Origin: Cephalotus follicularis
Lineage: Eukaryota; Streptophyta; Magnoliopsida; Oxalidales; Cephalotaceae
Direction: 5' to 3'
Length of the DNA stretch: 64,000 nt
Assembly: GCA_001972305.1 (NCBI GenBank)
Contig: BDDD01003352.1
Coordinates: 49,789-113,788, forward strand
Under the pieces are notes generated by a model. The model had not been told where the DNA came from, searched no databases, and worked only from the letters and a program-made list of their open reading frames with translations. The translations under genes and the position numbers were made by a program. Below, piece after piece: positions 1-64,000 of this stretch. The number at the start of each line of letters is the position of its first letter. The stretch's first letter is position 1.

Positions 1-735
1 TCTTCTGAGGTTTCATGCTTCCTTTTATAGCCAGAAAAGATTTATAGCCGTTGCTTGATTTGTGGAAGCTTTTGATTTAATAATGTGAGTTGCAATTATT
101 GAATTTATCTCTGCTGGAACAAAGACGTCGACTTCTTTAAGAAAGGCGTCGATGTCTTTCAGTTGGTAGCTGTTGGAAGTGGTTAAACTAGCCGTTCCAT
201 GTTTCCTGGGAGTTGTCTATTTGAAAAGGCGTCGACTTCTTTGTGAAAGGCGTCGATGTCTTTTCTGGGAAATCTCCAGGTGCAGAGGCTTTGAGTGTCA
301 CGTCGATCTCTTCCTTGTAGTTGATGCTTTTTCTGGGAATTATGAAAATGGCGTCGATCTCTATTGAAAGGTGTCGATGTCTTTTACTTGGACGTCGATG
401 TCTTTTGTTTAAGGATCGATGTCTTTGAGAGCATTTTCATACAGTAGCTTCTGGTCCAGAAAATGAGTAAATGCGTCGATGTTATCACTAAAGTAGTCGA
501 TGTCATCTTGAAAGTAGTCGACATCTTCTTGAAGTGGTCGACTTCTTTTGGTACGGATATCAATGCCAATTACTGGGAGGACGATGTCTTCCTTGCAGTT
601 AATTCTGTTCAAAAGACGTCGATGCTATTTGGAAAGGAGTCGACTTATTTTTCTGCAGATAGGTTTTAGACTTTGATATTCAACTTGTAATTCCTTGCAC
701 ATCAAGTAAATTAGTTAGATGCAAATATGTTATCA
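1..735 (-). repeat. LTR-like remnant with GTCGAC repeats
   Basis: This stretch has no convincing coding region. From about 121 to 645 it is filled with degenerate copies of a motif such as AAAGACGTCGAC (121-132) and GGCGTCGATGTCTTT (145-159). The same + strand wording occurs in the solo LTR at 17608-20116, so I take this as a relative of that LTR, probably also in minus orientation. Neither end can be defined: the left end is outside the window, and the right end runs into copia coding sequence somewhere between 735 and 770. It could equally be an unrelated LTR carrying the same repeat class. Confidence 0.45.
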
Positions 736-770
736 TAAAAACAAGGATTGAGACTTAATCGTCAACAAGT

Positions 771-1136
771 TGGAAGAGTTCTGAATAGCCTACCACTATG
801 GATTCAGCCACAAAAGCTGAATACATTGCGGCGTAGGAAGCTGCAAAAGAAGGTGTATGCATGAAGAAGTTCATCGATGATTTGGGTGTAGTTCCTGGCA
901 TTGATGATTCGGTATCTTTATACCGTGACAATAATGGAGCGATAGCACAGGCCAAGGAACCAAGATCGCATTCAAAATCTAAACACATTCTCAGGCGCTT
1001 TCACCTTATACGTGAGATCGTTGATCGTGGAGATATAAAAGTGGATCGAGTTCTAGGAGAAGACAACACTGCAGATCCGCTACTAAAGCATTACCGAGGG
1101 TGGTCTTTGAGCGACACCTTAATGCTATGGGTATAA
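771..1136 (+). pseudogene. copia pol remnant: RNase H C-terminal part
   Basis: One frame reads through the end of a Ty1/copia polyprotein. It shows the STTEAEYIAA-like block (here DSATKAEYIAA), the YRDNNGAIAQAKEPRSH block, the SKHI...HLIREIV block and the ADPL tail near the stop at 1134-1136. These are the usual order of motifs at the RNase H end of copia pol. Two in-frame stops lie in the first 75 bases, and nothing of RT, integrase or gag remains, so it is a dead fragment. The polypurine tract and LTR follow within 40 bases, which confirms orientation and identity. Confidence 0.85.
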
Positions 1137-1164
1137 GACACCATGGCAACTGGCTATAGTCCTT

Positions 1165-1173
1165 AGTGGGACA
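1165..1173 (+). other. polypurine tract of element D
   Basis: AGTGGGACA lies directly before the LTR start TGTTAG at 1175. Copia elements typically carry a purine-rich plus-strand primer (often AGTGGGAGA-like) at this place. It marks the boundary between pol and the 3' LTR. Confidence 0.6.
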
Positions 1174-1174
1174 T

Positions 1175-2668
1175 TGTTAGAGATAAAGTCCCCCAAGCCA
1201 GTGCTGAGATTGTATTTACTCTATCTTGTGTAAACTGATTTATAAATTCAATAAATATGTTTATGTTTTATCAATGGCTATGAGCTCATTTCTTTAATAC
1301 ATGATTAATAATAAATGAATGACTTGGAATGAAGTAAGAGAACAAAGTTCATGATGAGATCATGATGTGAGAGTTGGAATCTCAGAATAATTTATTTTGA
1401 ATATTCCTGGTTGTAGGATTGACACTCAGGGCATGATTAATCCGGATAAACTAGAATGTACTATCATATCGGTAAGACGAGGGTGACTGATCTCACACTC
1501 ACTCGCATGTACGATGCTATGAAAACTATGCGGGTGATCATTGATTAACGAGCTCACTGAAGGTGACTGAAAATAGAATATCTGTATGGAGTTTTACTTA
1601 CATGTCAGACATAATTCTAGTTTTACAATAATGCATGTGGTCCTTGGACATGAGTCGTCACTGGATATCTTATGCATAGGGTGCTGTGTTTTGATTGTGC
1701 TTAAATACATATTCAATGAAGTGTATACAAGCATTAGTTGGACATAGTACGCTTATGTATGGAGACATGTGAACACACAATAATGAATCCATTGCTTCTA
1801 GTAAAAGAAGATTATGCTCATGATGATTTTCGTTAGCGATATAGTGCCTGGCCAGGCTACCCACGATATCAAGTGTCTGATATCATTGGTAAAATATTAG
1901 AGGGGCACCTCTAATAATATTTAAGGCTGACGAAAGATAGTCGTAGGGCTAAAGATTAAATTATTGGGGTCTGACATAATCCGTAACCTAGATTTAATCA
2001 GAGTATTGTCAGTGGAAGGACTATATGTGCATGTACCTGTAAATAGTGGTTCGCAGATAATTCATATTACCTGGGGGCCGTTATGCATTGCTAGATGTTG
2101 ATGTCGACCTGTAAGATGCCCGAGAGTAAATTGATAAATTAATCTTGAAAGAAAAGAATTAAAAGAGTTTAATTCGAAAATTCTGAGAGAGTATTTTCTT
2201 TTTATGTGATAATAAATACCTAATCGGATAATCATGAGTGTCACGATTTAATCCTACGGCCAGCGTGATATTGAACACATAGGGTCACACACAATAAAAG
2301 CTAATATTTCCAACACAATAATAAGAGAATAAATAATTAGGATAATTATTTCCTAATTACATTTAAAGAGATTAAATGTCCGTAATGTGATTAGGGAAAA
2401 CAAGTAGTCATATATGGAAAGAATGGGTATTTTTGCCAAGTAGGATTCTTGCATAAATAGGAGATTGAGAATTGATGTTATCATATTTTTTCTAGGACCA
2501 AAATATAATAACACGTTTTCTCTTAAGTAGAAGAAGAAGACGTTGTTTTTCTAGAGCTTTTTAGCAATTCCTTTCTCTCTCAAAAAACAAGAAAAACGCA
2601 TCAAGAGTTGAAGGTCTGAGAAACGTAGTGTGTTGGAGATTGAAGCTTGGTGTGGATACCTTGGAGGC
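1175..2668 (+). repeat. copia D 3' LTR, first part
   Basis: Starts TGTTAG right after the polypurine tract and runs to the insertion point of gypsy A. The last five bases (GAGGC, 2664-2668) are the left target duplication of A. It contains no gene. The LTR resumes at 25216, giving a total length near 1.8 kb. Confidence 0.75.
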
Positions 2669-5230
2669 TGAAATGCCCGAAAATTCTATCCAATGTATTA
2701 TTGTAATTCTCAATTGTAATTAAATGATAAATTAATGAAATGATGGATTTTCAAACTTGTGATGTTGAATTTTGGGCAAAGAGTGCTAAAAGTGTTGTGA
2801 TCGACTGAAAATATTTAAAATGGCCTAAATCACAGACTCCGTGAAGCAAAGCGTTGACGCCAAGAAAATAAAACGCACACTTAAAGTACATGCGCTCAAA
2901 GCGTTGATTCCAAAAGACAGCGTCGATGCCAAGAAGTACACAGGGTTAAGCGTCGATCCCAATGGTATAACCGTTGATGCTTAAAGACGACACAGATGGA
3001 TTAGAAACACTGATAGAAAACGTGTTGAAGGGCAGGTGAAGGCCACTATTCGGGCACCTTGTCACACCATGTGGTAGCGTATTAGACAGGTCACCATTTC
3101 CCTAGGCCTGCAATGTCAGAAAGGAAGAGAGGGGAAGAGAGATGTGTGTCATGTGCCAGGTGAGAAGTGAGAAAAAGAGAGAGTCATCGCGCCATGCATG
3201 CTGAACAGAAAGAAAGAGAGATAAACGCACCTTAAAAACATGCCCGTCATCTCCTTTAAACGGGGCTGGAAAGAAAGAAAAGAGAAAGAAAAATAGAGAG
3301 AACACAGAAGAGAAACCAGGAAAAGAAAGGAGAGACAGAGAGCACCATATTTCTCCATTTTTGGAATGGACACAAGCTTGAGGCTTGGAAACAAAGGATT
3401 GAAAGCTCGAACTTGGATTGGAGTTGCGGTATCATTCCTTGGAAGCTTAAAGCTACAGGTCGGTGAACTTATAGGATGAGGACTATGATTCCTAACATGG
3501 AATCTGAGGTAGGGACTATATAACTGTAATTTTGAGCTCAAATGTAATGGATGTTTATTTGGTGAAATGCATGATATTGTGGATTGTTGACTATGCAATT
3601 GATGTTATGGTTACTATGGATAGTTAACCTGCCATGCATGTGTGATTGAAATGATAATGAAATGAATTGCATGCATGATTTGGTTTGCGTTCCACTGGTA
3701 TTAAGATGCATTGAAGAAGACGATGCTTTGGTTTTCATTAACCGTCGATGCTTAAAGGAAAAGCGTTGATGCCTTGACCTGTTATGCAGGAAATGAATGC
3801 TTGGTTTCGCTAAACCGTCGACACTTGAAGGAAAAGCGTCGACGCCCTGATTTGTTGTGAATGAAAATGGACACGTGAAGCATTGACGCCTGAGGTTCCT
3901 ACCTTGAAGCGTCGACGCCAAGGAGATAAGCATCGAGGCTTAAGGGTCCTTGCCTTGAGCGTCGCGCCAAATAGACAAGATGTTGACGCATAAAGCTTCT
4001 GGTTTAAAGCGCTGACGCTAAGAGTTAAAACGTCAACGCTTAAACGACATAAGCATCGACCAAGAGTAAAACGGCGATGCTTAAGTGACTGATATGAACG
4101 TTGACACCTAGAGATTAGATGTTGACGCCAAAAGGGTCTATTTGTATTTTGAGCATATGTTTGCCTGCATAATTACTATGGATTGAATTGTGGATTGTGG
4201 TGTTATTGATTCTAAAGTGTTGTACCATTTTAGAAAAGTGCATACATGATTTTAACATAACTCATTATTCTACACGAAAATGTATATTTTCGAAGGATTG
4301 AAATGTGGTTTCAAAGACTGAATATTGTTTCAAAAGACTATTTATACATTTTGAATAAATGTATTGTTCAAGTATTTCATAACATATAAACTACTTGGAA
4401 ACGGATTTATTTTTGATTGATTATTGGATTGTGATTGAGACTGATGCCGTGTCAGCTGGAGTGGCAGAGATTATCACTGATGGCCGATGGCGGGTTGGGC
4501 TCTAGGCGCCAGGAGATGACTAAGGACACCCAAACTGGTTACTTCGCCATAGTGCAAGTAACATTGGATTGACTGGCCTGCTTTGAGTCATCCGGAGACG
4601 GGGCTGAAGTAGGAGCACAACGTCGGGGCCAGGAGATGGCAATGCGCTTCGTACGTATGGATGGATTGATTGGTCCTTTGTGACATGATTGATTGACTGT
4701 ATTAATATAGCCACTTGGAATGTTGCGTATATATTGACGGATATACATATATACATACATGTATTGCTTTATATACTATGTGTTGCATCACAATGCATTC
4801 ATTTCATGACATTTATTATCGTTGACCCCAAAATACTTTGATATCTTTCCTACACAGCCAGTGGATTTGGCTAACCCTATCAATTTCAGATTGATGCAGT
4901 GGGATCGATATGGACAAGCGTGGTTTGACCGAGGAGAAGATAAAGTCGTATTTTCGTTTGAGAAATGTTTAAATGGATTAATGTATTGAATGAATAATAG
5001 TTCATGCTCCGTTTGAAGGCGATTGACAATCTTTATAACGTATCGTTGTTGAACTTGAGTAACATGTAGTATGGGATGCGTGTTACATTATTTAAATTCA
5101 GCTTATAATTAATGCTTCCACAAGATATTATATGATTTGGAAAGTTTTTAGTTTTTCGAGTTTTTCATATAAGCTGAATGTATGTTAATGGCCATGACCT
5201 CTAGGTCGATTGTGGAAACGGGGTGTGACA
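2669..5230 (+). repeat. gypsy A 5' LTR
   Basis: Starts TGAAATGCCC (TGTGATGCCC in the 3' copy) and ends GGTGTGACA. It has two clusters of GTCGAC-type repeats, at roughly 2836-3010 and 3722-4130, mostly of the form GCGTCGACGC with C-to-T or G-to-A changes at CpG. Between them lies GAG/GTAGGG (3506-3514). Near the end, CTAAC (4871-4875) is followed by TTTCAG (4884-4889). Open frames on the minus strand around 3100-3900 show no family resemblance and are not called. Confidence 0.9.
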
Positions 5231-5234
5231 TCAG

Positions 5235-5246
5235 TGGTATTAGAGC
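5235..5246 (+). other. primer-binding site, element A
   Basis: TGGTATTAGAGC lies four bases after the LTR end. It differs at one base from the initiator-Met tRNA-complementary site TGGTATCAGAGC that is seen intact in element B and in the second copy of element C. Confidence 0.85.
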
Positions 5247-5342
5247 ATATTTGTTATATGCTTAACTTGGATAAGTTCCTTGGCAATTAATAAATTGTTT
5301 TCCTTCAGATGATTAATCACATCATTTATTATATGAAACGAA

Positions 5343-6420
5343 ATGGACGGAAGGAGAAGACATGGAAGGGCTGAAGCTATCGATCAAAACATTCTCGAGG
5401 AAGTGAATGATAGGGTAGACCCGATGGATGGGATAGCTGACTACTTCTAGCGGCAGATGGCCGCTAATGCAGCTCATATGGAGGAAATGCATCGATTGTA
5501 CGCACAAGCACATCCATGGCACATCGCTCCTGACCAAGATGTTCGACATGACAAAAATTCGTTTGGAAGGGATCTTGAGAGATTTGTGAGGCATAACCCT
5601 CCAACATTCAAGGGTGAGAATGATGCGACTATTGCGGAGAGGTGGTTGCAAGATCTGGAGAAGATCTTTACAGTTATGGATTGTACATATGATCAGAAGT
5701 TAAAATTCGCGGTTTATCCCTTATGGGGTGAGGCCACTTATTGGTGGGAGACGGCAAAGCAAAACGGAATTCGATTTGGCTTTACTTGGGAGAGATTTCA
5801 AGAAGAATTTCTTGAGGCTTATGTGCCACGTGTTGAGCGTGAGCGTAGGGAGATGGAGCTCTTTGAGTTGCGTCAAGGTGAGATGATGATATCCGAGTAT
5901 CAGGCCAAGTTTACGGAGTTAGCTAGATATTCATCTTAGTTGGTGGTAGATGAAGAAAAGAAGATTCGGAGGTACTTGAAAGGCCTACGACCAGATGTTC
6001 GGGTGAAGATTAGAGCCATGGAGTTGGAGACTTTTGTGCAAGTTGCCCAAAAGGCAAGATTATTGGAGACTATTCAGAATGAAGACCGTGTAGATAGGGC
6101 CCGTGCTCAACATGCTAAACAAACCTCCTCATATTCTAGACCAGCTTCGTCGAAGTGGTAAGGTAGTGGTTGTCCAACCAAGTCATCAAAGAATATATCA
6201 CAATAGTCTGCCACTCAGGGTACTCCTAGTCAAGGGGGTAATGCAAGATCTGGAGCTTGTTCTTATTGTGGTCGTACAGGCCATCAACAGAAGGATTGTT
6301 GGATGAAGAATGGGTTGTGCATGAGGTGTGGGGCATCTGGCCATATGATGAGAGATTGTTCGATGGGTCAGGTGACAGTGCCCACTGGACCTGCGAGTAG
6401 TAGCGGTGCTGCAGTTGGAC
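5343..6420 (+). pseudogene. gypsy A gag (broken)
   Basis: The frame starts at the ATG at 5343-5345, about 100 bases after the primer-binding site. It shows a retrotransposon Gag domain (FGRDLERFVRHNPPTFKG, later LWGEATYWWE and ELRQGEMMISEYQAKF) followed by two CCHC zinc knuckles, CSYCGRTGHQQKDC and CMRCGASGHMMRDC, before 6360. The frame is kept throughout, but stops at 5448-5450, 5937-5939 and 6159-6161, and one more before the first knuckle, break it. Gag would form the particle shell and bind the element RNA. It aligns residue for residue with the gag of element C. Confidence 0.88.
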
Positions 6421-9400
6421 CTTCGCAGCGGAGAGATATTGGCAAGAGCATCATGAAAGGCAGAGTTTTTACCCTTACTCAGACAAACGTTCCGGAGTCT
6501 ATGTCTTTTATCGGAGGTACAGTTTATATTTATGGATTTTTTGCTAAAGTATCGATAGATCCATGAACATCACACTCATTTATTGCTTTATGATTTGCAT
6601 CTTGTTTAGATATGACATCCGATTGCATGCCATATGTTCTCGATGTGAGTACACCTGCTGGAGATTTCTTGTGTACAGATTTTGTATATATGTGTTGCGA
6701 GATTTCTATGGCAGGTATACCGTTGTATGATGACCTTATTGTGTTACCCATTTGAGACTTCGATGTCATCTTGGGTATGGATTGGCTGTCAGCTTATCCT
6801 GCTTGTATGGACTGTTACAGCAAGATAGGGAAGTTTTGTCTGCCCGATGGTACTTCTTTCCAATTTGAGGGAGACAAAGGATTTTCTACACCGATCATAT
6901 CCTTCAGTCGTGCATCAAAGTATCTTGAGAAAAGATGCAAAGGATATTTGGCTTATGTGATTCATAGTAAGAAGGGGAAAGATTTGAGTCTTTAAAGAAT
7001 TCCTGTTGTGAATGAATTTCCTGATGTATTTCCTGCAGATTTAGTATCGTTGCTGCCAATGAGGAATATGGAGTTTGTTATTGATCCTATACCTACAGCT
7101 CCAATTTCTAAGGCACCGTACAGAATGGCTCCTACAGAGTTGAGAGAATAGAAGATCCAATTGCAAGACTTGATTTACAAAGGTTTCATTCGACCTAGTG
7201 TTTCCCCGTGGGGTGCACCTGTATTATTTGTGAAGAAGAAAGATGGGTCGATGAGACTTTGTATTGACTATCGGATGTTGAATAAAGCGAAAATTAAGAA
7301 CAAGTATCCTCTTCCACACGTTGAGGAATTGTTTGATCAGTTCCAAGGTTCAAGAGTATTCTCAAAACTCGACCTGAGATCAGGTTATCATCAATTGAGA
7401 GTACGGGAATGAGATATCGAAAAGACTGATTTTCGAATGCGATATGATCACTAGGAATTCCTAGTAATGCCGTTTGGTGTTACAAATGCACCAGCAGCGT
7501 TCATGTCCTTGATGAACGATGTATTCTGACCATATCTAGATCCGTTTGTTGTTGTGTTCTTAGATGACATTGTGATATATTCAAGGAACGAGGAGGAACA
7601 TGCACACCATCTGAGGGTAATTTTACAGATTCTCAGAGATTAGTGCTTGTATGCCAAGTTCAGTAAGTGCGAGTTTTGGCTAGACCATGTGATATTCCTT
7701 GGTCACATAGTTTCTGGAGAAGGTTTAGCGGTGGATCCATCGAAAACTGAGGTCATTCGAGATTTTCCACAACTGAAGAATGATACATAAGTACGCAGTG
7801 TTCTTGGCTTGGCGGGTTGTTATCGGAGATTCATCTAGCATTTTTCAAATATTGCTGCGCCATTAATGCTATTGACCCAGAAGAAGGCTTTATTTGTCTA
7901 GGATAGAGACTGTGAGTCTAGTTTTAATGAATTGAAGGATCGGTTGATTTAGGCTCCTATCTTGGCAATGCCCGATGGTAATGAAGATTTTGTTATGTAT
8001 AGTGATGCATTGGGAAAAGGTTTGGGTTGTGTGTTGAAGCAACGTGGTAGGGTGATTGCATATGCTTCGAGGAAGCTGAAACCATATGAACAAAATTACC
8101 CGACGCATGATCTCGAAATGGCTGCCATTGATTTTGCTCTTTAGAAATGAGGAACTTATTTGTATGGGGCACACGTCAAAATATTCATGGATCACAAGAG
8201 TTTGAAGTACCAATTCTGCCAAGATGAATTGAATATGAGGCAGCGTCGATGGGTTGAATTATTCAACGACTATGATTGTAATACTTAGTATCATCCAGGG
8301 AAAGCAAATGTTGTTGCTGATGCCTTGAGTCGTAAAGCTATGATAGCTAGTACGATGGTGTCTCAATTGAGAATGTTGGAAGATTCTAAAAAATGGACTC
8401 CATTAGTACAATCCCATGGGATTTTATTGCTAATCTTCGAGCTTAGCCAACAATGCTTGATGAGATTAAAAATGCTCAGATTCATGATCTTGAATTGCAG
8501 AATATTCGAGAGAGTATTGGATCAAGATTTGATTTTCAGATGCATTATGTTGGTATACAGAGATTTTGAGGACGATTTTGTCTTCCAGATGATTATGGAT
8601 TGAAGAATGAGATGCTTTACAAGGCGCATAAGTCTTTAGTGCAGTTTTCATCCTGATACTACAACGATGTATCGGGATACGAAGCAGAATTATTGGTGGC
8701 TCGGTATGAAGTGAGAGGTCTCTGAGCTTGTCGCTAGGTGTTTGACTTGTCAGAGGGTCAATGCTGGACACCAGAGGCCGGAAGGGTTATTGCAGTGATT
8801 GCCAGTAGTGGAATGGAAATGGGAACACGTGACTACGGATTTCATTTCAGGTTTCCCATTGACGCAGAATCGTCGTAATGCAGTGTGGGTCCTCTTACTT
8901 TTTGGCCACACATGTTACCAATCCAGCGAGCAAGTTGGCCCGGCTATATATAAAGGAAATTGTGAGGCTGCATGGTGTTCTTGTGAGTATTGTTTGTGAC
9001 CGAGATTCGATAGTTACTTCCAATTTCTGGAAGAGATTCTAGACAGCCTTCGGAACGAAGTTGCATTTTAGCACAACTTTTCATCCGCAGACAGACGGAC
9101 AATCCGATTGTACTATCGCAACCTTGGAAGATATGCTCCAAACTTGTGTGATCGATTTCACTGGTACTTGGGAGGATCATATTCCATATATAGATTTTTC
9201 ATACAATAATAGTTATCACTCGAGCATTGGTATGGCTCCGCACGAAGCTCTTTGTGGACGAAAATGTAGATGACCTATTGTTTGGGATAAAGTTGGTGAA
9301 CAACGGATACTTGGATGAGATCTTGTTGAGGAGACTACAGTGAAAGTCAAAGTGATTAAGGAGAGATTGCTTATAGCTCAGAGTCGACAAAAGAGTTATG

Positions 9401-9861
9401 TCAATAGTGTAAAGAGGAGACCTTTGACTTTTGATGTAGGAGATCACGTATTTCTGAAAGTTTCCCTTTGGAAGCGTGTTCAGAGATTTGGGAAAAGGGG
9501 CAAACTAGCTCCATGCTACATTGGGCCTTTTCAGATTGTCGAGATAGTTGGGGAAGTGGCATACCAACTCACTTTGCCACCTGGGTTATCAGAAATACAT
9601 GATGTTTTTCATGTTTCCATGTTACGAGGTTACGTCCGAGATCTATCGCACTTCTTGGACTATGACTCGATCTCGGTGCGAGATGATCTTTCCTATCAAG
9701 AATTACCTTTGAGGATTCTTCATTGGAAGACTCAAGTGTTGAGGAACCAAACCATTCCTATGGTGAAGGTTCAATGGCAGTTTCACCATCCGGATGAAGC
9801 AATGTGGGAACGTGAAGATGAGATGCGGGAACGTTACCCTCATTTATTCCAGAAATGTTAA
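6421..9861 (+). pseudogene. gypsy A pol (PR-RT-RNase H-integrase-chromodomain, broken)
   Basis: Domains in order: aspartic protease (VSIDP then a stop near 6564; later [11 protein letters not shown] at 6760-6790), reverse transcriptase ([20 protein letters not shown] at 7185-7245, FLDD catalytic box near 7557-7569), RNase H ([25 protein letters not shown]), and integrase (CLTCQR zinc region near 8740, HVTTDF, HPQTDGQ near 9082-9105). The C-terminal chromodomain-like tail reaches the stop at 9859-9861. The frame survives to about 8400 despite many stops, then shifts before 9061. The third catalytic acid of integrase is changed: relatives have QSERT and here it reads QSDCT. No part could be translated as an active enzyme. 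Confidence 0.88.
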
Positions 9862-9880
9862 TATTCGAGGTTGAATTCTT

Positions 9881-9895
9881 TGAAGGAGGGGGGAT
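9881..9895 (+). other. polypurine tract of element A
   Basis: TGAAGGAGGGGGGATTG spans this site and sits 20 bases after the pol stop, directly before the 3' LTR start TGTGATGCCC at 9896. It is the expected plus-strand primer. Confidence 0.8.
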
Positions 9896-11466
9896 TGTGA
9901 TGCCCAAAAATTCCATCCAATGTATTATTGTAATTCTCAATTGTAATTAAATGGTAAATTAATGAAATAATTGATTTTCAAACTTGTGATGTTGAATTTT
10001 GAGTGAAAAAAGCTAAAAGTGTTATGATGGATTGAAAATATTGAAAATGGCCTAAAGCGCCGACGCCATGAAGTAAACCATTGACGCCAAGAAAGCAAAA
10101 CGCATGTTTAAAGTACATGCCCTCAAAGCGTTGACGCCAAGAGACAGTGTCGACGCTAAGGAGATATGCTCTGGGCGCCTTGTCACGCCAAGTGGTAGCG
10201 TGTTAGACAGCTCGCCATTTCACCAGGCCTGCAATGTTAGAAAGGAAGATAGGGGAAGACAGGTGTGTGTCATGCGACGGGTGAGAAGTCAGAGAGAGAG
10301 AGAGAGAGTGAGAGAGAGACCTAATGCCATGCATGCAGAAGGGAAAGAAAGAGAGAGAAATGCACCATAAAAAACCGCCCGTCATATCCTTCAAAACGAC
10401 CTAAAAAGAAAGAAAACAGAAAGAAAAATAGAGAGAAAACAGAAGAGAAACCAGGAAAAGAAAGGAGAGAGAGAGAGAACCCTGTTTCTCCATTTTTGCA
10501 CTGGACATAAGCTTGAAGCTTGGAAACCGAGGATTGAAAGCTCGAACTTGGATTGGATTTGCGGTGCCAGCCCTGGGAAGCTCAAAGCTACTAGTCGGTG
10601 AACTTAGAGGAGGAGGACTATGATTCCTAACTTGGAATCTGAGGTAGGGACTATATAATTGTAATTTTGAGCTCAAATGTAACGGATGTTCATTTGGTGA
10701 AATGCATGATATTGTGGATTGTTGACTATGCAATTGATGTTATGGTTACTATGGATAGTTAACCTCCCATGCATGTGTGATTGAAATGATAATGAAATGA
10801 ATTGCATGCAAGATTTGGTTTTGGTTCCACTGGTATTAAGACGCGTTGAAGAAGACGATGGTCTGGTTTTGTTTAACCATTATGCGGAGAGATAAATGCT
10901 AGAAACTTTGACGTTTAAAGGAAAAGCGTTGATGCCTTGACCTGTTATGCAAGAAACAAATGCTTGGCTTCGCTAAACCGTCGATGCTAGAAGGAAAAGC
11001 TTCAACCCCCTTATTCATTGTGGGTGAAAATGGACACGTGAAGCGTTGATGCCTGAGGTTCCCACCTTAAAGTGTCGACGCCAAGGAGATAAGCGCTGAC
11101 GCTTAAGGGTCATAGCCTTTAGCGTCGACCCCAAAGAGACAAGATATTGACGCAATATGCTTTTGGTTTAAAGCGTTGATGCTAAGAGTCAAACCGTCGA
11201 ATCTTAAAGGACATAAGCACCGACGCCAAGAGTAAAACAGTGATGCTTAAGTGATTGATAAGAATGTTTATGCCGATAGAATACATGTTGACGCCAAAAG
11301 GGTCTGTTTGCTTTTTGAGAATAGGTTTGCTTGCATAATTACTATGGATTGAATTGTGGATTGAGATGTTATTGATTCTAACGTGTTTTACCATTTTGGA
11401 AAAGTGCATACAAGATTTTAAAATAATTAATTATTTTACACGACAATGCATATTTTTGAAGGATTT
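9896..11466 (+). repeat. gypsy A 3' LTR, first piece
   Basis: Matches the 5' LTR from its first base to the equivalent of about 4300. It ends in GATTT (11462-11466), the left target duplication of the SIRE-like element. An AG-rich microsatellite at 10291-10318 is expanded relative to the 5' LTR. GTCGAC-type clusters lie at about 10057-10170 and 10850-11300. Confidence 0.9.
10291..10318 (+). repeat. AG microsatellite in gypsy A 3' LTR
   Basis: A run of AG dinucleotides with one GTGAG interruption. The 5' LTR has only a short AAAGAGAGAG stretch at the matching place (about 3170-3182), so the repeat changed length after insertion. Confidence 0.75.
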
Positions 11467-12615
11467 TGTTGGCCTTTGCCACCCCGTTAATTGCATTAAC
11501 ATATGTTATTTTGATGATTAACAAACATATAACACTTGTATGCATAATTCTCTGAGCTACAACTTCATATACTCACTTGATTTTATGTCCAAAGTTGTGC
11601 CAAGGCTATTTCTGCAGGTACAGGGCAATCCAGCCGACTTCCAAGTAATCCAGCCGACTGCGAGGGATGAGTAGTCGACTGCCATGGGTTGAGTAGCCGA
11701 ATGATTCTTAAAACAAGTCCAGAAACTACAGGAACACATGATCCAGCCGACTGCCACAGGGGAGCAGTCGACTGCCAGGCCAAACCAGTCGACTGCCAGG
11801 GAATCCAGCCGACTGTCCACATATGTGCAATATCAGGCAGAAGTTTTTGTAACTCCTTATTTAGCTCCAACAACCGGCTGGAATAGAGCACCAGTCGACT
11901 GCCATGTCCACCAGCCGACTTCCCAGAGGAAGCAGCCGACTGTCCATCACCAACGGCTATATTCAAAATACGCGCATCAAATCCAGCGGACTGCCGTATA
12001 AATCCAGCCGACTGGATTGTAACTGAACTTCAAAAATAGATCCGTTGGAGCACAAGTATAAATGCCAAAGTGGAGCATTCTTGGGGGCATCTCTTGCAAT
12101 CAAAGTGAACATTCATTCTAGTCAACTCAAGCACAATTCCAAGCTTTCGAAACATCAAAAGAGATCATATCAAAGCTATCCCTAACATTGCAAATCCTTC
12201 GAAATTTACATTTTGTATACGTTAAGAGCTTTGTGAAAATTGAGCGCAATTGTAAACAAATTTGTTGAGAATTTGTATATCCTTCAAACACTTTATTTCA
12301 CACATAAACAAGAGAGGTTGTCTCTTGTTTTTGCTCGGTTGGAGCAAATTTGTATTCGCTTGGTTGGAGCGAAGGTAGTTGAAGCTCGGTTGGAGTTTCA
12401 AGCCCAGATTGGGGCATACTTAGTGAAATACTCAAGGGGAGGCCTTGGGGAGTGGACGTAGGCGGTTTGCTGAACCACTATACATCTGTTTGCAATCTTT
12501 CTCAACCCTACACTCTTTACATTTCCGCATTTGTGTGATTGATTTTAAATTGTTTCTTGTTTAATTTCTAGTTAATTTTTTAAATGTCTATTCACCCCCC
12601 TCTAGACTTCCTACA
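11467..12615 (+). repeat. SIRE-like 5' LTR
   Basis: Starts TGTTGGCC and ends CTTCCTACA, 1149 bp. A cluster of CCAGCCGACTGCC / CAGTCGACTGCC repeats fills 11631-12015, just upstream of a TATA box at 12057-12063, which places the cluster in the enhancer part of U3. By eye, the first 200 bases differ from the 3' LTR at about seven positions. Confidence 0.93.
12057..12063 (+). promoter_or_regulatory. TATA box of SIRE-like 5' LTR
   Basis: TATAAAT, about 40 bases after the last GTCGAC-type repeat and about 560 bases before the LTR end. The same box is at 22213-22219 in the 3' LTR. Transcription would start some 30 bases downstream; this is inferred from position only. Confidence 0.6.
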
Positions 12616-12617
12616 AT

Positions 12618-12628
12618 TGGTATCAGAG
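12618..12628 (+). other. primer-binding site, SIRE-like element
   Basis: TGGTATCAGAG two bases after the LTR end, matching the initiator-Met tRNA 3' end for 11 bases. Confidence 0.9.
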
Positions 12629-12672
12629 AGTGGTTGCTAATTTTTTAAGATTAACATCTTGAGTTAAAGATC

Positions 12673-13323
12673 ATGGCCTCAACTAGCATGAACAACCAAT
12701 CTAGACACAATGACGATGTCTCCGAATTTAAGGTACCATTCTTTAGTGGTGACGATTTTCCATATTGGAAAAGTCGCATGGAAATATACCTTAAGTCTAG
12801 AGACTTTAAAAATTGGCTTAGTGTGAAAAATGGCCCTCACATCCCTACGAAATTAAATGACAAAAATGAACTCGTTTCCAAATCGGAAGATGAATGGGAT
12901 GAGGATGATTTTAGGAAATTGACTATAGACAATAAGACCCTTAATATATTGCTAGTGTCTCCAGATAAAACCGAATACAATCTAGTTAGGAGATGTACTT
13001 CCGCACATGAAGTGTGGAAATTGCTCATCCTTACCCATGAGGGTACCGAGCAAGTCAAGAATGCCAAACTTGCATTGTTAAATAGAGATTATGAATTGTT
13101 TAAAATGAAACCGAATGAATCCATCAAGAATTTATATAACCGGTTGCTTGATATTACTAATGGTCTACTTGGTCTTGGAAAGGTTTTTGGACAGGATGAG
13201 CTTGTGAGGAAATTGCTAGGGTGTCTCAACGATGAATGGGAACCCAAAGTGACGGCGATCACTAGAAGAAGAGGACTACGTTCTCTTTGCGAAACGATTC
13301 ACCAAATTCGCAAAGATGAATAA
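12673..13323 (+). pseudogene. SIRE-like gag, N-terminal part (frame 1)
   Basis: Starts at the ATG at 12673, 45 bases after the primer-binding site. The protein has the copia gag core: FFSGDDFPYWKSRMEIYL near the N-terminus, SAHEVWKLL in the middle, and a long helical region with KLLGCLNDEWEPKVTAIT. After about 13265 the reading leaves the true frame and ends at 13321-13323. In the shifted frame the text EEEDYVLFAKRF fits the normal continuation. The segment usually present between the TAIT-like and EEDY-like blocks in relatives is missing, so a deletion has joined the two out of frame. Confidence 0.85.
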
Positions 13324-13858
13324 AGCGAGAAGGTTCCAAAATAAGAACTTCAACAAAGGAGAGGCAAGAAAAATGGATCCTCCGACATGCTTTGAATGCA
13401 ACAAACCGGGACATATCAAAGTGGATTGTACTCAATTGAAGAAGAAGAAACTATTCAAGAACAAAGCCCTCAAAGCATGGCATCTTAGTGATGACGAATC
13501 CTTCGATGATGAAGTCACCGAACAAGTGGCCAACCTTTGCTTCATGGCATTGAGCGACACCGAGGATAGAGACAATGAGGTAGACGACTCTTATACCTTT
13601 GGTGAATTACAATTTGCTTTTGATGAATTACTAGTAGAATTAAAAAAGAAATGTTCTCAATGTTCATCACTTAAGAAAAATATAGTTAGCATTGAAAATG
13701 AGAAGGACTTGCTAGTAATTGAAAATGAGAAATTAAAAAGTGAACTTAGTCTCTTGAAAAATGACATAGCTAAACCTACTATGTGTAATGACCTTGCTTT
13801 AGAAAAAAGAAGTAGATTCACTCAAAGAAAAGAATGTGAATTTAGAAAAATCATTTAG
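13270..13858 (+). pseudogene. SIRE-like gag, middle part with zinc knuckle (frame 2)
   Basis: This is the continuation of gag after the frame change. It holds a CCHC knuckle, CFECNKPGHIKVDC, at about 13390-13431, then an acidic stretch (LSDDESFDDEV, LSDTEDRDNEVDD) and a probable coiled coil rich in K, E and L (IENEKDLLVIENEKLKSELS). It ends at 13856-13858, where a second frame change moves the reading to the next segment. The coiled coil between two knuckles is normal for SIRE-type gag. Confidence 0.8.
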
Positions 13859-14261
13859 TAAGTTCACATTAGGTAGCAAGAAATTAGAGGAGATGCTAGC
13901 TAGCCAAAGATCATACCTAGATAAAACCGGTATAGGTTATGCTCCTCTAGAGGTTAAGGCTAAATTTAAGAATACTAAAACTAGACCTCATTGTACCTAT
14001 TGCAATAAGATAGGACATGTTAGGAATAAATGTTTTAAAAGGATTGCACACTCACATCACTCACACACTAGACCACCTCCAAATCACAATCCAATTACAT
14101 TAAGGCAAGTGTGGGTTCCCAAGGAAACCATTACTCAAAAATGTAACATTAAAGGACCCAACAAACAATGGATACCAAGGTCAAACTATTTTGACGTTTT
14201 TGTACGTGGAACAATGCTTGTGGGCAAACCACAGCGAGGAACAACCATGGTATGTGGATAG
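13836..14261 (+). pseudogene. SIRE-like gag/pol junction with second zinc knuckle
   Basis: Third reading frame of the same polyprotein. It continues the coiled coil (LEKSFSKFTLGSKKLEEML), then shows a second CCHC knuckle, CTYCNKIGHVRNKC, and the tract WVPKETITQKCNIKGPNKQW that comes just before protease in this group. Another frame change at about 14200-14235 leads into the protease frame. There are three frame changes between 13260 and 14240 in total. Confidence 0.78.
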
Positions 14262-15981
14262 CGGGTGCTCGAAGCACATGACGGGTGACAAAAGCCTCTT
14301 CATTGATCTTAAAGAAGTTGATGGAGGAAAGGTCACCTTTGGGGACAACAACAAGGCCAAAATTGTTGGTATTGGCTCAATAGGTAACAAATTCACTACT
14401 TTCATTGAAAATGTCTCTTATGTTGTAGGCCTTAAGCATAATTTACTTAGTGTTAGCCAATTGTGTAATAAAGGATTTAAGATCAATTTTGAATCCTGTT
14501 GCTGTCACATAATTGACATTAGCACCAATGATGTGAAGTTTGTTGGTCATAAGCAAGGAAATGTGTATATTGTTTATCTAAAAGAAATGTTTTCAAAATA
14601 TGTTTGTTTTAATCCTAATACAAATGACAAATGGCTTTGGCATAGAAGGTTAGGCCATGGTGGCATGGATGTTCTTGCCAAACTTTCAAGAAAAGATTTA
14701 GTAATTGGTTTGCCAAAAATGAAATTTGAAAATGATAAATTGTGTGATGCTTGTGCACAAAACAAACAAACAAGAACATCTTTTAAAGCTAAAAATGTTG
14801 TTTCTACCACTAGAATTCTACAACTTTTACACATTGATTTGTTTGGACCAACTAGAACTTTAAGTCTTGGTGGTAAACACTATGGCTTAGTTATTGTTGA
14901 TGACTACTCTAGGTTTACTTGGGTTATTTTCTTAGCTTTAAAGAGTGATGCCTTAGATTCCTTTGTTAAATTTGGTAGACGGATTCAAAATGAAAAGAGT
15001 CTATCTATTGTTAGCATACGTAGTGATCACGGCAAAGAATTTGAAAATCCTGGTTTTGAAAACTTTTGTGATGAACTAGGTATTCACCATAACTTATCGG
15101 CTCCTAGAACTCCTCAACAAAATGGTGTTGTTGAAAGGAGGAATAGAACCCTAGAAGAAATGGGGAGAACCATGTTGTGTGAAAATAATTTGCCAAAATA
15201 TTTTTGGGCGGAAGCCGTGAACACCGCATGTTACATAATAAATAGAGTCATGATTCGATCTATTTTAAAGAAAACCCCATATGAACTCTTTAATGATAGA
15301 AAACCAAGTGTTAGTCACTTGAGACCTTTTGGTTGCAAAATTTTCATTTTAAACAATGGGAAGGATAATCTTGGAAAATTTGATGCCAAAAGTGATAAAG
15401 GAATATTTCTAGGCTACTCTTTAAATTCTAAGGCATATAGAGTATTTAATAAAAGGACTTTGATTATTGAAGAGTCTATTCATGTTTTATTTGAAGAGTC
15501 TAATAGTGCTCCGAGAAAGGGAAACATTGTTGATGATGTAGGTATCTTGGAACAAATGGAAGACTTGGACATCAACAAAGAAGATGTTGAAAGTGACAAG
15601 ATGGAAGGAGAAGGTGCACATGAAGAAGAAATTCAACCAACTCAAGTCACCAAGGAGCCCGTTGCAAGAAGAGAACGAGAGTATGTCGAAGACAACGAGG
15701 TAATCGGTAATCCTACCGAGGGGGTAAGAACTCGTTCCGCTCTTAGTGAGTATTGTGACAATGTAGCTTTTATTTCCAATATCGAACCCAAAAATATTTT
15801 TGATGCTTTAAATGATGATTGTTGGATTGTGGCTATGCAAGAGGAACTAAACCAATTTGACAAAAGTAATGTTTGGTCATTAGTTCCTAGGCCTAAAAAT
15901 CAATCCATCATCGGAACTAAATGGATTTTTAGAAATAAAATGGATGAAATGGGTTGGTTATTAGAAATAAGGCTAGATTAG
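14191..15981 (+). pseudogene. SIRE-like pol: protease, integrase, start of RT
   Basis: Protease: PWYVDSGCSKHMTG with the DSG catalytic triplet near residue 23. Pre-integrase zinc region: WHRRLGHGG ... LCDACAQNK. Integrase core with the three acids visible (HIDLFGP, IRSDHGKEF, NGVVERRNRTL), then GYIFLGYS-like and K-rich C-terminal parts. RT begins at DCWIVAMQEELNQF. One missing base near 15954 shifts the frame and ends the reading at 15979-15981. Integrase itself is uninterrupted. The integrase-before-RT order is diagnostic of copia. Confidence 0.92.
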
Positions 15982-16857
15982 TTGCACAAGGTTATAGTCA
16001 AGAAGAAGGCATTGACTATGATGAAACCTTTGCTCCCGTAGCTAGACTAGAAGCTATTAGATTGTTAATGGTCTTTGCTTGTTTTAAAGGTTTTAAGTTG
16101 CATCAAATGGATGTCAAAAGTGCATTTTTAAATGGCATTATAAATAAGGAAGTTTTTGTTAAACAACCTCCGGGATTTTAAAATATGCATTTTCCCGATC
16201 ATGTTTTTAAATTGTCTAAAGCACTTTATGGTTTAAAGCAAGCACCAAGAGCTTGGTATGAAAGGCTTTCAAAATTTCTCTTGGAAAATGATTTTAAAAG
16301 AGGTTTAGTTGATAAAACACTTTTTGTAAAAACTAAACTTAATGATATTCTTATTGTACAAATATATATGGATGACATTATATTTGGTTCTACTAACGAT
16401 TCTCTTTGTGTTGAGTTTGCTAACACTATGCAAGGTGAATTCGAGATGAGCATGATGGGAGAACTCAAATATTTCCTTGGATTTCAAATCCAACAAGGAA
16501 ATGAAGGAACCTTCATCAACCAATCCAAATACACCAAGGACCTACTCAAAAGATTTGGAATGGAACACTCAAAGCCGCTAAAGCAACAACTTTGTGACTT
16601 CGGCATTAGCATTAGCAATGTATGCATAAAATGTGATAATACTAGTGCTATCAATTTGAGTAGAAATCCTGTTCAACACTCTAAGTCTAAGCATATTGAA
16701 ATTAGACATCATTTTCTTAGAGACCATGTTGAAAAGGGTGACATTTTTCTTGAATATATTGACACCTTCAACCAAGATGCAGATATATTCACAAAGCCGC
16801 TGGACAATGAAAGATTCTGCACATTGCGAAGGGAGCTAGGTACGCAAAATCCCTCAT
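15954..16857 (+). pseudogene. SIRE-like pol: RT and remnant RNase H
   Basis: Continues RT after the frameshift ([38 protein letters not shown]). The catalytic YMDD box is at about 16361-16372. An in-frame stop is at 16179-16181 where relatives have a Glu-type residue. After MEHSKPLK near 16576 the sequence jumps straight to QQLCDFGI. In relatives about 150 residues lie between these, covering the end of RT and most of RNase H (including the TAEAEYIA block), so these are deleted. The end, HSKSKHIEIRHHFLRDHV ... DIFTKPL, is intact to the stop near 16858. Confidence 0.88.
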
Positions 16858-17264
16858 AACTCTCAATATATGTGCAATTGTGATGCTTTGCTAAATATTG
16901 TGTGATTTGGTTGAAAAATGTTTTTAAAAGATCATCAGGCATTAAACATTGAGTTTTTAACTCAATAACATATATTAGCTCATGTACCTAGGTTGATATT
17001 AGTCCATAATAGTTAACCAATGGTTTGCAAAACAAATTGGATTGGCATTATCTGCATTTCCAAATTCTGCAGAAAACAGCCGACTTGACAATTTGTCCAG
17101 TCGACTGCCTGCCATCTAGTCGACTGACATTAAAGGCCCAGTCGACTGGAAGTGCAGGAATTAGGGTTTTAAACCCGAATTCCCATTTGCTCTCTCACTT
17201 TTCTCCCAATTCTAAAAACGCCCAAACCCTAAACTCTCTCAATTTCGACCTACATTCGACTCAA
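16858..17264 (+). promoter_or_regulatory. spacer between pol and third ORF with GTCGAC repeats
   Basis: No coding sequence. From 17079 to 17153 it holds four repeats of the same class as the LTR U3 cluster (CAGCCGACTTG, CCAGTCGACTGCC, TAGTCGACTGAC, CCCAGTCGACTGG). Two telobox-like motifs follow, TTAGGGTTT near 17162 and AAACCCTAA near 17224, just before the third ORF's ATG at 17265. The LTR-type repeats inside the element suggest an internal control region for the third ORF. That is inference from position; no TATA box is obvious. Confidence 0.5.
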
Positions 17265-17607
17265 ATGGCACCAAAGAAGCAAAAGCGCATGACTACAAGG
17301 CAACCAAGTGCATCTCAAGCGGAATTGGACTATGACAACAACCTCTTTCTCTCCAAAGAGAAGGAAATTCGGTATAATTCCGTTTTTAGCTTTGTGAAGT
17401 TACATTTTGAAAAATGGTTGACTAGAGATGTTTTAGTTAGTAATCTAGCTATTGTCATGACTTGGTTAGAAACAATGGGTTGGTTTGACTATCTTTGCTC
17501 ATCACATGTCATTTACCCTAGATTAGTCAAGTTATTTTATGCAAATCTAGAGTCTTCCACTACTTGTGTTGCAAATTCCTTTGTTCTAGGCAATCCTATA
17601 TCCATAA
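17265..17607 (+). pseudogene. SIRE-like third ORF, 5' part
   Basis: Begins MAPKKQKRMTTRQPS with a basic N-terminus, then a region with FVKLHFEKWLT and RLVKLFYANLE. The latter resembles the domain often annotated in plants as a putative plant transposon protein, found after pol in SIRE-like elements and sometimes called envelope-like. No signal peptide or membrane segment is evident. A solo LTR flanked by CATAA interrupts it at 17608. Removing that LTR and one CATAA copy would keep the frame and give about 375 codons with no stop. Function is unknown; I do not call it an envelope. Confidence 0.75.
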
Positions 17608-20116
17608 TGTCACACCCGTTTATAGAAAACGCGATATTAAAGCGGTAAAGACAATTAACAAGAAATACAGCTCGTGAAAATCCATGAAAATTAAAACTTT
17701 TCCAAGAATAACAGTTGCGGAAGCATCTCAAAACATAAGCTGTAAACACGTAACGTGCGTCCCATACCGCACGCTACCCAAATACAAGTTATCAAGGTTA
17801 ATCGCCCATAAAACGGAGCATGAAATACAGTACAATACAAAATTCCCTCAGAAATGGGACCATAACAATGGTACATCCCAAACCGTAATCCACAAAGGTT
17901 TAAACAAAACAGGAAGATAAACAAAATCAAGAATATAACAACTTGATCTTCGTCCGTGCTGATCCAACAGTCCGCTGTATTAATCTGTAAAGTAGGGGGT
18001 TAGCCTTTGTCCTCACTCGGCTAAGTCATACCAGTAAATCGGGATCCACATAATGCATGTCATGACATGAATGCATAAATGATGCAGTACAGTAGAGACC
18101 CAGTTTGTACATATATAAAAATATATATACGTATAACAGTACAGTAAAATATCGGTTTTACATATATAAGAAATATATGTATACAGTAACAGTACAGTAG
18201 TAACCCGGCCAGGGTTACGTCAACAACCATAGTAATGTCCAAGAAGGACCAAAAGGCAGTACAGTATGTCCGCATAGGAGCACAACAGGCAGTCAGGATG
18301 TCCACATAGGACCACAACAACAGTTATAGCGCCGCCAACTCCTGGCCCCATGCTACACTCCCACTACGGTCCCCACTTCGGGCAACTGAGCGAGGCAACA
18401 GTACAGTGAGTCACCTAGCCATGCTCGTGGCCCCTAGGTACAACCCTACCACTAGTCGGTGCTGGCAACCTCCGCCATGCAACTAGCAGCTCAAACACAA
18501 TCACAAGTAATTCACAGAGCAAACAGTAACAGTAGTGTAAATCGTTTATCCGTTCGGTCGAAAATACGTTATTTAATCAATACATATTTTCATACTCAAA
18601 ATATCTTATTCCGAGCTCACATATGCATTTCTAAAGTATTAACACATTAGAAATCATAAACAATACACAAACAGTACACAATCAAGCAGTAAACAATGCA
18701 TATGCAATACACACATATGCTCAAATGCACCCTAACAGGAATCGGGATCGTTTCGTATCATTAAGAGAAGAAAACCCCAAACAGTAACAAAGACGTCGAC
18801 GTCTTTCCAAAAGGCGTCGATGTCTTTCACGTCAGGCGTCGATGTCCAAGTCTCAGTGTCAGCACGTTCTTCTACAGAAGGCGTCGATGTTATAAAAAAG
18901 GCGTCGATGTCTTTCACATCTAAAACCAGGTAGGTAGCCTAGGGTGTCGATGTCCTTCCATAGACGTCGATCCCTTTCAATCAGTAACAAGGCAAAACTT
19001 TAAAAGACGTCGATGTTCAACTAAAGGAGTCGATGTCTTTTCTAACAGTAGTCGTCTTCTACCTCACGACTTAACAAACAGTAGCCTTAACAACCCAATA
19101 TTATACATAACAACAGGTTTTCATGGCAAGAAACCAACATGCAGATACTCCAAACATATCTAGCATATCATGGCATCAAACAGTAACAATGTCATTCCAA
19201 GAATCATGCATTTTTATACATTCGAAATCATAAACCATGCATAGATATCAAACTCGAAATTACAGTATGGCTTTCCCCTACCTCTGGTCTCAAGTTAGAA
19301 ACCGAAAGTCCACCTCTTTTAGTATTCCACGAAGTCACTTGAGTTCCCAGGTACGGCTTGGAAGCTCCCTGGTTTGTCCTAGCAGTTGGTGTGCAAGCTC
19401 CAAGCTTCTTTGCTCAACAATGGTGGAAACGTTTTCTCTCTGTCTTCTGGTGTTATAAAACGAGAGAGATAAGCGGGGAGGACTATACTTATGCAGAGGA
19501 CCGCCCCTCCCAACATCCTTCTTCTGCCATTTAACATGCACACGCGTGTTCTCTCCCTTTTCTCAGATTTCTGCATTTTCTCTTTTGTCTTCTTCTTCCT
19601 TTCTTATGCAGGTTGCATGTGAGGGTGGGAATTCCTTGCATGTTCCATGTGAGGGCATGTTTGTGCATGTCTGGCAATACACTAGCACGATCACCACGTC
19701 ACCATGCACTCGTAGAGGTATCTGTAAAGCCCCTAAGATTCCCCACTGCATGTTACGCTGCCAGCGAAGAACGTGACAGCCACTCACTAAAACGGCGTCG
19801 ACGTCTTCATTTAGACGTCGATGTCTTTCCATTTTTGTAAGAAGGTGTCGATGCCTTCTCCCAAAGTCGACATGCATGCCCACGCATTCACGTGTACTCT
19901 GGTTCACAAAGTCGTCGACGTCTTTCCCAAAGACGTCGATGTCTTTATCCCATAACAACGTCGTTTCAAGCTTTAACATACTCATTCCATTCCTAAGTCT
20001 ATGAATAGGGTTTACAAGCACCTTTTGAGTTCGAAAACTCAGCATTCTCGTTAAATCAAGTTTGTGATTACATCATAAATCGAAATATTACATTCAGGAA
20101 ATTACCGGGCGTTACA
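17608..20116 (-). mobile_element. solo gypsy LTR (minus) inside SIRE-like third ORF
   Basis: Reads TGTCACACCCG on the left and GGGCGTTACA on the right, with CATAA directly outside both ends (17603-17607, 20117-20121). On the minus strand it is an LTR starting TGTAACGCCC and ending GGGTGTGACA, 2509 bp, with no internal region, hence solo. It has two clusters of AAAGACGTCGACGTCTTT-type repeats (18789-19055, 19793-19945). It shares with A, B and C a GAG/GTAGGG site (minus, 19284-19276) and a CTTAGCC...CTAAC...TTACAG module (minus, about 18026-17985). It belongs to the same broad gypsy group as those elements. Confidence 0.92.
18789..18806. repeat. 18-bp perfect palindrome AAAGACGTCGACGTCTTT
   Basis: The clearest member of the third palindrome class. 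Degenerate copies follow at about 18810-18830, 18835-18850, 18880-18920, 18960-18990, 19005-19040 and again at 19793-19945. Most differ at CpG positions. Confidence 0.85.
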
Positions 20117-20121
20117 CATAA

Positions 20122-20906
20122 CCCCTGATTTGATAGCCGAAACCCTAGGAATTCCCAATGCCGGAATCACTCATTTCAATGATGTAAAGAAACTAGAAGC
20201 CTTAGGGATTTGTTTAGAGCATTCGAATTTTAATCCGATCATGATCGTGACTAGTAGTAACCTCCCTATTGCCACTAGGATCATTCTCTTGCTTGTCACA
20301 AACACTTTCCTACCAAGAGAAGGCTCGCACACTCTTCCTTTGGAGCAAGACCTTAAATTCGTAGCTTGTGTCAAGAATGGGACTCTAGTAAACCTTCCTT
20401 ATCTTATAATCAACCACTTGTTATCTAGACCAAATCACGTTCCTTATCCTATGCTTCTTATTAGGATTTTTGAATCTCTAAACCTAAACATTCCTAATGA
20501 TGAGCAGTATGTCAAACCATCTTATAAGCAATTGATTAATAAGGTTGGGCTTAGAATTTGTAATATTCGTTTTGAGGATGGATTGTGGGTTAAGTTACAT
20601 TCTGGGGGAAGAGAGCAAGTGAGAGAACAAGCAAATGTTAGAGCTGGTGATGATGAGGATGACGATGAGGATGATACTCAACAGTTTGAGATGAGAGCAC
20701 ATGTCGGAACGAGCAGCAGCAACAGCAGACCTACCCTGGAGTCTCTTCGGGCTAGGATGGACTTAGCTCAAGCCGACATTGAGTACCTCAAAGGGAGAAT
20801 GGACCAGTTTTGTGAGGGTCAAGCCACTATCATTCAGAGACAAGCCAATCTCATACAGATGTTTCAGAACGCATTCCCTCAAAACCCTCCTCCCGATTCC
20901 ACTTGA
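20122..20906 (+). pseudogene. SIRE-like third ORF, 3' part
   Basis: Resumes in frame after the solo LTR and its right CATAA. It carries the conserved-looking LIAETLGIPN segment, a hydrophobic stretch (IATRIILLLVTNTFL), a long acidic run (DDEDDDEDD) and a C-terminal helix suited to a coiled coil (SLRARMDLAQADIEYLKGRM). The stop is at 20904-20906. It is fully open, unlike gag and pol of the same element. The hydrophobic stretch is short and interrupted, so a membrane role is not supported. Confidence 0.75.
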
Positions 20907-21250
20907 GCTACATCTGTTGCATCTCATGTTTTCTTTGTATTTTCGAACTTGGTAATGTAATGTCGTTCTTCAAACTTTGATGAATTATGTAAAAGACAAT
21001 GTGTGGTAATGTACTTGATGTTTTAAGTGTTTAATGATAATATGCTTTGATCTTAAATATTTGTGTTGAATGAATGTGGTTCCTCCTATTGCTTTGATCT
21101 TATTGTTAAAATTGAATATGCATGCATATGTTGAGGGGGAGCTCTTCAATCCGTGCTTTGATTGAGGGGGAGCTTCCGTTTCTCTTTTTGTTGTTTGACA
21201 AAAAGGGGGAGAAATACATTTTGCATTGCATAGTAATGTTTGGAGAAGAG

Positions 21251-21386
21251 CATTTGCATTAGGAGAGATATATGGTATGGTGGGGGAGAGATATATAATG
21301 TTTGCATATTGCAAAATGCATTTACATTAGGAGAGATATATGGCATGGTGGGGGAGAGATATATAATGTTTGCATATTGCAAAATG
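21251..21386 (+). repeat. 68-bp tandem duplication
   Basis: Two copies, 21251-21318 and 21319-21386, each starting CATTTRCATTAGGAGAGATA and ending GCAAAATG. They differ at two positions that I can see (G/A near the start, T/C in the middle). Confidence 0.92.
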
Positions 21387-21607
21387 GTTATGCATTTTTT
21401 TTTGTATTTTGATATTGAAGATGAGTTGTATTGACGTTGCATATTTTGTTCAAAATGGATATTCGTTGAAAATCTTGTGTTGAGAAAGTGTATTTTGATA
21501 GGTCATATGCAATGGTTATGATACATTTGATCATATTGAACTTTGGAAACTAAAAGTGCTTAATTTGTCAAGAAGTTATGCAAAATGATCATGTTTTGTC
21601 AATCATC

Positions 21608-21620
21608 AAAAAGGGGGAGA
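21608..21620 (+). other. polypurine tract of SIRE-like element
   Basis: AAAAAGGGGGAGA lies directly before the 3' LTR start TGTTGACC (21622). Confidence 0.85.
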
Positions 21621-21621
21621 T

Positions 21622-22772
21622 TGTTGACCTTTGCCACCCAGTTAATTGCATTAACATATGTTATTTTGATGATTAACAAAAATATAACACTTGTATGCAT
21701 AATTCTCTGAGCTACAACTTCATATACTCACTTGATTTTATGTCCAAAGTTGTGCCAAGGCTATTTCTGCAGGTACAGGGCAATCCAGCCGACTTCCAAG
21801 CAATCTAGCCGACTGCCAAGGATGAGTAGTCGACTGCCATGGGTTGAGTAGCCGAATGCTTCTTCAAACAAGTCCAGAAACTGCAGGAACACATGATCCA
21901 GCCGACTGCCACAGGGGAGCAATCGACTGCAAGGCCAAACCAGTCGACTACCAGGGAATCCAGCCGACTGTCCACATATGTGCAATATCAGGCAGAAGTT
22001 TTTGTAACTCCTTATTTAGCTCCAACAGCCAACTGGAACAGAGCACCAGTCGACTACCATGTCCACCAGCCGACTTCCCAGAGGAAGCAGTCGACTGTCC
22101 ATCACCAACGGCTATATTGAAAATACGCGCCATCAAATCCAGCGGACTGCCGTATAAATCCAGCCGACTGGATTGTAACTGAACTTCAAAAATAGATCCA
22201 TTGGAGCACAAGTATAAATGCCAAAGTGGAGCATTCTTTCGGGCATCTCTTGCAATCATAGTGAATATTCATTCTAGTCAACTTAAGCACAATTCCAAGA
22301 TTTCAAAACATCATAAGAGATCATATCAAAGCTATCCCTAACATTGCAAAGCCTTCGAAATTTACATTTTCTATACATTAAGAGCTTTGTGAAAATTGTG
22401 CGCAATTGTAAACAAATTCGTTGAGAATTTGTATATCCTTCAAACACTTTATTTCACACATAAACAAGAGAGGTTGTCTCTTGTTTTTGCTCGGTTGGAG
22501 CAAATTTGTATTCGCTTGGTTGGAGCGAAGGTAGTTGAAGCTCGGTTGGAGTTTCAAGCCCGGATTGGGGCATACTTAGTGAAATACTCAAGGGGAGGCC
22601 TTGGGGAGTGGACGTGGGCGGTTTGCCGAACCACTATACATCTGTTTGCAATCTCTCTCAACCCTACACTCTTTACATTTCTGCATTTATGTGATTGATT
22701 TTAAGTTGTTTCTTGTTTAATTGCTAGTTAATTTTTTAAAAGTCTATTCACCCCCCCTCTAGACTTCCTACA
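21622..22772 (+). repeat. SIRE-like 3' LTR
   Basis: 1151 bp, near-identical to the 5' LTR. GTCGAC-type cluster 21783-22172, TATA box 22213-22219, end CTTCCTACA. GATTT follows at 22773-22777. Confidence 0.93.
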
Positions 22773-22777
22773 GATTT

Positions 22778-23174
22778 AAATGTGGTTTCAAAGACTGAAT
22801 ATTGTTTCAAAAGACTATTTATACATTTTGAATAAATGTATTGTTGAAGTATTTTATAACCTATAAACTACTTGGAAACGGATTGATTTTTGGATTGATT
22901 GTTTGATTGTGATTGAGACTGATGCAGTGTCGGCCGGAGGGGCGGAGATTGTCACTGATGGCTGACGGTGGGTTGCGCTCTAGGTTCCAGGAGATGGCTA
23001 GGGACACCCAAAATGGTTACTTAGCTGTAGTGCAAGTAACATTAGATTGACTGACCTGCTTCGAGTCGGCCAGAGACGGGCCTGAAGTAGGAGAATGGCA
23101 TCGGGGATAGGAGATGGCGACGCGGTTCGTACGTATTGATGGATTGATTGGTCCTTTGTGACTTGATTGATGGA
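22778..23174 (+). repeat. gypsy A 3' LTR, second piece
   Basis: Continues the A LTR (equivalent to about 4301-4695 of the 5' copy) between the SIRE-like element and the next solo LTR. Its last five bases, ATGGA (23170-23174), are that LTR's left target duplication. Confidence 0.9.
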
Positions 23175-24685
23175 TGTTTAGCATAAAAATATGTGATTTT
23201 TAATGAGTTATTTGTTATATTTTTATGCTTGGAATAGACTATTGTGGTTGTGTTTATTTGATTTTCAGGTATTATGTTGATTATTGCGGAATAAGAGAAA
23301 ATGAAGATAAAACGCTATTTTTCGAGTTAAAGTGGTTTGAAGTCAAAAATCGGTTAAATAGTGCAGCCACTTAAGCGAGAGAAGTCAAAATTTAAGGCTC
23401 GGAAGATATTGAATATTGGGCTCATTTTGTTCATTAAATTATTTGGAGCACTTTTAATATTTGGACCGATTTATTCTGAAGCTCCGATGAAAAGATATCA
23501 CAAGAAAAACAAATGTTGAAGCATTTGTTGTCAAGCTGCCACGTGTCACCATGCCATTCGCCAGCAACCATCAAGCTTCATTCCAATTCCTATTCCAATT
23601 TCTGCCGAAGTCTTCACTCATGCGTTACATGCTGCCATCCATCCATCCATGCATCATTCTACATCAGCATCCCATGCCAACTTCAGCATCAGTCTTCCAT
23701 TAGCCCAAGCTTCCACGCGACATCAAAGAAATTCATGCAGCATCAATTAAAACGCCTTAAGTCAGCAATTCCACGATTGCTTCACAGCCCATGCGCGCAA
23801 TACATCAACGTGCGCAAAAGAAAAGGAAAAAAAAGTTTTGCCAAATTTTGATTGCTTTATGCGGGAATAATTGATAAGTAGGAGAATTGTTTTAATAGGT
23901 GCATATATATATTGCATTGCACGGCAGAGAAGATAGAAGACACAACACACAGCCGATGTCCCTTCTTCTTTTTCTTTTAATTTTTTCTCTAGTTTTTCTT
24001 AATGTTTTGTAGCTAGTTTCTTTAGGGTTTTGGGTTAGAACAAAACCTAGATTTTATTGTTTCAATTCCATCAATAAAAATCCTTGAATATTTTATTTGT
24101 TCTTCAATTTTTCTGCCTTCGCACACACTTTGTTTGTCTGATTAAAATCCACACTCATCTTGTCGGTGAAGCTGAAAGTTGGTGAATAAATGGAGCTTAA
24201 TTCAACGGAGTCTACTCATACGATTTGTCGCAACGAACACACTTCGTATAGACCTAGCATGACTACTCATACGTCTTGTCATCACCGCCGCACTCCATAT
24301 CGACCTAGCTGCCGTTGTTTATCAAGGTATGATCGTTCAACTACATGGAAATTGTTCAATACAATCTACGGTGAGTTTCTATACCCTAAACCGCTTTTTA
24401 ATTATATTTTCTCTTAGTTTTTATTCATTGCTTTAATTAGTTTTAATTTACACGCTTTATTTTTAATTATCTTAGTCTGTTATTTTATTTTATTTCTCGT
24501 TTTCAATTGTTTTATTTTACTTTGCATAATTAGGAGTAGTTTTCGATAGTTTATCTCATAAATTGGTATACTTCGCCTAGGTTGGATAAATTACAACTAG
24601 TTTACGTTTCCCTGCGTTCGACCCGTTACTGCATGATCCGTGCACTTTCGGCTATAAATTTTAAAACATTCTTTTTACGTGAACA
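23175..24685 (+). mobile_element. solo LTR inside gypsy A 3' LTR
   Basis: Starts TGTTTAGCAT, ends ACGTGAACA, 1511 bp, flanked on both sides by ATGGA (23170-23174 and 24686-24690). No internal region, so it is a solo LTR. The text CCCTGCGTTCGACCCGTTAC near the right end resembles the 3' ends of some plant gypsy LTRs, and CAATAAAAATCC near 24070 could be a polyadenylation signal, so plus orientation is likely. The family is not identified. It has no GTCGAC array. An open frame at 24190-24417 shows no known motif. Confidence 0.88.
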
Positions 24686-24690
24686 ATGGA

Positions 24691-25210
24691 TTGTATTGAT
24701 GTAGTCACTTGGCATTGTTTTGTATATATTGACGGATATGCATATATACATATATTTCTTGCTTTATATACCATGTATTGCATCACGATGCATTCATTTC
24801 ATGAAATTTATTATCGTTGACCCCAAAATACTTTTATATCTTTCCTACTTAGCCAGTGGATTTGGCTAACCCTATCAATTTCAGATTGATGCAGTGGATC
24901 GATATGGACAAGCGTGGTTTGACCGAAGAGAAGATAAAGTTATATTTTCTTTTGAGAAATGTTTAAATGGATTAATGTATTGAATGAACCGTTTGAAGGT
25001 GATTAAAAATGTTTATATCGTTTCATTGTTGAACTTTAGTAACATGTAGTATGGGATGCATGTTACGTTATTTAAATGCAGCTTATAATTAATGCTTCCG
25101 CAAGATATTATATGATTTGGAAAGTTTTTAATTTTTCCAGTTTTTCGTATAAGTTGAATGCATGTTAATTGACATGACCTCCGGGTCGATTGTGGAAACG
25201 AGGTGTGACA
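24691..25210 (+). repeat. gypsy A 3' LTR, last piece
   Basis: Completes the A LTR up to GGTGTGACA at 25210 and is followed by the GAGGC duplication. It includes the acceptor-like module CTAACCCTATCAATTTCAG near 24866-24885, as in the 5' LTR. Confidence 0.9.
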
Positions 25211-25215
25211 GAGGC

Positions 25216-25503
25216 CTTCTATACTTGGAGGCTAGAACCGTTTCAAAAAAACAAAAGAACCTGTGCTTTCGGAAGCAAGAAGACGCAAAGGAAGCAGGAA
25301 GGAGTCGCTCCAATCATGTGAGTTAATTCCGCCTGCTCCTCCTTATTCATATCAGTATATCTAACTGTATATGTATGCTCAAAGATCCTGTGAGTGAATC
25401 ATATGGCTTTGTAATCATGAAATGATAACGTAATATATATATATATATTAGGTTTGTATGCATCTACATAATTTTATTGTTCAATCGCCATAAGGTTCCA
25501 ACA
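25216..25503 (+). repeat. copia D 3' LTR, last part
   Basis: Resumes copia D's LTR after gypsy A and its right GAGGC, ending GGTTCCAACA at 25503. It contains a short TA microsatellite at 25432-25450. Confidence 0.7.
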
Positions 25504-26859
25504 CCAAGTATGTTCTAAACACACTTGTACTCCCTTCTCTTCTTAATCACATCTAATGTGATAATATGTGATGCACTAAACCGTTGACTAGAACACTTTG
25601 GTTAAGGTGATGCCATCGAAATGACAAATCAAAGTGCTCATGCAAAGTAGTACCTCTAAGATTCTATCCTCTCACCAAGTGACATGAGTCTAAAACATAT
25701 CAACATATCAAAATGAACAGGCAGGACCCTAAAGCTCAGTTTGAAATCCGGTAACAATAAGTTTCCTGGAACTTCCCAAGGTTCTGGTATGACCAAGCTC
25801 ATAGTCCTAGACTATCCCAATTACCTCGGTCTGTTATCTAATAACTATCTGGATCCGTAGAATTAATTCTAAATTAATTTCTACGTCAATTGTGTGAATT
25901 CCAATTAACCGATACTTTCTACTGTCGTCAGCATGTGTACAGTGTTTCCCTGGTCATCCTTAGCTCTGACCGCGGTCTAGGGCATGGATATGTGTCAACC
26001 CTATATGAATCGTGATGAGTATAAATATTGTAACACATTGCGACTATCGGCAGGCCTCCCCAGAGACTTAGTCTCCAGTCTGCAGGCACCGGGTCAGGTT
26101 TTTCAAAGTCATCAATGGACACAGATTGTATAGAGCTACTCACCCACCTACGGGTGTGACGATCCCATATTGCGCACTCGCCCACACTCGAACCTAGATC
26201 CCAAATGACCCAAAGACAAGTCTTTTGCCAGCCCTAGGAGCTTGTTAGGCCAAAAATCAAAGCCATGCAGTACTATGCAATATCAAGCAGCCGTAGAGAT
26301 CTAAGGAACAAAGCAAGTCACATATGGCCTACCAGTTACCTTATAACTATGCACTGCGAACACAGATAGCAATCCTATCAACACAGGTAGGTCTATCGAA
26401 ATAGGTTTCCTATGGTGGGTCTCGTTCAGCGAACATGCTCTAAGCATGCACCCTGTATTAGCCCTAGGCTCTAGCCAAATGGGAATGAGGTATACCATCC
26501 TCCACTGTTGGGATGCGGGCATAATCACGACATGTCTATCCGGTTCTACCATTGCCCTATGTCAATGAACATATGACATGGAACATTTAGTCTAAGAAAG
26601 GGAGTAAGGTAATCACTCTCATTGTCTTTAGGGACGACGTCCAACCCATTCAGCTACAGGGAGACACCGGTGCCTTCAGTCCATATTTAAATCAACTGGA
26701 ACAATAAAAGAAGTTTAGGATAATGCACACTGACATGCCGTAATATATAAAGGAATTTTGCACAAAGTAACATAAAAGGAATCTAAGATTGTTTATATAA
26801 AGTGATTTACATTTACAATGAACCACTTATTTGCTTGCAGGGTCACCCTATACCTAACA
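25504..26859 (-). repeat. copia E1 3' LTR (partial)
   Basis: On the minus strand it starts TGTTAGGTATAGGGTGACC. Its later part (TGGTCATACCAGAAC, TTTCAAACTGAG, GGGTCCTGCCTG) can be followed word by word in the E2 LTR at about 28770-28860. 1356 bp are visible and the end is missing. Confidence 0.82.
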
Positions 26860-26870
26860 ATCTCCCACTT
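26860..26870 (-). other. polypurine tract of copia E1
   Basis: AAGTGGGAGAT on the minus strand, directly before the LTR start. This is the classical copia polypurine tract. Confidence 0.8.
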
Positions 26871-27712
26871 GGCCCGAAAGCCATTAGACCTATAAAAAAA
26901 CCCTATCGCACTCCGGTGTCAATCTAGAACATTGCTCGCTAGAGATTCGGTCAATGGGTCCGCTAAGTTTGCCTCTAAGGTAACCCTCTCCTAATACTAT
27001 GTCTCCCTGCACCACGATATCCTGATCAGGTGATAGCGTCACTGAATATGCTTGGACTTCTGTGAGACTTGGGTTCCTTGACTTGTGCAACGACCCCATC
27101 ATTGACACAATACACCACAACTGGACGACAGATGGAAGGAACCTCAATGAGTTCAGCTATGAACTTACGTATCCAAACAGCGTCCTTAGCGGTGTTCGAG
27201 GCTACAATATATTTTACTTCTGTGGTGGAGTCCGCAGTACTCAATTGTTTTCCACTCCTCCTGCTCACAGCTTCGTGATACAGGATAAACACATATCCCG
27301 AAATTAACTTGTGATCATTCGGATCACTGTCAGTACTGGAATCAGATTAACACTCCAATCTTAACTCACAATCTCCTCTATAGATCAAGTGGATGTCCTG
27401 AGTCTGTCTAAGATACTTTAGGATCCTCTAGACTACATCCTAGTGTTTCTCACCATGATCAGATTGAAATAAGCTGCCACACGTAGGGCATGCGCGACAT
27501 CAGGCCAAGTACATAGTACAACGTAGATGATCGACACTACCGCTGAAGCATAGGGAAGTCTTCTCATTCGTGTCCTCTACTCAGGGGTCTGCGGAGCTAT
27601 TCACTTGGAAAGGTGAATTCCTTGGTAAATTGGTAGTAGGCCACGTTTTGAATTTTCCATACTATAATGCTTTAGCACTTTGTTGATGCACTGGCCTTGG
27701 GAGAGTCCAAGC
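26871..27712 (-). pseudogene. copia E1 pol remnant (end of RT and RNase H)
   Basis: On the minus strand the text runs: SQGQCINKVLK near 27700-27670, LPYASAV (about 27560), the CTWPDVAHAL block (about 27520), then HKLISGYVFILYHEAVSRRSGKQLSTADSTTEVKY (about 27312-27210), WIRKFIAELIEVPSI, VVYCVNDGVVAQVKEPKSH (to about 27050), then degenerate. These are the copia RT end and RNase H motifs in normal order. Several stops and frame changes are present. Upstream pol, integrase and gag are not in the window. Confidence 0.85.
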
Positions 27713-29837
27713 TGTTAGGTATAAGGTGACCTTGCAAGCCACTAGGTGGCTCTTCGTAATTGTAATTCATCGCATGTATACAATCTAGAATTCATTTAAT
27801 GTTACGTTGTGCAAATTTATTCCGTTATGGCATGTCGTGTGTGTATCCCAAACAATAAATGTATTGTCTAAGTTTAATTTTCATATTAACTGTAAGCAAC
27901 CAAGGTGCCCTGATTTGCATAGGGTTAGATGTCGTGCCATGGAGGCTATGAGAACGACTCCCTTACTCCTTTTTGACAAAATGTTCCAAGTCGTTGGTTC
28001 ACTATCTTTGGGCAATAGTAGAACCGGATAGACTTGCCGTAGTTTGGCAGACAAGAATGGATAATGGAGTATCTCATTGCCAATTAGCTAGAGCCAAGGG
28101 CCTATTATGAGGTGCATGCTTAGAGCATGTTCACTGAACTTGACCCACCATAGGAAACCTATATGGATAGTCCTACTTGTGCCAATAGGATTCCTATCTA
28201 TGTCAGTAGTGTATAGTCACTAGGTGACTAGCAGGCAAACTTGACCTGCGCTGTTCCTTAGACCTGAACGACTGCTTGACTCTGCGTAGCAACTACATGG
28301 CTTTGATTTCTGGCTTACCTAGCTCTGTGAGTTGGCAAACGGCTTATCTTTGGGTCATGTGGAAGCTACGTGCTAGTGTATGCGAGTGCGCAATGTGGAA
28401 TCATCACACATGTAGGCAGGGTGACCAGCTCTATACTTTCTGTGTCCATTGTAGAGTTTGAGAAACATGGCCAGGTGCCGGTGGACTGGAAACTAGGTTT
28501 CTGGGGAGGTCCACCGATAGTCGTAATTGGTACCAAATTTATAGTCATCGTAGTTTTCATATAGGGTGACACATATACATACCCTAGACTGTGATCGGAG
28601 CCAAGCATGATGAGCGAAACACTACACACACGCTGACAACAGTAGAAAGTATTGGTTAATTGGAATTCGGACGATCACTATGGAATGTAATGTAGAGATT
28701 AACTCCACGGAACCAAAAAGGAAAATATTAGGTATTTTTTGGGGATTTTTGGATGGTCTAGGACCAATGGATTAGTCATACCAGAACTCAGGGATATTCG
28801 AAGAATCAATCATTGAATAGAATTTCAAACTAAGCACTAGGGCCCTGCCTGATCACTGGTGTGAATGACATGTGCTAGGTAGATGTTGATAGGGGGAGGA
28901 TAGTACCTGGAGGTATTACCGAGAGAAAAGTATTTTGATTAGCTAAGAGCTACATCATAGTCAAAATACTCTAGTTTTGGCTGAGTGTTGTTATTGTGAA
29001 ATATTGGATATGTGATTGGAGAAAATATTTGTTGCACACATATTAGGCCAATTCTAAGAGTATAAGAATTTTGTCCAAGCACAATATGCTAAGTCTATGG
29101 CAGACTTAATTTTGTCTTCTAATGAAGGCATGATGATTGGTGAATTAAATGCAAGCATGCTTGGAGGCGTGTAAGCTAATGGGAGTAGGACTCATGAACT
29201 GGTCAGACAGGGTCTTGCGAGTTGGTGGGAATGAAAAGAGAGGTCGAGTGTTAGAGACTCAACTCCCACTCTAAGATATATGCACTCGTGTTTCTCCTTT
29301 AAGGCCACAGTTGCTCTTTCCTTGTGTTTAGAGAAACAAAGAAAAGAGAGAAAGCATAGAGCTTCCAGAAAAATTCTGAAACACACTCATCTCCTCTCGC
29401 ACCTCTTTTGGTCATTATAGGTGGGGGACTGTTACATCCAGTAGCATTCCTTTATCTATCTTGATCTCAAGTTTAGTTGGAACTCATCTTGCATTCTAGA
29501 CCTCTTGGAATCATCATAGTCCAAGGAAGGTCTTACATAGTATGTAGTTGTTAGTTCCGACAATTGGTTTTGATTGTTAGGAAATAAGACCTTTCTAGTC
29601 TACCTTTGGAGACGTTACATCGGAGCATTGGAGCTTGGATATAACAGATCATGGAGCTCGCAGAGGACCTAGAGTTTAGAGGGAGATCTAGAAGGAAGAA
29701 GCCATCGGTTTAGGTAATGGATTCTTCTTCTTTGCTTTTACCTTAAAGGTTGTTGTTTGTTTTGTCGGCCAATCAGAGATCCCTATGTGCGCATGGATGT
29801 TTACGGACATAGATATTCCACACTGCCTTTTGCTTAG
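27713..29837 (+). repeat. copia E2 5' LTR, first part
   Basis: Starts TGTTAGGTATAAGGTGACC. It runs to the insertion point of gypsy B; the last five bases CTTAG (29833-29837) are B's left target duplication. Short open frames inside show no family motif. Total LTR length with the last part is about 2.2 kb, long for copia. Confidence 0.8.
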
Positions 29838-32190
29838 TGTAATAACCGCCAATTTTAATTCAATGTAAATTGTACGATCAATGAATAAATATACATTGAG
29901 TTGGCATTAATGCTTAATTGCCCTTTCAAATTGAGCTAATTGTTGTTATTAAATTTTATTTGAGGGCTTAATTGAATGAAAATTGGAAGAGTTGAATTAA
30001 ATTGGAAATGGACTTAAGGAATTAAATAAATAATTTGGCGCTAACCAACGATGCCTAAACACCCAAAGCAGCAGCGCTTTGTGGGATAACCATCAACGCC
30101 TTGATTACACCGTCGATGCTTTGGGCATTAATACGTGTAGATTGAAAAGGCTTGAGTGCGTACATGGCGGGATATAACGTTGGGAAAACCGTCAACGCCA
30201 AGTATCACACCGTCAACGCTTTGTGCAATGACAGATGTTTATTGCAGGCAACTAACATAGAGTGGAGTCATGCAACAATGTTTTAAAATGGACAACTGTT
30301 AAGAACGTGTCAATCATTGCCTAAACGCATCACCAGCTGTGTAACAAGCAATAGTGGTGTCTTGCATGTGTCTTGAACCTGCAAACCCGCAGAATCAGGA
30401 AAGGAAAGACAAAAAGAGAAGATAGAACACATTGGAGAGAGAGGTAGGAGAAAAACGCCAGGAGCTTGAGTTAAGAGAGTGATGAATCACTGGTACGAAT
30501 TATCCATTTATATTAGCTGATGAGTGATAGAAAGTAGTGTTGTAAACACTTGAGAGAGAAGAAAACGTATTGGGCAGCAGCTGTTTGCAAGTTGAGGCAG
30601 GGAGTTATAAGGTGGAATTAGGAGCTCAAATGAACTGGTAAGCTTCTAGCTCGACATACGTTACGGGTGTATGGATAAACAAGTCTAGGTATGTGTAAAT
30701 ACGTGCATGTAACTGCTGTTAACATGCAACTCTTGGATTAGATTTCTAGAACTTTTCATGTTGAGGTTGAAGAGTTCAAAGTGAGTTTGAGGCTTGGGAT
30801 ATCACTGGTAAGTTTCTGGGGCAATTTCAATGTTGGTATCGTAGCTAATCAACCATATATAGCTAATGAGTCGTTTTATAATTGATGGTTAACATGTAAA
30901 CATAGATTGAATTCCTGGATTATAAAGATTGAGGTGAAATTGAAGAACATTGGAGTTAAAGGTGCATAATCAATTCAAATTGATTCTGGGATTGCTAATT
31001 GAGGTAGGGGTTTTGACATGATTTTGAACATATAGTTTGTATATCATGTCTAGATAGTTGCTATATGATTGCATGTTGATTTAGAAGTGAATTGGCTATG
31101 AATTGTGTATGCTCTGTTCTTGATTGTTCTTCTTGAAATTGCCTCACGCCATAAAGCGACGACGCTGTGAATGTAACAGCCGATGCTTTTGGCTTAAATG
31201 TCGACGCTTTAGAGATAAGCGGCAACGCTTTACCCTACACTGTCAACACTTTAGGGTACTATTTTGATTAATCGTACACAATTACACTAATTTTTAATTG
31301 GGGATGATTTCCAAAATCAACCTCTGCAATGTGTAATTGAATTATAGGACTGAACGGCTTGCATGTTGTTATTGAATGGATTGAAGTGTGAATTGAACAT
31401 GCTCTATTTTTGTTGAATTGTCTAGACACTAGAAACCGTCGAAAACTTGGAATAAACCTTTGAGGGTTAGGATAAAGTGTTGAAGGTTAAAATAAAGTGT
31501 TGAAGGTTAGGACAAACTGTTGACGCTTAATACAAAACAAACCTTCGAAGGTTAGGACAAACCTTCGAAGCTTAGTACAATTAATACAAAACAAACCTTT
31601 GAAGGTTAGGACAAACCTTCGAAGCTTAGTACAATTAATACAGAACAAACTGTTGATGCTTAATGCAAACTGTCAATGGTTAAGGACAAACTTTTGACTC
31701 TTGATATAAACTGTTAACGGCTAAGGAAAACTGACAACGGTTAAAGACATTGTCAGCTTCTGAGGGGAAAACAGTACTGAGATTGGATGGTATCTAACTG
31801 TTATGCTTGAAAAACATGAATTCATATTGGATTACTGGATTCATACTTCTAAGGATGCATTGAACCGATTATGTGCTCTTACTGTTCCAGATTGAAGAGA
31901 AGGATTGCAAGTGCTGCTGAAGCTTTATTGGAGAGCTTCTATTTTGAATAAGGTTGTTACATTGAGATGTTAAGTTGTATTGTAATAATCATACTCCATT
32001 ATGTTATTTTTACATTTACAATATGTAAATTATAACATTGATTGGTAAAAAATTAAGCATGTAGTATGGGCTGCATGCGGGTATTTTGAATAATTCAGTA
32101 TTATAAATGCTTCCGCGAACATTAAGGAATTTTCTTTGATTTGATAAATGCTGACCATATATGTTGTTAATGGAAAATTGGGGTGTGGCA
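29838..32190 (+). repeat. gypsy B 5' LTR (internally deleted)
   Basis: Starts TGTAATAACCGCC, ends GGTGTGGCA. GTCGAC-type clusters at about 30045-30220 and 31145-31260. A further array at 31430-31750 mixes AACCTTCGAAGGTT and AACTGTCAACGGTTAA forms. GAG/GTAGGG is at 31001-31009. A TATA-like TTATATTAGCTGATGA is at 30508. Compared with the 3' LTR it lacks the segment equivalent to about 35753-36560. Confidence 0.88.
31532..31639 (+). repeat. 54-bp tandem repeat with TTCGAA palindromes (B 5' LTR)
   Basis: Two copies of 54 bp starting ACAAAACAAACCTT (31532 and 31586), with a partial third from 31640. Each holds AACCTTCGAAGGTT-like and CCTTCGAAGCTT-like palindromes. The same array is present in the 3' LTR at about 35395-35505. 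Confidence 0.85.
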
Positions 32191-32193
32191 ACA

Positions 32194-32205
32194 TGGTATC
32201 AGAGC
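32194..32205 (+). other. primer-binding site, element B
   Basis: TGGTATCAGAGC, exact, three bases after the LTR end. Confidence 0.9.
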
Positions 32206-32336
32206 TTATTTTTAAATAAGCTATCGCTGGGATAAGTTCCTTGGCAAGTAAGTATATTGTCTGCTAAAAGGAAATTTTCTTAGCAATTAAGTGACTTGTT
32301 TCTTGATGATCTTATCCTCTCCTTATAGGAAACAAA

Positions 32337-33242
32337 ATGGAAGGGAGAAGAGGGCGTGTAAGGTCTCGAGCCATGGATGAAAATGTTCTGAAGGAAGCGA
32401 ATGATGGGGGTAACCCGATGGATTGTATAGCCGATTTTATCCAGCAGCAGATGACTGCCAATGCAGCTCAGATGGAGGAGATGCAACGATTGCACGCTCA
32501 AGTACAGCAGGCTAGACAACCTTCAAAACAGTCTCGACAGACTGCTACTCATGGTACTCTTAATCAGGGGACTCATGCGAGAATTAAAGCCTTTTCTCAC
32601 TATGACCGTAAAAGCCATCGGCTACAGGATTGTTGGTTGAAAAATGAGTTATGCATGAAGTGCTGAGCATCAGACCATTTTTTGATTGATTTCCCAAATA
32701 GGCGAATTACTTCTCGTTCCCGAACTCCTAAGCGAAGCAGCAAACATAGTTTTTGAGGGTGTAGTCAAACCATAATGAAAGTAAGTGTTGGACGCAAGCT
32801 GAGAAGTGCCTGTAGTGTGGGGCATCTGACCATAGAATGAGAGGTTGTCTGAAGGGCCAGAAAACCACGTTTACTACACCTACTGGTAGTAGCGGTGCTA
32901 CAACTGGATCTTCACAGCGGAAGGATACTGGAAAAAGAATCATGCAAGGTAAAGGTATACTTATCTAAGGAAGATATAACTGATATGAAGTATATAATTG
33001 CTCGTGTATAGACTGACCCTATAGCCACATACTCATTCATTTCATCATGTTTTTTGTATGACTTGCATTGTGTTACTGTTTGTTTGCCATATGTATTGGA
33101 GGTGAATACCCCAACTAGTGATTGCTTGCTGACCGATGCGATAATAGATAGTGAGATCATGATACCTAGGATTCAACTATTCGCTGGTTTGATTGTTTTG
33201 CCTATCCAAGATTTTGAGGTTATCTTGGAAATGAATGAATTA
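32337..33242 (+). pseudogene. gypsy B gag-protease remnant
   Basis: Starts MEGRRGRVRSRAMDEN at the ATG at 32337. The N-terminal part (MDCIADFIQQQMTANAAQME) is parallel to gag of A and C. The main Gag domain is missing: after about residue 60 the text jumps to knuckle-like remnants (CWLKNELCMKC near 32626-32664; a second degenerate one near 32811-32850). A protease remnant follows (DLHCVTVCLPYVLEV, then LIVLPIQDFEVILEMN near 33190-33240). Frame changes and stops interrupt it throughout. It has no coding capacity beyond a short gag start. Confidence 0.8.
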
Positions 33243-33675
33243 TGATTGAAGGGTTGTTATCAAATGGATTGGATCGAAAGGTTAGGGATTGTGCGGTTAC
33301 GGATAGAACGATTATGGATAGGATGGTATGGATTGATATGTTGTTCATTAATGATTGGGTACTAGTGGAATGTTAGGATGATGCATAATTGTTGATTACC
33401 TGACTTAAGGAATTTTGTGCGGGTATTATGGTGGCCGACTATATGGATCAGAATAAATGAGTGGTAGATTGAGTGAATCCACAGGCATAATTGTTGACGA
33501 AGTGGGGTTAGTATCGAATGATGGTTGACCGATTTAATGAATGATCGAACGAATGATCAAGTGAATGATTGAATGATCGATTGGAAGGTTAAGTCAATAA
33601 CTGACCGGTGAGATGATAGCAATATTCCCACATTGTTCGGAATGTAAATGCTAAATTCGAAGACGAATTTTCTAT
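33243..33675 (+). other. degenerate internal region of element B
   Basis: No RT, RNase H or integrase motif is seen. The region is rich in repeated words such as GGATTG, GAATGATCGA and TGATTG. Only the last bases (CCCACATTGTTCGGAATG near 33630-33647, then CGAAGACGAATTTTC) match the end of pol and the pre-LTR sequence of elements C and A. It looks like a filler left by the pol deletion. Confidence 0.65.
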
Positions 33676-33688
33676 AAGGAGGGGAGAA
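33676..33688 (+). other. polypurine tract of element B
   Basis: AAGGAGGGGAGAA directly before the 3' LTR at 33689. Confidence 0.85.
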
Positions 33689-36600
33689 TGTAATAACCGC
33701 CATTTTTAATTCAATGTATATTGTACGATTAATGAATAAATATACATTGAGTTGGAATTAACGCTTAATTTCCCTTTCAAATTGAGCTAATTATTGTTAT
33801 GAAATTTTATTTGAGGGTTTAATTGAATGAAAATTGGATTAATTGGTTTTGACTTGGAAAATTGAATTAAAATGGAAATGGACTTAAGGAATTAAATAAA
33901 GAATTTGGTGCTAACCGATGATGCCTAAACACCCAAAGTAGCAGCGCTTTGTGGGATAACCGTCAACGCCTTGGTTACACCCTTGATGCATTGGGCATTA
34001 ATACGTGCAGATTGAAAAGGCTCGAGTGCGTACGTGGTGGCATATAACGTTGGGAAAACCGACGACGCCAAGTATCACACCATCGACGCTTTGTGCAATG
34101 ACAGATGTCTATTGCAGGCAACTAACGTAGAGTGGTGGCATGCAACAATGTTTTAAAATGGACAAGTGTTAAGAACATGTCAATCACTGCCTAAACACAT
34201 CACCAGTTGTGTAACATGCAAGAGTGGTGTCTTGCATGTGTCTTGAACCTGCAAACCTGCAGAATCAGGAAAGGAAAGACAAAAACAGAAGAAAGAACAT
34301 AGTGGAGAGAGAGGAAGGAGAAAAATGCCAGGAGCTTGAGTTAAGAGACTGATGAATCACTGGTAAGAATTATCCATTTATATAAGCTGATGAGTGATAG
34401 AAAGCAGTGTTGGAAACGCTTGAGAGAGAAGAAAACGTTTTGGGCAGTAGCTGTTTGCAAGTTGAGGCAGGGAGCTTCAAAGTGGAATTAGGAGCTCAAA
34501 TCAACTGGTAAGCTTCTAGCTCGACATACGTTACTGGTGTATGGATATACAAGTTCAAGGTATGTATAAATGCATGCATGTAACTGCTGTTAACATACAA
34601 CTCTTGGATTAGATTTCTAGAACTTTGCATGTTGAGGTTGAAGAGTTCAAAGTGAGTTTGAGGCTTAGGATATCACTGGTAAGTTGCTGGGGTAATTTCA
34701 ATGTTGGTGTTGTAGCAAATCAACCATATATAGCTACTGATTCATTTTATAATTGACGGTTAACATGTAAACATAGACTGAATTATAAAGATTGAGGTGA
34801 AATTGAAGAACATTGGAGTTAAAGGTGAAGAATCAATTCAAATTGATTCAGCGATTGCTAATTGATGTAGGGGTTTTGACATGTTTTTGAACATATAGTT
34901 TGTATATCTTGTCTAGATAAATCCTATATGATTGCATGTTGATTTAGAAGTGAATTGGCTATGAATTGTGTATGCTCTGTTCTTGATTGTTCTTCTGGAA
35001 ATTGTCTGCATGCCATAAAGCGCCGACACTTTGAATGTAACAGTCGACGCTTTAGGCTTAAATGTCGACGCTTTGGAGATGAGCGGCGACGCTTTACCCT
35101 ACACTGTCAACACTTTAGGGTACTATTTTTATTAATCGTACACAATTACACTAATTTTTCAGTGGGGATGATTTCCAAAACCAACCTCTGCTATGTGTAA
35201 TTGAATTATAGGATTGAACGGCTTGCATATTGTTATTGAATGGATTGAAGTGTGAATTGAACATGCTTTGTTTTTGTTGAATTGTTTGGACACTAGAAAC
35301 CGTCGACACTTTGAATAAACCTTTGAGGGTTAGGATAAAGTGTTTAAGGTTAAGATAAAGTGTTGAAGGTTAGGACAAACTATTGACGCTTAATACAAAA
35401 CAAACCTTCGAATGTTAGGACAAACCTTCGAAGCTTAGTACAATTAATACAAAACAAACCTTTGAAGGTTAGGACAAACCTTCGAAGCTTAGTACAATTC
35501 ATACAGAACAAACTGTTGACGCTTAATGCAAACTGTCAACGGTTAAGGACAAACTTTTGACTCTTGATATAAACTGTCAACGGTTATGGAAAACTGACAA
35601 CGGTTAAAGAAATTTTCAGCTTCTAAGGGGAAAACAGTACTGAGATTGGATGGTATCTACCTGTTATGCTTGAAAAACATGAATTCATATTGGATTACTG
35701 GATTCATACTTCTAAGGATGCATTGAACCGATTATATGGTGTTACTATTCGATTTCATAATTTGAAATTGATTGTGTTATTTGAATCCTTGAATTATTGA
35801 GTGCTATTACTGTTATGCGATTCATATTCCTGCTATTATTGTTATTCAAGTAATTCTAAAATTTTTACTGTTGTATATGGAATTTCAAGGATTGTTTAAA
35901 TTAAGTGCTATGTGCACACGTATTGATTTTCAATAACAATTTTCAAAAAATAAAATCCTATTGTTTATGTAATCACTATTTTCCTCCTATGTGAGGTACT
36001 GATATTGCTACTGTTACTGCTTTTGTACTCCAAGAGAACCACTGTTTTACTGTTTCTGTTTTCTTCCAAATGAGAGGTACTGTTAAATGAACTGTTTAAA
36101 TATACGGATTGTATTGTTTGTCTTTGAATAGTTCTGTGGTCGAGTGATTGGATGATATCACTGATTACAGCGGTGAGCCTACGTGACAGGAGTTGGCTAG
36201 TGCTTATTCACCATACTGATCTGCATCGCAGACCGTGCACTGTTAACTGCTCGCTAAATACCGACAATACTGTTTACCTCCTATCATTAGCGGAGTTGGG
36301 GTGATAGCTAGGTGTCTCAACGTAGGCTAGGAGTTAGCGACGTCTTGATGCCCAATACTGGTCTTCGGACAACCACTGGACTGATTGATTGTACCCTTGT
36401 GCGGTATTCATGATAATTGATTAGATTGTAGCCACTTGGCATGACTGATTATATATATATAGTTTTAAAAATACGAACCATCCTGCATGTTTGCTTTTAT
36501 ATATTCGTTCTCATGCATGATCCCTACTTAGCCGAGTGAGGACAAAGGCTAACCCCCCTACCATTTTAGATTCAAGAGAAGGATTCCAAGTGCTGCTGAA

Positions 36601-36890
36601 GCTTTATTGGAGAGCTTCTATTTTGAATAAGGTTGTTACATTGAGATGTTAAGTTGTATTGTAATAATCATACTCCGTTATGTTTTTTTTTTTTACATTT
36701 ACAATATGTAAATTATGACATTGATTTGTAATGAATTAAGCATGTAGTATGGGCTGCATGCAGGTATTTTAAATAATTCAGTATTATAAATGCTTCCACG
36801 AACGTTAAAGAATTTTCTTTGATTTGATAAATGCTGGATTATTAACTGATAACCATATATATGTTGTTAATGGAAAAATATGGTGTAACA
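33689..36890 (+). repeat. gypsy B 3' LTR (full length)
   Basis: Starts TGTAATAACCGCC, ends GGTGTAACA, 3202 bp. GTCGAC-type clusters at about 33915-34110, 35018-35120 and 35298-35600. It has the segment missing from the 5' LTR, including CAGGAGTTGGC and TAGGAGTTAGC blocks (about 36185-36340) and the CTTAGCC...GGCTAACCCC...TTTTAG module (about 36527-36569). Confidence 0.9.
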
Positions 36891-36895
36891 CTTTG

Positions 36896-36982
36896 TGCAG
36901 TCTTTGATTGTGAAATTAAAATTGGACTCCATGAGTACCTATCGCCTAAAACGTCTTCTAGAACCCCTTCACGCTTCCAACA
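36896..36982 (+). repeat. copia E2 5' LTR, last part
   Basis: Follows B's right target duplication and ends CGCTTCCAACA. The primer-binding site comes immediately after, which shows that this LTR is a 5' LTR. Confidence 0.8.
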
Positions 36983-36984
36983 GT

Positions 36985-36997
36985 TGGTGTCAGAGCC
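36985..36997 (+). other. primer-binding site, copia E2
   Basis: TGGTGTCAGAGCC, one base different from the initiator-Met tRNA-complementary TGGTATCAGAGCC, two bases after the LTR end. Confidence 0.82.
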
Positions 36998-37176
36998 AAC
37001 TGATTAGCACCAATCAATCTTTATACTTTTTCTCATGTGTCTGTTAAAAGTCAAACTATGAGGTTAGAGCTCAGACCAATGCTCTGAGGTTTGGCTTTGA
37101 CTTTGCGAAGCCTGTGTGTGAACATAGTGCTCTGAGGCATTTCTCTTCACAAACTGCATGGGAGTGTAGTGCTCTA

Positions 37177-37630
37177 ACGCATTGCTCTTCATGCTCTACG
37201 TGCAAGCGTAATGCTCTGACGCATTGCGCTTCATGGTCTGCGTGCAAGCATAGTGCTCTAACGCATTGCGCTACCTAGTCTATGTCCGAGGACTTAGAGC
37301 TCCTCTAACTTTTCACTACATAGTCTGTGTCCGAGGACTTAGAGCTCCTCTAACCTCGCTCTACCTAGTCTGTGTCCGAGGACATAGAGCTGCTCTATCT
37401 TTGCGCTACCTTGTCTACGTCCATGGACTTAGAGCTCCTCTAACCTTATGCTACCTAGTCTACGTCCGAGGACTTAGAGCTCCTCTAACCTTGTGCTATC
37501 TTGTCTGTGTCCGAGGACTTAGAGCTCCTCTTACCTTGCGCTACCTAGTCTGCATCCGAGGACTTAGAGCTCCTCTGAACTTGTGCTACCTAGCCTACCC
37601 GCAAGCTTAGACGGTACTCTAACTTCACTG
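37177..37630 (+). repeat. tandem minisatellite in copia E2 leader
   Basis: Eight units of exactly 45 bp start with CTACCTAGTC-like text at 37271, 37316, 37361, 37406, 37451, 37496, 37541 and 37586. Each contains GTCCGAGGACTTAGAGCTCC or a near copy. Upstream, a related 42-bp series starts ACGCATTGC at 37177, 37219 and 37261. The unit length is a multiple of three, so one frame (37266-37610) stays open and would encode a 15-residue repeat. Its place between primer-binding site and gag makes it untranslated leader rather than a gene. Confidence 0.93.
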
Positions 37631-37944
37631 CTAGGAGGTCTTCCACGAGCTTAAAGCTCCGCTAATGTCCTACGAAGTCTTCCCACGCATGTTTTCTCTT
37701 AAATTTCATGGTTAGACAATTAAATTAAATAGTTTATAACTATTATAGGAACACTAGATTTTAGAAATTTAGCGGGAGCTTACATTAGATGTTGCTTATT
37801 GAAGTTTAATATACTAGGTGTATTTCATTGAATGCATGATGGTAGACTTGGGACTAGACCTAGCTTTCTGGTTCCTCTTGTAGATTGTTATTTATTTGCT
37901 TTATTTAATGGTATTCTATTGGTTTATAATAAGGTTGCCTGTGT

Positions 37945-40819
37945 TGTAATGACCAGAATTTTGATTAGAGATATTATTTAGGGAAATATGATTGTTGTTG
38001 TTGAGATTGGCTATTTGTTTTGGACTGGAAATTGAGTTGAAGTGTCTAAAGCGCCGACGGTGTGAAGTTAAGCGGCGACGCTTTAAGGTTGTACACAGAA
38101 CTGTTGAAGGGATGCTTCGAAGCGTCGACAAACTAAGGCAAAGTCACCTAAGCACCGACGGTTTACGTACAGCGGCGACGCTTTGTGTAACTGATGATGC
38201 TCCAAATGCAAGCTTCAGCGCTTTGAAGTCAAGTGTTTCAGTTGACTTGGACGAGACTCAAAAGCGGTGATGCTTGAAAGAGAAGCATCAGTGCTTTAGT
38301 CGAGAAGGAAGTTGAAGAACTCAGAACAAGCCCGTAAGCTGCGACGCTTTGAGCTACAAAATAGTTTCCAAAGTCTGACTTTTTGTCATTTTGTGAGTTA
38401 AATTCATTAATTATTGACATGTGGCAGGCCAGTGGAGAAGGATTTGAGATATTATCAGATGATATAACAAGTATCACCGTTTGATTGGTGGATTTAAGGC
38501 ACATGGGCATTTATTGGAGATGACTCATGAGAAAGAGAAGGAGACTTACTCCCTAAGTAAACCGGTCTATTTACTGGCTTAAGGGCTGAGTTCAGTCATT
38601 TTAGCTGAGGAAAGGAAGAGTTTTCTGCTGGGAGCAAGTGGATAATTTGTGGGAGAGCAAGAGAGAATGAGATTAAAGTGAGGTAAGGAAATTCTATATC
38701 CATTTTTATGAAAGTTTCCCCTGTTTTGATTCAAATTATGCAGTAGATTGTTTTAGTCATATCTTGCCCATTTCTTAATGACATTTCAAATGGTTTGATG
38801 TTTTAGAAACTTCAAGATGTCTACTTTAACTGTTATGTTTTATGCTTCTTGAAATTCTGTCGAATTCTTAATATGAATCCATGTTTCATTTTACTGCTTA
38901 TGTTTTGTTTTCATATGGAAGCTTTGACTTTAAAAATTCATAACGGATTCGATTCTCAACCAAATTTTATGAACTTGAGCTTTATGAATTCTTGAAGATG
39001 TCTACTTTAATCTTTATGTTTTAAGTTTTCTCTGAAAAGGTTTATTTTTATATGAAATCCAATATTTAGAAATGTTATGCAAAACTGTTTTATGAATGTT
39101 TTGAGTTAAATTACTCAAAGTAATGAGAATGCTTTATGAATTGTGAAAGGAAAGGGAATGTGTGTTTCTACATGAGAAACCAGTTTTTGAAATGTTGTAC
39201 AAGGCTGTTTTACAAATGTTTTATGATATGATTTTGTGAATGCATTTGATTTAATTACTCAAATGAAGAGAAATGTTTATGAATTGTGAAAGAAATGTTA
39301 TACGATGATGTTTATGAATGCTTTGAGCTGATCACTCAAAGCATTAAGAAATATTTTATGAAATGAATTTATGAGAATGAACTACTGGATTACGATCTAG
39401 GGAGGATTAATCTAGTAAAGATTAATGAGAATGAACCACCATTGGATTGCGATCCAAGGGGAATGAATCCCAGATGGATTAATGTTAATGGATCGGAGAG
39501 TGCTAACGGACATGCATGTGATGTAAAGTTAGTAATCGGGGAGTGCACAATGCCCCGGTGAAGTGGTGTGAAAGGGTTCATGACTATTAAGTTTTTATGA
39601 AATGTTCTGAATTATGAGATATGATCAGAAAAAGAAAAGGAATGTGAAATGTTCTGGTTTTACAAAATATACCAGTTTATGATTTTAATGACAATTTCAA
39701 GTATGGATAGGCTATATACCAGCATATGTATGATTTTGTGAAACGTTCTGATCATGAGACATGATCAGAAAAAGGAAATGAATGTCAAATGTTGTTGTTT
39801 TATAAAATATACCAGAAAATGAATTTAAAGATGTTTTCAAGTATGATGTGATACATGCCACAAGAATGTATGATTGGAAAACATTTTTGATTGTTTTCAA
39901 GTATGTCGGTGTTATACACCAGAAGATGCATGCTTTTAGAAACGTTTTGATTTTATGAAAGTTATCCGAAAAATGGATTTCGATAGTGAAATGTTCTGGT
40001 TTTGTAAAAGTAGAAGAAGATTGTCAATGATGTTTTGAAATGAATAATGTTGAAACATTTTGATAAAGATTGTCAAAAACAACAGATTTTACTGACGTTT
40101 TACGACTAAGATCCTTACTGGACTATTTGAGCTCACTCCTTTCAATGCCTTGTTTTAAATGAATTTCCAGGAAACGTCAAGCGTGGAATTGCGACCTTTG
40201 AGGAAAGTTCGTAAACAAACTATATGAAAGGAAGTATGTTATGCTATGAAGTTTTGCTTTAATGTTATGCGTTAATGTTTTCCGTTGTGTAACGTTTTAT
40301 GATAGACGTTGTATAGATGTTAATGTATGGAAATGAATGCTATAGTTTATGATGTTTATAGTAAGATAATGATATCCAAGGTTATTGAACATACTTGATA
40401 GTATGAGAAGTTAATGATAAATGTGAGCAATGAGTATGACTGTTATATGATGTGATGTTTTCTGTTGTGTAATGTTTATGCCTAGTTATGTATAAATGTA
40501 AGGTAGGCAAAAGAATGGTTATCATGAAAAGTATGATGTAAGGTATTGAAAGTTATGACATGATTGAGACTATGAGAAATATGATGACTCTAACTTAGTC
40601 TTCGAAGTTGTATGTATATTTTGATCCTATGAAGCTATTGAAGATGATAAGATAATTCCGATGTGATATGATATGATAGATCATAAATGATTAAACGATT
40701 TGATGGTTAACATAAAAGATTGTTAAAGGGATTATGGTTAAGGTTTCACCCCCATGTAATGCAACCGATCTTTGTAGTTCGCTTTGAGCTATTAGCGGCC
40801 TCGGATCAGGGGTGCTACA
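37945..40819 (+). mobile_element. solo LTR F inside copia E2 leader
   Basis: Starts TGTAATGACCAG, ends GGGGTGCTACA, 2875 bp, flanked by TGTGT (37940-37944 and 40820-40824). No internal region. It carries a GTCGAC-type cluster at 38045-38350 (for example GCGGCGACGCTTT and AGCGTCGACAAAC), a donor-like GAG/GTAAGG near 38680, and imperfect repeats of about 141 bp at 39600-39960 (ATGATCAGAAAAAG then AAAATATACCAG). Orientation is taken as plus from the TGTAATGACC start, which resembles the B and C LTRs. No coding region. Confidence 0.88.
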
Positions 40820-40824
40820 TGTGT

Positions 40825-41888
40825 GCACCAATAATCTCCTTACCTCTTTATTCTCTCTAGGATAGAATTCTCTTCTCCCTCAAATTGTATTCTCTTCTCT
40901 ATTATATTATGTGTAATGAAAGATGTAGATGCAGTGGACATAGAAAGAGAGGTTGCTCGGAGCTTGTGTAGGAGACTACAAGACCAAGTGAACGCCATGA
41001 ATGCATGGTTGCATTTGTAATAAAGTAGTTTAAATAACTCACATAAGAGACCCAGTGGTCACACTTGGCTTTTGTGATCACTTATAGCTTAAGTCCCAAG
41101 TCAAGCCACTTTCTTTTATGTTGGACATATGATGCATAAGATGGATTTATTTTTCATTTATATTTGTGCATGCTCAACCGTAATCAATTGTATTGGAAGA
41201 TAAAATTGGATTTTATAAATGACTTGGTTAAATATATAAAAATTTGTGAGACCTTAAATTCCTCTAACTGCTTAAATAATAAGTCTATATGCGGTGAGTA
41301 CACAAGTATGTGAACCCATCGTTGGCCTTCCACAATTCTTGCAGAATGGGGTGGCTATACTGTATGCGGCTCATGCTGTGGCTAAGGTATACACTATGCC
41401 CATACCTATTCAGCTGCAGTACAAGGTGCTGGAAGGAAATTGTTATGTCTTGGTACTTGGACATGAACACGTGCGGGTGTCTTAAGACTGACAAATTTCT
41501 TTGAGGGTTGTGGGTTTCACTTATACCGAGATCTTGCGATTCGGCATGACCATCGGAGAGGACACTTGAGCCGGGAAGCCGAATGTATGATCGGATCTTG
41601 CATGGTAGGGTTAGATCCCAATGCAAATTTGTACGTTGTGCCTACCTATCTCGGATATTATGGTTGACATACCGTGGATGAGGCCTAATATTGAGAGGTA
41701 GATTCTGATCCCCACTAGGAAGCTTAGAGTCTACCGAATTCCACAGGGAAGTGTGGGGTACGATTAGAATAGTGGAAGGGCCATATACACTAAAGACCAA
41801 ATGTTATGGTTGTAATATTAAAATATGTTGAATAATCTGCTAATATTTCCTCTTTTGTTTCCTTATAGGTTGCTAGTTGAATATAATC
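40825..41888 (+). other. copia E2 leader, second part
   Basis: No family motif and no convincing ORF. It is bounded by F's right target duplication and the gag ATG. It ends TTTCCTTATAG, acceptor-like, 20 bases before the ATG, so part of the leader could be spliced; this is inference. Short open frames at 41294-41504 are not supported. Confidence 0.6.
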
Positions 41889-41914
41889 ATGTCTATCAGC
41901 ACCGCTATAGCCCG
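41889..41914 (+). pseudogene. copia E2 gag start, interrupted
   Basis: MSISTAIA, the usual beginning of some copia gag proteins, followed after 26 bases by insertion of minus-strand gypsy G. The last five bases, GCCCG, would be G's target duplication. The rest of gag is not in the window. The assignment rests on the short N-terminus and its place after the leader. Confidence 0.5.
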
Positions 41915-44900
41915 TGTCACGCCCCGAACCATGGGGAAACCCCCACGACTCGACACGTGATATACCTTCCCTTCATCCATTCATAATACATAAAACATAC
42001 TCCAAAAAGTGCTATAAATTTAAAACTTTAAACAACCATATCATGTCAGCGGAATAATCATTTGAATATATTCTAACTCTTGGAATTTCCCAAAAATCGG
42101 GCATGATGTATTCGTGTATCGGACTAAACCCTCTGTAAAGAAAACACAATTTATATAACCACACTCCCGAAGGAGGAATCAACAGTTTATATCTTTGGGC
42201 TCAGCCCTCAGCAACCACAACTAACTCATAATTATATCACTCTAGTACCTGTGCATATCCAATACATCAACACACATATCTAAACTAAGCACTGCCAGAA
42301 GTCGGCATCTCGATAGATGAAATAAAACATGTGTCTAATATTGTCTTTGGAATGTCTCTTATACATATCAGTCTTATTATAATCCATATACACAAGATAG
42401 ATAACAATAATCTAATTATTATCCCGTAATATACATTAAATATCCCATCCATCTTGGTCTGTCGTATTGCAATCCTTCACCTGTGCCTGATCCATTCCAT
42501 TACAATGAAATGGGTCAGCGACATATAGTCGGGTAGGCATACTCTATGCTATGCATGCAACAGTATAACAATGTATGTGTGCAACCGTATAACACTATGC
42601 AATGTATGCATCAGTGTAACAGTTTGACAGTGTACTGTATAACCGTATGCCATGTGATGCAACAGTATAACAATATGTACGCATGGCATGTCATATATAT
42701 ATATATATATGAATGACAATTGCGGACTGCTTCCGTATACCAACCGTCCCAAACTAGTGGTATACTTAGCTAGTCCTAAAAACACCAAAGGCCATAGGGA
42801 TACAGACACTTCATACAAACAATCCGCAATGATCCATGGGTACAAACAATCTGTAAGGTCAAGTACTCCTCAGCCTCTCCGGCGTGAGGTAGTACTCCCC
42901 ACCGTCCATGCACCATCCGTGCCATAACCATGTGGAGCATAGGATAACACCGGCCACATAATCTGTAGCGTACCGTAATGCTAGACCCAAAGGTACTAGC
43001 CCATAATAGAGATCTCTGTGAACAGTGTCATGCTTGACATACTGTGTCCATAGACACACCTTATCCGTACCCCTCCACAATGCGGTGATTGCTCAAATCA
43101 CCCAAAAAGGGAGGAAACCATAGCAGTAAAATATGTGGCATGCATCCATAATTCTCTATGACGGAAATGAAGAATTATGAACGGGCTCTCCCGTAATGTC
43201 TCAAACAACCATAACCATACCGTACCCATAACCCGGAATCGTATATCCGGGAAAATGTTAGGGACCTAATAGAAAGGATCACATAGGATCCACATCAGTC
43301 AAAACCGTTTATAAAACCATTTCCCGTAACAGTTTCTGTAACCGTTTGTAAAACCGTTTTCGTATCCCTATTTCCGTAACTGTAAAACCGTTTGTTGGTC
43401 CCTATTGTAGTTAAACCTATGGAGAGGTAGTTCAATTGGGATATCTGCATCCAGACATCACAATCAAACTATCCTAACCATCCGTTGAAAACCATTTTGA
43501 AAGCTTTAGAAAACCATTTCAAAATCCATTGAAAACTATGTTGAAAACCATTTGTATAAAATCTCCTTTTTATGAAACTTTCTTTAAAGATTCATTTGAA
43601 AATTGATCCGTAGTTGAAAAGTGTTCAAAGAGGATTTCCATAGGCTATAAGGCTTTAGGGAAGCTTCCTATGGAATCCATTGAAAATAAAACCATTCGGG
43701 ATTGAAAATCATGTAAAAGTGTAAAATTTGCCTAAACATAGCCTGAAGTGTCGATGCCTTCGCACTAGGCATCAACGGTTAAGGCATTATACCTTAAGCA
43801 TCGATGCATAGCCATTTGCAATGCATCATCGTCGATCAATTACCCATGAGTGTTGACTCATCAATCCAAAGAGTCGAATGATGAACCTTAAGGCGTCGAC
43901 GGTTTTTCAACAAATGGGCAGTTCATCAGCAGTTGAAGAAAACCGTATGAAAATTCGATTCAAGTCAGTTACAATTCGTTTCAAAAGAAGTTATAATCTC
44001 CAAACATAAACTGAAACCCAAAACCAGTTTCAAAAACCATTAAAATCCATTTTCATAATCCTAGAATTGAGAGAAGGCAGAATTCAACTTCTCTCAATTC
44101 TCCGTCCTGTCCGTATACCCGTACACAGTTCCTTAAGCCATGAAATCATCAATCATGCATAACCATAACAATCTATTTAGCGCACAACCATCAAGTAATA
44201 GCCATATCAATCCATACAATCCATTCAAAATGCATGCAAGCAAGATAGTATAACCTACCTCAATTGTTAAACATGCAAATTCCACCACCGTTCATTTCCA
44301 CTCCCCTTGACGTCATTAGAACAGAGCTCTTCATGTGCCCACTGCTCTCTTAGCATCGCTGTAGTAACTATCACGGGCTAGCCCCTTTACATTGCATGAA
44401 CATAACACTTTTGCTACGACATACACATCGGAATCACTACATTGTAATCATCGGAGCTCAGGCCAGATTTCGGCCAACACAATGAGCTCCGACAATGACA
44501 TAAACAGACTCCAAATTGTCCGATCTACATAACGCTGTCGTAGACTCACCATGACTTCCCATGAAACGCGCTATCACGGTCGGCAGTGAGCCTAAATCAC
44601 TGAGTTGACTCGTCAGTCTTCCACAACTCTGGACACTTCACAAAAAAGGCTTACAACCTTCGGCTCTAAACCTCTCTGCCCGAGACTTGCTGAGAATCAG
44701 CGTTGACACTCCTCTCCGGAGCTCTGGCCAGGTCGCTCAAGCTCCGGTCACGCCATCATTCGCCTCCAAATCTTGTGATCAACCCATTGGTGGTTGAAAC
44801 TCATCGTGACTCAGGGTCAAACGCAGTATCACCGGCAACGGCAGGTTAGAACGACTAAGTCGACTCAGTCGGCTAATTCCCGTTGATTCCGGTCGAACAA

Positions 44901-45307
44901 CGCCTTGACCGATACCAAAATGGGCGTAGCTAGTTCTCAAGATGAAGAACATCTCCACCCGCGACACTATCGACAGTGAAAACAACATCGACTGTGGAAA
45001 CCCGTCAGGGAGAAAAGAGAAGAAAGAGAAGAACAGAGGAAGGGTTACCATCGGGATGAGGACCTGGACCGCTCACAGTCTGTTCCTGGTCTTGCGCCTT
45101 GCTCGGTTTTCTTCTCCAACGAGTTCTCTCCCACAGCCTCTCGCCTTCTTTCCCATTCCCGGGAGCTATGCGCCCAGGTCACTCTTCTTTTCTTAAGAGC
45201 CGGGCGTTTCTAGAAAATACCCGAGCTCTATCTCTTTTTTTTATAGTTATATTTATTTTATTCAATTTTATTTATTTACATGTTTATTATTATTTTGGGA
45301 ATTAAAT
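41915..45307 (-). repeat. gypsy G 3' LTR
   Basis: About 3.4 kb. Its 3' end is clear (plus strand TGTCACGCCCCGAACC at 41915). The 5' end should begin TGT next to the polypurine tract, but the sequence there reads TTTAATTCCC, so the first bases are lost or mutated. A degenerate GTCGAC-type cluster is at 43744-43910 (GTGTCGATGCCTTC, GCATCGATGC, GGCGTCGACGG). Donor-like GAG/GTAGG is at 44261-44254 (minus) and acceptor-like TTTCTTTACAG ends at 42133 (minus). A short AT run is at 42693-42711. Open frames inside are not supported as genes. Confidence 0.75.
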
Positions 45308-45319
45308 CTTCCCCTACTT
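45308..45319 (-). other. polypurine tract of element G
   Basis: AAGTAGGGGAAG on the minus strand, preceded by GAATTTGGGTACGAGATTTC, which parallels the pre-LTR sequence of elements B and C. Confidence 0.65.
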
Positions 45320-45900
45320 AAAGAAATCTCGTACCCAAATTCTTTAGGTTAAAACATGTGAGGGTACAATGTTTTCATTTCATCCTCACACCCCTTGTGG
45401 CTTTCTCAAGCCCATAACATAATCAGTCATTCATTACCCCTTGAGATCTATAGATACATGCGATCTACCATTCATATACAACTGTCCCATACCGGCGTAT
45501 AGGAATGGAATCAAATCTACAATCATCTAGGGATCCATACCATAACCATTCCATAACTTTTCCATGACCATGCATTACCATACACACTGGGAAGTTGGGG
45601 TTTGTTGGCCCTTTGCATATGATCATCAAAACTCTATATAAGAGGAATTAAGATCCCCTTTTTCATAGGAATAATGGATGAGAGCAAAACTTTGTCATTA
45701 TCTCTAACCATTCGATGAATGACCGTACAATCCGTAACTATATAACTCATGCCATTGTCATTCAGCGTCGATATCGTTCCAAAAAAATCTCTGAATATAT
45801 ATATATATATATATATATGAGTTTTCATCAGCCTTCTCAGTCATTTCTTGCACAACCTTTGGTCCCAAAAGACTCTGCCACGCATAAGGATGCCAACCGT
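45320..45900 (-). other. degenerate internal region of element G
   Basis: Where the rest of integrase and the chromodomain should be, I see no recognisable motif beyond a GPKVVQEMTEKA-like fragment near 45870-45830. An AT microsatellite at about 45797-45819 follows it. The remainder is noncoding filler. Confidence 0.6.
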
Positions 45901-47250
45901 TCAAGAGTGTATATCGTCTTGATCGCTAGAAAATGAGTAGATTAACGATAACCCATATGGCATCGCAGTTAGTCCTTGTTCTTTACAACCCATATACAAA
46001 ATTCATAGCGACATGTTCCTATTTCCTTTGAGCAACAGGCAGTGGCTGAAGTAGTGCAGCAGGCCTCCGGTATTCTACCTTAATTTGCTGGCATGTCAGA
46101 CAGGAAGAAACATATTCTGTTAACTCCCTCTTCATATTATTCCACCAGTAATAAAGCTTCAGATCTCGGTACATCTTGCTAATCGTCGGATGCACTAAGA
46201 AATTAGAGCAATGGCCTACGATAGCAATTCATCCTTCAGCTTTTTTATTTTAGGAACACATATTCTGTCGTGAATCTTTATCAATCCGTCACCATGGATA
46301 CAGAAGTCGGGCTTCTAACCACATTATTCATTCAATGCAGCTTTAAGCAAGATTCTATCCACACTTTGCCTCATGGATAAGTTCATTTAGGAGAAAAACT
46401 ATTTTAAACTTTTACGATCTGTATATACTCCAACTTCGTACCATACAGATAATGTCTCCATTTGCGTAGTGCACGGGCTAGTGCTGTAGTTTTTTGGGTC
46501 ATGAGTAGAATAACTTACTCAAGATGTTCCAACTTTCCTTGGGACATGGGAGCTCACTTCCCCATACAACCTCAAAACACAATTCAAACCGTTTCCTTTA
46601 TAATTGTTAGCCCAAACAACAATCATATTTTATGCATCGATCGGGTCAAAGTGTAGCAATCCATGAAAATCCTTCGAAAAAGCGACAGTAATAGCCAGCT
46701 AAGTCTAAGAAACTACGGATCTCAGTCACGTTGGTTGGCCATTTCCAATCCTTCACTACTTCTATCCTTATTAGGTCCACATATGAACCGGCATTGGAGA
46801 CAACAATGTGACCGAGGAAAACTGCTTCCGATAACCAACATTCATATTTGCTAAACTTGGCATACCACCGACTATCCCGCAAGACCCACCATGCTCAGCT
46901 CAACTGCTTCCCATGGCATTCCGTAGACTTTGAATGCACTAACACATCATCGAAGGAGATTACGATGATTTGGTCTAGATATGGATTGCACACCCTTTTT
47001 ATAAGATTGACAAATGCAGTAGGGCATTGGTCACCCTAAACGACATTATGATCCATTCATAAAGTCCATATCATGACTTGGAGGTTGCTTATAACAATAC
47101 ATATCCGTCTGGATCCATCCCTGAAATCACATTCCAACTCATGCATCGGCATCACTAAAAGGTTTGCCATCATATAGGGTTGACTATCTCTATAGCACAT
47201 GACTCACACACCCATTCAGGATAAATGGATTCTCCTTTTCGGGTGTTAAC
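45901..47250 (-). pseudogene. gypsy G pol remnant (RT, RNase H, integrase start)
   Basis: On the minus strand: RT block with FVNLIKRVCNPYLDQIIV near 47010-46950, then [24 protein letters not shown] (about 46870-46800), [23 protein letters not shown] (about 46730-46670), RNase H/integrase linker GDGLIKIHDRICVPKIKKLKDELLS (about 46290-46220), and the integrase zinc region MYRDLKLYYWWNNMKRELTEYVSSCLTCQQ (about 46175-46085). A DDE start, EHVAMNFVYGL, lies near 46020. The RNase H core is mostly gone. Many stops and frame changes; no activity possible. Confidence 0.82.
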
Positions 47251-48896
47251 TGTAACACCCCCGGACGACGGGAGTCGTCACAGGTCATAATACAGAATCT
47301 ATCAAAACATAACATAACATATCTGAACATAAACATAATTTATCAGCCAAAAATGTGGCGGTCATAGCATAACTGAAAACTTAAAAACTTAACAATTTCT
47401 GAAAACCTAAACATATTCCAGTTCAAAACTAAAACATATGTATCTTATTGTTCATGACCACTAAACAGAAAACATAATGGGATCACACTCCTAGGGATCC
47501 AAAATATAAGGTGGTAATCTCTCGTTCACACATTCCCCCGCTGCTCCTGATAACTTGCCGCAAGGAAAACAAAAACGCGGCTGAGCAAACCTCAATACGG
47601 ATAAGGAAAGAAAAGCCGAAACGATAAGTTTAAAAGCAGTAAGATTTCAATAAAATTCATAACAGAAATCTTAAGCAATTAAAAACAATTAAACATTCAT
47701 AAAGTCACATTTGTACTTTCATAAAATCCATATAACTTTCGAAACATTTACGAAACATTTCAAAACATCATATCACGATTCATAAGTCATACTAAGCTAC
47801 ATACATATCACATAACATATATTTGGCAAGGGAGGCGCTAATTCCACATGCCCACTAGAATTGAAGTGTACGACACTACACAAGTCAATTCTCACATATC
47901 ACATATCATATACTAGAATCGATTCATACGCCTCTATCACATAGCGGATCCATAAACCCACCTCATGGGATTTATTCATAACATTCAGAGACGCCGTAGA
48001 CTAATCACACCGCTACGGAAGTGTCATGTCCCCGTGCCATGCCTACGACATGCCTATGGTACGCCCCATAGGTGGGTACAATACTCAGTATTCAATCATT
48101 TAGAAAATATCGATTTATCGAAATCAATTTAAAACATACATATATGCTTCCACAAAACATATTTGAAAGTCCTTCACAACTATATCATAACGTACATTTC
48201 ATAGTCAAAACATCAACTCATTTATTTTTCATGATAAAGAGATGATCATTTCTTAAAAATAAAGTCAGGAACATTTAATTTCATAAAATGTCAAAAACCA
48301 ACTTCATTTTCGAAATATAATTCAGTTCATAAAACGAAGGAACATAGCATAAAACAAAACTGATTTCAGTTCGATAATCAGATAGTAAAGGAATGATATA
48401 AATCTGTACCTTATGCGTTCACAAAAGCACTTACGGATAGATTGTTAATTCAAACTCCCCTTTGAAGCACAACAATCTAAAAGACACCCAAAACCATTCA
48501 TATAAGGGTCTAAGAAACGTTAGAGCATTAAACAGACTTATTACAGTGTTTAGAAAAGACCTGGATTGATTCAGAGAACAAACGGAGCAAAACAGTTGAA
48601 AACAACAATTTTTCTGGGCAAAACAGCCAGCTGTCACAGGGCTCTAGTTGGCTGTTTAACCTTGGCAGCTGACTGTTCAACAGGGCCAGCTGACTACTCA
48701 ATAGAAACACCCAACTGCTTTCATATGGCAGCCGACTGCTTATCCAAACCAGTCGACTGTTCAAAAAAAACAGCCAGCAGTTCTCGACGACAGAACAGCA
48801 GAAATTCGAAATTTTAATGCAGAAACCGATTTAAACGAAAATGACATTAAACCAGAGACACAAGAACATAAACATATGACCTTACATGACATTTAG
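47251..48896 (-). mobile_element. LTR H (minus), interrupted by element C
   Basis: Plus strand starts TGTAACACCCCCGG, so on the minus strand this is an LTR ending CCGGGGGTGTTACA. TTAAC (47246-47250) would be its target duplication. It sits in element G pol. The LTR's other end is not reached before element C begins at 48897, so whether H is solo or part of a full element cannot be seen. A cluster of CAGCCGACTG / CAGCTGACTG repeats is at 48629-48785. No coding region. Confidence 0.72.
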
Positions 48897-51617
48897 TGTA
48901 ATAACCGCAAATTCAATTAATGTATATTGATCTAAATTTAAATTAAATATACATTTTAATTGAGTTATTTGTCCAATTATATTAATCTCTATGATTGGTA
49001 AATGCTTGGGATGATTGGATGTGCAATTGGAGAAGTATCAAAGATTAGGAAACCCTAAACCAGCTCAAACAGCCGACTATCACAGGGCAACAGTCGACTG
49101 TTTGGTGTATGTTGAAGGCAGTCGACTGCCACTATAGCCAGTCGACTGGAATTGTGTAGGACAGACTCCTGGCATGTGCAGGGACAAGAATGACAGGTGT
49201 GTTAGGTGGCATATGCGTTTCACCATCTGCTAGAACATGCAAAAGGGAATGCTTGCATGTTCTCTGCAGACCTACAACCTGCAAATTGATAATTAATGAG
49301 AGAAAAGTGAAGAGAGGGATGCATGTGATGGAAAGAAAATAGAGAAAAGTGAGTGCATGTGACTTGGAGAAGGAATCTGACGAATTCAAATGGATTTTGA
49401 CCTTATATCAGCTGTTGAATTGTGATATGAGTGTTAGAAAACACTGAGTGAAGAGAGGGATTATTTGAGCTTGCATTGGAGGAATTAGAGAGCTCCAAGA
49501 AGGAACCTTGAAGCTTTGGTCTCTTGGTAAGTTCTCAATCCGAATTCTCTGTGGTTATGATGATAAAATAGCTAGGAGAATGTGGAATACCTTTTGTTAA
49601 TATTAGGATTAACAACCTCTTGAATTGAAATAGAAAGTAAGGATTGGATCAAGTGGAATTGGTGACTATAACCTCTAGAATGGATTTTAGTTGTTGGTAA
49701 TGTCGTGAATATGCTTACTGGTTTCCTAAATGTAAATGCATCTTCTGTCAACACACTTAAAATCAATGAATCCAAGATTGAATAATTGTTGACATAGAGA
49801 TCAAAGGAAATTGTTTAATGGAGGTTAAGACTTAGAGAACTTGATGATTAAGCTACTATGGGAATTGCAATTGTTATAAGTAACTACTGAAACCTACTCG
49901 TACTAATACATGTGTCCATAAACATGCATACATAGATTGAACATGCTGGATTGAAAGATTGTTGGTGAAGAAGGCTTGAAACTCAAAGAGAAAGATCAAA
50001 CTCAATTGATCTTGGGATAGAAATTTGAGGTAGGGGTAATGATATGTTATGGAAGATATAGTATGCATATTGTGTATGTGTATTTTCTGCATGATTACAT
50101 GTGTTGAAATTGATTGGAAATTGAACTTGAAGTGCATGACTTGCCACTGCCTACATTTTCTAGGCAGAGGCAGTCGACTGTCAACAATTACAGTCGACTA
50201 CTCAACCTTTCCAGTCGACTGCCAAGCCAAAGCAGTCGACTACACAACCAAAACAGTCGGCTATTCTTGAGGGCAGCCGACTGTTATGGGTAGAAATTGC
50301 ATAACATTGATTGAATTGCTACTGTTGGTACTGTTATTGAATTGTACATGCTACCACCATATAGTATATACTGTTTGATGTTATTTAACATCGCTACTAC
50401 TTATATTGCAATGATAAAATGAACTATGTGCCTATGCACAATTCATGGTTTGAACACCATTTTCAAATGAAAACTATTATTTCATGAACTACTGATTTGT
50501 GATATTGTTACTGAATATGCTACTGCCATGTTAGTATAAACTGTTTTGGTGTCATTTAACACCACTACCACTTGTATTTCAATGATCGAAACCAACTATG
50601 GGCTATGTACCAAAATTATGATATCAACTATCATTTTTAAATGAATGATTATTGCCAAATGAACTACTGATTTTCCTCCTATATGAGAGGCACCTACTGT
50701 TTTGTTTCCCAAACTGGAAACCATTATTGAATTGAGATCGTTTTCCTCCGAAGAGATGTACGATAAATGACTTGTTATATGTTTCTAAAGAAACCCACTT
50801 TTATATTGCATATTGCCGATATATGTAATATTACTATTGAATGCTTGTATTGATTGTGCTTGTTGTCGGTCATCGGGTGATGGATGTGGTCACCGACTAC
50901 GGTAGGGATCCTGGGAGCCAGGAGTTGGCCAGGAGATCTCCAAAACTTATCTGCAAGACAGATCTTATTTGTTAAACCACCCGCCAACGCCGGCAGTATA
51001 TGTTACCTATTCTATCATCCTCAGAGCGCAGGAGATAGTTAGGTAGTGCACAGTCGGATCTAGGAGATGGCGGCATGTGACACCCAAATTCATGGATGAA
51101 TTGATTGTACCCTTGTGCGGTATTATTGCATATGTATTGTTTATGTCGACTTGGCATGATTGCTCATATATTGGCACATTTAAATGTTATTCTAATATAT
51201 AAACTGTCATACATGTTGCATTCATATATTTCTTATCATACACTATCTTCCTACTTAGCCACGTGAGGACAACGGCTAACCCCTACAATTTCAGATTAAG
51301 CGAAGACCTCGGATATTGCCGCTGAAGCTTGGAGAGCTTCTTATGTTCGCTCTAAGGTTGTTATTCTTATGATGTTGTACTGTATTTGTAATTGAACGGT
51401 TCATACCTCGTTATGTTGTAATTTCCTTCTGTAAGGATATTATTTGACTTGTTCCCGCACGTAGTATGGGATGCGTGCGGACGGCTTGTATTATATTCCG
51501 GCTTATGGAATGCTTCCGCAAATTTATTTATGAACTGTGCTGGAATATTATTTATGCTTATTCTGATATCACCACATATGCTTGTCTTAACGTGAACCGA
51601 AATAACGGGGTGTGACA
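48897..51617 (+). repeat. gypsy C LTR 1
   Basis: Starts TGTAATAACCGC, ends GGTGTGACA, 2721 bp. GTCGAC-type clusters 49069-49152 and 50169-50283. TATA-like TTATATCA at 49403. Donor-like sites TTG/GTAAGTTC (49527) and GAG/GTAGGG (50027-50035). GCCAGGAGTTGGCCAGGAG near 50915-50934. Acceptor-like module CTTAGCC...CTAAC...TTTCAG ending 51294. Confidence 0.93.
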
Positions 51618-51620
51618 GCA

Positions 51621-51632
51621 CGGTATCAGAGC
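51621..51632 (+). other. primer-binding site, C first copy
   Basis: CGGTATCAGAGC, one base off the initiator-Met site, three bases after the LTR. Confidence 0.82.
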
Positions 51633-51722
51633 ATATTCCATATATGCTAAGCTAGGATAAGTTTCTCAGAAATTAAGTAAATTATTTCCTAATGATCTTT
51701 GTCATTCCATATAGGAAACAGA

Positions 51723-52940
51723 ATGGACCTACGAAGGGGAAGAAGGGGAAGGCGTAGAGCCGACGAGGGGATCAATGCTCCGCCAGCACCTGAAAATGTT
51801 CCGCAAATGAATGAAGGAGTAAATGTTCCTCCAGTCCATGATGAGAGGAGTAATTTTGATAACCGGGCTGATCTTTTCCGACAGCAGATGCAAGCGAATG
51901 CAGCAAACATGGAATAGATCCGGCAAATGTACGAGGCTAACCGGGCATATCAGCCAGCACCGGATGCTTGTCATGCAGGTGGATTTGGCCGAGATCTGGA
52001 GCGGTTCATGCGACAGAATCCTCCAACCTTTAATGGTGAATTGAATGCTACCATAGCTGAACGGTGGATCAGGGACTTGGAAAAGATATTTGCTGCTCTA
52101 GACTGCACTGATGACCATAAGCTTAATTTTGCTGTGTACCGCTTGTGGGGCGAGGCAACTTATTGGTGGGAGAGAACTGAAGCGAAGTGGGAAACCCGTG
52201 GACTTGACAGGACTTGGGATAGATTCCAGTCCGAGTTTCTTGGTACTTATGTGCCACATATTGAGCGAGATCGGTGGGAGACAGAGCTGATGGAGTTACG
52301 TCAAGGAGATATGAGTGTAGCTCAATACCAGACTAGATTCGTGGAGCTGGCAAGACACACACCTTATCTTGTGGAGGGTGAGTAACAGATGATCCGAAGG
52401 TTCTTGAAAGGCCTTCGACCTGACATCAGAACTAAACTATTGATGTTGCAGCTGGCCACTTTTGTTGATGTTGTTGAGAGAGTAATGATTCTGGAGGCTG
52501 ACGCGAATGAAAGAAGGGCAGAACGGACTCATACTAATCAACCGAGGGCCGTACAATCATGAGGGCAGGGATGTAATAATCCTGCTAAGTTAACCAGATC
52601 TGACAACAGAGGTCAAGGAGGTTCTCGACGTACACGATCAAGGACACCTAACCACAACAGTCAACAGAATGCAAGTGGATGTACCTTCTGTGGTCGTCCG
52701 AATCATGATGAGTCCGATTGCTGGAAGAAAATGGGGAAATGCTTGAGGTGTGGTTCGCAGGATCACATAACAGACAGTTGTCCAAAGATGATGGATCGAG
52801 CACACGGCCAACAGGGAAGTGCTGGTGCTAGTGGTAGTGTTGCGGCGGCTCAACCGCGAAGAGACACCGGGAATGGAATTATGAAAGGTAGGGTCTACAC
52901 CTTATCTAAAGATGATATGCCAGAATCTACTACTGTTGTA
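51723..52940 (+). pseudogene. gypsy C first copy: gag and protease start
   Basis: ATG at 51723. Basic N-terminus (MDLRRGRRGRRRADEG), Gag domain (FGRDLERFMRQNPPTFNG, YRLWGEATYWWERTE, ELMELRQGDMSVAQYQTRF), then two CCHC knuckles, CTFCGRPNHDESDC (52681-52722) and CLRCGSQDHITDSC (52740-52781). The frame is kept but stops at 51915-51917, 52383-52385 and 52560-52562 break it. All three recur in the second copy. The protease is cut after TTVVG by a deletion at about 52945. Confidence 0.9.
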
Positions 52941-54978
52941 GGAGTCGAAACTTGCTACACCACTGACACAGTTGACTCAGAAGAAGTCCAGTTTTATGTG
53001 GGATGATTCCTGTGAAGTGAGTTTCCAAGAATTGAAGAGTCGGTTAATTTTCGCTCCAGTGTTGGCATTACCGGAAGGTAATAAGGGTTTTACTGTCTAC
53101 ACTGATGCTTCTGGGAAAGGATTAGGATGCGTACTCATGCAACATGGCAAGGTGATTGCATACGCATTGAGGAAGCTGAAGCCGTACGAGGAAAACTATC
53201 CCGTGCACGATCTTGAGTTGGCAGCAATAGTGTTTGCTTTAGAGAAATGGAGGCACTACCTCTATGGTGCACAGTTTGAGAGCTTTATAGACCACACGAG
53301 TCTGAAATATTTGTTTTCCTAGAAGGAGCTCAACATGAGACAAAGGCGATGGGTGGAATTCTTCAATGATTACAACTCCAATATTCAATACCACCCGGGA
53401 AAGGCGAATGTAGTGGCTGATGCACTGAGTCACAAGGCATTGATTGCTGGAGCTATGGTTTCACAGTGGAATCTATTGGAGGAATTTCAAATATGGAATC
53501 CGTTCATGGTTTCCCGAGGAGTTATTGTAGCAAGTATGAGAGCACAACCGGAACTTCTCAAGCGTATTTTGACTGCTCAGTATAGTGATGCTGATTTGTG
53601 GAGTATTCGCGAGAACCTAGATGCTGATTATGAGTTCTCCATTCATACAGATGACATACTGAGGTTCCGAGGGAGGATATGTATTCCGGATGATGAGAGC
53701 ATAAAGAGTGAGCTATTGCAACAAGCTCACAAATCGAAGTAGAGTGTTCACCCAGGAAGTTCCAAGATGTGGCATGACCTGAAAAAGAACTACTGGTGGA
53801 GTGGAATGAAATGAGAAATTGTTGAATATGTAGCAAGATGTTTGACCTGTAAGAGAGTAAAGGCTGAACATCAGAAACCTGCGGGACTGCTACAATCGTT
53901 ACCAGTGGTTGAATGGAAATGGGAGCACGTGACCATGGACTTTGTGTCAGGACTGCCGAGGTCACGGAACCAACATGAGGCAGTGTGGGTTGTTGTGGAG
54001 AGACTTACTAAGTCCGCACACTTTCTTCCGATGAACATGACATATTCTATCGAGAAGCTTGCTCGATTGTATACCCGGGAGATAGTGAGATTGCATGGGG
54101 TGCCGGTCAGTATTGTCTGCGACCGAGATGCTAGATTTACTTTAAGGTTCTGGAAAAAGTTCCAAACAGCTATGGGGACGACCTTGAACTTTAGCACTGC
54201 ATTTCACCCACAGACTGATGGACAGTCCGAGCGTACTATCCAGACTCTGGAGGATATGTTATGGGCTTGTATGATTGAATTTGCTGGGAGTTGGGAGGAT
54301 CATCTAGCACTGATTGAGTTCTCCTACAATAACAGTTTTCACACCAGCATTGGAATGGCTGCGTATGAAGCTTTGTACGGAAGAAAATACAGATCACCTA
54401 TTTGTTAGGACGAAGTAGGTGAGCGACAAGTGCTTGGACCGGACTTGGTACAAGAGACCACTGATAAAGTGGAAATGATCAAGAAGAGACTACTAACCGC
54501 ACAAAGTCGGAAAAAGAGTTACGCCGATAGCAAGAGAAGGAAACTGGAATTCGAGAAGGGAGATCATGTTTTCTTGAAGATTTCACCTTCGAAAGGGATA
54601 CACCATTTTGGCCTCAAAGGGAAGTTAGCTCCAAGGTACATTGGACCTTGCGAGATACTGGAGAGAGTGGGGGAGGTAGCTTACCAGATTGCACTATCCC
54701 CTAGCTTGTCGGACGTGCATAACGTATTTCATGTTTCCATGTTACGGAAATACGTACCGGACCCATCTCACATTTTGAGCTACGACCCTGGATTCATTAA
54801 CCCTAGACTGACTTATGAAGAAAGACCTACAAGGATTATGGATCGCACGGAAAAGGTTCTAAGGAACAAGACCATCCCTATGGTCAAAGTGCTGTGGCGT
54901 TTTCACGGAGCTGAGGAAGCTACGTGGGAGCGTGAGGGAGAAATGAGGGAAACATTTCCCCACTTGTTCGGAATGTAA
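52941..54978 (+). pseudogene. gypsy C first copy: RNase H, integrase, chromodomain
   Basis: After the deletion the text resumes near the RT/RNase H border ([20 protein letters not shown]), then RNase H ([27 protein letters not shown]), the integrase zinc region (CLTCKRVKAEHQKP), the integrase core with HVTMDFVSGLP, VCDRDARF and DGQSERTIQ (all three acids kept), and the C-terminal KVLWRFHGAEEATWERE chromodomain-like tail ending at 54976-54978. Stops include 53320-53322, 53740-53742 and 54406-54408, plus one near 53812. All of protease and RT is missing, so the copy cannot be autonomous. Confidence 0.9.
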
Positions 54979-55011
54979 TGTAAGGGATAAATTCGAGGAC
55001 GAATTTTCTTT

Positions 55012-55024
55012 AAGGAGTGGGGAA
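55012..55024 (+). other. polypurine tract, C first copy
   Basis: AAGGAGTGGGGAA just before the LTR start at 55025, preceded by CGAGGACGAATTTTCTTT. Confidence 0.87.
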
Positions 55025-57746
55025 TGTAATAACCGCAAATTCAATTAATGTATATTGATCTAAATTTAAATTAAATATACATTTTAATTGAGTTATTTGT
55101 CCAATTATATTAATCTCTATGATTGGTAAATTCTTGGGATGATTGGATGTGCAATTGGAGAAGTATCAAAGATTAGGAAACCCTAAACCAGCTCAAACAG
55201 CTGACTATCATAGGGCAACAGTGGACTGTTTGGTGCATGTTGAAGGCAGTCGACTGCCACTATAGCCAGTCGACTGGAATTGTCCAGGACAGACTCCTGG
55301 CATGTGCAGGGACAAGAATGACAGGTGTGTTAGGTGGCACATGCATTTCACCATCTGCCAGAACATGCAAAAGGGAATGCTTGCATGTTCTCTGCAGACC
55401 TACAAAATGCAAATTGATAATTAATGAGAGAAAAGTGAAGAGAGGGATGCATGTGATGGAAAGAAAAGAGAGAAAAGTGAGTGCATGTGACTTGGAGAAG
55501 GAATCTGACGAATTCAAAAGGATTTTGACCTTATATCAGCTGTTAAATTGTGATATGAGTTGTAGAAAACACTGAGTGAAGAGAGGGAATATTGGAGCTT
55601 GCATTGGAGGAATTAGAGAGCTCCAATAAGGAGCCTTGAAGCTTTGGTCTCTTGGTAAGTTCTCAATCCGAATTCTCTGTGGTTATGATGATAAAATAGC
55701 TAGGAGAATGTGGAATATCTTTTGTTAATATTAGGATTAACAACCTCTTGAATTGAATTAGAAAGTAAGGATTGGATCAAGTGGAATTGGTGACTATAAC
55801 CTGTAGAATGGATTTTAATTGTTGTTAATGTCATGAATATGCTTACTGGTTTCCTAAATGTAAATGCATCTTCTGTCAACACACTTAAAATCAATGAATC
55901 CGAGATTGAATAATTGTTGACATAGAGTTCAAAGGAAATTGTTAAATGGGGGTTAAGACTTAGAGAACTTGATGATTAAGCTACTATGGGAATTGTAATT
56001 GTTATAAGTAACTACTGAAACCTACTGGTACTAATGCATGTGTCCATAAACATGCATACATAGATTGAACTTGCTGGATTGAAAGATTGTTGGTGAAGAA
56101 GGCTTGAAACTCAAAGAGAACGATCAAACTCAATTGATCTTGGGATAGAAATTTGAGGTAGGGGTAATGATATGTTATGGAAGGTATAGTATGCATATTG
56201 TGTATGTCTATTTTCTGCATGACTACATGTGTTGAAATTGATTGGAAATTGAACTTGAAGTGCATGACTTGCCACTGCCTGCATTTTCTGGGCAGAGGCA
56301 GTCGACTATCAACAATTATAGTCGACTACTCAACCTTTCCAGTCGACTGCCAAGCCAAAGCAGTCGACTACACAACCAAAACAGTCGGCAATTCGTGAGG
56401 GTAGCCGTCTGTTCTGGGTAGAAATTGCATAACATTGATTGAATTGCTACTGTTGGTACTGTTATTGAATTGCACATGCTACCACCATATAGTATATACT
56501 GTTTGATGTTATTTAACATCGCTACTACTTATATTGCAACGATCAAATGAACTATGTGCCATATGCACAATTCATGGTATGAACATCATTTCCAAATGAA
56601 AATTATTATTGCAAGAACTACTGATTTGTGATATTGTTACTGAATATGCTACTGTCATATTAGTATAAACTATTTTGGTGTCATTTAACACCACTACCAC
56701 TTGTATTTCAATGATTGAAACCAACTATGGGTTATTTACCTAAATTATGATATCAACTATCATTTTCAAATGAACGATTATTGCCAAATGAACTACTGAT
56801 TTTCCTCCTATATGAGAGGCACCTACTGTTTTGTTTCCCAAACTGGAAACCATTATTGAATTGAGATCGTTTTCCTCCGAAGAGATGTACGATAAATGAC
56901 TTGTTATATGTTCCGAAAGAAACCCATTTTTATATTACATATTGCCGATATATGTAATATTACTATTGAATGCTTGTATTGATTGTGCTTGTTGCCGGTG
57001 GTCGGGTGATGGATGTGGTCACCGACTACGGTAGGGATCCTGGGAGCCAGGAGTTGGCCAGGAGATCTCCAAAACTTATCTGCAAGACAGATCTTATTTG
57101 TTAAACTACCCGCCAACGCCGGTAGTATATGTTACATGTTCTATCATACTCGGAGCGTAGGAGATAGTTAGGTAGTGCACAGTCGGAGCTAGGAGATAGC
57201 GGCATGTGACACACAAATTGATGGATGAATTGATTGTACCCTTGTGTGGTATTATTGCATATGTATTGTTTATGGCCACTTGGCATGATTGCTCATATAT
57301 TGGCACATTTAAATGTTATTCTAATATATAAACTGTCATACATGTTGCATTCATATATTCCTTATCATACATTATCTTTCTACTTAGCCAAGTGAGGACA
57401 ACGACTAACCCCTACAATTTCAGATTAAGCGAAGACCTCGGATATTGCCGCTGAAGCTTGGGGAGCTTCTTATTTTTGCTCTAAGGTTGTTATTCTTATG
57501 ATGTTGTACTGTATTTGTAATTGAACGGTTCATACCTCGTTATGTTGTAATTTCCTTCTGTAAGGATATTATTTGACTTGTTCCCGCACGTAGTATGGGA
57601 TGCGTGCGGACGGCTTGTATTATTTTGCGGCTTATCGAATGCTTCCGCAAATTTATTTATGAACTGTGCTGGAATATTATTTATGCTTATTCTGATATTA
57701 CCACATATGCTTGTCTTAACGTGAACAGAAATAACGGGGTGTGACA
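55025..57746 (+). repeat. gypsy C LTR 2 (shared middle LTR)
   Basis: 2722 bp, collinear with LTR 1. It serves as the 3' LTR of the first copy and the 5' LTR of the second. GTCGAC-type clusters 55198-55280 and 56298-56415, including GGCAGTCGACTGCC (55245-55258) and CCAGTCGACTGG (55266-55277), both perfect palindromes. Donor-like GAG/GTAGGG at 56155; acceptor-like CAG ends 57423. Confidence 0.93.
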
Positions 57747-57749
57747 GCA

Positions 57750-57761
57750 TGGTATCAGAGC
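57750..57761 (+). other. primer-binding site, C second copy
   Basis: TGGTATCAGAGC, exact, three bases after LTR 2. Confidence 0.9.
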
Positions 57762-57851
57762 ATATTCCATATATGTTATGCTGGGATAAGTTTCTCGGAA
57801 ATTAAGTAAATTATTTCCTAATGATCTTTGTCATTCCATATAGGAAACAGA

Positions 57852-58980
57852 ATGGACCTACGAAAGGGAAGAAGGAGAAGGCGTAGCGCCGACGAGGGGA
57901 TCAATGCTCTGCCAGCACCTGAAAATGTTCCGCAAATGAATGAAGGAGTAAATGTTACTCCAGTCCATGATGAGAGGAGTAATTTTGATAACCTGGCTGA
58001 TCTTTTCCGACAACAGATGCAAGCGAATGCAGCAAACATGGAATAGATCCGGCAAATGTACGAGGCTAACCGGGCATATCAGCCAGCACCGGATGCTTGT
58101 CATGCAGGTGGATTTGGCCGAGATCTGGAGCGGTTCATGCGACAAAATCCTCCAACCCTTAATGGTGAATTGAATGCTACCGTAGCTGAACGGTGGATCA
58201 GGGACCTGGAAAAGATATTTGCTGCTCTAGAATGCACTGATGACCATAAGCTTAATTTTGCTGTGTACCGCTTGTGGGGCAAGGCAACTTATTGGTGGGA
58301 GAGAACTGAAGCGAAGTGGGAAACCCGTGGACTTGTCAGGACTTGGGATAGATTCCAGTCTGAGTTTCTTGGTACTTATGTACCACAGATTGAGCGAGAT
58401 CGGTGGGAGACAGAGCTGATGGAGTTACTTCAAGGAGATATGACTGCAGCTCAATACTAGACTAGATTCGTGGAGCTGGCAAGACACACACCTTATCTTG
58501 TGGAGGGTGAGTAACGGATGATCCGAAGGTTCTTGAAAGGCCTTCGACCTGACATCAGATCTAAACTATTGATGTTGCAGCTGACCACTTTTGTTGATGT
58601 TGCTGAGAAAGCAATGATTCTGGAGGCTGACGCGGATGAAAGAAGGGCAGAACAGACTCATACTAATCAACCGAGGGCCATACAATCATGAGGGCAGGGA
58701 AGTAATAATCCTGCTAAGTTAACCAGATCTGACAACAGAGGTCAAGGAGGTTCTCGACGCACACGATCAAGGACACCTAACCACAACAGTCAACAGAATG
58801 CAAGTGGATGTACCTTCTGTGGTCGTCTGAATCACGATGAGTCTGATTGCTGGAAGGAAATGGGGAAATGCTTGAGGTGTGTTTCGCAGGATCACATAAT
58901 GGACAGTTGTCCAAAGATGATGGATCGATCACGCGGCCAACAGGGAAGTGCTGGTGCTAGTGGTAGTGTTGCGGCGGCTC
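57852..58980 (+). pseudogene. gypsy C second copy: gag
   Basis: ATG at 57852. Same layout as the first copy: basic N-terminus, Gag domain, knuckles [14 protein letters not shown] and [14 protein letters not shown]. In-frame stops at 58044-58046, 58512-58514 and 58689-58691 are shared with the first copy; 58458-58460 is private. Gag of this copy is therefore also dead. Confidence 0.9.
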
Positions 58981-60263
58981 AACCGCGAAGAGACACCGGG
59001 AAGGGGATTATGAAAGGTAGGGTCTACACCTTATCTAAAGGTGATGTGCCAGAATCTACTACTGTTGTAGGAGGTACTATTTACATATCTGGCATATTAG
59101 CTCATGTATTGATTGACCCTGGTACGATGCATTCATTCATTGCATCTGAATTTGCTCGCAATTTGCATGGCATTACTTCTAGACTATCGTATGTTTTGGA
59201 AGTGAGTCATCCTGCGGGTACTTGTCTTCTATCTGATACTGTTATGAAAGACTGTGAGATCATGATAGCTGGGATTGAATTATCTGCGGAACTGATAGTA
59301 TTACCTATCCGGGATTTTGATGTAATCTTGGGAATGAATTGGCTGTATGCTCATCATGCTTGTGTTGATTGCTACAACAAGATGATGACCTTTTATCTAC
59401 AAGATGGGACTGAGTGCAAGTTTATCGGAGAGAAGAATGTTACTACTCCAATCATTTCATATACACTATCACAGAGATATCTCAAGCAGGGATGCGAAGG
59501 CTATTTGGCGTACGTGATTGATCATACGAAAGGTACGCCCAGTATTGAACATGTGCCTGTTGTATGTGAATTTCCTGATGTGTTTCCAGATGAACTCACT
59601 CTGTTGCCACCGGAGAGAGATGTGGAGTTCAGTATTGAGCTATTGCCTGGAACTGCTCCTATATCTAGAGCACCGTACCGAATGGCTCCTACTGAGATGA
59701 AGGAGTTGAAATTTCAACTCCAAGATTACCTTGACAAAGGGTTTATCAGACCGAGTGTATCACCGTGGGGCGCACCGGTTCTGTTTGTGAAAAAGAAGGA
59801 TGGATCGACGCGGTTATGCATTGATTACAGGTTGTTAAATCAGGTGACTGTGAAGAACAAGTAGCCTCTACCACATATTGAGGAGTTGTTCGACCAATTG
59901 CGACGCTCAACTGTATACTCCAAACTTGACCTGAGAACAGGTTACCATCAGTTGAGGATTAGAGAAGGTGATGTGGAGAAAACTGCATTTCGAACCAGAT
60001 ATGGGCATTACGAATTTTTGATACTGCCGTTTGGTTTGACTAATGCTCCTGCATCCTTTATGTGTTTAATGAACAAAGTGTTCCAATCTTACATGGACCA
60101 GTTTGTCGTTATATTCTTAGATGACATCCTGATCTACTCAAAGAGTATTGAAGAACACATGCAGCACACAGACACTACGGAAGGAACAGCTGTACGCCAA
60201 ATTCAGCAAGTGCGAATTTTGGCAAGATCATGTGACTTTCCTAGGTCACATTGTGTCGAGTGA
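58981..60263 (+). pseudogene. gypsy C second copy: protease and RT
   Basis: Protease with [10 protein letters not shown]; the catalytic Asp is residue 86 counted from the Met at 58860, and the D-P-G form occurs in several plant gypsy proteases. [16 protein letters not shown] follows. RT has [20 protein letters not shown], a stop at 59862-59864, [24 protein letters not shown] and the FLDD catalytic box near 60116-60127. A short deletion at about 60155-60175 shifts the frame, and the old frame ends at 60261-60263. This segment is what the first copy lost. Confidence 0.9.
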
Positions 60264-61920
60264 GGGATTGTCTGTGGTTCCTTAGAAGATTGAAAACATT
60301 GTTGATTGGCCCCAACCGAGGAACGTTACGGAGGTGCATAGTTTCTTGGGATTGGCTGCCTACTACCGAAGGTTCATCAAGGGATTTTCAAAACTTGCTA
60401 CACCACTGACACAGTTGACTCAGAAGAAGTCCAGTTTTATGTGGGATGATTCCTGTGAAGTGAGTTTCCAAGAATTGAAGAGTCGGTTAATTTCGGCTCC
60501 AGTGTTGGCATTACCAGAAGGTAATGAGGGTTTTACTGTCTACACTGATGCTTCTGGGAAAGGATTAGGATGCGTACTCATGCAACATGGTAGGGTGATT
60601 GCATACGCATCGAGGAAGCTGAAGCCGTACGAGGAAAACTCTCCTGTACACGATCTTGAGTTGGCAGCCATAGTGTTTGCTTTACAGAAATGGAGGCACT
60701 ACCTCTATGGTGCTCAGTTTGAGAGCTTTATAGACCACAAGAGTCTGAAATATTTGTTTTCCCAGAAGGAGCTCAACATGAGACAAAGGCGATGGGTGGA
60801 ATTCTTAAATGATTACAACTGCAGTATTCAATACCACCCGGGAAAGGCGAATGTAGTGGCTGATGCGCTGAGTCACAAGGCAATGATTGCTGGAGCTATG
60901 GTTTCACAGTGGAATCTATTGGAGGAATTTCAGAGATGGAATCCGTTCATGGTTTCCCGAGGAGTTATTGTAGCAAGTATGAGAGCACAACCGGAACTTC
61001 TCAAGTGTATTTTGACTGCTCAGTATAGTGATGCTGATTTGTAGAGTATTCGCGAGAACCTAGATGCTGATTCTGAGTTCTCCATTCATACAGATGACAT
61101 ACTGAGGTTCCGAGGGAGGATATGTGTTTCGGATGATGAGAGCATAAAGAGTGAGCTATTGCAACAAGCTCACAAATCGAAATACAGTGTTCACCCAGGA
61201 AGTTCCAAGATGTAGCATGACCTGAAAAAGAACTACTGGTGGAGTGGAATGAAACAAGAAATTGCTGAATATGTAGCAAGATGTTTGACCTGTCAGAGAG
61301 TAAAGGCTGAACATCAGAAGCCTGCGGGACTGCTACAATCGTTACCAGTGGTTGAATGGAAATGGGAGCACGTGACCATGGACTTTGTGTCAGGACTGCC
61401 GAGGTCACGGAACCAACATGAGGCAGTGTGGGTTGTTGTGGAGAGACTTACTAAGTCCACACACTTTCTTCCGATGAACATGACATATTCTATCGAGAAG
61501 CTTGATCAATTGTATACCCGGGAGATAGTGAGATTGCATGGGGTGCCAGTCAGTATTGTCTGCGACCGAGATGCTAGATTTACTTTAAGGTTCTGGGAAA
61601 AGTTCCAAAAAGCTATGGGGTCGACCTTGAACTTTAGCACTGCATTTCACCCACAGACTGATGGACAGTTCGAGCGTACTATCCAGACTCTGGAGGATAT
61701 GTTATGGGCTTGTATGATTGATTTTTCTGGGAGTTGGGAGGATCATCTAGCACTGATTGAGTTCTCCTACAATAACAGTTTTCACACCAGCATTGGAATG
61801 GCTCCGTATGAAGCTTTGTACGGAAGAAAATGCAGATCACCTATTTGTTAGGATGAAGTAGGTGAGCGACAAGTGCTTGGACTGGACTTGGTACAAGAGA
61901 CCACTGATAAAGTGGAAATG
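60176..61920 (+). pseudogene. gypsy C second copy: RT end, RNase H, integrase (truncated)
   Basis: In the shifted frame: a stop at 60283-60285, [18 protein letters not shown], RNase H ([19 protein letters not shown]), stops at 61042-61044 and 61213-61215, the integrase zinc region (CLTCQRVKAEHQKP), core acids in TMDFVSGLP, VCDRDARF and DGQFERTIQ, and a stop at 61849-61851 shared with the first copy. The sequence breaks off after the VQETTDKVEM-like text at 61920 and runs straight into LTR sequence. The integrase C-terminus, chromodomain, polypurine tract and the first 485 or so bases of the next LTR are deleted. Confidence 0.9.
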
Positions 61921-64000
61921 GAATTCAAAAGGATTTTGACCTTATATCAGCTGTTGAATTGTGATATGAGTGTTAGAAAACACTGAGTGAAGAGAGGGAT
62001 TATTGGAGCTTGCATTGGAGGAATTAGAGAGCTCCAATAAGGAACCTTGAAGCTTTGGTCTCTTGGTAAGTTCTCAATCCGAATTCTCTGTGGTTATGAT
62101 GATAAAATAGCTAGGAGAATGTGGAATATCTTTTGTTAATATTAGGATTAACAACCTCTTGATTTGAAATAGAAAGTAAGGATTGGATCAAGTGGAATTG
62201 GTGACTATAACCTCTAGAATGGATTTTAGTTGTTGTTAATGTCATGAATATGTTTACTGGTTTCCTAAATGTAAATGCATCTTCTGGCAACACACTTAAA
62301 ATCAATGAATCCGAGATTGAATAATTGTTGACATAGAGTTCAAAGGAAATTGTTAAATGGAGGTTAACACTTAGAGAACTTGATGATTAAGCTACTATGG
62401 GAATTGTAATTGTTATAAGTAAATACTGAAACCTACTGGTACTAATGCATGTGTCCATAAACATGCATACATAGATTGAACTTGCTGGATTGAAAGATTG
62501 TTGGTGAAGAAGGCTTGAAACTCAAAGAGAATGACCAAACTCAATTGATCTTGGGATAGCAATTTGAGGTAGGGGTAATGATATGTTATGGAAGGCATAG
62601 TATGCATATTGTGTATGTCTATTTTCTGCATGATTACATGTGTTGAAATTGATTGGAAATTGAACTTGAAGTGCATGACTTGCCACTGCCTGCATTTTTT
62701 GGGCAGAGGCAGTCGACTGTCAACAATTACAGTCGACTACTCAACCTTTCCAGTCGACTGCCAAGCCAAAGCAGTCGACTACACAACCAAAATAGTCAAC
62801 TATTCTTGAGGGTAGCCGACTGTTCTGGGTAGAAATTGCATAACATTGATTGAATTGCTACTGTTGGTACTGTTATTGAATTGTACAAGCTACCACCATA
62901 TAGTATATACTGTTTGATGTTATTTAACATCGCTACTACTTATATTGCAACGATCAAATGAACTATGTGCCATATGCACAATTCATGGTTTGAACACCGT
63001 TTTCAAATGAAAACTATTATTGCAAGAACTACTGATTTTTGATATTGTTACTGAATATGCTACTGTCATATTAGTATAAACTATTTTGGTGTCATTTAAC
63101 ACCACAACCACTTGTATTTCAATGATTGAAACCAACTATGGGCTATGTACCTAAAATATGATATCAACTATCATTTTCAAATGAATGATTATTGCCAAAT
63201 GGACTACTGATTTTCCTCCTATATGAGAGGCACCTACTGTTTTGTTTCCCAAACTGGAAACCATTATTGAATTGAGATCGTTTTCCTCCGAAGAGATGTA
63301 CGATAAATGACTTGTTATATGTTTATAAAGAAACCCACTTTTATATTGCATATTGCCGATATATGTAATATTACTATTGAATTCTTGTATTGATTGTGCT
63401 TGTTGCCGGTGCTCGGGTGATGGATGTGGTCACCGACTACGGTAGGGATCCTGGGAGCCAGGAGTTGGCCAGGAGATCTCCAAAACTTATCTGCAAGACA
63501 GATCTTACTTGTTAAACTACCCGCCAACGCCGGTAGTATATGTTACCTGTTCTATCATCCTCGGAGCCCAGGAGATAGTTAGGTAGTGCACAGTTGGAGC
63601 TAGGAGATAGCGGCATGTGACACACAAATTGATGGATGAATTGATTGTACCTTTGTGCGGTATTATTGCATATGTATTGTTTATGGCCACTTGGCATGAT
63701 TGCTCATATATTGGCACATTTAAATGTTATTCTAATATATAAACTGTCATACATGTTGCATTCATATATTCCTTATCATACACTATCTTCCTACTTAGCC
63801 AAGTGAGGACAACGGCTAACCCCTACAATTTCAGATTAAGCGAAGACCTCGGATATTGCTGCTGAAGCTTGGAGAGCTTCTTATTTTCGCTCTAAGGTTG
63901 TTATTCTTATGATGTTGTACTGTATTTGTAATTGAACGGTTCATACCTCGTTATGTTGTAATTTCCTTCTGTAAGGATATTATTTGACTTGTTCCCGCAC
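61921..64000 (+). repeat. gypsy C LTR 3 (5' truncated, runs off window)
   Basis: Begins GAATTCAAAAGGATTTTGACC, equivalent to 49382 in LTR 1 and 55510 in LTR 2, and remains collinear to the window end. GTCGAC-type cluster 62707-62825. Donor-like GAG/GTAGGG at 62576; acceptor-like CAG ends 63834. Confidence 0.93.

Follow-up and report, generated by a model that had tools for sequence, protein, structure and literature searches.

Palindromic site arrays shared by Sirevirus-type and gypsy-type LTRs of Cephalotus follicularis: putative binding-site rows for a dimeric protein

Palindromic repeated motif (RM) boxes were described in Sireviruses in 2010, where they occur in high copy number before the TATA box of the LTR and before the env-like gene (PMC2829016). 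As far as this description extends, the boxes are CpG-rich, vary in sequence by element, start 200-400 bases into the LTR and are reported as Sirevirus-specific, being missing from classic copia elements; 12 of the 13 published RMs have a CGG-CCG signature (Tnd-1 is counted as lacking it), and the Vitis RM, CGGTCGACCG, includes GTCGAC. The same account leaves the target of the palindromes open and describes what the plant env-like gene does as controversial (PMC2829016). Our analysis concerns a 64-kb stretch of Cephalotus follicularis DNA (the window), whose copia-borne arrays agree with these boxes in copy number and position; the view of the first-pass annotation that no described system matches is not supported. 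Unlike the RM boxes of the published account, the same array types here also occur in gypsy-type LTRs, and the arrays are without the CGG-CCG signature. The copia part is thus already described, and it is the gypsy-type LTRs with the same boxes that go beyond PMC2829016.

We read the arrays as putative rows of sites to which a dimeric protein binds sequence-specifically to control transcription or silencing, a reading drawn from sequence to which we give a probability of roughly 0.7. Rows of palindromes bound by an element-encoded dimer are known from the EBNA1 and papillomavirus E2 site arrays, to which the present arrays can be likened; those differ in belonging to animal DNA viruses and in that the protein is known. 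VANDALs are Mutator-like DNA elements. For them, motif binding by VANC has been demonstrated (PMC5735166, PMC10398659), whereas the sites here are putative and known from sequence. In anti-silencing of the VANC type an element-encoded protein binds motifs and relieves silencing; here a candidate PF20167 gene has an array upstream. The SIRC of Arabidopsis resemble our arrays in their short direct repeats (10-29 bp), some of them palindromic, in their dissimilar spacers and in that many lie within mobile elements, LTR/Gypsy included; they differ in having 2-8 repeats, and the published portions at issue give neither a tie to Sirevirus promoters nor types shared by superfamilies (PMC10342631).

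The GTCGAC arrays reported in the first pass are real. The window contains 55 copies of GTCGAC, where 100 shuffles gave a mean of 5.17 and a maximum of 11; no other palindromic 6-mer is as over-represented (10.3x; GAGCTC follows with 3.3x). Fifty of the 55 copies lie in 24 array stretches (5,299 bp); the other five, at 2103, 9383, 44859, 51145 and 61620, are at chance level in number. CpG observed/expected is 1.03 in the arrays and 0.62 in the rest of the window. Three arm types can be recognised: A (CAGYCGRCTG), B (AAAGCGTCGACGCTTT) and C (AAAGACGTCGACGTCTTT). Genome-wide (1.58 Gb), three perfect palindromes are found at 15,868, 3,552 and 4,083 places versus 36, 5 and 18 for the reversed letters. 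Degenerate matching in 15 window regions gave 3-23 sites each, compared with shuffle means of 0.1-3.4, and 14 of the 15 counts were above all 200 shuffles; in X43 (43000-45200), the nine sites equalled the largest of 200 shuffles without exceeding it, and the B-like sites at 43748..43902 (no strand assigned) are possible ones only.

Among the 16 palindromic 4-mer cores, arm complementarity was highest for TCGA (0.33-0.47 over arm positions 1-6, with about 0.25 expected) and second highest for ATAT (0.27-0.33). Many A sites carry AGCCGACT instead of GTCGAC (7 of 12 in the 5' LTR of F4), so the core is YCGR and not the GTCGAC of the first pass; sites in the F3 LTRs include TTCGAA cores. A candidate DREB/CBF-like core, RYCGAC, fits the A sites but not the TTCGAA sites of F3. 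Motif information extends over roughly 10 bp in type A and 16-18 bp in types B and C and is near zero outside. The step between sites is about 21 bp: of 89 adjacent pairs lying 12-110 bp apart in ten site sets, 53 are spaced by 18-23 bp; at other spacings finer helical phase is weak (p.01 and.027; p.66 with six spacings). A protein-coding repeat was ruled out, since 20- and 21-bp spacings are mixed. A single scan of viral contigs with the A-type pattern returned zero matches.

Eleven LTR copies in the window carry arrays, instead of the nine first counted, and they do belong to both superfamilies. Sireviruses were recognised by a copia gag-pol, a PBS, several PPT copies, poly-C near the LTR end and an env-like gene. 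F4 combines PF14223, rve and RVT_2 with GGGGGAG copies, a PPT/LTR junction and an env-like gene, and also carries TTCACCCCCC and the PBS TGGTATCAGAG. Its 5' LTR (11467..12615, forward strand, target-site duplication GATTT) holds a type A array of 12 sites at 11631-12014, and its 3' LTR (21622..22772, forward), which is preceded by AAAAAGGGGGAGAT, one of 13 sites at 21786-22170; four more type A sites (17077..17148, forward) lie upstream of the env-like gene. The F4 sites begin about 165 bases into the LTR. With 16 sites in L009, 15 in L022 and 10 in L025, the LTRs of these elements, like those of F4, show the Sirevirus pattern of at least eight boxes mostly in the upper LTR half. A TATA box follows the boxes, 52-53 bp from the start of the last site, in F4, L009 and L022; in the F4 5' LTR this match is at 12057, and another TATAWAW match at 11997 lies within the array. 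Boxes upstream of the env-like gene are of type A in F4, L009 and L022 and of type B in L025 and L011.

The type C Sirevirus candidates are one LTR-gag-LTR copy (L026) and the LTR at the window start. The Sirevirus evidence for L026 consists of the PPT junction, the PBS and a gag match of 39%; between its LTRs neither pol nor env gave a match, and the LTR (461 bases) has two called sites, below the eight-box pattern. The LTR at 1..767 (reverse strand; left part beyond the window) looks Sirevirus-type by its first bases and has a type C array of 15 sites at 124-647. Its array had been noted in the first pass, in what was then taken for a remnant at 1-735; it looks like an LTR of Sirevirus type in reverse orientation that extends to 767. 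Neither a target-site duplication nor a second end was found for it, and blastn against the L026 LTR gave just 22-49 bp pieces. L027, the 10 kb preceding the window, contains a copia element of the classic kind but no body of a Sirevirus, and no env-like gene was found with type C in L026 and L027.

The gypsy-type LTRs have termini and array offsets in common, with two arrays per LTR at matching offsets. The second array lies downstream of a TATA-like sequence chosen by eye. The gypsy assignment is based on RNaseH and protease in F5 and on SH3_Tf2-1 in F2, both of which fall outside the Sirevirus definition given above; L008 has RNaseH, H2C2 and a weak chromodomain, and F2 likewise has a weak chromodomain, both below cut-off. 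In F2 (forward strand), the left LTR (2673..5230, 5' end incomplete) has type B arrays at 2851-2980 and 3742-4128, and the first part of the right LTR (9896..11466) has type B arrays at 10057-10156 and 10926-11294; past the Sirevirus insertion the right LTR resumes at 22773 and continues to 25210, interrupted by another gap. F3, assigned by a 30% protease match alone, has two forward LTRs with type B arrays: the left (29838..32190) at 30090-30219 and 31156-31228, with the TTCGAA-core sites within 31440-31760, and the interrupted right (33689..36890) at 33960-34089 and 35020-35092, with more sites within 35290-35620. A solo LTR (17608..20116, reverse, target-site duplication CATAA), gypsy-type by its termini and array offsets, carries type C arrays at 18792-19059 and 19794-19943. 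The three forward LTRs of F5 carry type A arrays: LTR 1 (48897..51617) at 49070-49148 and 50171-50283, LTR 2 (55025..57746) at 55219-55276 and 56299-56370, and the partial LTR 3 (61921..64000) at 62710-62822. Left of LTR 1, seven degenerate A sites (at most three mismatches) follow one another in exact 21-bp steps (48624..48759, forward). Extra B-like sites of an unassigned element, X37, lie at 38051..38347 (no strand assigned).

Types A, B and C are each present in both Sirevirus-type and gypsy-type LTRs. A single type was called in 27 of 29 arrays, the other two being C arrays with one B call apiece (the arrays were hand-picked and the templates come from the same data). Where an element has several arrays, their types agree in 10 of 10 elements and 7 of 7 families (permutation p.007). 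The cores found were TCGA, CCGA or TTAA and the arms AG-CT, GCG-CGC or GACG-CGTC. Clustering of arrays by their flanks was dropped, as permissive settings lumped 39 of the 56 arrays into a single group.

Conservation of sites was measured for type A alone. In F5-like gypsy copies, with the sites holding the locus-finding 12-mer left out, motif identity was 10253/11136 (.921) versus 11152/17449 (.639) for spacers in array 1 (11 copies; flanks.647), and 8696/9460 (.919) versus 8630/11366 (.759) in array 2 (9 copies; flanks.738); central CpG columns scored 2060/2226 and 1806/1892, respectively. In the Sirevirus U3 (type A, three copies) motifs exceed spacers by little, with 226/250 for motifs, 222/258 for spacers and 42/50 for CpG columns. 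The pair counts behind these identities are not independent of one another. An alignment of L016, L017, L021 and L024 (motif.799, spacer.529) is not relied on, as orientation was guessed. The first pass had held that a lack of enrichment over shuffles, or descent of all arrays from one transferred segment with mere neutral decay, would speak against its proposal; neither describes the arrays overall, the conservation being that of type A with its small gap in the Sirevirus U3. Its suggestion of a selected function is supported by sites far better conserved than spacers in the F5-like copies, the spacing of about 21 bp and the type agreement within elements.

These data bear on the origin of the arrays. 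A neutral minisatellite, multiplied from a unit of about 21 bp by slippage in reverse transcription, could have produced the 50-bp double unit in F2, the L022 array about 125 bp longer than that of F4 and the 698-bp duplication in L009; given the non-repeated spacers of F4, F5 and F1 and the motif columns kept across A-type gypsy copies, it is very improbable. Alternatively, array pieces may have been copied between Sireviruses and gypsy elements by template switching or gene conversion and then spread, any function being secondary. A-type spacers of copia and gypsy elements share eight 8-mers (0.9 by chance) and four 9-mers (0.2 by chance), and F4 and F5 share a 30-bp stretch at 93%; unmasked same-type alignments, motifs included, reach 44-45 bp at 87-91% in B and C too. 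L030 has an A row before its gene where close relatives have B/C-like rows, the upstream sequences being unrelated, which points to a recombinant or an insertion. With motif-like words masked, however, hardly any words are common to the spacers in B and C (k=8: 0 versus 0.3 and 1 versus 0.2), and copying accounts for origin, not for A sites conserved amid the drifting spacers of the same arrays; as the whole explanation it is unlikely. Two earlier statements change accordingly: that the LTRs share no other obvious sequence across superfamilies holds roughly but fails for the A-type spacer words, and pure convergence is not borne out, as copying, itself one of the options named in the first pass, has some support.

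The palindromes might also act as RNA, with hairpins in LTR transcripts giving rise to small RNAs and host silencing; they would then persist for RNA dimerisation or simply as a by-product. Folded as RNA, all nine of nine arrays were more stable than their shuffles on average (60 shuffles; z below -2 in seven), and in maize Sirevirus LTRs the regions rich in palindromes are reported to be small-RNA hotspots (PMC5311732, PMC10760457). Any palindrome array would fold stably, though, the array of the F4 LTR precedes the TATA box, and compensating arm changes, which hairpins proposed in the first pass would predict, are absent within families (arm covariation p.10,.51,.16,.99 and.73). We regard the RNA explanation as improbable.

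Dimer binding would be the likeliest selected function. From enrichment, spacing, array position, within-element agreement and A-site conservation in gypsy copies, all directly observed, we infer a protein, its dimeric state and an effect on transcription. Such a protein would occupy the sites of each array; adjacent sites about two helical turns apart would present the same DNA face, and the occupied row, which in Sireviruses precedes both the TATA box of the LTR and the env-like gene, would control transcription of the element or prevent its silencing. Gypsy-type LTRs carry the same types, so one set of proteins probably acts on both superfamilies, and array pieces were probably copied between them. 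A host factor has about an even chance of being the binding protein and is a likelier candidate than the Sirevirus env-like protein, which is a doubtful one. If the factor is host-encoded, it would point to regulators whose sites number in the tens of thousands across a genome of 1.6 Gb; if element-encoded, it would be part of a retrotransposon regulatory or anti-silencing system spanning superfamilies. Shared types in Sirevirus-type and gypsy-type LTRs of one genome offer a ready test of few proteins against few probes.

Tentatively, the "envelope-like" gene of Sireviruses might encode no envelope but a nuclear DNA-binding protein that reads the arrays of the LTR and of its own promoter and activates or un-silences the element, gypsy elements without such a gene using Sirevirus proteins in trans. 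In F4 the gene is split by the solo LTR into a first piece with a basic N terminus (17265..17607, forward, ATG at 17265) and a second (20118..20903, forward) that matches PF20167 at 4.5e-9, under the curated cut-off, which the annotated relatives P0016 and P0070 exceed. An AlphaFold model of P0016 gave no usable fold (mean pLDDT 35.8). PF20167 genes and their own arrays correspond in 3 of 3 A genes and 2 of 2 B genes. From a genome search in which 150 matches were scored of 13,073 first-look candidates, 20 were hand-picked down the score-sorted list and taken with 800 bases upstream; all belong to one clade, the third, with 31-34% identity to B genes and 25-30% to A genes. Nineteen of these 20 promoters have 2-7 sites (shuffle means 0.2-0.7), and in L044 no site was called; the sites are B/C-like in 18 and A in one. 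Clean separation of B from C fails here, and the tight pairing of protein and site is thereby weakened. There would be at least two clearly separate specificities, A and B/C, and probably three. B and C calls are mixed in 14 of the 20 promoters (64 B and 19 C in total), often at TTAA cores (GCGTTAACGC).

The window, positions 49789-113788 of contig C3352, consists of nested LTR retrotransposons, and the palindrome arrays within it form a real and strong pattern. All three arm types found here have a YCGR core: type A (CAGYCGRCTG), type B (AAAGCGTCGACGCTTT) and type C (AAAGACGTCGACGTCTTT), the latter two separated by one base per arm. GTCGAC occurs 55 times in the window (100 shuffles: mean 5.17, largest 11) and ranks first among palindromic 6-mers for over-representation. 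The arrays comprise 5,299 bases and hold 50 of the 55 copies; the other five are at chance level. The GTCGAC clusters in LTRs reported by the first-pass annotation are thus borne out. The degenerate site count exceeds every one of 200 shuffles in 14 of 15 regions and ties in region 43000-45200. B-like sites also lie beyond the named LTRs, at 38051-38347 and at 43748-43902, where the count does not exceed the largest shuffle. Across the genome assembly (1,577,397,061 bases), GCAGTCGACTGC is present at 15,868 places, AAAGCGTCGACGCTTT at 3,552 and AAAGACGTCGACGTCTTT at 4,083, compared with 36, 5 and 18 places for the same letters reversed.

Sequence information is concentrated mostly within the sites. 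Among 89 spacings of 12-110 bp between adjacent sites, 53 measure 18-23 bp and 32 exactly 21 bp; at 48624-48759 seven degenerate sites follow one another with every step exactly 21 bp. The remaining spacings cluster around 28-30, 43 and 50-52 bp and show a weak ~10.5-bp phase (p =.01 and.027), which was absent in a further test on six spacings only (p =.66). A third group of sites in the gypsy-type element F3 (31440-31760 and 35290-35620) has TTCGAA cores (AAACCTTCGAAGCTTAG) and is perhaps another arm type.

The copia half of this pattern is already known. Bousios et al. 2010 (PMC2829016) describe palindromic repeated-motif boxes in 13 Sireviruses, located in the LTRs upstream of the TATA box and, for the nine Sireviruses that have an env-like gene, upstream of that gene too; a common binding factor was not found there, and the boxes were termed Sirevirus-specific. 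According to two other sources, such palindromes are small-RNA hotspots and maize Helitrons carry the same palindrome (PMC5311732, PMC10760457). In all features tested against the 2010 account, the window's Sirevirus F4 (LTRs at 11467-12615 and 21622-22772, TSD GATTT) agrees with these boxes except for the CGG-CCG signature (PMC2829016). F4 encodes copia gag, integrase and RT domains and has several GGGGGAG tracts, a PPT/LTR junction, a PBS and a poly-C stretch. In its LTR one TATA match lies at 12057, ~42 bases past the array end, and a second within the array. Four sites (17077-17148) precede its second gene, which starts with an ATG at 17265, has a basic N terminus, is interrupted by a gypsy-type solo LTR (17608-20116, TSD CATAA) and resumes at 20118-20903; this last part matches the Sirevirus env-like family PF20167 at 4.5e-9, below the curated cut-off, which the annotated relatives P0016 and P0070 pass.

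Two other loci, L009 and L022, repeat the F4 plan, with arrays in both LTRs, 3-4 sites before the PF20167 gene and 52-53 bp from the start of the last site to the TATA box. In L009 the sites ahead of the env-like gene are present twice owing to a perfect tandem duplication of 698 bp (4829-6225). In the copia elements L025 and L011 type B sites lie upstream of an env-like gene that matches PF20167 below cut-off (2.2e-4 and 5.9e-5, respectively), and the L025 LTR is likewise type B. Type C occurs in the LTR of the copia copy L026 (PPT junction, PBS, 39% gag match) and in a second LTR, at window positions 1-767, that we judge to be Sirevirus-type from its first bases only; blastn between the two returns only pieces of 22-49 bp.

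Beyond the 2010 account are boxes in gypsy-type LTRs and further Sirevirus types. In contrast to the Sirevirus-specific boxes of that account (PMC2829016), gypsy-type LTRs carry the same types here, as the first-pass annotation had proposed; our limited literature search, covering sources in part, found no prior description. F5 has gypsy RNaseH and protease domains, F2 an SH3_Tf2-1 domain, and chromodomain matches in F2 and the fetched locus L008 are weak and below cut-off; the coding evidence of F3 is a 30% protease match only. These three elements and the solo LTR have common termini. Across five LTRs, distances from the LTR start are 162-272 bases for the beginning of the first array and 1031-1332 bases for that of the second, irrespective of type, and on termini and offsets alone the solo LTR is assigned to the gypsy type. 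At 48897-64000, three F5 LTRs alternate with two internal regions (LTR-int-LTR-int-LTR), an arrangement that looks like a recombination product.

A single type makes up 27 of 29 arrays, which were hand-picked, scored with templates drawn from the same data and not independent within a family; two C arrays contain one B call each. Copia-type arrays divide into 7 A, 3 B and 2 C, gypsy-type arrays into 6 A, 8 B and 2 C, and an additional C array sits in an LTR taken for gypsy from its first bases. Both arrays of one gypsy LTR match in type (6/6), as do LTR and env promoter in 4/4 Sirevirus copies (p =.25 for these four alone); counted once per family, the match is 7/7 (permutation p =.007).

Conservation was compared at loci selected by a perfect A palindrome, so that the result covers type A only; the pairs counted are not independent of one another. 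The F5-like gypsy copies numbered 9 for array 2 and 11 for array 1, and columns set on one copy were compared between the others. With sites holding the search 12-mer excluded, motif identity is.919 in array 2 and.921 in array 1, versus.759 and.639 in spacers; identity is.738 and.647 in flanks, and.955 and.925 at the central CpG. The Sirevirus U3 shows a small gap (motif.904, spacer.860; CpG.84), and the env promoter a larger one (86/90 versus 48/60, 12-mer sites included).

Palindromic sites spaced roughly two helical turns apart upstream of promoters would be the imprint of a dimeric DNA-binding protein. Because of this spacing, the promoter position, the agreement within elements and the conservation amid drifting spacers, such a protein appears likeliest, and we regard the arrays as putative protein-binding sites with a probability of roughly 0.7. 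The lack of arm covariation within families counts against hairpins as the selected form, even though the arrays fold more stably than shuffles. For protein-binding sites, types common to both superfamilies would point to shared proteins acting on both, or to arrays that were copied and then retained; some copying is visible in A-type spacers.

A host factor would be the straightforward candidate for the binder. The Sirevirus env-like protein itself is an unlikely candidate, even though sites lie upstream of its gene in 24 of 25 cases, A and B env-like proteins (homologous but distant; hhalign 98.3, 24% over 207 columns) accompany different site types, two of the three listed relatives of at least 355 residues start with MASKRRKS, and the repeated motifs, in the published account, vary between Sireviruses (PMC2829016). 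Against it, a domain search recognised no DNA-binding domain in the protein, hydropathy is compatible with a membrane segment (a 19-residue value of at least 1.6 in 43 of 141 relatives, maximum 2.68), no env-like partner was found for type C, and four Sireviruses of that account have boxes without an env gene (PMC2829016).

A sample of the PF20167 family weakens this candidate further. The family is very large here, with 13,073 first-look candidates and at least three clades. All 20 genes sampled from 150 listed matches, with 800 bases upstream each, belong to a third clade (31-34% identity to B, 25-30% to A proteins), which is as distant from B as A is, yet has B/C-like sites. Nineteen of the 20 have 2-7 upstream sites (shuffle means 0.2-0.7); 18 promoters have B/C-like without A sites, L044 has none, and L030 (contig C32, 193373-194721), with seven A sites, likewise argues against the env-like protein. 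B and C calls are mixed in 14 of 20 promoters and TTAA-core palindromes (GCGTTAACGC, GACGTTAACGTC) occur, so that the boundary between B and C is blurred in this clade. The L030 domain DNA is 97-98% identical to that of L031, L034 and L042, which, unlike L030, carry B/C-like sites; beyond 119 bases upstream the sequences are unrelated, and the L030 upstream region is either an insertion or a promoter exchange.

Left of the window, a classic copia element lies on the + strand (L027, 5504-7955), and copia RT/RNaseH-like sequence is found at window 861-1088. Between the two sits the reverse-oriented LTR with which the window begins.
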